Positions 1 to 30,384 of a stretch of DNA of 30,384 nucleotides are shown piece after piece. The position numbers were made by a program, and so were the translations under genes. Source of the DNA: a virus; IMG/VR virus record IMGVR_UViG_3300007609_000066, positions 1-30,384 of that record, one strand, 5' to 3'. How positions within the stretch are numbered: position 1 is the stretch's first letter; the number at the start of each line of letters is the position of its first letter. Below the pieces are notes generated by a model. That model did not search any database. It was not told the origin of the DNA and saw only the letters and a list, made by a program, of their open reading frames with translations.

Positions 1-1
1 C

Positions 2-325
2 GACGTAGTCGATGAGGTAGTTGACCAGCCTGTAGACGACGTAGTCGATGAGGTAGTTGACCAGCCTGCAGACGACGTAGTCGATGAGGTAGTTGACCAG
101 CCTGCAGACGACGTAGTCGATGAAGTAGTTGACCAGCCTGCAGACGACGTAGTCGATGAAGTAGTTGACCAGCCTGCAGACGACGTAGTCGATGAAGTAG
201 TTGACCAGCCTGTAGACGACGTAGTCGATGAAGTAGTTGACCAGCCTGCAGACGATGTAGTCGATGAGGTAGTTGACCAGCCTGTAGACGACGTAGTCGA
301 TGAAGTAGTTGACCAACCTGCAGAC
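2..325 (+). repeat. Nine tandem 36-bp coding repeats
   Basis: Nine consecutive 36-bp units start at 2, 38, 74, 110, 146, 182, 218, 254 and 290. Each encodes the 12-residue unit DVVDEVVDQP(A/V)D. Copies differ mostly by GAG/GAA (Glu), GTA/GCA (Val/Ala), GAC/GAT and CAG/CAA changes, so reading frame and charge are kept. From 326 to about 400 the pattern decays into shorter DVVDETVD-like pieces. The left edge of the window cuts the array, so the true copy number is unknown. Confidence 0.95.
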
Positions 326-757
326 GACGTAGTCGACGTAGTCGATGAGACCGTAGACGACGTAGACACTATAATCGACGAGACCGTAGACGAGACGGCG
401 GAGACAGACCCCTATGCAGAAGTTTTGGCGGAGATCGCACAAAACCAACTAGATATTCAGCAGCAGCAAGAGCAGCAAATACAGCAGCAAATCCAAATAC
501 AGCAGCAAATCCAAATACAGCAGCAGCGCCGTAACGTATCTGATTTTGCGCGTACCCTGCGAGCACAGACTGATTTGGAGGGGCAACGTGTTGACGTCGA
601 AACGCCTGACCCGCTGGAGTTAGAGTACCTCTACGACTTCAGCAGTATCTTTGCTACGCCTGAGCAGGAGGAGCTTTTCGTGCGCCCCTATGCTAAGGGT
701 GGACAAGTAGGGGACTTAACTGATAAAATCTTACTTATTATAGGGGAAAACGGATGA
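2..757 (+). CDS. Acidic-repeat and Gln-rich protein, 5' partial
   Basis: The frame is open from base 2 to the TGA at 755-757, so the gene starts before the window. An in-frame TTG at 425 is not needed as a start. The visible 251 residues are an acidic repeat region (nine 12-residue DVVDEVVDQP(A/V)D units, then degenerate copies), a Gln-rich stretch of QQQ and QIQ blocks around codons 148-168, and a more ordinary C-terminal part ending near YAKGGQV. A similar A-x-GG motif occurs in two of the next three genes, which suggests a common virion or assembly context. The stop overlaps the next start (ATGA at 754). I do not recognise a family; a structural or internal virion protein is an inference from position. 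Confidence 0.8.
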   Translation, partial: DVVDEVVDQPVDDVVDEVVDQPADDVVDEVVDQPADDVVDEVVDQPADDVVDEVVDQPADDVVDEVVDQPVDDVVDEVVDQPADDVVDEVVDQPVDDVVDEVVDQPADDVVDVVDETVDDVDTIIDETVDETAETDPYAEVLAEIAQNQLDIQQQQEQQIQQQIQIQQQIQIQQQRRNVSDFARTLRAQTDLEGQRVDVETPDPLELEYLYDFSSIFATPEQEELFVRPYAKGGQVGDLTDKILLIIGENG

Positions 758-1683
758 GTTTTTGGAGCAACACTCTGGACTGGTTGGGTGGTGGTGACAC
801 TAACTTCAACGATGTGCTTGGCAGCGTAAACTGGCAGGGTGTTGGTAGCCTTGCGGGTAGTTACTTCTTGAGCAATTCCGGTTTTGCTAACAGCGATGCC
901 CCTCAAACTGGGTATCAAGGTAGCGTCCCCCGGTACACGGCGGTGCGCGAACGTGTAGCTGATACCTACGATCCTAACCGTCGCCCCGGTAGCAGCGGGC
1001 AGCGGTACTTCACCGATACGCAGTATGTAGACCCGTACGCCCCCCTCGAAACGGCGGTTGCTAACGACGCAGCTGGCGACACGGTAGCAGAAGCGGACGC
1101 CGCCACAGACACCGCGGATACAACTGCTACAGAAGTTGTCTCTCAAGACCCTAGCGAAGAGGGTTTGGCGGCGCTTGATATCGTGCGTCAACTTGCGGGT
1201 AAGCAGGCCGAGTATCTCCGAGGGCAAAACGTCGCCAACCCCGCGATGCAAACCCGCCCTACACCCCTGCAGTTTGCGGCGCAGCCCACAGGTAACACCT
1301 CCCCAATCGTTTCTCGTGCCCCCGCTAATGTCATTCAAAATATGCCAGTCGAGACACAGACGCAGGGGCTATCTGGGTTCGTCCCACAATACGCCCAAGG
1401 CGGCATTGCTAACTTAGCAGGTGGGCGCTACCTCGACGGCGCCACCGATGGCATGGCTGATAAAGTCCCTGCGAACATTGATGGGCAGCAAGAGGCCCGA
1501 CTCTCCGACGGAGAGTTTGTAATCCCCGCCGATGTTGTAAGTCACCTCGGTAACGGCAACTCTAACGCTGGTGTTATGCAGCTGTACGCGATGATGGACA
1601 ACGTTCGGAAAGCGCGCACGGGTAACCCCAAGCAAGGCAAACAGATTAACCCGGCGCAGTACATGCCGGGGATGAGGGCGTAA
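754..1683 (+). CDS. Probable virion-associated protein with C-terminal GG/DGEFVIPADVV domain
   Basis: 309 residues. The start ATG overlaps the previous stop and is preceded by AGGGGAA. The N-terminal part is low complexity, with an Ala/Asp/Thr-rich stretch around residues 105-130. The C-terminal third is the conserved-looking part: YAQGGIANLAGG, then GMADKVPA, LSDGEFVIPADVV, LGNG and a basic KARTG segment. I have seen this type of C-terminus in hypothetical proteins of marine tailed phages, usually near structural genes; that is family memory, not a computed match. No catalytic motif is visible. Virion role is inferred from gene order with the giant gene downstream. Confidence 0.75.
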   Translation: MSFWSNTLDWLGGGDTNFNDVLGSVNWQGVGSLAGSYFLSNSGFANSDAPQTGYQGSVPRYTAVRERVADTYDPNRRPGSSGQRYFTDTQYVDPYAPLETAVANDAAGDTVAEADAATDTADTTATEVVSQDPSEEGLAALDIVRQLAGKQAEYLRGQNVANPAMQTRPTPLQFAAQPTGNTSPIVSRAPANVIQNMPVETQTQGLSGFVPQYAQGGIANLAGGRYLDGATDGMADKVPANIDGQQEARLSDGEFVIPADVVSHLGNGNSNAGVMQLYAMMDNVRKARTGNPKQGKQINPAQYMPGMRA

Positions 1684-1686
1684 GCT

Positions 1687-2514
1687 ATGGCGGAAGAAAA
1701 TACAGACCTCGCAATGCCGAAAGACCCGGTCGCCGGGAAGGAATCTGGCCGCGAGTCCTCTCTATCTAACTGGGCTGGGCCGTATGTTACTGACATGCTG
1801 GGCCGTGGTCAGGCGCTCGCCGACCAACCATTCGAAGCCTACACCGGTCCGCTCACGGCGGGGCAGTCTGAACTACAGACACAGGCGTTCGAAGGTCTTG
1901 CAGGGTTGGCTATCCCCACAGATCAGATGGGGGCCTTTGTACCGCAGCAGTTTACCGCTGAATCCGCACAGCAGTTAATGAACCCCTACCTGCAGGCTGC
2001 GCTCGACCCACAGATTGCTGAAGCACGCCGCCAAGCCGAAATTCAACGGGTACAGGACGCTGGCCGGTTAACTCGTGCCGGTGCATACGGCGGCTCACGC
2101 CAAGCTATCATGGAGTCGGAAGCCAACCGCAACCTCCTGCAAAACCTGTCTGCCATTACCGGCGAAGGGTACCGCACCGCATACGACCAAGCGATGGGGC
2201 AGTTCAACACTCAACAAGATCGTGAGATGGCGGCACAAGAAGCCGCTAACGTTTATGGTCTCTCCTCCCTGCAGCGGATTGCTGACATGGGCGCAACGCA
2301 GCGTGGGATCGAAGCCGAAGGCATCGCCGCAGACAAAACGCAGTTTGAAGAAGAGCGAGACTTCCCATACAAGCAGGTTCAGTACATGCAGTCTCTTCTG
2401 CAGGACTTGCCGATCAGTGCACAGTCTTATTCTTACATGCAACCAAGTCAGCTATCGACTGTGCTGTCCACTGCCGGTGGCCTAGATAGACTGTACGAAA
2501 TGCTTTTCGACTAA
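1687..2514 (+). CDS. Hypothetical helical phage protein, likely virion-associated
   Basis: 275 residues, starting 3 nt after the previous stop with GAGGG about 6 nt upstream of the ATG. The sequence is mostly helical and rich in Ala and Gln, without Cys. It contains a GPYVTDMLGRGQALA segment near residues 32-46, and the repeated use of Q, E and A between residues 85 and 230 suggests long helices. Small marine phages often carry a protein of this kind between neck/tail genes and a giant internal protein. No enzymatic motif is seen and no name is justified. Close spacing on both sides places it in the same late operon. Confidence 0.75.
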   Translation: MAEENTDLAMPKDPVAGKESGRESSLSNWAGPYVTDMLGRGQALADQPFEAYTGPLTAGQSELQTQAFEGLAGLAIPTDQMGAFVPQQFTAESAQQLMNPYLQAALDPQIAEARRQAEIQRVQDAGRLTRAGAYGGSRQAIMESEANRNLLQNLSAITGEGYRTAYDQAMGQFNTQQDREMAAQEAANVYGLSSLQRIADMGATQRGIEAEGIAADKTQFEEERDFPYKQVQYMQSLLQDLPISAQSYSYMQPSQLSTVLSTAGGLDRLYEMLFD

Positions 2515-2526
2515 TAGGGGCTACAC

Positions 2527-4506
2527 ATGGACATGAACAAAGGTATCGACGCGCAGGTCTCTGACCGAGTAGACGCGTATCGTGGTCAGCCCCAACAACT
2601 TATGCAGATGTACCAGCAGAACAAAGAGCTGGTAGACTTGCTTGCCCTGCAGAAACTCAAGTCCGAGAAGGAAGCCGCGAAGCGCCAGATCGAGATGCAG
2701 ATGCAGCAGCAGCCCGGCACCGTTGCACAGCAACGCGAGCAAGAAGTCATGCAGATGACTAAGGACGAGCTGGCTAAACAGACGCAGGGCGTTTTGCAAC
2801 GTAAACAGCAACAGCAGCAAGTTAACATACAGCGTGCCGCCAAGGGCGGTATTGGCGCACTCGCACAGAATCGCCCTGCTCCTGCTCCTGCACAGGGTCC
2901 GACACCTATGATGGCTAGCGGTGGTATTGTGGCTTTCCAACCGGGCGGCTCCGTAGGCGGTATGCCGGGGCTTGGACAGGGTAGTAGCGTCAAGGAGCGT
3001 GTCGAGGCGCTAGGAATTAACTACGACGAGTTTCAACGCCTACCTGCGGCGGAGCGGGAGCGCATCCTGCAAACTGTTCGTGACCAATCTATGGCGGCGC
3101 GTGCTGGGCAGCGTATGACGAGGGCCGGTGCGCAAGCGTTGGACAATATAAACGACCCGCTAAAAGCCATCGGTAACTTGGGCATTGGGATTGCAAACTC
3201 TCGTGTAGGTCGTGCGGCTGGGCTTTCTGACCCCCGTAAACCTATTGAACCGTTCGAGTACAACACAGCTGACACAGCTGCGCGTGAGCGGGTCGCCGCT
3301 AACCAACTCCCAGTGGATGCAGAGGGCAACCCTGTCTCGATTGAGTCCCTGCTACCCCCCGGCCCAGCGCAAGACCTACCAAAAGACGTAGCCACCCCCA
3401 CGCTAAACGCCCCGCCTGTAAGGCGCCCCACCGCTGATACTGGGTCAGGGCTACCGTCCGTTATGCCGGATGCTCCGACCCCTGCGAGGCCCTCCGCCAC
3501 GGAAGAGGCGACAGTAGGGACAACAACTACACCAGCGCCAGCACCAGCCGCGGCAACGCCGACACCAGCGGGCACAGGGATTGCAGGTTTGGGTGCAGGT
3601 AGCATGGGCGGTGCAGAGAACGCCCTCATGCGCGGCGTTAAGATTGGTGAAGACGTGCTAGGCCGTGACGAGAAGGCCGCGAAGTACGCAGAGTACGAAG
3701 CGCAACTGGCTGAACTCGACGAAGAACTTAACGATCCTGCAGCCGAGCGTCGCCAGCAACTGCAGGCGTTCTTGATCGGCACCGCCGGTGCAACCAATAT
3801 CGGGTACGCTATGGCAGGGGGTGCTGCTGCGTCGATCAACCTAGAGAACCAACAGAAGCGCAACCGTCGGAACCGCATGTTGAGCCGTATCCAGCTTGGC
3901 GAACGTGGTATGGAGCTAGATTCGGAGATGGGTCGCGCTGCGCTGTCTTTGGGCAACCAGATGTTTGCAGACTTCAACGCAAACAAACGTGCGGCTATCT
4001 CCGCCGCTGCTACACTGGACGCCGCACGGCTTAGAAAAGTCACTGCCGATGCGGACCGTGAGTTTGAACGGGAGAAACAAGAGGATAGCAACGCGCTTCA
4101 AATACGAGAGCTTGATATTCGCGAAGCCGAAGTGGCAGTGGAACAGGCGCGTAACGAAGAGCTTGCTCTCAGTCGCCGTGTCGATGGTGTGCTGACGGCC
4201 ACTAAGAACCTACTACAGCAGTCAGAAGATGCGTATAAGGCAGGAGCGGAACGTTACGGTGTAGAAGACGCCGCGGCGAACCTCTCAATGTTGACCCCAA
4301 AAGACGATGGGTACGACGCAGCGATGGCACAGTTTGAGACTGTAGCCGCGGAAGCTGATGGGTGGGCCACACAATATCTTGAAAGGTTTGGGGTGAAAGA
4401 CACGCTGCAAGACTTAGAGGCGCAGTACTATGCACTTACTGGTGTTGACAATATGCCGGGGTTAAACCCAGACGATATTCTAGAAGTACAAAAACAAGGT
4501 GAATAA
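2527..4506 (+). CDS. Gln/Ala-rich coiled-coil protein with MASGGIVAFQPGG motif
   Basis: 659 residues; ATG at 2527 preceded by AGGGGC, with a second ATG at 2533 as alternative. Order of parts: Gln-rich amphipathic helices (about residues 1-105) with QQQ runs; a hydrophobic turn MASGGIVAFQPGG near 130-142; a Pro/Ala/Thr-rich linker (about 270-355); then long helical, charged stretches to the C-terminus, including a Gly/Ala hydrophobic patch near 415-440. The GG-I-V motif resembles those in the two upstream neighbours. The layout (helices, flexible linker, helices) fits an internal or scaffold-like virion protein. No family is recognised. The 352-codon frame on the opposite strand here is a shadow. 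Confidence 0.75.
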   Translation: MDMNKGIDAQVSDRVDAYRGQPQQLMQMYQQNKELVDLLALQKLKSEKEAAKRQIEMQMQQQPGTVAQQREQEVMQMTKDELAKQTQGVLQRKQQQQQVNIQRAAKGGIGALAQNRPAPAPAQGPTPMMASGGIVAFQPGGSVGGMPGLGQGSSVKERVEALGINYDEFQRLPAAERERILQTVRDQSMAARAGQRMTRAGAQALDNINDPLKAIGNLGIGIANSRVGRAAGLSDPRKPIEPFEYNTADTAARERVAANQLPVDAEGNPVSIESLLPPGPAQDLPKDVATPTLNAPPVRRPTADTGSGLPSVMPDAPTPARPSATEEATVGTTTTPAPAPAAATPTPAGTGIAGLGAGSMGGAENALMRGVKIGEDVLGRDEKAAKYAEYEAQLAELDEELNDPAAERRQQLQAFLIGTAGATNIGYAMAGGAAASINLENQQKRNRRNRMLSRIQLGERGMELDSEMGRAALSLGNQMFADFNANKRAAISAAATLDAARLRKVTADADREFEREKQEDSNALQIRELDIREAEVAVEQARNEELALSRRVDGVLTATKNLLQQSEDAYKAGAERYGVEDAAANLSMLTPKDDGYDAAMAQFETVAAEADGWATQYLERFGVKDTLQDLEAQYYALTGVDNMPGLNPDDILEVQKQGE

Positions 4507-4511
4507 TCCGC

Positions 4512-7500
4512 ATGGCCCTATACACTCTCACGCTGCGGGATGGTTCTACACTCGACGTTGAAGCACCCGAAGGGGCCTCCAGAGAAGACCTTGCCCGTGC
4601 CGCGTCTCAACAAGCACGTCGTCAGCAGTATGAGGGTACCCCGTACGGAGACCGTCTTGCCGCACGCGAAGGGCGTATCCGGGCAGCCCAAGAAGACGTC
4701 GCAGCTAAACGTGCAGCCTATGAGGCTATGTTTGACGAACCCGATGAGAGTGGGTTTATCGGCGACTTAGTCGGTGGTTTCGGTGCGGGTGTTGTTGGTA
4801 TTGGCGAGACTGCGGCACTGGGTGCCGCTACACTGCTGGACGAAGAGAAAGAACTTGCCGCACGTGAGCGTATTCAAGGACTTGCGGATAGAGTTCGCCC
4901 CGACCGGGGTGACGAGGACGACCTTACATATAAAATTGGGCAGACCTTCGGCTCTATCGCTGGGTTTATCGGCGCCGGTGCAGCTGTTACTGCCGGGGCG
5001 GGTGCTCTTGGTGCAGGGGCGGGTGCCGCAGGCATAGCAGGTTTGCTCGGTGCAAGTGCTCTCGGTGTAGGTGCAGGCGCAGGCGAAGCAAGTGAACGTG
5101 CCCGCGCAGCTGGCGCCACTCAAGAAGAGCGTAATCGGGCGGCACGGCTCGGTGCGGTGGTCGGCTCTACAGAAGCGCTGCCGCTACGTCGCGTCCTTGG
5201 CAAGCTCACTGGCGATCTCGGCGGAGAGGTCGTGCAGGGTATGCGTCAGCGAGTAGTTAGCGCACTGCGCACTGGTGGTGAAGAGGCCGCGCAGGAAGCA
5301 GCGGCGGGTATCGCACAGAACCTTATCGAGCGTGGATACAACATCGACCAAGCAGTGCTTGAAGGTGCAGGCGAAGCCGCAGCTCTCGGCGGTGGGGCCG
5401 GTGCAACCATCCAAGTCCTCGTTGACGCCCTCGTAGGTCGGCGGTCGCGCGGAGCCACTACTCCAGAAGAGCCAGAGCAGGGTGAGTTGTTTGAAGGCGA
5501 AGACCTTGGGCAAGCCCCCACGCGAGTTATGGGCGACCAACGTGAGATGTTCCCCGAGGAAGACTTGGGTAGAGCACCAGAGCGGCCTGACGACCGGCAG
5601 CTGAACCTGTTCGACCAGCGCCCCGAACGTGCGCCAGAGCCTGAGCAGCGGGATATGATCCGTGAGCTAGAGCAAGCCACAATCCCCGAAGAAGAAGCCC
5701 GCGCACAGGCAGCCGCCCGCGAACGTGAAGCACTGCGTGCCGCAGGGCGGGGTGACGAAGCCGCGTTTGAACAACCTGACTTGTTTGCATTGCAGCAAGA
5801 GCAAGAGCGCCGTCGTGTGGGCGAACAACCTGCTACTCCAGAGCGTCCGGCGGAAGGCACACCACAAGAACCTGCGACCGTACGTGAGCGTGACCTCGTA
5901 GACCTAGCGCAGCAGCGTGAGCAAACCGCACGTGAAGACGCAGACATCGCCGACCAGCTCGCCGCTATTGAAGCCGAAGAAGCCGCGCAGCAGCAACAGG
6001 CTCAGGCCCTTCGTGCAGAGTCAGACATCGAGACGATCAGTGGGCAGGAAGATACCCGGCGTCGCAAGGCCACTGAAGCTACGCGTACTAAGATCTTACA
6101 AGATACTATCGAGAAAACACCCAGCCGGAACTACAATCGTGTAGGCCGCGCGTTTAGCGACGCATTGGCCGCACAGGGTATCGCCGACACCGCCCCCACA
6201 CAGGCTGAACTACAGTCCATCGAGCGTGCGGTGAATGTGCAGCGGGCCGAGCGCCCTGAACCCGAAGCTACGCCGACTGTTACCTCACCCCCAGAGGCTA
6301 CGCAGCTGGAGGAAATGGAGGCACGCATCCCAGAGCGGCCCGCGCAGCGTGAACCAGAGCAGTTGGGTATGGAGGGGATTCGGCGCCGGGTCCAGCAGGC
6401 TCCTACACAAGCATCCGAACCCGCCGCAGCTCGGGAAGTCGTCACTCGTGCTATGCTCGACGAAATGGGGATTGCTCCGCAGTCGCCTGTACGTCGCCGC
6501 CTTCTGGGTAAGGACTTAAATGACCCTACAACGCGTAAAATTATTACTTCTTTTGCAAACCAGCCGCGCACTTCTCAAGCTGCAGAATTGGGTATTAGCC
6601 GCCGCCTCGAAGGGGTCCCAGAAGAACAACCAGACCTGTTCGCGCCCCGCCGTGGCGGACGTAGACCCACAGCCGCTACCCCTACAACAGCTACTCCAAC
6701 CCCACTTGCAACAGAACCTGCTGTTCCGTCGAGACCCACAGAGCAAGGTCGCCCTGCAGCAGAAGCTCAGGAGACCCCCGATGCTAGCACACCTGTCACA
6801 GAGAGAGCTGGAGCAAGCGTTCCAAGTCGTGGACGCGGCGTGGGAGGCGGCGGACGGGGGGCTGGTCGAGGTGCAGGTGCCCCAGAGCCTACGACACCTA
6901 GAAGCAGACGATTGGGAGCACGTGACGAGGCTACTCCTCGTCCTGCAGCAGCAGCAGGCGCGCAGCGAACTCCACTAGAAGGCGCGACGCAGCGGGGAGT
7001 GTTGCCGACGCTACCGCGTCGCCCTGTCATTGACCGCCAGACCCTAAAGCCTGTACCGGAAGAGCGGGCCGGGCCGACGTCCCGTGCCTTGGCACCGCGT
7101 GAGAAAATCTCACCGACAGATAAGCCGAAAGTCAGCACCGAGCAAGTTACCAAGCAGCTGAAGGACCGGTACGAGGCGAATGTCTCCCAAGCAGCGCGCC
7201 AGTTCGTCAAGAACTTGGATATGTCAATCACAAGCCCGTTAACGGTTGCTGACAAGACTGCCATCTTAAAAGTTCTTAACACCAAATCAACCAAGGCCAA
7301 CAAAGCTACCATCGGTGCGCTTAAGAAGTACCTCGGTAACTATCCCGATCCGGCACTCGGACTGCAGGATGCTATCGACGATGTGGTTACGGGTCGTGGG
7401 AGATTTAAGAGTACGCCCGATATGCCCCCCGGCGAGACCGCGTTCCTTGGCGGCGACGGCGAAAAAGGTACAATCCCCGGATACGGTAAGAAAACAGCCC

Positions 7501-10500
7501 AAGCAGTGCTTGATTGGGCCAGCAAGAACATGTCTGAGGCCACCAAGCGGTGGATCGCGGGTAAGACTGTAGAGTCCAAGAACGCCATGCAGGCGGTCGA
7601 AGCCTTCGAGTCCACCGACCTCGTCGCCAAGCGCCGCGAGCTGGAGAAGGCGTTTGAGGGTGGGTTCGACCCGACCAATGATGCAGACAATAAGCGCCTC
7701 GCCGAAGTTCTTGAGAAGCTCGGCATCGACGAGACTGACCCGATGGTGCGTGGCCTCATGGCCAGCGGCAGTTTGTTCAACATGGTCGTCCCGGCATCGC
7801 GCATACCGCTGTCGAATGTCGTCGTTGGTATGCTTACTAAGGGTGATCTCGGCGCTGCGCTGCGCACTTTGGCGGCTACAAGCAACGATCCCGAAGTCGC
7901 TGCAGTGGCTTCCAAGCTGGCCAAGATGGTTGGTGATACCAAGGTCGAGCTGGCTGGTACACTGCGCGCACCTGACGGGTCCGAAGTAGCCGGGGTTTTC
8001 GACACCGATACAAATACCATTGCGCTTTCGACAAAGTTCGGCCTCAACACTCACGTGCTTCTGCATGAGATGGCCCACGCCGCAACCGTTGCGACACTGG
8101 CTAAGAAGGGCCACCCGCTGACGCGCAAGCTGCAGAAAATCTTTGACGAAACTAAAGACCACATGCCCACTGCATATGGGTTCACTGACCTGAATGAGTT
8201 TGTGGCAGAGGCGTTCTCGAACCCTGAGTTCCAACGGATGTTGTCCGGGCTACGCGTCGGGGGTGACCCCCTAACTCCTTTTGCTAAGTTCAAAGCAGCG
8301 ATTTCCAACTTCCTGCGTACGCTTATCGGCAAACCAGTGAAACCCACGGAGTCCGCACTAGACCAAGCAACTGGTATCATTGACAACATTCTCGCCCCCG
8401 CACCAAGCAACATCGGAACCGGTGAGTTCTTTATGTTGTCGCCCCGCGATGCGGGTAAACGTGCAGCAGACATGCTGAAAGATATTGTAGATAGCACGCC
8501 ACCAGCCACGAAACAGTTTGCGCAAGAACACGCCGACCAAGTCATAGACTTTGTTAAAGGTGACGCCGCTGCGAAGGCCAAGCAGTTCTTGCTCTATAGC
8601 TTGCCAATGATCTCGGTGGTGAACACTGCGAAGAAGGCGGGTATCAAAGGTGCCGACACCCTGTTCGATCTTATGGAGCGCCAGCGTGGTGCGATGAACA
8701 AGTCAGACCAAGAGGTCGAAGGTACTCTGAAGAGCGTGTCTAACTGGGCACGTGCGAACAAAGACAAAGTAAAGACACTCGACACGGTGGTGTACACTAG
8801 CACCATCGAGCAGGTTGACCCGTCGAAACCGGCGAGTGCGTATAAAGATGACCCTGAGAAGCTGAAAGCGTGGAAGTCCATGCAGGCTGACTGGCGTGCG
8901 CTGTCGGCTACTGGCGGGGATAAAATCTATGCCCAGATGCGCGACTCGTACAAGAAACAGTACCTGAAGATGCGTGACGTGATCTTCGGCAAGCTGGACG
9001 ACACCAAAGAACTTAGTGCCGAGTCTCGGGACAAACTCAAGAAGCAGGTGTATGCACGTCTGTTTGAGACCGGCACTATCGAGCCGTACTTCCCACTGAC
9101 ACGTTCTGGAGACTACTGGCTGTCCTACACGGCAGCGGACGGAGAGTTCTACGTCGAGGCTTTCCAAAGCCGGAACGCCCGTGAACGTGCGATGAAGGAC
9201 CTCAAAGCCGACACGGGCGTCAAGAACGTAGAGCCGTTCGTCAACATCAGCAACGTCAACTATGCACGGGCACCTGAAGGTTCGTTCGTAAAAGAGACGC
9301 TGCGTACCCTCGACGCCAACGGCGTAGACCCAAAAGTCAAAGAAGAACTCATGCGGTTGTTCGTAGAGACACTGCCTGAAACATCTTTTGCTAAGGCCCT
9401 GCAGCGTCGTAAAGGCACAAAGGGCTACGAAGAAGACGCCATTGACGCTTTCAAAACCAAAGCGTTTGATCTTGGTCGGCAGGTGGAACGCCTGCGGTTT
9501 AGTTCCAAAATCCGCGAACTTGAGGCAAGCCTCGTTGACGACAACCGCGATGTGCTGACGGAAGAGAACAAGTACATCCTAGACGAGATCAACGCCCGTG
9601 CAGAGTTTGCACGGAACCCACCCAAGGATGCGTTGGCGCAGAACCTAAACCGCGGTGCGTTCTTGTTCACACTGGGTTTCAACGTCTCATCGGCGTTGGT
9701 CAACACGTCACAACTTCCTATGGTGGTGTACCCTATGTTGGCCGGGCGTCATGGCTATGGCGCAGCGGGGCGCGCGATTCGTAACGCAACTAAATTGTTT
9801 ACGAGCAGTGGGTTTAACCGCAAGAGTGACATGATCGCTCCATCCGGCGACGAGAAGAGTGTTAAAGTCCGTGCCATGCCAAGCATCGACAACTACTTCG
9901 AACTGGATGCAAACGGGGATTATGTAATCCGCAAGGACATCGAACTCGACCCAGAGATGCGCGCGGAAGTCGAAGAAATCAAACCGCTCATGCAGTTGAT
10001 GGCAGAGCGTGGACACCTCAACCGCTCCCTGATTGCCGATACCCTTGGGCTTGACGCGTCAGGGCGTAAGCGTAGTGCAGTTGACTATGTGTCGTCTGTG
10101 GGTGCTACGTTCTTCCACAACGCGGAAGTCTTCAACCGTCAGGTCACCGCCATGACCGCATATCAGTTGGAACTAGAACGCCTGAAAACTGCAGAGCCTA
10201 CACTGTCGACAACAGAGCGGCAGGAGAAGGCCGCGGAGCAGGCGCTGTATGACTCGCAGATGATGAACGGTGGCTCCGTGCTTGAGACTGCGCCGCGTAT
10301 CAGCCAACAAGGCGTTGGGCGTGTGGCGCTTATGTATAAGACCTACGGCATCCAGATGTACTACACGCTACTTAAAACAGCGCGTGATGGTGTGGACGCA
10401 CACTTTGCAGGTGACAAAGAGATGCGCAATGTTGCCCTGCGTCAGCTAGGTGGGGTTGTTGGATCGACGTTTGTACTCGCGGGGGCTGTCGGCCTACCGT

Positions 10501-11288
10501 TCGCACGGGAGATCATGCAGTTGATTGACCTGTTGTTCTTCGACGAGGAAGAAGACGACGTTGAGACAGTGGTGCGCAAAGCAATCGGCGAAGGTGCATA
10601 CAAGGGGCCACTGACTGCGCTGCTTGGTGTTGACCTGTCAAGCCGTATTGGTCTGTCCGGTCTGATCCTACAAGCTAACCGCTTCAACAGTGACCCGTCG
10701 CCAGAAGAAAGCCTGCTGTATTACGCAGGTGGCCCAGCGTGGAGTACGATCTCCTCGATTATCCGCGGCATCGACAACATGAAACAAGGTGAGATCGAGC
10801 GGGGCTTCGAGGCAATGATGCCTTCTGGCCTCAGAAACGCTTACCAAGCGGTGTTCCGCTTCCCACGTGACGAAGGTATCCTGACGCGTCGTGGTGACCC
10901 TATCATGGACGATCTGTCATTCGGTGAGCTGGCTGCGAAAGCAATCGGCTTCGCCCCCGCAGAGTATACCCGTGCGCAGGAGATGAACCAGCAGACAAAG
11001 GGTATTGACCGCGCGGTAAACTCCAAGCGCACCAAACTCCTGCGCCAGTACTATGTGGCTACTCGCATGGGTGACTACGATGAGCGCAACAGCGTCATGA
11101 AGAAAATCCGTGCGTTCAACAACCGCCACCGCACGGCACGGATCGACGGCGACTCGCTGCGCCGTTCAATGCGGCAGCACATGGAAACGTCGGCCACTAT
11201 GTATAATGGTGTAACACTCAGCCCCAACATGCGCAGGGTGCTAGAGGAAAGCCGGAACGAATGGGACCAAGGATTCCAACTCTTCTAA
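4512..11288 (+). CDS. Giant 2258-aa polyvalent/internal virion-type protein with zinc-peptidase motif
   Basis: A single frame of 2258 residues fills 6.8 kb and ends the + strand module. Visible parts: a short N-terminal domain (1-60); a Gly/Ala-rich hydrophobic region (about 85-200) that could insert into membranes; acidic linkers with five Q-x-x-[L/M]-F motifs (Q323, Q343, Q363, Q421, Q706), the first three at exact 20-residue spacing; a Pro/Thr/Arg-rich linker (710-860); a zincin motif H1185-E-M-A-H1189, with NEFVAEAF at 1228-1235 as likely source of the third ligand; then large helical domains, including a segment near 1715-1755 that recalls phage large polyvalent proteins. Such proteins are often carried in the virion and ejected with the DNA. 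The role here is inferred from size, motif and position; no lytic domain was recognised. Confidence 0.85.
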   Translation: MALYTLTLRDGSTLDVEAPEGASREDLARAASQQARRQQYEGTPYGDRLAAREGRIRAAQEDVAAKRAAYEAMFDEPDESGFIGDLVGGFGAGVVGIGETAALGAATLLDEEKELAARERIQGLADRVRPDRGDEDDLTYKIGQTFGSIAGFIGAGAAVTAGAGALGAGAGAAGIAGLLGASALGVGAGAGEASERARAAGATQEERNRAARLGAVVGSTEALPLRRVLGKLTGDLGGEVVQGMRQRVVSALRTGGEEAAQEAAAGIAQNLIERGYNIDQAVLEGAGEAAALGGGAGATIQVLVDALVGRRSRGATTPEEPEQGELFEGEDLGQAPTRVMGDQREMFPEEDLGRAPERPDDRQLNLFDQRPERAPEPEQRDMIRELEQATIPEEEARAQAAAREREALRAAGRGDEAAFEQPDLFALQQEQERRRVGEQPATPERPAEGTPQEPATVRERDLVDLAQQREQTAREDADIADQLAAIEAEEAAQQQQAQALRAESDIETISGQEDTRRRKATEATRTKILQDTIEKTPSRNYNRVGRAFSDALAAQGIADTAPTQAELQSIERAVNVQRAERPEPEATPTVTSPPEATQLEEMEARIPERPAQREPEQLGMEGIRRRVQQAPTQASEPAAAREVVTRAMLDEMGIAPQSPVRRRLLGKDLNDPTTRKIITSFANQPRTSQAAELGISRRLEGVPEEQPDLFAPRRGGRRPTAATPTTATPTPLATEPAVPSRPTEQGRPAAEAQETPDASTPVTERAGASVPSRGRGVGGGGRGAGRGAGAPEPTTPRSRRLGARDEATPRPAAAAGAQRTPLEGATQRGVLPTLPRRPVIDRQTLKPVPEERAGPTSRALAPREKISPTDKPKVSTEQVTKQLKDRYEANVSQAARQFVKNLDMSITSPLTVADKTAILKVLNTKSTKANKATIGALKKYLGNYPDPALGLQDAIDDVVTGRGRFKSTPDMPPGETAFLGGDGEKGTIPGYGKKTAQAVLDWASKNMSEATKRWIAGKTVESKNAMQAVEAFESTDLVAKRRELEKAFEGGFDPTNDADNKRLAEVLEKLGIDETDPMVRGLMASGSLFNMVVPASRIPLSNVVVGMLTKGDLGAALRTLAATSNDPEVAAVASKLAKMVGDTKVELAGTLRAPDGSEVAGVFDTDTNTIALSTKFGLNTHVLLHEMAHAATVATLAKKGHPLTRKLQKIFDETKDHMPTAYGFTDLNEFVAEAFSNPEFQRMLSGLRVGGDPLTPFAKFKAAISNFLRTLIGKPVKPTESALDQATGIIDNILAPAPSNIGTGEFFMLSPRDAGKRAADMLKDIVDSTPPATKQFAQEHADQVIDFVKGDAAAKAKQFLLYSLPMISVVNTAKKAGIKGADTLFDLMERQRGAMNKSDQEVEGTLKSVSNWARANKDKVKTLDTVVYTSTIEQVDPSKPASAYKDDPEKLKAWKSMQADWRALSATGGDKIYAQMRDSYKKQYLKMRDVIFGKLDDTKELSAESRDKLKKQVYARLFETGTIEPYFPLTRSGDYWLSYTAADGEFYVEAFQSRNARERAMKDLKADTGVKNVEPFVNISNVNYARAPEGSFVKETLRTLDANGVDPKVKEELMRLFVETLPETSFAKALQRRKGTKGYEEDAIDAFKTKAFDLGRQVERLRFSSKIRELEASLVDDNRDVLTEENKYILDEINARAEFARNPPKDALAQNLNRGAFLFTLGFNVSSALVNTSQLPMVVYPMLAGRHGYGAAGRAIRNATKLFTSSGFNRKSDMIAPSGDEKSVKVRAMPSIDNYFELDANGDYVIRKDIELDPEMRAEVEEIKPLMQLMAERGHLNRSLIADTLGLDASGRKRSAVDYVSSVGATFFHNAEVFNRQVTAMTAYQLELERLKTAEPTLSTTERQEKAAEQALYDSQMMNGGSVLETAPRISQQGVGRVALMYKTYGIQMYYTLLKTARDGVDAHFAGDKEMRNVALRQLGGVVGSTFVLAGAVGLPFAREIMQLIDLLFFDEEEDDVETVVRKAIGEGAYKGPLTALLGVDLSSRIGLSGLILQANRFNSDPSPEESLLYYAGGPAWSTISSIIRGIDNMKQGEIERGFEAMMPSGLRNAYQAVFRFPRDEGILTRRGDPIMDDLSFGELAAKAIGFAPAEYTRAQEMNQQTKGIDRAVNSKRTKLLRQYYVATRMGDYDERNSVMKKIRAFNNRHRTARIDGDSLRRSMRQHMETSATMYNGVTLSPNMRRVLEESRNEWDQGFQLF

Positions 11289-11289
11289 G

Positions 11290-11315
11290 AAAAAGCCCCC
11301 GCACAAGGCGGGGGC
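11290..11315 (-). terminator. Intrinsic terminator between convergent modules
   Basis: Perfect 8-bp stem GCCCCCGC (11295-11302) / GCGGGGGC (11308-11315) with a 5-nt loop. On the - strand the hairpin is followed directly by TTTTTC (11294-11289), the classical intrinsic pattern, so it should stop leftward transcription before it enters the giant + strand gene. On the + strand the hairpin lies 6 nt after the giant gene's stop but is followed by AGGTCAG, without a U-tract, so it would work poorly in that direction. Confidence 0.85.
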
Positions 11316-11368
11316 AGGTCAGTCAGAGGAGAACATGTAGAGCAAGAACATGTTGTGGTGGTATCCTA

Positions 11369-11593
11369 TCACACTGTCCTCCACATGCGTACCCCAAATT
11401 TACCATCTTCGATGCGCGGGTGAACCTGCATAGTCCAGCCCTTACTCTTAGCTATTTTAGTTATCTGCTTCTTGGCTTCTTCGACGTTGATACACGGGAT
11501 GAAAGCTGACGCCCCTGCAGGCATAGCGTCCCACGCCACAACAATACGTACACCATCAGGGTGCAGGTCATCAGTCTTCGGTATCGCCTTCAT
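11369..11593 (-). CDS. Small hypothetical protein at end of replication operon
   Basis: 74 residues. The ATG lies inside the last codons of the primase-helicase gene (23-nt overlap), which suggests translational coupling. It is the last gene before the terminator. The protein mixes a hydrophobic VRIVVAWDAMPAG stretch with a basic helix (EEAKKQITKIAKSKGW) and a final beta-like part with KFGVRMW. This pattern would suit a small alpha/beta nucleic-acid-associated protein, but I recognise no family. The 75 nt between its stop and the giant gene's stop hold only the terminator and two copies of GAACATGT. Confidence 0.65.
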   Translation of the reverse strand: MKAIPKTDDLHPDGVRIVVAWDAMPAGASAFIPCINVEEAKKQITKIAKSKGWTMQVHPRIEDGKFGVRMWRTV

Positions 11594-14396
11594 CGCTGCC
11601 TCCGTGCTCTAGTTCAAAGTTAACCTCAAGTACATCCGCGGCGGGTAGGTTCAGGTTAGTGCCCTTCGTGATACGCATCTTGCGCTTCACGGCCCCTTTG
11701 TCTTTTATCAAATCAGATATGCAGGCTGTGTAATCTATCTGCTGTTCGATACACCAACGCTTGAACGGTTTGGCTAGGATAAACGCCTTCTTTGTGTCGG
11801 TCTCGTACCGTGCCACCAGCTTCGTGCGTGGGTTCATCTCGGGGATCACCAGAGACTCTATGCCATCCTGCGTCGTACCACGTAGATCGCTCGTACTCTT
11901 TATGGACAGGATGTTGCCGTTGTGCTCGGCAAAGAAGTCCGCGAGTATCTGGCTCGACGAGGCGGTCATATCCTGCACCGTCATCTGGTTGTACTTAACA
12001 AGTTGCACCGCGAACTTAAACACCTCCGCCATATCGTAGGCAAGCAGTCCGATCTTGTTGGCTATGATGCCTGCGGTCAGTGCCTTCGTGATGTACTCTG
12101 ACCAGAACCGCTCTGACGACTGCATGTTGCACGCTTCATCTACACGCTTGCGTACCTTGGCTTCGATCTGCGCCACAGCTTCCTTGTTGTTCATGTAGTA
12201 CTGCACGAACACAACACCCGCCTGCCCATAGTGTTTCTTGGCGCGGTTAGAGAACTCATCAGTCATGGCCTTTTCGCCTGTACTGCTAAAGAACTTATCC
12301 ACCCGTGCCTCTAGTACCCGTAGGGCCTCTGCCTTCGGCGCGTTTTTGTACAGCGAAATCTTCTCGATCAGGCTCATCTGCCCCGTGGAGATAGCCAAGA
12401 AGCGCCATGCTCCACCACGCGCGCGCTCTACGTTAGCCCCGCCAGACATCCGGTTACGTTGGGAGCCTTCCGTGATACCGTATGCGGTGTCAGACGCCAG
12501 CTTGGGTGAAGTGTTGGTGATCTCGTCCGTAGGGAACGGTAGGTTTTTGTACACTTCGGCTCGGTTCATGCGCGAGTTAAGCGAGTCCCGCTCCTTCAAA
12601 ACAAGGTCTTCGGGGTTGCCCCACGGGGTCAGCGCCATGTTCATCGCGGTCGTTTTGCCAAGCCCTGAGTCCTTACTATGCAGGTGCAGCAAGCAGCCAT
12701 ACAGGTGGGACGTGCGCATCAGCACACTGCCGAACCCGGCGCATACTACGAGTTGATACAACTCCATGCCACGCTTGTTGAAAAAGTCAGCGTTCTCTTT
12801 CCATCCCTCTAGCGAACCCTTCGGTGTGAAGAACGGGAAGGCAAACGCAGTGGCAGTCGATGCAGGGTTAAAGTCGATACGGTCCGGGAATATCTCACGG
12901 TCGCCAAGGATGAACGAGGTGCCCTCGTCGTCAGACCAACCGAATTGTACGTGCGCCACTTCAGCTGCGCCGCCGTGCTGTAGTTCCTCAATCCACCTAA
13001 TGCTGTATGTCATCAACGCCTCCAAGTTAGCGCCCCATGCTGTAACGCCTTTGGCACCAATAGCTTTCCTAAATTCGTCCTTCGACGTGACCGCAATCTG
13101 CGGCACAGTAAACTCACGCACGCCGTCTTTGGGTAGGTGCAGGCGGAATACCAACATGTCCTGTTCGCCATCGGTCACGCGGCGTACAATGTATAGGTCG
13201 TTATGGTATATACACTTGTCTTCGATGTCGCCGTCGGCGTTCTCAGTGCGCAGGTATATACCCCCGTTAGCCCCACGAAAGAACGGCTTGGGGTAGGTCG
13301 GTATGACGTACGTCTCTGGCTCTTCGGTATCGGTCGCAGGTTGCAGCTCGATAACGTTGTCTTCTTCCGTCGCTTCCTTGGTGCGCCCACCCAACGAGAT
13401 AGGAGACTTGATCTTGCCCCACAGGGGGCACCCCGTGCACACATCGGGGTTATATTCGTCGAACGTGCTGCACAGATACGGTCCTTTGATGCGGTCCATC
13501 TTCTCGTACATCTCGTCAGGGGAGAAGTCAGGGTGCCCCTCGGAGATACGCAGTGCTGCCTTGTCAGCATCCGTGCAGTGCTTTGCAATCGACAGACCCG
13601 CGCGCCACAGCGGTTCCGACATTGTGGTCTGGTTCTTGTAGATGTAGGCAAGTTGGGCACAGCCCTTCCCCTTGCCAGTCTTAATCATAATATCTTTGAA
13701 GTAGTTTTCTTTGTTCCCCATCAGTGCGTCTAACACCGCATGGCTCCCGCTCATTGGCGTAAATTTCTTAGGAACTGGTATCGGGTCAGCGCCAAGCAAC
13801 TCAGAGAACGTGTCAAAATCTACCGGCTGGACTTCATCCAAGCCGAATATGGATACCTCTGCGGGCGGGTCGCTCTTGTGGTTGTGGGTCTCTGGTACGC
13901 GCAGGATACGTGCAATATCCGCGGTCACGGAAGGGTCGGCCTCGAACCCGTGCTTGGCGCACAACGCCTTGAGTCGTTCAGCTACAGGCTCCCACTCGGT
14001 GCAGGAGACGTCCTCGCTCAAGGGCCAGTATACGTGCACACCCCGTCCAGAATTGACAGTGATTGGTCGTGGTAGGCTTAATGTCTTACAGAACTTACGC
14101 AGCGCCTTGATAGCATCTAGCTGCGTGGGGAACTCTTTGCTCGGCCCGCAGTCTAAGTCCATGAAGAACGCGCGCATCTTAAACGCGTCCTCTTTTTTGC
14201 GTGATCCGGCTTCGCCGAAAGTAGCCAGTGCAAAGTACGTATCGTAGCCGTTGTCGTTGAAGTCCCTCGCAGCATCCATCACATGGTCTATGCTGTCGTA
14301 GAATTTTTGTTTACGCTGCCCTGTCTTGTTAGCGGCAAATACGCAGTACCAGCCTTCGCGGGCCACCACGCTTTGTAGAAATCTTTTTGTTTGCAT
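11571..14396 (-). CDS. AEP-type primase fused to a DUF927-like helicase
   Basis: 941 residues. The N-terminal part has archaeo-eukaryotic primase motifs: FFMDLD (D80, D82) for metal binding, SGRGVHVYW (S116-H121) as the s-x-H motif, and TADIARILRVPET (D160, R165) as the third motif. A Cys cluster (C309, C320, C323, perhaps C274) looks like a zinc-binding element. The C-terminal half has a P-loop SKDSGLGKTT (K581) and Walker B LPFPTDE (D624, E625), as in DUF927-type phage helicases. It should prime and unwind DNA at the phage fork, acting with the SSB-like protein and PolA upstream. The ATG is preceded only by a weak AAGAGC site and a hairpin, so its expression may be lower than that of its neighbours. 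Confidence 0.9.
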   Translation of the reverse strand: MQTKRFLQSVVAREGWYCVFAANKTGQRKQKFYDSIDHVMDAARDFNDNGYDTYFALATFGEAGSRKKEDAFKMRAFFMDLDCGPSKEFPTQLDAIKALRKFCKTLSLPRPITVNSGRGVHVYWPLSEDVSCTEWEPVAERLKALCAKHGFEADPSVTADIARILRVPETHNHKSDPPAEVSIFGLDEVQPVDFDTFSELLGADPIPVPKKFTPMSGSHAVLDALMGNKENYFKDIMIKTGKGKGCAQLAYIYKNQTTMSEPLWRAGLSIAKHCTDADKAALRISEGHPDFSPDEMYEKMDRIKGPYLCSTFDEYNPDVCTGCPLWGKIKSPISLGGRTKEATEEDNVIELQPATDTEEPETYVIPTYPKPFFRGANGGIYLRTENADGDIEDKCIYHNDLYIVRRVTDGEQDMLVFRLHLPKDGVREFTVPQIAVTSKDEFRKAIGAKGVTAWGANLEALMTYSIRWIEELQHGGAAEVAHVQFGWSDDEGTSFILGDREIFPDRIDFNPASTATAFAFPFFTPKGSLEGWKENADFFNKRGMELYQLVVCAGFGSVLMRTSHLYGCLLHLHSKDSGLGKTTAMNMALTPWGNPEDLVLKERDSLNSRMNRAEVYKNLPFPTDEITNTSPKLASDTAYGITEGSQRNRMSGGANVERARGGAWRFLAISTGQMSLIEKISLYKNAPKAEALRVLEARVDKFFSSTGEKAMTDEFSNRAKKHYGQAGVVFVQYYMNNKEAVAQIEAKVRKRVDEACNMQSSERFWSEYITKALTAGIIANKIGLLAYDMAEVFKFAVQLVKYNQMTVQDMTASSSQILADFFAEHNGNILSIKSTSDLRGTTQDGIESLVIPEMNPRTKLVARYETDTKKAFILAKPFKRWCIEQQIDYTACISDLIKDKGAVKRKMRITKGTNLNLPAADVLEVNFELEHGGSDEGDTED

Positions 14397-14418
14397 TGCT
14401 CTTGCCCATAGAAGAAGT

Positions 14419-14442
14419 GCCGTGGCCTGTTACAGCCACGGC
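14419..14442 (-). terminator. Hairpin between SSB-like and primase genes (attenuator candidate)
   Basis: An 8-bp perfect stem GCCGTGGC / GCCACGGC with an 8-nt loop lies in the 55-nt gap between the SSB-like stop and the primase start. On the - strand it is followed by ACTTCTTCT, pyrimidine-rich but not a true U-tract. It may reduce read-through from the SSB-like gene to the primase gene, or protect the mRNA end. Its strength cannot be judged from sequence alone. Confidence 0.5.
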
Positions 14443-14451
14443 GTCCGCTGA

Positions 14452-15345
14452 TTACTCGTCGTCATCCCATGCGTCGACAAGATCACTAAGGTCGTCGGTA
14501 GAGGGTTTGTCCTCTTCTTTTTTGCTGACCTTTTTGACGGGTTCTTCTACAGGCGCATCGTCTTGTTCGGCGGGCGCTGCCTTCTCCAACACGTTGTTGG
14601 ACTTCTTGGGTGCAGGTTTTTCGGCCACCTTGTCGCTCTGGGCTACAGACATGGTGATGGCCTTCTGCACATCAGGGTTCTCGCGCAGTTCAATAACTTC
14701 TTTCAGTTCATCCTCGGACAACGGGCGTGCTGCCTTGAAGAATAGCTTCGGAACATCACTGTTCTCGTCGAAGTACATCTCAGTCACCACAGCAGAGGGC
14801 GGGGCTTTGTGTGCGTTCAAGTAGTTGGCGTACGCCTGCATTGGCATCTTGCCGTCTACCGCTTTACCGAACACCGATGTAGCTGACAGCTGCGCTTGGT
14901 ATACCTTGTCGTACTGGCCTTCGAGGGCCACAGCAATCCGCTGCGCGTAGCGGCAGGCACGGGTTTCACCTTGCCCTGACCCCTTTACGTTCATTGGGCA
15001 GTCAGCACAGCGAGACGCTTGGCGCTGCTCTTCTGGTACATCTGGCGATGGGGCCTGAGTGTCTGCAGACCAGCACGTCGGACCCGACGGGTTCTCTGGG
15101 TCGTACACCCCTGCATAATAGGAACGCGAAATCTTTGCCGCGTCCAAGATAACAACGTTCAAAGAACCGCTGCTGTTCACGTTAACCTGTTCACCACCAA
15201 CCAACTCACGGAAGCGGCCCCCACGGAAGCTGATCCGGCGCATACCGCCACCGCCACCTGCAAGGTTATCTGCGGTAGATTGCAGGGATTTGAACAGGTC
15301 ACTGTTCACAAGGCTGTTGCCCTTAAAGAGTTCTAGATCACTCAT
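14452..15345 (-). CDS. Single-stranded DNA-binding protein, phage type
   Basis: 297 residues from the ATG at 15345, chosen because AAGGAGAA lies about 7 nt upstream; a longer frame to 15396 lacks such a site. The N-terminal core is followed by four Cys (C91, C113, C116, C131) that could bind zinc. A charged Lys/Pro/Glu-rich linker follows, and the tail LVDAWDDDE is acidic with an aromatic residue. Acidic tips of this kind are typical of SSBs and recruit replication partners. Position next to primase-helicase, SNF2 helicase and PolA supports the call. I infer the function from tail and context; the core fold is not proven by eye. Confidence 0.7.
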   Translation of the reverse strand: MSDLELFKGNSLVNSDLFKSLQSTADNLAGGGGGMRRISFRGGRFRELVGGEQVNVNSSGSLNVVILDAAKISRSYYAGVYDPENPSGPTCWSADTQAPSPDVPEEQRQASRCADCPMNVKGSGQGETRACRYAQRIAVALEGQYDKVYQAQLSATSVFGKAVDGKMPMQAYANYLNAHKAPPSAVVTEMYFDENSDVPKLFFKAARPLSEDELKEVIELRENPDVQKAITMSVAQSDKVAEKPAPKKSNNVLEKAAPAEQDDAPVEEPVKKVSKKEEDKPSTDDLSDLVDAWDDDE

Positions 15346-15356
15346 GTGCGTTCTCC

Positions 15357-15602
15357 TTACGCTACGGGTGGTTTGGTTGCGGCTTTGACAGCCCACATCG
15401 CGGCTTCTTCGATCGCGGTCTGCGCCAGCGCCTTAAGGCGCGCTACTTCCGGGTTGGTCACAATTCCACCCGGAGCGATACCATCCATACCGATGACCTC
15501 AATCAGGTCGATCAGGTCTGCGGCTTTGCGCTTGATCTGCCCAACCATGTCATCGTTCGACGGGTTGAAGTTGATACCTACGCGGTATTCGCCTTTTGTC
15601 AT
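15357..15602 (-). CDS. Acb2/Tad1-like small protein, candidate anti-CBASS cyclic-nucleotide sponge
   Basis: 81 residues with TAAGGAGAGAGC before the ATG and only 11 nt to the next gene. The N-terminus is RVGINFNPSND (residues 7-17). A helix with DLIDLIE follows, then a Gly-rich turn and a second long helix ending in IEEAAMWAVKAATK. This helical hairpin with [RV]-x-V-G-x-x-FNPS and a C-terminal E-x-x-MWAVKA signature is what I recall of the Acb2/Tad1 hairpin family (T4 Vs.4-like). Those proteins form oligomers that sequester CBASS or Thoeris signalling nucleotides. The match is from memory of the family pattern; activity and ligand are inference. Placement inside the replication operon would give early expression. 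Confidence 0.68.
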   Translation of the reverse strand: MTKGEYRVGINFNPSNDDMVGQIKRKAADLIDLIEVIGMDGIAPGGIVTNPEVARLKALAQTAIEEAAMWAVKAATKPPVA

Positions 15603-15611
15603 GCTCTCTCC

Positions 15612-15932
15612 TTACGCGTCTTCGTCAGCATCGAAATCAAATTCTAGCTGCGCTTCTTGCTCTTGGGCTGCTACGCCCACAACACCCACCGCACCGGTAG
15701 CTTCGACAGCGGTGGTATCCTCTCCATGCTCTACGTCGTCTTTGCGCATTTGTGTCAGCGCGTCAGATACAAGATCACGGTTAAACCGGTATGTGTTCCC
15801 CAACTTGATGTACGTCTCTTCGGGGATGTGTCCTTGCCGTACCCATGCACGGATCGTGGAGACCGACACATGAAAGTATTGTGCTAGGCTCTCGATGGTT
15901 ACAAAGGGGCTTTTGTCTTTTGCTTCAGTCAT
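15612..15932 (-). CDS. Excisionase/MerR-type helix-turn-helix protein with acidic tail
   Basis: 106 residues. Residues 10-55 form a typical small winged HTH: FVTIESLAQYFHVSVSTI is the first helix pair, RAWVRQGHIPEE the recognition part, and YRFNRDLVSDAL the wing and closing helix. The C-terminal 40 residues are Val/Ala-rich and end in the strongly acidic EFDFDADEDA. Such proteins act as excisionases or small transcription regulators; without an integrase in view, a regulator or replication accessory protein is more likely. The start overlaps the upstream stop (ATGA). It is one candidate for the protein that binds the palindromes described below. Confidence 0.75.
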   Translation of the reverse strand: MTEAKDKSPFVTIESLAQYFHVSVSTIRAWVRQGHIPEETYIKLGNTYRFNRDLVSDALTQMRKDDVEHGEDTTAVEATGAVGVVGVAAQEQEAQLEFDFDADEDA

Positions 15933-16327
15933 TTCTTCCTCACTGAAATCGCGTACTCAGAGTCCACGTTCAGCCCCTGCGGGAGTAGGTCAGGGTTCTC
16001 TTCGAGGAACTGTTTTACGCTGGTTTGATTAAGGCTTTTACTCAAGAACTCGGGCACCCCGTGCTCAAGAATAAACCGGTGCATGGCTTCCCAATCGCTA
16101 GTCCAATACCGCTTCTTCACTGTGCGGTAGAACAACCCTGCATTGGTGCGCACGCTCTCGACATCCTGCTCTTTGCAGTAGTCCAACAATGCTCGCTTTA
16201 TCTTGTCTTGCTGTGCCTTGAGTTCGTCGTCTTCTTTCTTAAACGCGGCAGACATCTGCGCACGCTTGTCACGTATCTTGATGTATATGCGCGTCAGCTT
16301 ATCGACAGAAATTGTTTCATCGCTCAT
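15929..16327 (-). CDS. Conserved-type phage protein with N-terminal coiled coil, function unknown
   Basis: 132 residues from the ATG at 16327, preceded by AAAGGAGAA; the frame extends to 16381 but without a better site. Residues 1-55 form a charged helix (IKIRDKRAQMSAAFKKEDD) likely to coil. The rest includes SVRTNAGLFYRTVKKRYW, a W-x-x-MHRFILEHG helix, and LEENPDLLPQGLN before a basic end. I recall proteins with this LEENPDLLP..LN..SEY pattern beside replication genes in environmental phages, always without assigned function. It recalls the Gp157 group only loosely. Co-transcribed between the SNF2 helicase and the HTH gene. Confidence 0.7.
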   Translation of the reverse strand: MSDETISVDKLTRIYIKIRDKRAQMSAAFKKEDDELKAQQDKIKRALLDYCKEQDVESVRTNAGLFYRTVKKRYWTSDWEAMHRFILEHGVPEFLSKSLNQTSVKQFLEENPDLLPQGLNVDSEYAISVRKK

Positions 16328-16373
16328 GATGTTCTCCTTTGCTGAGACCTTACAGATACTATCTAGTCTTACG

Positions 16374-17909
16374 CTAGTCAAGTATTTCTTTGTAGAGGTC
16401 GATCATCTTTGTGTGTACGTCAATTCTATTGTCAAGTAATGCGTATACACGTTTTTCTATAGCAGAGCCTTGCAGTTGCACGACTGTGCATGGATGCTTC
16501 TGTCCTGACCTGTGGACCCGTGCGTTCGCCTGCGCGTATGTCTCCAGCGACGACGTTGGTCCCCACCATACTACGGTGTTGGCTGCTGTTAAAGTCACAC
16601 CATGTGCCGCCGATTGGGGCTGGATCACCAATATCTTGGGGTCAGGCGTATCTTGGAAGCGTTTGAATATCTCTGTGCGCTTCGTTGCAGGCACGTCTCC
16701 GCGAATGACTTCGGTACTGTGCCCGTCCTTGCGTAGCTTCTCCACCAAGATGTCGATTGTGTGCTTGAACGGCACGAACACCAACACCTTCTGGCTGCTC
16801 TCGTCGATAACTTCTTTCAGTACGTTGTACCGGTTCTTGATGTCGAACTCTAACGTCTCGCCAGAGTCGGCATAGATGGCACCGGTGCTGATCTGTAGGA
16901 GTTTGTTCATCGCCACCGCTGCGTTGGCCGCAGTGATCTCTTCTCCCGCTGCCTCCATGACGAGGCGGTCCTTCAACAGCTTGTAGTACTTCTTCTGCTG
17001 GCGTGTCAGCTCTACGAACCGCTTGACGTAGGTCATATCGGGCAGGTCGAGACACTGTTCCTTGGTGTACCTGATGGCAGGTTGCAGTGCGTTATACACT
17101 GTCTGGGTCGCTGTCTCTTTCGGCGCCCACTTGAACTGCGTAATCTTGACCATGACTTGATCGCGGAACGAGCCAAAGAACCTCGGTACGGATGCGGGGT
17201 TGACTAACTTAGCTATACCGTAGGCGTCGAGGGGGGACTGTGCAGCGGGTGTACCCGTCATCATCCACAGCCATGTGTTCTCGTCGACGATGCGATTGAG
17301 GCACTTCCAACGCTTACTCTGTGCGTTCTTGTAGTGTGTCGCTTCATCCACGATGATAAGGTCGAACCCACCGTTGCGGATGTTCTCCTCGACGATCTCT
17401 ACCCCGTCGTAGTTTATCACCACGAACTCAGCACCGTTGTCGATGATCTTCTTGCGCTTGGCTGCTGCACCGTGGGCCACATCGACTGTGCGGTGCATGG
17501 CTACTTCGAATAGGTCATCCCGCCACGCCGAATCCATAATGGATAGGGGGCAGATGATTAGCGCACGTCGGATCACCCCTTGCTTCATCAAGAAGTCAGC
17601 TGCCCAGATCGCCGATGCTGTCTTGCCTGTACCCTGCTCGTTGAAGCAGAACGCCTTGCGGTTCAGTGTCAGGAACTCAGCTGTCTTCTTCTGGTGGTCG
17701 TAGGGCTTGTATCGCCCCGGCCAATCGTAACGTCCAGTAATGGGTGATGGCACGTCAATGTTCATGTCGCGTAGGGTTTGAACCTCGTCCATACCCCAGT
17801 TGACTACGACTTCGTTGTCACGCACCAGCTTGCTCTTGCGTATGCTATTAGTGACACGTTTGGGATTGCGTAGCTTTAGAAGCAACGCCTTACCGTTGAT
17901 GATCTGCAT
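16374..17909 (-). CDS. SNF2-type DEAD/DEAH-like helicase/translocase
   Basis: 511 residues, ATG at 17909 with GAGGAGAAG upstream. Superfamily 2 motifs in order: Q-like YKPYDHQ (68-73), motif I NEQGTGKTAS (K96), Ia LIICPLSIM, motif II VDEATHYKN (D188, E189), motif III MMTGTPA, motif IV VLVFVPFKHT, motif V QPQSAAHGVTLTAA, motif VI QANARVHRSGQ. This is the compact phage version of SNF2 ATPases, which move along duplex DNA to remodel or strip proteins or to aid branch migration and replication. The start is 29 nt downstream of an inverted repeat of the GTTAGTG family. DEAT instead of DEAH in motif II is the only unusual residue. Confidence 0.93.
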   Translation of the reverse strand: MQIINGKALLLKLRNPKRVTNSIRKSKLVRDNEVVVNWGMDEVQTLRDMNIDVPSPITGRYDWPGRYKPYDHQKKTAEFLTLNRKAFCFNEQGTGKTASAIWAADFLMKQGVIRRALIICPLSIMDSAWRDDLFEVAMHRTVDVAHGAAAKRKKIIDNGAEFVVINYDGVEIVEENIRNGGFDLIIVDEATHYKNAQSKRWKCLNRIVDENTWLWMMTGTPAAQSPLDAYGIAKLVNPASVPRFFGSFRDQVMVKITQFKWAPKETATQTVYNALQPAIRYTKEQCLDLPDMTYVKRFVELTRQQKKYYKLLKDRLVMEAAGEEITAANAAVAMNKLLQISTGAIYADSGETLEFDIKNRYNVLKEVIDESSQKVLVFVPFKHTIDILVEKLRKDGHSTEVIRGDVPATKRTEIFKRFQDTPDPKILVIQPQSAAHGVTLTAANTVVWWGPTSSLETYAQANARVHRSGQKHPCTVVQLQGSAIEKRVYALLDNRIDVHTKMIDLYKEILD

Positions 17910-17937
17910 GTCTTCTCCTCGCAGCGGTTTCCCGCGT

Positions 17938-17954
17938 GTTAGTGGTGCACTAAC
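17938..17954. promoter_or_regulatory. Inverted repeat site 1, GTTAGTG-N3-CACTAAC
   Basis: Perfect 7-bp arms GTTAGTG / CACTAAC around GTG. It lies 29 bp upstream of the SNF2 helicase ATG on the - strand. Its left arm, read on the - strand, supplies the TAG stop of the preceding small basic gene (CGT TAG). A DNA operator is the likeliest reading; an RNA hairpin in the leader is possible. Confidence 0.75.
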
Positions 17955-18234
17955 GTTTCCTCGGGCTACTTAACGCGCCACCCGCGGCTCGGTTCTTATT
18001 GCGGCTCTGGACGGTCACGCCGTTCTTGTTCGAGCCACCACGTGATAAGGGCTTCTTGTGCGCGACGTCTTTGCCCTCACGCTTGTCAGCCTTACCGTTT
18101 TTGTTGGCATCCTTACCGGTCTTATCCATCTTGCGTCGTGCACGCTGTCGCTCCATGCGGTCCTCGTGCTCGCCACGTTTCTTCTGCTGCTCGTACTCTT
18201 TCTTGTACGGGCGAGGTTTGTTTTTGTAAGGCAT
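17950..18234 (-). CDS. Small, very basic protein with degenerate HNH-like motif
   Basis: 94 residues from the ATG at 18234, which overlaps the stop of the nuclease gene upstream by one base (TGATG). The N-terminal 60 residues are mainly Lys, Arg, Glu and Gln. The C-terminal part reads DVAHKKPLSRGGSNKNG, which resembles the first beta-turn and helix of HNH nucleases (H-x-x-PLS-x-GGSN). The zinc cysteines and the last catalytic His/Asn are not evident. It is therefore either a minimal HNH-derived DNA-binding protein or an unrelated basic protein. Its stop codon lies within inverted repeat site 1. Confidence 0.6.
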   Translation of the reverse strand: MPYKNKPRPYKKEYEQQKKRGEHEDRMERQRARRKMDKTGKDANKNGKADKREGKDVAHKKPLSRGGSNKNGVTVQSRNKNRAAGGALSSPRKR

Positions 18235-18917
18235 CAGTTTGCTCCGTTGTGTGGGCACTCCGTTACAGGACAATGGCGTCTGCACAGGCCGCTAGGCTTC
18301 GGGTTCCACACCCCTGTCTCGAAGGCTTTCTCCATTGTACCATACTTGCCCATCCATTTCCCCCACAGATCAGGAGTGATCTCTTCGAGGTAGGTGTCAC
18401 GCACTATGTCGTTACACACCACAAACAGCAGGCCAGCGCGCACCTTCTTGATGTCAGGGAAGTGCTTGAACACAGTAAGCGCCATCAACTCTAGCTGTCC
18501 CTTGTCTGCGTAGCGTGCGGACTTGCCTGTCTTGTAGTCTATGACCCAAGCGGTTTCGGCATTGTGGTCGAGGATAAGCAAGTCAGCAATGCCGCGGAAC
18601 CAAACGTCTTTTGCGTAGAAGCTGCACGGTTCGAGGTCTGCGGTCAGCCCCATCTTACGCTCGACTAACTTGTCACCGCGCTTGCTGTTGAGCGAGTCCA
18701 AAACAGGCTTGGCGAAGTCGAACGCAGGGGGTAGTGGCTTGCCCTCACCGATGTAATCCTCGGCTGCTTTGTGGAAGGCGCTACCGTAGCGCACTGCCTC
18801 GGTCTCCACAAACGGGTGCTCTTTTAGCACAGTTACATGATAAAACTGCTTGGGGCACGTATCGAAGTTCTTCATCTTGCTGAAGGACCACGGCGCTGCG
18901 GCTACGGGTTTGCTCAT
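18234..18917 (-). CDS. Cas4/RecB-like PD-(D/E)XK exonuclease with Fe-S type cysteines
   Basis: 227 residues. Nuclease motifs: G45-S-A-F-H49 (GxAxH type), E86, G109-I-A-D112, D127-Y-K129 and Q141 before a hydrophobic helix. One Cys near the N-terminus (C21, in NFDTCPKQFYH) and three near the end (C212, C216, C221) match the layout of the [4Fe-4S] clasp of Cas4 and AddB nucleases. The enzyme probably resects DNA ends in phage recombination or replication. No CRISPR array or cas1 is present, so a link to spacer acquisition is not supported. It overlaps the PolA gene by 4 nt (ATGA). Confidence 0.88.
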   Translation of the reverse strand: MSKPVAAAPWSFSKMKNFDTCPKQFYHVTVLKEHPFVETEAVRYGSAFHKAAEDYIGEGKPLPPAFDFAKPVLDSLNSKRGDKLVERKMGLTADLEPCSFYAKDVWFRGIADLLILDHNAETAWVIDYKTGKSARYADKGQLELMALTVFKHFPDIKKVRAGLLFVVCNDIVRDTYLEEITPDLWGKWMGKYGTMEKAFETGVWNPKPSGLCRRHCPVTECPHNGAN

Positions 18918-20743
18918 TCACATTCTCCATATGATTTGGCGGTGCCTGCTTCGCAGTCGACAGGTAGGCCAGTGGCCCAGTCCGGTACCCAACGCATCCA
19001 TTTCTCTACACATTCCTGTGCAGCGGGGACTTCGGCGTCAGGGACACAGCACACAATCGAGTCGTGAACGGTTAGCACCACGCGGTATTCCTTAGCAATT
19101 CTTAGCATCTGCTCGCCAATGATGCAACGGGCGATAGCTTGGCACACGTTCTCTACTACTTTCCCACCGTATATCTTCTTCTCACCTGCGCGGACCTTGT
19201 AGTAGTATTGCGGTCCCTTCTCTTCCTCGCGGGCAAAGAGGTCGTGGTAGAACATGGGTAGCCCCGACGGCAGCATGACAGCCTTCTTCACGGGGTCGAC
19301 AGTCAGTACCCCGGCGAGACCGAAGTCGAGCCTGTCACCCTGCGCCATGTAGCGGAGCATGTTCTGTGCGTTGCGCCATAGCTGACTGATCTTCCAGTTG
19401 GTGTCACGGTAGATGTTAATAACCCTGCGAGCCTCGTCCAACTCCATGTCGAACCCAAACGTCTTTAGCTGTGCTTGGAACTTGAGCGCACCCATGCCGT
19501 AGCCTGCACCAAGAATAGTAGTCTTACCCACAAAGCGTTGGTCCTTGGTCACCTCGTCTACAGGCACGCCGTAGATACTAGACGCCATCTTCTTATAGAC
19601 GTCCTCTCTGTTAGTGAACGCACTAACAAGGTCACTCTGCTCGGCTAGCCACGCCAGTACACGGGCTTCAATCTGTGCGGAGTCAGCCTCGATCACTGTG
19701 TGCCCTTCGGGGGCGATGATCGCCTTCTTGAGCGCCTTCCCGTTCGGTCCTCGGCTCGGTAGGTTTTGCAGGTTGATCTTGTCGTCCCCGCCCCATCGGC
19801 CAGTGTGCGCCGCGTAGTAGCGGACCGGTACGGGTAGCAGCCCACGTTTGGATATATCTATAAACCTCTGAGTACGTGTTTCCTCAAGCGTGGATTTTGT
19901 CCCAAGCCGTGCAGCAACAAGCGCCTGTACCCTGTCGTCTTCATGCTCTAGCAGCGCCTTAAACTCTTCGTCGTTCTTGGCGAACGCGTACGTCTCCTTG
20001 CCTGTGGTGGGGCTGATCTTGGTCGGCGGAGTTACGCCTAAACCAATCAGCATGTCCGCAAACTTGGGGTTCGACATCAGGTCCTTCTTGTCGGTGATCC
20101 CTGCATCTACCATCAGCTGGTCCTTGCGGTCCTTGACGTTTTCGAGGTGCATCTCCAGCAGCCCAAGGTCCAAGTCCAGCGTTGGCTCCGTGAACATACG
20201 CAGGGTCAGGTCAATCAGCTTGAGTTCTTTACGTGGAAACTTCTTAGCCATGATGCTGAACAGTGTGTACGTCAGGTTCACGTCGTTGACGCAGTAGTCA
20301 CCATACAGGGACAGGTCATAGTCAGAGAAATCTAATCGCCGTTTCCCCAGCGCGCGGACCACTTCCGTTCCCTTAGCTCCAACACCGTATCGTTCAGCGA
20401 CTTTCTTGAGACTTGCGCTAGTCTCAACCCCATGAAGAGCACGGGCCATGTGCATAGTGTCAGCAAGAGCGCGAGGGTGGATACCAAAACGCCAAGACAA
20501 GATAGCACCGTCAAACATAGTATTGTGGGCGAGTACCATACTGTTAGCCCAGTCAAATGTATCGAGGTACTGAGCGATCTGTTCTTGTGTTCCACTGGCC
20601 CACTCCGTCTCACCGTTGTTTACTTTCACTGCGACGCCAATCACTTCGAAGCGGGGGTCACGTATATACGCTTCTGTTGTCATCTTAGACAGTGAGTAGT
20701 CCTTGGCGTAGTAGGTCTCAAAGTCGACTGTTATCAGGTCCAT
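18914..20743 (-). CDS. polA: Family A DNA polymerase with 3'-5' exonuclease, Leu762 type
   Basis: 609 residues. Exonuclease motif I is DFETYY (D7, E9), and YCVNDVNLTYTLF fits Exo III. Polymerase motif A is EADSAQIEAR (D354), motif B is R403-x3-K407-x3-L411-G with GYGMG following, and motif C is VHDS (H560, D561). The residue equivalent to E. coli Phe762 / T7 Tyr526 is Leu411, a variant known from marine virioplankton polymerases and tied to altered dideoxynucleotide discrimination and fidelity. There is no 5'-nuclease domain. It should be the main phage replicase. The coding sequence carries one perfect GTTAGTG..CACTAAC repeat at 19610-19627. Confidence 0.97.
   Translation of the reverse strand: MDLITVDFETYYAKDYSLSKMTTEAYIRDPRFEVIGVAVKVNNGETEWASGTQEQIAQYLDTFDWANSMVLAHNTMFDGAILSWRFGIHPRALADTMHMARALHGVETSASLKKVAERYGVGAKGTEVVRALGKRRLDFSDYDLSLYGDYCVNDVNLTYTLFSIMAKKFPRKELKLIDLTLRMFTEPTLDLDLGLLEMHLENVKDRKDQLMVDAGITDKKDLMSNPKFADMLIGLGVTPPTKISPTTGKETYAFAKNDEEFKALLEHEDDRVQALVAARLGTKSTLEETRTQRFIDISKRGLLPVPVRYYAAHTGRWGGDDKINLQNLPSRGPNGKALKKAIIAPEGHTVIEADSAQIEARVLAWLAEQSDLVSAFTNREDVYKKMASSIYGVPVDEVTKDQRFVGKTTILGAGYGMGALKFQAQLKTFGFDMELDEARRVINIYRDTNWKISQLWRNAQNMLRYMAQGDRLDFGLAGVLTVDPVKKAVMLPSGLPMFYHDLFAREEEKGPQYYYKVRAGEKKIYGGKVVENVCQAIARCIIGEQMLRIAKEYRVVLTVHDSIVCCVPDAEVPAAQECVEKWMRWVPDWATGLPVDCEAGTAKSYGECE
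19610..19627. repeat. Inverted repeat site 2 inside polA, GTTAGTG-N4-CACTAAC
   Basis: Perfect 7-bp arms with the 4-bp spacer AACG, inside the polymerase frame, where it encodes L-V-S-A-F-T-N. No start codon is nearby. It may be an internal operator or roadblock site, or a chance product of the codons used. Confidence 0.55.
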
Positions 20744-20963
20744 TGTTGTTCTCTCTCATGTATCTCTGGATTGTATGCAGGCTCTTCTTGGCCTGTTGGT
20801 CATTTTGCGTTGACGCGTTATTAGCCACACACGCTACGCGGCGCCCTCGGTGTACGAGGAAGTAGTGATCCTTTTTCTTCACCACTCCCCATGTACTCGG
20901 CAGGCCCCTAAGAACTTTTCGCAGCAGTGGATGAACTTGTTTCGGTAGGTCACGCATGGTCAT
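20718..20963 (-). CDS. Small basic protein, loosely HicA-like
   Basis: 81 residues. The start overlaps the dCMP deaminase stop by 4 nt (ATGA), and the end overlaps polA by 26 nt. The sequence has LRKVLRGLP, then WGVVKKKDHYFLVHRGRRVACV, then a helix KKSLHTIQRYMRE. A beta-hairpin with a single His followed by a C-terminal helix recalls the small double-stranded-RNA-binding fold of HicA toxins and related phage proteins. No HicB partner is adjacent. A toxin role is not supported, and an RNA- or DNA-binding accessory protein is the safer guess. Confidence 0.6.
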   Translation of the reverse strand: MTMRDLPKQVHPLLRKVLRGLPSTWGVVKKKDHYFLVHRGRRVACVANNASTQNDQQAKKSLHTIQRYMRENNNGPDNSRL

Positions 20964-21406
20964 ACCTGCGTTACCCGCACAGCAGCTTCGCGAAATTGTT
21001 GCTTCGTTAGGTATAGGTCATCTGCCCATCGGGCGAGGAACGCGTCGTCAGGTTCGGGCCACACTACATGTTTGATGCCCGCTTGAACTATCTGAGCAGC
21101 ACACTGAGCGCAGCAGGGGTGCGTCACCACAATCGTCGCCCCGTCGAGTGGCGCTGTTGCAAACAAGATCGCATTCTTCTCGGCATGTAGCACCATCTTA
21201 TACTTTATCTCGCGGTTATTAAGGCGTTCTGGTGTGTCGTATACCCCCCGTGCAAGCCCGTTGTACCCTGTAGATATTACGCGTCGTTTCTTGTCGAATA
21301 TAACCGCGCCGACCTGCGTGCTCGGGTCTTTACTTAACTTGGCTATATGCTCGGCGAGTTCTAGCGCCCATTTTTGTAGGTGTGGTGTGTCTATCGGCCC
21401 ATTCAT
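20960..21406 (-). CDS. Deoxycytidylate (dCMP) deaminase
   Basis: 148 residues, RBS AAAGGGGCA. Zinc-dependent deaminase motifs: H74-A-E76 (zinc His and proton-shuttling Glu) and C99-A-Q-C102 (zinc Cys pair), plus STQVGAVI and GYNG near the N-terminus that form the nucleotide pocket. The enzyme converts dCMP to dUMP, raising the dTTP supply for replication. The usual PPC before the Cys pair is P97-C98-C99, so a Cys replaces the second Pro. It is followed by coupled genes leading into polA. Confidence 0.93.
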   Translation of the reverse strand: MNGPIDTPHLQKWALELAEHIAKLSKDPSTQVGAVIFDKKRRVISTGYNGLARGVYDTPERLNNREIKYKMVLHAEKNAILFATAPLDGATIVVTHPCCAQCAAQIVQAGIKHVVWPEPDDAFLARWADDLYLTKQQFREAAVRVTQV

Positions 21407-21418
21407 TGTCTTGCCCCT

Positions 21419-21910
21419 TTAGTCATTTTGTACTTCCTTCGGCCTGTCGTCTGTGCCGACGTTGCGAGCCTCGTAAGACACAAGGAAAGCTATGCAGCAG
21501 GCTGCGTGAGATAGGTGTGAGTACCCTGTCTCGGGGTCTTTTTCCTCACCACGCCACCACGCCCACATATGGCGCATCAGCGCGCCGAAGGGGCGAGACC
21601 ACTTCATACCCAACTCCCAGTTACGGTCGGCGTATTTCTTAGCGCCGAAGGTCAGGACACGGGCAACTTCTTCGAGTAGTTCGGGAGGTAACAACTCATA
21701 CCGCAGCTTATCACTGTCAAATTTTTGACCCTCCGTGATAGGCTCCCTCCAGTTCGGCGATGAAATCCGATCCATGCAGGTTTGTGCGTAGTCTACGGGC
21801 ACGTCGCAGTTCAGTGCTATAGTCTCGGCGGTTGCGGTGGCGCGGTGCTTCAGCAGGTAACGCCACACACGCTCTTCTGTTGCCTCCACAGGCTTAAAAA
21901 TCTGGTTCAT
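21419..21910 (-). CDS. MazG-like dATP/dGTP diphosphohydrolase with N-terminal winged-helix-like region
   Basis: 163 residues, AAGGGATAC upstream of the ATG, 17-nt overlap with the preceding gene. Residues 1-55 look like a small winged helix (TEERVWRYLLKHR, then TAETIALNCDVP). Residues 63-150 carry the phage pyrophosphohydrolase pattern: RYELLPPELLEEVARVLTFG, KKYADRNWE, ALMRHMWAWWRGEE, and HLSHAACCIAFL. This is the family called dGTP_diPhyd_N or DUF5664. It likely hydrolyses dGTP/dATP to monophosphates and may shape the nucleotide pool. In Z-genome phages a related enzyme feeds PurZ, but no PurZ is in this window. Confidence 0.8.
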   Translation of the reverse strand: MNQIFKPVEATEERVWRYLLKHRATATAETIALNCDVPVDYAQTCMDRISSPNWREPITEGQKFDSDKLRYELLPPELLEEVARVLTFGAKKYADRNWELGMKWSRPFGALMRHMWAWWRGEEKDPETGYSHLSHAACCIAFLVSYEARNVGTDDRPKEVQND

Positions 21911-22079
21911 GGAGTATCCCTTGCTCTTGCAGTTTCTTGTAGTACCGGAGTTCGCGCGTGAGGGTCACAAGCCTTGGGTCACCCGGACCTTCTTCCCAGA
22001 TGATGTCATCGTATTCTCTCTCTAATTTCTTTACTTTCCCTGACACGTTAATCAGTCTTGGGTCACTGTCGTAGTCCAT
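21894..22079 (-). CDS. Small hypothetical protein, charged coiled coil
   Basis: 61 residues from the ATG at 22079, chosen because AGGAAGA lies about 5 nt before it; the frame extends to 22109. The protein has two similar halves: DSDPRLINVSGKVKKLEREY and GDPRLVTLTRELRYYKKL. This repeat of DPRL followed by a helix suggests an internal duplication and a helical hairpin. No family recognised. Confidence 0.6.
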   Translation of the reverse strand: MDYDSDPRLINVSGKVKKLEREYDDIIWEEGPGDPRLVTLTRELRYYKKLQEQGILHEPDF

Positions 22080-22206
22080 TGATCTTCCTTCTTGCGTACC
22101 AAATTCCAAACTTCCAAAGCAGCCTGTACGGCGACCACTTCGGCGTCATAGAGAGCGCATGAGTGCATTGCCATTGTAGTGACAGGTATTCTTCCCGTGT
22201 CTTCAT
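22052..22206 (-). pseudogene. Small gene split between two frames
   Basis: An ATG at 22206 overlaps the upstream stop (ATGA) and has GGAAGG about 10 nt before it. In that frame the first codons read MKTREEYLSLQWQCTHAL, then the frame turns to AGG/AGA-rich, unlikely sequence and stops after 47 codons. The -1 frame takes over at the same point and reads LYDAEVVAVQAALEVWNLV to a stop at 22052. Deleting one CT from CTCTCT at about 22148-22153 would join both into a sensible protein of about 52 residues. Either a real frameshift mutation, programmed slippage, or a sequencing/assembly error. If two genes exist, the second could start at ATG 22174. Confidence 0.5.
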
Positions 22207-22391
22207 ATGTCGTACCCTTCCTTCCGACGGTTCTCGACAAACTTGCGTAGGTCATCCGCGGCGTGCCAGTAGCGTTGTTGTGCGGACGGGGAGGCGTCCT
22301 TCTTGGCATGGGCTTCCATCCAGAAATCTACCTGCTGTTTGAGGAACCGCAGCTCTGCCTGTTGAGCGGGGGGCAACTCTGTCTTTCCCAC
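22203..22391 (-). CDS. Small helical hypothetical protein (GTG start)
   Basis: 62 residues starting at GTG 22391, with AGGG 6 nt upstream and 6 nt after the VRR-NUC stop. Content is helical and charged: LPPAQQAELRFLKQQVDFW, then ADDLRKFVENRRKEGYDI. No domain recognised. Its stop overlaps the next start by 4 nt, which indicates coupling with the frame-disrupted gene below. Confidence 0.6.
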   Translation of the reverse strand: MGKTELPPAQQAELRFLKQQVDFWMEAHAKKDASPSAQQRYWHAADDLRKFVENRRKEGYDI

Positions 22392-22397
22392 GATACC

Positions 22398-22676
22398 CTA
22401 GACCTCCCGTGCATCTTCGATGTTGTCCGCGTTGATAACAAGCGATACCCCTCCCGCTTCGGCGATCTGCTTTAAGTTCTTCTCCTGCAACGGCGTCGGC
22501 TTGTTCTTGCCTACCTTGCACTCAATCCCAAAGAACCTGCCTTGGTGGCAGCCCACGATGTCGGGCACTCCGCTCTGACCATACCCACCTGTCACAGGGT
22601 AGAAGTAGTAAGCACCCATCTCTTTGAGTATCGCCACGACTTTCTTCTTCACCTTAGCTTCCGGTGTCATTGCCAT
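22398..22676 (-). CDS. VRR-NUC family nuclease
   Basis: 92 residues, GAAAGGACA upstream of the ATG. The compact PD-(D/E)XK core of the VRR-NUC family is visible: GQSGVPDIVG (P38, D39), IECKVG (E52-x-K54) and PTPLQEKN (Q64), followed by a helix and AGGVSLVINA. Stand-alone phage VRR-NUC proteins are thought to act on branched or structured DNA during recombination or packaging; the target here is unknown. It lies in a run of small accessory genes after the nucleotide-metabolism block. Confidence 0.9.
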   Translation of the reverse strand: MAMTPEAKVKKKVVAILKEMGAYYFYPVTGGYGQSGVPDIVGCHQGRFFGIECKVGKNKPTPLQEKNLKQIAEAGGVSLVINADNIEDAREV

Positions 22677-22688
22677 CGTCTTGTCCTT

Positions 22689-22892
22689 TCACTGGTTGTC
22701 GTCAAAGAAAGCGTCTTCTTCACACCAGTAGTGTTCATTGTCCCAGTGCGTAAACAATTCACGGTATGCACGACGGAGTCCACTTAAGTCATACCACCAA
22801 TCATTTACTTTCATGTATGCCCGCCAAGCGGTTCGCTTGCTCTTGGTGTTCATGTAGATGCGAGAGTTCCTAGTCCCCGTGTAACACAGCAT
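22689..22892 (-). CDS. Small aromatic-rich hypothetical protein
   Basis: 67 residues, ATG at 22892 preceded by GAAAGGACAGGACG, almost the same leader as the VRR-NUC gene. The start lies 23 nt inside the upstream gene. The sequence is rich in Trp and Tyr (VNDWWYDLSG, THWDNEHYW) and ends acidic. No membrane segment or known motif. A virion or host-interaction peptide is possible, but there is no direct evidence. Confidence 0.55.
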   Translation of the reverse strand: MLCYTGTRNSRIYMNTKSKRTAWRAYMKVNDWWYDLSGLRRAYRELFTHWDNEHYWCEEDAFFDDNQ

Positions 22893-23181
22893 CGTCCTGT
22901 CCTTTCAGTTTGGCGATGGTTTTTTGCGCGAGAACCACTGGATCACGGTCAGGCCATGTACCATATTCCATGAAGTTGCAGCAGATTTGCAGCACGAAAA
23001 CCGCCTCATCCAGCTTGGCTTCCAGTTCCTCTATGCGATCTACAAGCGGTACACTGGCATCCATCTTTTTGAGGATGTGGTGCATTCGTTCACGAGTCAC
23101 GCCCTTCTCCTTGGCCAGCTTGTGCGGGTCTTCGCCTTTCTTCCAGCGGCGATACGCCTGCTCTCTTGTCATCTCACTCAT
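22870..23181 (-). CDS. Small HTH protein with C-terminal coiled helix
   Basis: 103 residues from the ATG at 23181, with GAGGAGA 6 nt upstream; a longer frame to 23202 is less likely. Residues 3-40 look like a simple HTH: TREQAYRRWKKGEDPHKLAKEKGV followed by TRERMHHILKK. Then a long helix IEELEAKLDEAVFVLQICC and a short end. A DNA-binding or adaptor protein is likely. The start overlaps the upstream gene by 8 nt. Confidence 0.62.
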   Translation of the reverse strand: MSEMTREQAYRRWKKGEDPHKLAKEKGVTRERMHHILKKMDASVPLVDRIEELEAKLDEAVFVLQICCNFMEYGTWPDRDPVVLAQKTIAKLKGQDDAVLHGD

Positions 23182-23359
23182 CTTTTTCTCCTCTGTTTGC
23201 ACGTCCTCTGATCTCGTTCACTACGTTTTTGTTGCCCTCGGCCATGCGGATGATCGTCTCAAGCTGATCCCACGTAACCCAAAGTCTTGGCAGGGGTACA
23301 AAGCCCGCCTCCCGAAGAGCCTGCGCGCCCTTGCTCTTGAGTTCTCTGCCGTTGCTCAA
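23174..23359 (-). CDS. Small conserved-type phage protein (LWVT motif), TTG start proposed
   Basis: 61 residues if it starts at TTG 23359, which overlaps the stop of the upstream membrane peptide (TTGA) and follows GGGGGCGGG. The frame is open to 23404, but the upstream part overlaps that peptide's codons. Core: LREAGFVPLPRLWVTWDQLETI, then MAEGNKNVVNEIR. I have seen short phage proteins with this L-W-V-T..Q-x-E pattern without known function. It could be a small helical regulator; this is not supported further. Confidence 0.55.
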   Translation of the reverse strand: MSNGRELKSKGAQALREAGFVPLPRLWVTWDQLETIIRMAEGNKNVVNEIRGRANRGEKDE

Positions 23360-23496
23360 TTTTCCCGCCCCCACATGTACACGAGGATTGCACCCAGCAA
23401 CCAAGGCACCGGGTCAGGCGAAACTATAGCGGTGATGGCCAAGCCAATGCTGGCAAGCGCGCACAGCCCGCGGAAGAAGTCGTCTGAGTCTTTCAT
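23356..23496 (-). CDS. 46-residue membrane protein
   Basis: A short frame with ATG at 23496 and RBS GAAAGGACA about 6 nt upstream. After a charged N-terminus MKDSDDFFRG come two hydrophobic segments: LCALASIGLAITAIV and PWLLGAILVYMWG, separated by SPDPV, ending GREN. Two short transmembrane helices with both ends charged is a holin-like or small inner-membrane layout. No lysin is visible nearby, so a lysis role is only a possibility. The stop overlaps the next gene's TTG start. Confidence 0.65.
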   Translation of the reverse strand: MKDSDDFFRGLCALASIGLAITAIVSPDPVPWLLGAILVYMWGREN

Positions 23497-23507
23497 GGGT
23501 TGTCCTT

Positions 23508-23585
23508 TCAGAAGATGTTACGGAAAACGAATAGGCCGACTGCTACAACCGCTACCACCTCGATAAACAGGACGGCTTCAACCAT
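23508..23585 (-). CDS. 25-residue single-pass membrane peptide
   Basis: ATG at 23585 preceded by AAGGAGGTGAGTG, an almost complete Shine-Dalgarno match and the strongest in this region. The peptide starts MVEAVLFIEVVAVV and ends GLFVFRNIF, so it is essentially one transmembrane helix. A perfect RBS, correct spacing and a hydrophobic product make a real gene likely despite its size. The next gene's RBS overlaps its stop. Confidence 0.65.
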   Translation of the reverse strand: MVEAVLFIEVVAVVAVGLFVFRNIF

Positions 23586-23617
23586 CACTCACCTCCTTCA
23601 ATCTGGTCGATGTTGCA

Positions 23618-23890
23618 CTAGTCATCTTTGTTGCGCTCCTTTCGCCACTGTTGAAAGTCATTCCACTCCCCGCGATTGCGAATGTCAGCTTTCATTTGCC
23701 GCACCGTTTTGAATGGGACGCGCCAGATCATTACCGGCAACGCGATAACGATGAAAAAAGGCCATAGCACTGCCGCTGTTATTCTGTCTCGGAGCGTTGT
23801 GCTTGCGTCAGCACAGAGTCCCGCAAAGATGACAACGGTCATAGACCACCAGACGACAGCCACAACGGTCAAAATAATTTCAAAGTTCAT
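23618..23890 (-). CDS. Small two-helix membrane protein
   Basis: 90 residues, AGAGGA upstream of ATG 23890. Hydrophobic segments at about residues 4-25 (IILTVVAVVWWSMTVVIFAG) and 38-55 (ITAAVLWPFFIVIALPVMIW), joined by a polar loop with one Cys and charged residues. A basic C-terminal tail (FKTVRQMKADIRNRGEW) should face the cytoplasm. Together with the 25- and 46-residue peptides below it forms a cluster of three membrane proteins. Holin, superinfection exclusion or another envelope role are all open. Confidence 0.7.
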   Translation of the reverse strand: MNFEIILTVVAVVWWSMTVVIFAGLCADASTTLRDRITAAVLWPFFIVIALPVMIWRVPFKTVRQMKADIRNRGEWNDFQQWRKERNKDD

Positions 23891-23999
23891 GTTTATATCC
23901 TCTGCTACCCGCGCCGTTATTGGTCATCGGTCCTGTCTTTTCAGTTCTGCGGCAGCTATTGCTTGATGCATGGTCCGCGAGTATCTTCTCTAGGCTCAT
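23880..23999 (-). CDS. Possible 39-residue coupled peptide
   Basis: ATG at 23999 overlaps the upstream stop (ATGA), and the frame runs to a TGA at 23880, just inside the next gene. It begins MSLEKILADHASSNS and ends in a Gly/Asn/Ser-rich part. A second short frame in the same stretch (ATG near 23971, MHQAIAAAELKRQDR) looks more protein-like in its last residues. The segment may hold a single degraded gene. Only the coupling supports it. Confidence 0.3.
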   Translation of the reverse strand: MSLEKILADHASSNSCRRTEKTGPMTNNGAGSRGYKHEL

Positions 24000-24199
24000 G
24001 CTTCTTCTCCCCAGTCCTTTTTGTCGCCATATTTTATGGCTTGCTCATACCCCGCGTAATACTTTTGCACCTGAGCGGGCGTCATGTCTGCTTTGCTGAT
24101 CCGGTGGCCGTTGTCCTTGTAATGCGGATCTTCTGGCCTGCCGTAGTAGGCGTCTGCGTGGCCCCGGTCGAAGGGACTGCCGTGGCGTTGGGTGGTCAT
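23996..24199 (-). CDS. Small conserved-type phage protein (FDRGHADAYYGRP)
   Basis: 67 residues; start overlaps the upstream stop by 4 nt. Motifs: SPFDRGHADAYYGRPEDPHY and a helix QVQKYYAGYEQAIKYGDKK. Many phages and some bacteria encode proteins of this GSPFDRG-x-ADxYYxRPxxPH type with no established function. The compact aromatic motif suggests a nucleic-acid or protein-binding surface. It is located between an HTH protein and membrane peptides. Confidence 0.7.
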   Translation of the reverse strand: MTTQRHGSPFDRGHADAYYGRPEDPHYKDNGHRISKADMTPAQVQKYYAGYEQAIKYGDKKDWGEEA

Positions 24200-24525
24200 G
24201 GGTTCTCCTCATAGTAAGCGTCCACCATGCACGAAACGGCGAACTCAGCCACCGTGCCGCCTTCCGGTATCTGGCCCCGTAGCCAGCGTTGGAGTTCCTC
24301 GGGCTGCTGGCGGACCAAACCTCTGATCGACCCTGTATAGACGCCCCTCAAAATGTCAGCTTTACGGCGGGCCAACAGCCCCCGCGCTCGTGCCGTTGCC
24401 ACAACTTTATTGGCTTGGGAAATAGACAACCCGATCACTCTTGCTGCCTCACGCGTGGTGTAACCCTGTTCTAGGTAGGGTCGCAGCTGCGCGGCCCGTT
24501 CTTCTAATGTACAATACTTCTGCAC
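24196..24525 (-). CDS. HTH protein, GTG start, downstream of inverted repeat site 3
   Basis: 109 residues from GTG 24525 with GAGGGA 6 nt upstream. The frame extends to 24645, but that would run through the palindrome and hairpin. Residues 6-45 form an HTH of the sigma/LuxR-tail type: LEERAAQLRPYLEQGYTTREAARVIGLSISQANKVVATARARG. The rest is helical (QPEELQRWLRGQIPEGGT) and ends AYYEENP. Likely a transcription regulator. Because its own leader contains a GTTAGTG site, autoregulation is a possibility worth testing. Confidence 0.68.
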   Translation of the reverse strand: MQKYCTLEERAAQLRPYLEQGYTTREAARVIGLSISQANKVVATARARGLLARRKADILRGVYTGSIRGLVRQQPEELQRWLRGQIPEGGTVAEFAVSCMVDAYYEENP

Positions 24526-24562
24526 AGTAAGTCCCTCGCGGTAACTGGTTTCAATTGTGGGT

Positions 24563-24576
24563 GGGGCCGAAGCCCC
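24563..24576 (-). other. UUCG tetraloop hairpin in leader of HTH gene
   Basis: On the - strand: GGGGC-TTCG-GCCCC, a 5-bp GC stem with the very stable UUCG loop, 1 nt after inverted repeat site 3 and about 38 nt before the GTG start. There is no T-tract after it, so it is not a normal terminator. It could stabilise the mRNA 5' end or define a processed end. Confidence 0.6.
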
Positions 24577-24577
24577 T

Positions 24578-24594
24578 GTTAGTGACGCACTAAC
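24578..24594. promoter_or_regulatory. Inverted repeat site 3, GTTAGTG-N3-CACTAAC
   Basis: Perfect 7-bp arms around ACG. It lies about 53 bp upstream of the GTG start of the HTH gene. Read on the - strand, GTTAG supplies the TAG stop of the 126-aa gene (TTT TGT TAG), exactly as at site 1. Confidence 0.75.
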
Positions 24595-24970
24595 AAAACA
24601 CCCAGTAGGTATCGCTGTTGATGCGCCTACCCACACCATCAACAAGTTCGGTCGGTGGCTTACTGCTCATCATTGAGAGCACAGCCAACTTCTCCTGCAT
24701 CCAGTCTGGTAGCTTGTGTGTCCCAGCATAGGTGCCATCCACTATCGCGTCAACACTTTCTAAGCCAATACATGACACCTTAACGTATCCTGTGTCAGCC
24801 ACTATGTGAACACGGTATATGTTGTCATCGGGTGGTAGATGTTGTGGGTCATCCACCCAATAGGCACTTCGTTTAGTACACCTGCGCCACCCGTTAGCTT
24901 CGATCAAGTCTGTGTATTTGCGGAACTCGTCTGGCGTTGTGTCTTGCCACGTTTCTTCACCGAGCCACAT
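24590..24970 (-). CDS. Hypothetical protein sharing a C-terminal motif with its upstream neighbour
   Basis: 126 residues from ATG 24970, with GGAGA about 9 nt upstream, overlapping the previous gene by 14 nt; other in-frame starts (24979, 24997) are possible. The C-terminus reads LPDWMQEKLAVLSMMSS, then VDGVGRRINSDTYWVF. The neighbour (24957-25817) ends with LPDELAGKMAVLSMCAV, VPDVGVRATENVFYV. The two proteins thus share a C-terminal domain, a likely duplication. Before it lie a Trp/Cys-rich part and DDPQHLPPDDNIYRVHIVAD. Function unknown. Confidence 0.65.
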   Translation of the reverse strand: MWLGEETWQDTTPDEFRKYTDLIEANGWRRCTKRSAYWVDDPQHLPPDDNIYRVHIVADTGYVKVSCIGLESVDAIVDGTYAGTHKLPDWMQEKLAVLSMMSSKPPTELVDGVGRRINSDTYWVFC

Positions 24971-25817
24971 AGAATACATTCTCCGTCGCACGCACACCTA
25001 CATCAGGGACGTATTGTTCGACTGCACACATGGACAGCACAGCCATCTTGCCTGCCAACTCGTCTGGCAGTGTTGTGTCGTCGTACCGTGTTACCTCGTC
25101 AGATATTTTAGGGCCCCAACCTTTGAGTTTGTTAGCCTCTACAACCTCGAATACCTGCTTACCCATACGCTCAGACGCGATCACACAGTGCATATCTAGT
25201 TCCTGTTTCTTGGCCGCGTGCTCGTCAACAGCAGCAAAGTATGCGCGTAGGTCAGTCTCGACAGACTTGTCCATGAACGTATGCCCTGTATCTATTAGCG
25301 TCCGCAGTTCGTTGGCGACAGCCGGTAACTCCCGCCTGTACCCTATACCAAACAGCTTGTGGTATAGCTTGCCCTGCTCTGTGCGTGTCCCCTGCTCTAC
25401 CTCTCGCGCTGCCTCTTTGGGCACGCGGCTCAGGCCTTTGGTCAACTCGACAGGCGAGTAACTACGCAGAAACTTCTTAGCGTTACGCAGTGCCACCTTG
25501 CGGTTGGTAGACATCTTCATGCGCATCAAGTCCCCGCCGCTATACTTAGCGTTCTCGATGAACCGTGAGTATACAACGTAAGAATCAACGTTCTCGCTGG
25601 CAGAGTAACGGAAGTCGCCGAAGCCTACCCAGCCCATCGGCAGCACGTCATGTGGCATGTATACCCACGAAGTGCGCCAGTCTCTCGGTGTGGTGCGCAC
25701 GCCTCGTATCGTATGCTCAAGGTCATAACAGAAGTCCAACAGGCCCACGGGCTGGCGCCCGTTGTACTCATTGTCGGCGTGGTTCTTAATCAGTTCTGAT
25801 ACATATGTTATATTCAT
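24957..25817 (-). CDS. Hypothetical protein of the MoxR-VWA cassette, 286 aa
   Basis: ATG 25817 overlaps the upstream stop (ATGA). An in-frame extension to 26150 is a shadow of that gene and is rejected. The protein begins MNITYVSELIKNHADNEYNG, has a hydrophobic-aromatic region TSWVYMPHDVLPMGWVGFGD around residues 44-63, then a basic helical region with RNAKKFLRSYSP and LTKGLSRVPKEAAREVEQG. Then come KLYHKLFGIGYRRELPA and the C-terminal LPD..AVLSM motif shared with the next gene. No catalytic motif is recognised. Order and coupling suggest it works with the 343-aa protein upstream. Confidence 0.7.
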   Translation of the reverse strand: MNITYVSELIKNHADNEYNGRQPVGLLDFCYDLEHTIRGVRTTPRDWRTSWVYMPHDVLPMGWVGFGDFRYSASENVDSYVVYSRFIENAKYSGGDLMRMKMSTNRKVALRNAKKFLRSYSPVELTKGLSRVPKEAAREVEQGTRTEQGKLYHKLFGIGYRRELPAVANELRTLIDTGHTFMDKSVETDLRAYFAAVDEHAAKKQELDMHCVIASERMGKQVFEVVEANKLKGWGPKISDEVTRYDDTTLPDELAGKMAVLSMCAVEQYVPDVGVRATENVFYVAR

Positions 25818-26845
25818 TGCTCTTCTCCGTGTACTGTTTTCACAAAGCCCATGGTGTTGTTGATCCATGTGTTTGCACGTTGCTTGATTAGTCGTATGTC
25901 GTCCTCGTCCGTAGCCATCTGGAATTCGATGTCTCGCAGCATATACACAGCCATGGGTAGGCGCAGCGGGTGCGTCTCGAACGCGATAATCTGACGTCTT
26001 ATCGTGAGGTCCATGTGGGGTAGCGGGTTGCCCAAGTAACGGCTGGTGTCGGTGCCGTTCTCTTCCATCCACTCTTTCACAACCTTTTTCTGCTCCTGAA
26101 CGTACCCATAGTCGCTGATAGGCAGCAGTGGGGCCATGGTGAACGCCCACTCTTTGAACGCGTCGATGTGCTGCTTGTATTTCGCCTTGGCCGTTTTGTT
26201 GATGACATTGCGAGGTGGCGTAGGCACAGGCTTACCCCCAGTTACGAGTTGCCAACCGTCGTCTGTATTTGTAAATGTCAGTGCTGAGTTGTCGTCGTGC
26301 AGCATCACCCAGCTTCCCAGACGCTTCTGCCAGTAGTGCGTCGACGTGTTGTCCATGATCGCCCTGTAAACAGGTTCTGGTGCGGTGCGCACCTTGGCGA
26401 GGTAGTACTCGCTCTGTCCTGCTTGGATGAAGTGTTTGCCGTTGCGGTTGCGGAACCACATACCCTTGGGGCTGTGTCGATATAGGAACGCATAGCGTCT
26501 GTTGTGGTACCCCTGACCCCAGCCATTGCGCAGTGTAACTTCTTCTGTGCCATCACGCTTCTTGCGCCACACGATAGGCGCAAACTGCTCCATGTGTTTG
26601 AGTGTCGGTGTGAACTTATCCGCGCCGTAATACCACGAGCCGAAGTGCGGGTCACCAAAGTGGTAGCCATCCGACAGTGCGTAGCAGTTGGGGCTGATCT
26701 TGACGATGCGTTCCCACTTGCGGTTGCGGTCCCCGATGGGGCGTATGTCTTTGCCTTTGTTCTGCTCGCCGCGCAGTGGTGTGATGTTGTTGTAGTGTGC
26801 TTCGACTTCTTTGAAGCAGGTGAATGATGTGTATGTAAGTGTCAT
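25814..26845 (-). CDS. Hypothetical protein of the MoxR-VWA cassette, 343 aa
   Basis: ATG 26845 with AGGAGAGAAG upstream, 19 nt after inverted repeat site 4. The N-terminal half is rich in aromatic, His and Gly residues: YALSDGYHFGDPHFGSWYYG and NGWGQGYHNRRYAFLYRH. This suggests beta structure and perhaps ligand binding. The middle contains LGSWVMLHDDNSALTF. The C-terminal third is helical and charged. I do not recognise the family. Placement directly after the VWA gene and before the 286-aa gene makes it a candidate substrate or partner of the MoxR/VWA pair. Confidence 0.7.
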   Translation of the reverse strand: MTLTYTSFTCFKEVEAHYNNITPLRGEQNKGKDIRPIGDRNRKWERIVKISPNCYALSDGYHFGDPHFGSWYYGADKFTPTLKHMEQFAPIVWRKKRDGTEEVTLRNGWGQGYHNRRYAFLYRHSPKGMWFRNRNGKHFIQAGQSEYYLAKVRTAPEPVYRAIMDNTSTHYWQKRLGSWVMLHDDNSALTFTNTDDGWQLVTGGKPVPTPPRNVINKTAKAKYKQHIDAFKEWAFTMAPLLPISDYGYVQEQKKVVKEWMEENGTDTSRYLGNPLPHMDLTIRRQIIAFETHPLRLPMAVYMLRDIEFQMATDEDDIRLIKQRANTWINNTMGFVKTVHGEEQ

Positions 26846-26863
26846 GTTCTTCTCTCCTAGTTT

Positions 26864-26880
26864 GTTAGTGTGCCACTAAC
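26864..26880. promoter_or_regulatory. Inverted repeat site 4, GTTAGTG-N3-CACTAAC
   Basis: Perfect 7-bp arms around TGC. It fills the 37-nt gap between the VWA gene (stop at 26883) and the 343-aa gene (ATG 26845). It lies directly upstream of the RBS of the latter, so a binding protein here could control that gene and those downstream. Confidence 0.75.
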
Positions 26881-26882
26881 GA

Positions 26883-28124
26883 TTACATGTCTCGTCCTTT
26901 GACGTGCACGGTGGTGCCGCAGTCTGGTGATGCGTTCTTGTTGTCCATGATTGTCCAGAGCACAGGCATGTTCCACTGACCCCAGCCACCATACAGATAG
27001 CCGTCGGTCAGCACGATGCAGGCTTGCGCCCTGATCTGTTCCTGTGTGATGTAGTCGGTGACGCAGCGCACGTCCGTGCCCCCACCACCCTTGGGCTTGG
27101 TAGAGTTAACGATGTCGTCTTGTTCGTTAACCTCATACCGCTCGTCACGACAGACAGCGGTGTCCCAGTACAGCAGGCGGATAGCTTCGGGGTGAACAGT
27201 CTCGGCGATGGATTTTATTTCGCTAAGAAATACACTCAACTCCCGCTGACCAATAGAGCCTGACGTATCAACAGCCACGATCAACTCGCCCACGCTCTCG
27301 CTGATGCCGCTCGGCATATACACATTCGCACCGATGTAGCGACGGTTCGGTCTGCGCCACGTTGAATAGTCAGTGCCAGCACATGTTGTCTGCACAAACT
27401 CACGCAGCACCTCGCGCCAGTCTACCTGTGGGGCAAGCAATTCGGCGAGGTCACGGTCGCCACCTGATCCAGTCTTACCTGCAACCAACGCACCCTGACG
27501 TATGGCCTCGTCGATGTCACGGGCAAGGTCACGCTGCTCGTCCGCAGTCATACCCTCGGCTTCGCCCCAACCATGCTCGTCGAAACCTTGTGGGCCACCT
27601 TCGCCTTGTCCTTGGCCTTGGCCTTGGCCTTGTCCTTGGCCTTGGCCTTGTCCTTGGCCTTGTTGCTTCAGGTCGTTGAACACCTGAGCACTGTCCCAGC
27701 CACGATACTTCTCGTCGAAGCAACCACACTTCAGCTTGCCATCCATCGTAGCGAACTGATCCTGCGCGTTGTCGTCGGCGATCTTGACGTTGATCACAAA
27801 GTCACAGGCCATGTTCGCAAGTTGGGGGTCTTGCTTGTACAGGTGCTGCCACGTTGTGAGGTGGCGATAAAGTTTGTGATACACCTCGTGCAAGATCAGG
27901 AAGCGTAGCTGCTTGTCGTTGAGGTCCGCGATGAAGTCCGCACCATACACCTCGTCCTTACCATTAGTGTATGCAGTGGGGCATTTGGCAGGGTCTGTCT
28001 CGACCCTGCGCTCACCAATCATCAGGACACCTGCGAGTGCGATGTATTTCGGGTTCGCCATGATGTCGACGACAGCCTTCGATACACGCTGCTCTGGTGT
28101 GAGTTGTTTACCTATGTTCAGCAT
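26883..28124 (-). CDS. VWA-domain protein with N-terminal HExxH metallopeptidase-like domain
   Basis: 413 residues from ATG 28124, with GGAGG 7 nt upstream; the longer frame to 28160 overlaps the previous gene. The N-terminal domain has LHEVYHKLYRH (H79, E80, H83), the zinc motif of DUF2201-type putative metallopeptidases. A Gln-Gly dipeptide linker (about 155-175) follows. The C-terminal VWA-like domain has the MIDAS residues D286-T-S288-G-S290, T350 and D374. Proteins of this build usually pair with MoxR AAA+ ATPases, in which the VWA partner recognises or modifies the target. The MoxR gene is four genes upstream on the same strand. The target here is unknown. Confidence 0.9.
   Translation of the reverse strand: MLNIGKQLTPEQRVSKAVVDIMANPKYIALAGVLMIGERRVETDPAKCPTAYTNGKDEVYGADFIADLNDKQLRFLILHEVYHKLYRHLTTWQHLYKQDPQLANMACDFVINVKIADDNAQDQFATMDGKLKCGCFDEKYRGWDSAQVFNDLKQQGQGQGQGQGQGQGQGQGQGEGGPQGFDEHGWGEAEGMTADEQRDLARDIDEAIRQGALVAGKTGSGGDRDLAELLAPQVDWREVLREFVQTTCAGTDYSTWRRPNRRYIGANVYMPSGISESVGELIVAVDTSGSIGQRELSVFLSEIKSIAETVHPEAIRLLYWDTAVCRDERYEVNEQDDIVNSTKPKGGGGTDVRCVTDYITQEQIRAQACIVLTDGYLYGGWGQWNMPVLWTIMDNKNASPDCGTTVHVKGRDM
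27604..27665 (-). repeat. Hexamer repeat coding for the Gln-Gly linker
   Basis: About ten copies of the hexamer CCTTGG or CCTTGT (on the - strand CAAGGC/ACAAGG), which read as (Q-G)n in the VWA gene. It is an in-frame microsatellite likely to vary in copy number and to give a flexible linker between the HExxH and VWA domains. Confidence 0.9.
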
Positions 28125-28126
28125 TG

Positions 28127-28447
28127 TTATCCTCCGATACCTAATAGCCGCTTCCACCATGCGGGTTTTGGTTTGGGTTGCGTAGTCAGTTCGGGCGTGG
28201 GCGGTGTTACTACTACGTCCAACGAAATTTCGTCGGCGTTAGTCATCTCGTCCTGACGTGTTAGTGCCGCACTAACATTCTGTTGTTGCTGCTGCTTGCG
28301 CATCTTGGGTAGCCCCATATGATGTGCGCGTTGTTGGCACGCTGAGGGTGACCGTTCGAGTATCCGTGCGATCTCCCTGTAAGTCATACCTGCGATATAC
28401 ATCGTGCGTAGTGTGCCGAGGTCTGCGTCTGTCCATTTCTTAGCCAT
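28127..28447 (-). CDS. Myb/GcrA-like HTH DNA-binding protein
   Basis: 106 residues from ATG 28447, with GAGGAGAAAACA upstream; the frame to 28552 is longer but lacks a site. Residues 3-45 read KKWTDADLGTLRTMYIAGMT, then YREIARILERSPSACQQRAH and HMGLPK. A W-T-x-x-D/E start with a three-helix HTH and H-x-x-GLP end resembles Myb/SANT and GcrA-type domains. The C-terminal part has a QQQQQ run, a Thr/Pro-rich linker and an end KPAWWKRLLGIGG that may touch the membrane. It is a candidate regulator of the cassette. Inverted repeat site 5 lies inside its frame. Confidence 0.72.
   Translation of the reverse strand: MAKKWTDADLGTLRTMYIAGMTYREIARILERSPSACQQRAHHMGLPKMRKQQQQQNVSAALTRQDEMTNADEISLDVVVTPPTPELTTQPKPKPAWWKRLLGIGG
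28260..28276. repeat. Inverted repeat site 5 inside the Myb-like gene
   Basis: Perfect 7-bp arms around CCG, in-frame coding for V-S-A-A-L-T. About 14 nt further along the - strand is an ATG (28246, MTNADEISL). The site could therefore govern an internal start, or be only an internal binding site. Confidence 0.6.
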
Positions 28448-28610
28448 TTGTTTTCTCCTCACTGACTTTGATGACTTGAGCCACGTCTGTGTCCAGTTCG
28501 TTTTTGAAATCGGCTTTTGCCCATTCCCCTGCTTGGTGTGAGTTCTCAGCATCTATGCGGAACACCCGCGATGCGATGCCTTCCACTGTGACGTAATAAG
28601 TTTTAGTCAT
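28440..28610 (-). CDS. Small hypothetical beta-rich protein (56 aa)
   Basis: ATG 28610 with GGGAGGTAAC upstream and 4-nt overlap with the upstream stop (ATGA). An in-frame extension to 28754 is a shadow. The sequence reads TKTYYVTVEGIASRVFRIDA, then NSHQAGEWAKADFKNELD and a charged end. The pattern beta-hairpin, helix, strand resembles small phage regulators, but no family is named. Its last codons overlap the start of the Myb-like gene. Confidence 0.65.
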   Translation of the reverse strand: MTKTYYVTVEGIASRVFRIDAENSHQAGEWAKADFKNELDTDVAQVIKVSEEKTNG

Positions 28611-28816
28611 GTTACCTCCCATTCTTTCCAACCCATCTGTCCTTCTACTGCGTACTCGGTCACGACTGGTGAAGAGCTGTCGATCTCGGAGCACTCGTCT
28701 TCCATTTCGCCATCTTCGACGAACTCCACCACTTCTTCGATGGTGTCGCCCCACACCTCGTATTCATATGTCACGCGCACTGTGGCCCGCACTTTGAACA
28801 TCTGTGTCATACTCAC
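28607..28816 (-). CDS. Small acidic hypothetical protein (69 aa)
   Basis: Either GTG 28816, overlapping the MoxR stop (GTGA), or ATG 28810 may be the start; no strong RBS decides. Residues 6-28 alternate in a strand pattern (FKVRATVRVTYEYEVWGDT). A very acidic stretch follows (EEVVEFVEDGEMEDECSEID), then a strand and KEWEVT. The shape and position resemble the 56-aa protein that follows, which also begins with a beta-hairpin. A small adaptor for MoxR is possible but unproven. Confidence 0.62.
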   Translation of the reverse strand: MSMTQMFKVRATVRVTYEYEVWGDTIEEVVEFVEDGEMEDECSEIDSSSPVVTEYAVEGQMGWKEWEVT

Positions 28817-29910
28817 ACCCGATCAGCCGCAAACAGGTAGTTGTTGTCCATCGCCCACTGCGTGAACTTCCTGTTGGTCATGACCATGCTCTGCTTGGAA
28901 TACTTCGGCGCACGCACACCGTTGGCGAACATACCCTGCGCTTCTTTGTCGAGGCGTGGCATGTAGTCCATCCATGCGTCGAGCCAGTCTTTCTCCAGTG
29001 ATGCGAGCGTCCGATACACCACCATGCAAACGGCTGCGGCAGAGTCAGGCACCTTGGCGTTCTTCGGGTCATCCTTGATTGATTGCAGTGACGGCAGCTG
29101 GTCGGCCAGCTTGACAAACGCCATCAGGTCCATCGCACCACGGTCGCCGATTGTGCCCATCAGTGCAGCGGTCAGTGTCTGATCGTCAAACTTGTCACGC
29201 TGCTTGAGCCAGTCGGATGCCGCTTCGAGTGAGCGAGGTGTGACAAACGCCGCACGCTGTGCTTTGGGGTGGTAGATGTAGGGGTTCTCGTCAGGGTCAC
29301 GCACGTCCTCGAATGACAGGAACAGTTGTGGATTGTCCTTACACCAACCAAGCAGGGTGTGATCCACCCCGTTGTTGATACCCCACTCGATCCACTCCAT
29401 GTTGTTCGGCTTGCGTGCAGTCACGACAGTGATCCGGTTGCGTGCATGTGGTGGCAACAGGTCACCGACACCTTCGGCCCCGAGGTTAGTCGTCGCAAAG
29501 ATTATGCTGTCAGGGTGTAGTGTGTAGCTACCGATCTTGCGCTCCAACATGAGACGTAACAGTGCGTTCTTCACGGCGGGGTTGGCTTTGCCATACTCGT
29601 CGATCATCAGCACGATGGGTGCGTTGATGTGTGCGCCCAACTCCTCGTTGGTTGAGTATGTCACGAACGGCAGTGAGTCCGCCCCCGTGGTGTTGATGTT
29701 AGGCAACGTGATGTCGCCGAGGTCCTTGGTTGTGCAGTCGAAGTAGCACGCCGTGTGGTTGGGTAGGTCGCGGGTCAATGCCCCCAACAAACTACTTTTG
29801 CCTGTGCCCATGTGACCTTGGACCAGTGTGGTGCGCTCGTGCCCACCTGCTTTGATGAGGTCCGTGATCTGGTCGAGGTTCAGTGCGTACATTGCTTGTG
29901 CGTTGCTCAT
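28813..29910 (-). CDS. MoxR-family AAA+ ATPase
   Basis: 365 residues from ATG 29910, with AAGGAGG 8 nt upstream; the frame to 29952 (GTG) is an extension that overlaps the leader peptide. Walker A G32-HMGTGK38-S, Walker B VLMIDEYGKAN (D104, E105), sensor 1 near N142 (FATTNLGAEG) and a likely Arg finger at R157/R159 (PPHARNRI). The compact N-terminal ATPase core and longer helical C-terminus fit MoxR/CobS-like ATPases. These act as chaperones that insert metals or remodel protein complexes together with VWA partners. The VWA/HExxH protein downstream is the obvious partner. Confidence 0.92.
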   Translation of the reverse strand: MSNAQAMYALNLDQITDLIKAGGHERTTLVQGHMGTGKSSLLGALTRDLPNHTACYFDCTTKDLGDITLPNINTTGADSLPFVTYSTNEELGAHINAPIVLMIDEYGKANPAVKNALLRLMLERKIGSYTLHPDSIIFATTNLGAEGVGDLLPPHARNRITVVTARKPNNMEWIEWGINNGVDHTLLGWCKDNPQLFLSFEDVRDPDENPYIYHPKAQRAAFVTPRSLEAASDWLKQRDKFDDQTLTAALMGTIGDRGAMDLMAFVKLADQLPSLQSIKDDPKNAKVPDSAAAVCMVVYRTLASLEKDWLDAWMDYMPRLDKEAQGMFANGVRAPKYSKQSMVMTNRKFTQWAMDNNYLFAADRV

Positions 29911-29954
29911 TTGTTTGGCCTCCTTAGCCGTTGTTTCATGTGGCGTAGCCACAT
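29907..29954 (-). CDS. 15-residue leader peptide of the MoxR gene
   Basis: ATG 29954 with AAGGAGAAC 6 nt upstream; the product is MWLRHMKQRLRRPNK and its TGA overlaps the MoxR start (ATGA). It is strongly basic and too short for a folded protein. A leader with its own good RBS and coupled stop suggests translational control of MoxR. Confidence 0.55.
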   Translation of the reverse strand: MWLRHMKQRLRRPNK

Positions 29955-29957
29955 GAA
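29935..29957 (-). promoter_or_regulatory. 10-bp hairpin over the leader-peptide start
   Basis: Perfect inverted repeat with arms TTCATGTGGC and GCCACATGAA and a 3-nt loop TAC. In the - strand mRNA the leader's ATG and its second in-frame ATG lie in opposite arms. Folding would hide the leader start from ribosomes, and opening it would allow coupled MoxR translation. Confidence 0.75.
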
Positions 29958-29978
29958 GTTCTCCTTGGTTTGTCGTTT

Positions 29979-29996
29979 GTTAGTGGCGGCACTAAC
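29979..29996. promoter_or_regulatory. Inverted repeat site 6, GTTAGTG-N4-CACTAAC
   Basis: Perfect 7-bp arms around GCGG, in the gap between the Gly-rich gene (stop 30010) and the MoxR leader peptide (ATG 29954), 24 bp upstream of that ATG. Together with the hairpin downstream it makes a compact control region for the MoxR-VWA cassette. Confidence 0.75.
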
Positions 29997-30009
29997 GCCG
30001 CCTGTTTTG

Positions 30010-30285
30010 TTACCCTTCGCCGTAGCCGTCGCCGTAGCCGTCGCCGTTGCCGTCGCCGTCGCCGCGACCACTGCCGCGACCACTGCCGCTGCCGCGACCA
30101 CTGCCGCGACCACTGCCGCGACCACTGCCGCGACCACTGCCGTAGCCACTGCCGTTGCCGTCGCCGTCGCCGTAGCCGAAGCCGTTGCCTAAGCCGTAGC
30201 CGAAGCCGTTGCCGTCGCCGTCGCCGTAGCCGAAGCCGTTGCCTAAGTCGTTGCCTAAGTCGTTGCCGCAGCTGTCGCCGCTCAT
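30010..30285 (-). CDS. Gly-X dipeptide-repeat protein
   Basis: 91 residues; ATG 30285 overlaps the upstream stop (ATGA). After MSGDSCGNDLG almost every second residue is Gly, with X being Asp, Asn, Tyr, Phe, Ser, Arg or Glu in blocks: GFGYGDGDGNG, then (S-G-R-G) repeats, then GDGYGDGYGEG. The charge changes from acidic ends to a basic middle. Such sequences are disordered or form beta-structured glycine-rich fibres, sometimes with metal binding by the Asp-Gly blocks. No family is recognised. The only cysteine is C6. Confidence 0.65.
   Translation of the reverse strand: MSGDSCGNDLGNDLGNGFGYGDGDGNGFGYGLGNGFGYGDGDGNGSGYGSGRGSGRGSGRGSGRGSGSGRGSGRGDGDGNGDGYGDGYGEG
30017..30280 (-). repeat. GGC-N3 hexamer repeat
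   Basis: The coding sequence of the Gly-X protein is a run of six-base units in which every other codon is GGC or GGT, with higher-order blocks (for example GCCGTAGCCGTCGCC on the + strand, and repeated CCACTGCCGCGA). Replication slippage can lengthen or shorten it by whole dipeptides. The opposite-strand Ala/Val/Thr frame is a by-product. Confidence 0.85.
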
Positions 30286-30384
30286 GTTGCTTGGCCTATG
30301 GCAGCCCCGTCGATTGTGGCGCTGGCGACTTTGTAGCCGTTGCCGCCTTCGCCGTTGCCGCTGCCGCTGCCGCCGCCGTCGCCG
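30282..30384 (-). CDS. C-terminal end of a second Gly-rich protein, 5' partial
   Basis: A frame open at the right edge reads 33 codons to the TGA at 30284-30282. It begins with a Gly-rich GDGGGSGSGNGEGGNG part and ends in an ordinary segment YKVASATIDGAAIGQAT. The stop overlaps the start of the next Gly-rich gene. Identity of the whole protein cannot be judged from this piece. Confidence 0.55.
   Translation of the reverse strand, partial: GDGGGSGSGNGEGGNGYKVASATIDGAAIGQAT

Follow-up and report, generated by a model that had tools for sequence, protein, structure and literature searches.

The DNA analysed here, a 30,384-nt stretch of viral sequence (the window; positions 1 to 30,384 of IMG/VR record IMGVR_UViG_3300007609_000066), carries six exact copies of the palindrome GTTAGTG-N3/4-CACTAAC (Table 1). 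Taken as a whole, these copies and their counterparts in related phages are best explained as operators for a DNA-binding protein of the phage, an orphan that would control its own gene and act as a repressor or roadblock, a reading to which we assign a probability of roughly 0.5. The sites, their positions, the constraint on them at the DNA level, the switching between palindrome classes and the way these covary with the gene that opens the early block are read from the sequences themselves, whereas direct binding, a dimeric binder and repression are what we infer from them.

The first-pass annotation had reported six copies with perfect 7-bp arms and none in the + strand module; all six match exactly, and the structural module on that strand (1-11288) contains no copy. 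The comparison with shuffled sequence that it proposed gave 0 matches in 100 shuffles of the window, against the six real copies. One-mismatch copies are absent from the window, and matches with two or three mismatches occur at chance level only. The spacer measures 3 nt at four of the palindromes and 4 nt at palindromes 2 and 6. As originally described, four sites are intergenic, upstream of the SNF2 helicase gene, an HTH ORF with a GTG start (near 24525), the 343-aa gene and the MoxR gene; the other two are intragenic.

Table 1. Palindromes of the window and the genes next to them.
Feature	Positions	Strand	Sequence	Context
Palindrome 1	17938..17954		GTTAGTG-GTG-CACTAAC	28 nt before SNF2 helicase start; TAG of GTTAG is the upstream ORF's stop
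Palindrome 2	19610..19627		GTTAGTG-AACG-CACTAAC	in DNA polymerase A, codons V-S-A-F-T-N
Palindrome 3	24578..24594		GTTAGTG-ACG-CACTAAC	TAG of GTTAG is the stop of a 127-aa ORF; followed by GGGGCTTCGGCCCC hairpin and GAAACCAGTTA
Palindrome 4	26864..26880		GTTAGTG-TGC-CACTAAC	18 nt before 343-aa gene
Palindrome 5	28260..28276		GTTAGTG-CCG-CACTAAC	in GcrA-like ORF, about 100 nt before VWA/DUF2201 gene
Palindrome 6	29979..29996		GTTAGTG-GCGG-CACTAAC	MoxR leader
SNF2-type helicase	16374..17909	-		PF00176; downstream of palindrome 1
DNA polymerase A	18914..20743	-		PF00476; contains palindrome 2
343-aa conserved early protein	25814..26845	-		downstream of palindrome 4
VWA/metallopeptidase (DUF2201)	26883..28124	-		Pfam PF13203/PF09967; downstream of palindrome 5
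MoxR-type AAA ATPase	28813..29952	-		start 29910 or 29952; PHROG 1297, E 3.6e-46; downstream of palindrome 6

The motif is conserved well beyond this window: related environmental phages carry 2-13 copies each, and in tens of their contigs it is repeated, mostly intergenic and close to genes, with sites confined to the early/replication block in every long map. The proposal of a phage regulon is thereby borne out and extended, regulation itself being the probable rather than the observed part, because in sister phages without GTTAGTG the corresponding positions are taken by another palindrome, which does not vary within any one phage. The place of palindrome 1 is also occupied in many relatives and that of palindrome 5 in two (G013 and G017), and the layout around palindrome 3 recurs with other palindromes in three loci (L328, L338, L357). 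At least 11 palindrome classes exist, including TTTAGGGA-N2, TTCGGGCA-N2 and TTTACGGAATTCCGTAAA, and mosaic genomes carry two of them. Among 82 loci selected by MoxR homology, there are 78 in which a perfect palindrome recurs, with as many as 13 copies, compared with 0 of 82 when the same loci are shuffled; KPP25 (L126), a named relative, lacks a palindrome array. A cultured relative, Rhizobium phage RHph_TM3_14A, has 15 sites of its own class, GTTACC-N6-GGTAAC. A search of the PMC literature found no paper describing these palindromes, text matches to GTTAGTG being unrelated sequence only.

Placement ties the sites to the beginnings of genes. Intergenic positions account for 319 of 445 sites, against 12.6% of random positions, and the next start codon follows at a median of 24 nt; most sites lie about 10-40 nt before a start, just 5' of the Shine-Dalgarno sequence. 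Intrinsic terminators are ruled out, as the right flank is A-rich with no T run and convergent gene ends are not enriched (only 2 convergent intergenic cases among multi-copy contigs). One feature speaks against operators: in GTTAGTG sites an A follows the gene-proximal (3') arm in 90% and the spacer is not symmetric, a directionality that a purely palindromic operator would not need. The palindrome inside the DNA polymerase gene is kept by selection at the DNA level: all 23 homologues with the residues VSAFTN have the exact palindrome, which rules out a chance coding origin, and 57 others have different residues.

The protein that reads these sites is probably encoded by the early block's first gene, since site sequence and first gene are exchanged together. 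In relatives this gene is found immediately to the left of the DUF3150-MoxR-VWA operon, with a site in the gene's own leader, and encodes an all-helical protein of 160-240 aa; the window contig ends before it. A cognate site occurs within 260 nt upstream in 34 of 40 cases. First-gene identity separates same-motif from different-motif pairs with an AUC of 0.984 (0.81-0.92 for other genes), and in pairs whose MoxR proteins are 90-99.9% identical it is 34-100% where the motif is shared and 7-25% where motifs differ, with no overlap. First genes of different classes are homologous (98.7%, E 3.5e-16; 89.8%, E 1.8e-6). An exchange of this kind is seen in the pair L397 and L398, in which MoxR and VWA are each 98% identical, the first genes share 23% identity, the palindromes are swapped in place and the DNA on either side of the replaced gene is 95.6% and 89% identical, although these sequences, like others in the set, are genome fragments, which leaves room for the exchange of a further gene. 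Against this assignment counts the first early gene of RHph_TM3_14A, which has no detectable homology to the family. The first-gene protein has no Pfam, PHROG or PDB sequence match, and fold searches with two helical models (one of pLDDT 92.6) gave no clear match to a DNA-binding fold and nothing above noise.

The HTH proteins of the window, offered earlier as possible binders, are probably none of them the reader: two are absent from all nine other GTTAGTG phages, the GcrA-like protein is present in three of the nine, and the MerR-like one shows 100% identity in a comparison of phages whose palindromes differ. Conserved early proteins (DNA polymerase, PD-DEXK, the phrog_4590 protein, SNF2, Gam-like and MerR-like) are rejected as well: L325 and L331 share 95-100% identity in every one and yet differ in their palindromes.

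In the mechanism that we propose, the six palindromes would be double-stranded DNA binding sites of a two-fold symmetric, phage-made protein, most likely the first-gene product and thus a member of an undescribed family. Made first, it would bind its own promoter and the site heading each early gene cluster, where it may block initiation or halt elongation and so limit or time early expression, as stoperators do; when sister phages exchange the first gene, the sites throughout the early block would change along with it. About 90 nt ahead of the first gene is a conserved promoter-like block whose 17-nt spacer is replaced exactly by the palindrome in L399 and L405. Two-class mosaic genomes represent a state that a repressor would tolerate, and net repression or a roadblock at the sites appears, from such arrangements, about an even bet or slightly better. 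The sites may instead act positively, as middle promoters or activator sites where RNA polymerase would be recruited or redirected by the first-gene product, so that each early operon yields short-leader mRNAs. This alternative is rather unlikely: it would suit the position directly 5' of the Shine-Dalgarno sequence, the A after the 3' arm and a ATAAYRTAGAGAGG-like sequence that follows the palindrome at seven of eight L357 sites, but that flank is missing at the eighth site, some sites lie inside genes, and there is no conserved -10/-35 and no fixed spacing, with sites ranging from upstream of the promoter-like block, through the inside of its spacer, to downstream of it. That the sites keep no constant place with respect to promoters and starts counts in favour of repression. 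Simple scanning for promoters yielded nothing of use. Residues 51-114 of a first-gene model weakly resemble sigma-factor stretches (Z about 4), which is noise level for helical models and is not counted as evidence.

Whether the sites are operators or RNA hairpins had been left undecided, and the evidence favours the former: we consider it very probable that they are duplex DNA operators of a phage-encoded protein. As RNA stem-loops heading cistrons, they would be bound by a phage protein and serve in processing or in the control of translation; every class can be folded on paper into a 7-bp stem with a loop of 3-5 nt (7 bp and 3-4 nt for GTTAGTG), sites fall between stop codon and Shine-Dalgarno sequence, and one palindrome (G014, L256:16162) sits within a terminator-like hairpin. 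Yet the would-be loop ends are complementary in 155 of 160 sites from six classes, which is useless to a hairpin loop, and this central dyad symmetry argues for binding to double-stranded DNA. Variant sites alter one half-site (GTTAGGG) and break pairing rather than forming G-U wobbles, and sites upstream of or inside promoter-like spacers would lie outside the transcript of that promoter, so that the RNA reading is improbable.

Still less credible is a host regulator as reader, with palindrome class and first gene changing in step as each adapts to the host; it would explain why the motif and a host-takeover gene change jointly, but of 289 genomes sampled from one bacterial class 288 do not have the motif, a genome-wide scan gave scattered, mostly single matches, and in L397 and L398 the sequenced structural DNA beside the swap is still 95.6% identical. 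Least probable of all is that the sites organise or mark phage DNA in a parS-like or packaging role, since, for all the formal resemblance of many exact palindromes and a co-varying protein to ParB-parS pairs, placement tracks early gene starts rather than forming a cluster, and domain searches found no ParB-like domain in the first gene.

The closest parallel is provided by the stoperators of Cluster A mycobacteriophages (L5, Bxb1, Trixie, TipsytheTRex), asymmetric sites of 13 bp to which a protein with a recognisable HTH binds as a monomer; they occur in many copies per genome, mostly in short intergenic gaps, with an autoregulatory site and with different motifs and diverged repressors in sister phages (PMC6550527, PMC9283540). 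The present arrays share the many copies of one short motif in mostly short intergenic gaps, the site in the candidate regulator's own leader and the differing motifs and diverged candidate regulators of sister phages. They differ in being perfect 16-19 bp palindromes, directional only in the flanking A, confined to the early block and paired with a candidate regulator that has no known domain, in phages with no evidence of lysogeny; by this comparison they are stoperator-like but probably unrelated to mycobacteriophage stoperators. Lambda has few operators, all in one exchangeable segment, and heteroimmune phages swap the repressor/operator region. Here too a candidate regulator gene and palindromic operators differ together between sister phages, but about ten predicted operators over roughly 15 kb change while neighbouring DNA does not. 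Hairpin promoters of the N4 virion RNA polymerase resemble these sites in their 3-nt loop, 5-7 bp arms and position just upstream of early genes, and MoxR has weak N4-like homologues; N4 loop bases are conserved and stems vary, whereas here stems are constant and loops variable. T7-family promoters are likewise many, nearly identical, short and just before genes, some inside genes, but are not palindromic, and no T7-like single-subunit RNA polymerase was recognised by gene size and place in three maps (G013, G008, G017). A T7- or N4-type promoter, suggested by look-alike bases and the 3-nt loops, is rejected or weakened by stem and loop conservation and by the nearly identical structural block beside the swap in phages with different motifs.

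More tentatively, and at somewhat under even odds, the first early gene may define a new family of phage DNA-binding regulators, lacking a known fold, that control a genome-wide array of perfect palindromic operators; these phages would repeatedly switch specificity, rewriting all operators in concert via mosaic states, with at least 11 codes in one otherwise similar phage family. Students of regulatory evolution have long asked by what route a regulator can change jointly with all its scattered binding sites, and for this question the family offers natural replicates: at least 11 paired specificities, two-code mosaics, and near-isogenic pairs that differ only in their code where sequenced. 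RHph_TM3_14A, as a cultured relative, makes the site-array half testable, and the orphan protein family would supply new DNA-binding specificities.

The GTTAGTG-N3/4-CACTAAC palindromes reported by the first-pass annotation were confirmed as six exact copies with perfect 7-bp arms and spacers of 3 or 4, in a pattern for which the expectation in shuffled sequence is none. As claimed, palindromes precede the SNF2, HTH, 343-aa and MoxR ORFs, and the plus-strand structural module holds no copy; two further palindromes lie inside ORFs (DNA polymerase A and a GcrA-like ORF), and no one-mismatch near-copy occurs in the window. At 30,384 bases, the window is a fragment from IMG/VR whose structural (+) and replication (-) gene blocks converge (see table); gene calls came from a simple ORF script, and the contigs analysed are fragments. 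Among the window, the phage loci L005, L057 and L070 and others, some phages have a second hairpin (GCGCC...GGCGTTGCGAYGGAG) between palindrome and SNF2 start, and it is cleanly missing from the rest.

The search of relatives that the annotation had called for found the palindrome in multiple copies in related phage contigs. An exact scan of viral contigs matched at least 120 stretches; about a third of the matches listed hold it at least twice, with a maximum of 13 in a 42.7-kb record, many single-copy contigs are probably chance matches, and the reversed pattern gave 0 matches in 38 records. In multi-copy contigs among the matches listed, 119 of the 167 sites fall between genes (random positions: 12.5%), usually after the upstream stop codon and 10-40 nt ahead of a start, and convergent gene pairs flank only 2. 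Every palindrome of the longer related records G013 (62.3 kb), G008 (66.8 kb) and G017 falls in the early/replication block, with zero in the structural block. In flank logos the gene-proximal arm is followed by A in 90% of sites; no -10/-35 elements emerged, and no further base is strongly conserved. Clustered chromosomal copies of GTTAGTG-N4-CACTAAC in Bacteroidota genomes (L175, L145, L151, L178) are perhaps a mobile repeat with no relation to the phage system.

Related phages lacking GTTAGTG carry other perfect palindromes before SNF2, MoxR, VWA and the 343-aa gene, one type per phage. De novo search of 83 MoxR-homology loci recovered at least 11 classes (GTTAGTG-N3/4, TTTAGGGA-N2, TTTAGGG-N4, TTCGGGCA-N2, TTTACGGA-N2, TTTACGCA-N2, GTACGTCA-N1, GTTATGG-N4/5, GTTAGTCC-N2, GTTAGGGA-N3, GGTAGTG-N3, GTAGTGA-N1), and a repeated palindrome with 7-bp arms is present in 78/82 MoxR-selected loci versus 0/82 shuffled. 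Across classes, 72% of 445 deduplicated sites are intergenic, versus 12.6% at random, with the next start at a median of 24 nt. Two loci are mosaic. In L414, ten sites of the GTTAGTG type accompany a first gene (the gene that opens the early block, left of the DUF3150-MoxR-VWA operon) of the GTTAGTG class, and DUF3150 has two TTTACGGAATTCCGTAAA sites, one lying 5 bp away from a GTTAGTG site. In L373, three sites are of the TTCGGGCA type and two of the TTTAGGGA type, and a point between DUF3150 and MoxR separates the two types. Both look like intermediate states, though they may be assembly chimeras. Rhizobium phage RHph_TM3_14A, a named relative (DNA polymerase 36% identical), carries GTTACC-N6-GGTAAC 15 times, once within the DNA polymerase gene, and the reversed pattern 0 times; its first early gene has no detectable homology to the first-gene family.

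Within DNA polymerase A, all 14 palindrome bases are exact in 23/23 homologues encoding VSAFTN, despite divergence to as little as 73% protein identity; the remaining 57 homologues encode other residues there. Selection at this site acts on the DNA, conserving the palindrome and not the peptide. The first-pass annotation had proposed either an operator or a hairpin. The ends of the would-be loop are complementary in 83/84 TTCGGGCA, 17/17 TTTACGGA, 11/11 GTACGTCA, 9/9 GTTAGGGA, 15/15 GTTATGG and 20/24 GTTAGTCC sites, a symmetry useless to an RNA hairpin and useful to a dyad-symmetric protein, which argues that the palindromes act as duplex DNA; this central symmetry was not seen in the GTTAGTG and GGTAGTG classes. 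Most GTTAGTG variant sites contain a GTTAGGG half-site, with stem pairing broken.

Which protein reads the palindromes can be narrowed by comparing close relatives. The DNA polymerase, PD-DEXK, SNF2, Gam-like, MerR-like and phrog_4590 proteins were dropped as readers, since they are 95-100% identical in loci L325 and L331, whose palindromes differ. The best candidate is the first gene, which adjoins the packaging genes and encodes 160-240 aa products strongly unlike between classes. Its pairwise identity across 44 loci separates same- from different-motif pairs with an AUC of 0.984 (0.81-0.92 for seven other genes), a descriptive value only, as pairs are not independent. At MoxR identities of 90-99.9%, first-gene identity ranges disjointly, 34-100% for the same motif versus 7-25% for different motifs. 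The cleanest swap distinguishes L397 from L398. To one side their DNA agrees at 95.6% over 7.1 kb, to the other at 89% over 3.7 kb; MoxR and VWA are 98% identical, the first gene is replaced (23%), and TTTACGGAATTCCGTAAA replaces GTTAGTG at corresponding positions with flanks unchanged, although this covers the sequenced part of both genomes and another gene may have co-switched. Profile comparisons of the GTTAGTG set with the TTCGGGCA set (98.7%, E 3.5e-16) and the TTTAGGGA set (89.8%, E 1.8e-6) indicate that first genes of different classes are homologous. Searches gave no convincing Pfam or PHROG family and no sequence match in PDB or the phage collection; AlphaFold2 models are all-helical (pLDDT 92.6 and 85.0), with no clear match in a fold search. 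Judging from relatives such as record G012 (DNA polymerase 92%), the window phage's own first gene presumably lies past the contig end.

Genes and sequence features of the window and of related phage loci (L) or records (G)
Feature	Position	Strand	Remarks
Structural genes	window 1-11288	+	gene map
2258-aa virion-type protein	window 4512-11288		LPD39 domain, DarB-like C-terminal part
Replication genes	window 11369 onward	-	gene map
GC-rich hairpin, then GAAACCAGTT or GATACCAGTT-like sequence	window 24525-24577; same layout at L098:2960, L058:6540, L328:6071, L357:8779		after palindrome behind 127-aa gene; a second conserved leader element
Low-complexity ORF, GDG/GYG/GSGRG repeats	window 30010-30384		at contig end; may have ended the assembly
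Noncoding stretch, many TAATGTTCG/TAATGTTCC copies	L398:8543-8770; L397:8480-8720; similar elsewhere		between first gene and DUF3150; conserved across palindrome classes; resembles the iterons found at replication origins
Palindromes in longer GC-extended stems, T runs after	record G014, L256:16162 and L256:13022		as if operator were fused with intrinsic terminator

About 90 nt ahead of the first gene, all classes compared share a block, TATCTATTG-N17-(AT)GGCATAA, whose conservation suggests a promoter. A cognate palindrome lies within 260 nt upstream of 34/40 first genes; in L399 and L405 a 17-bp palindrome fills the block's spacer exactly, and at other loci it lies upstream of the block or within the leader. 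A factor able to act from all these positions, also between genes that lack room for a promoter, would most simply be a repressor and roadblock, with an activator as the less likely alternative. The repressor role would resemble the one proposed for stoperators in mycobacteriophages of Cluster A (PMC6550527, PMC9283540).
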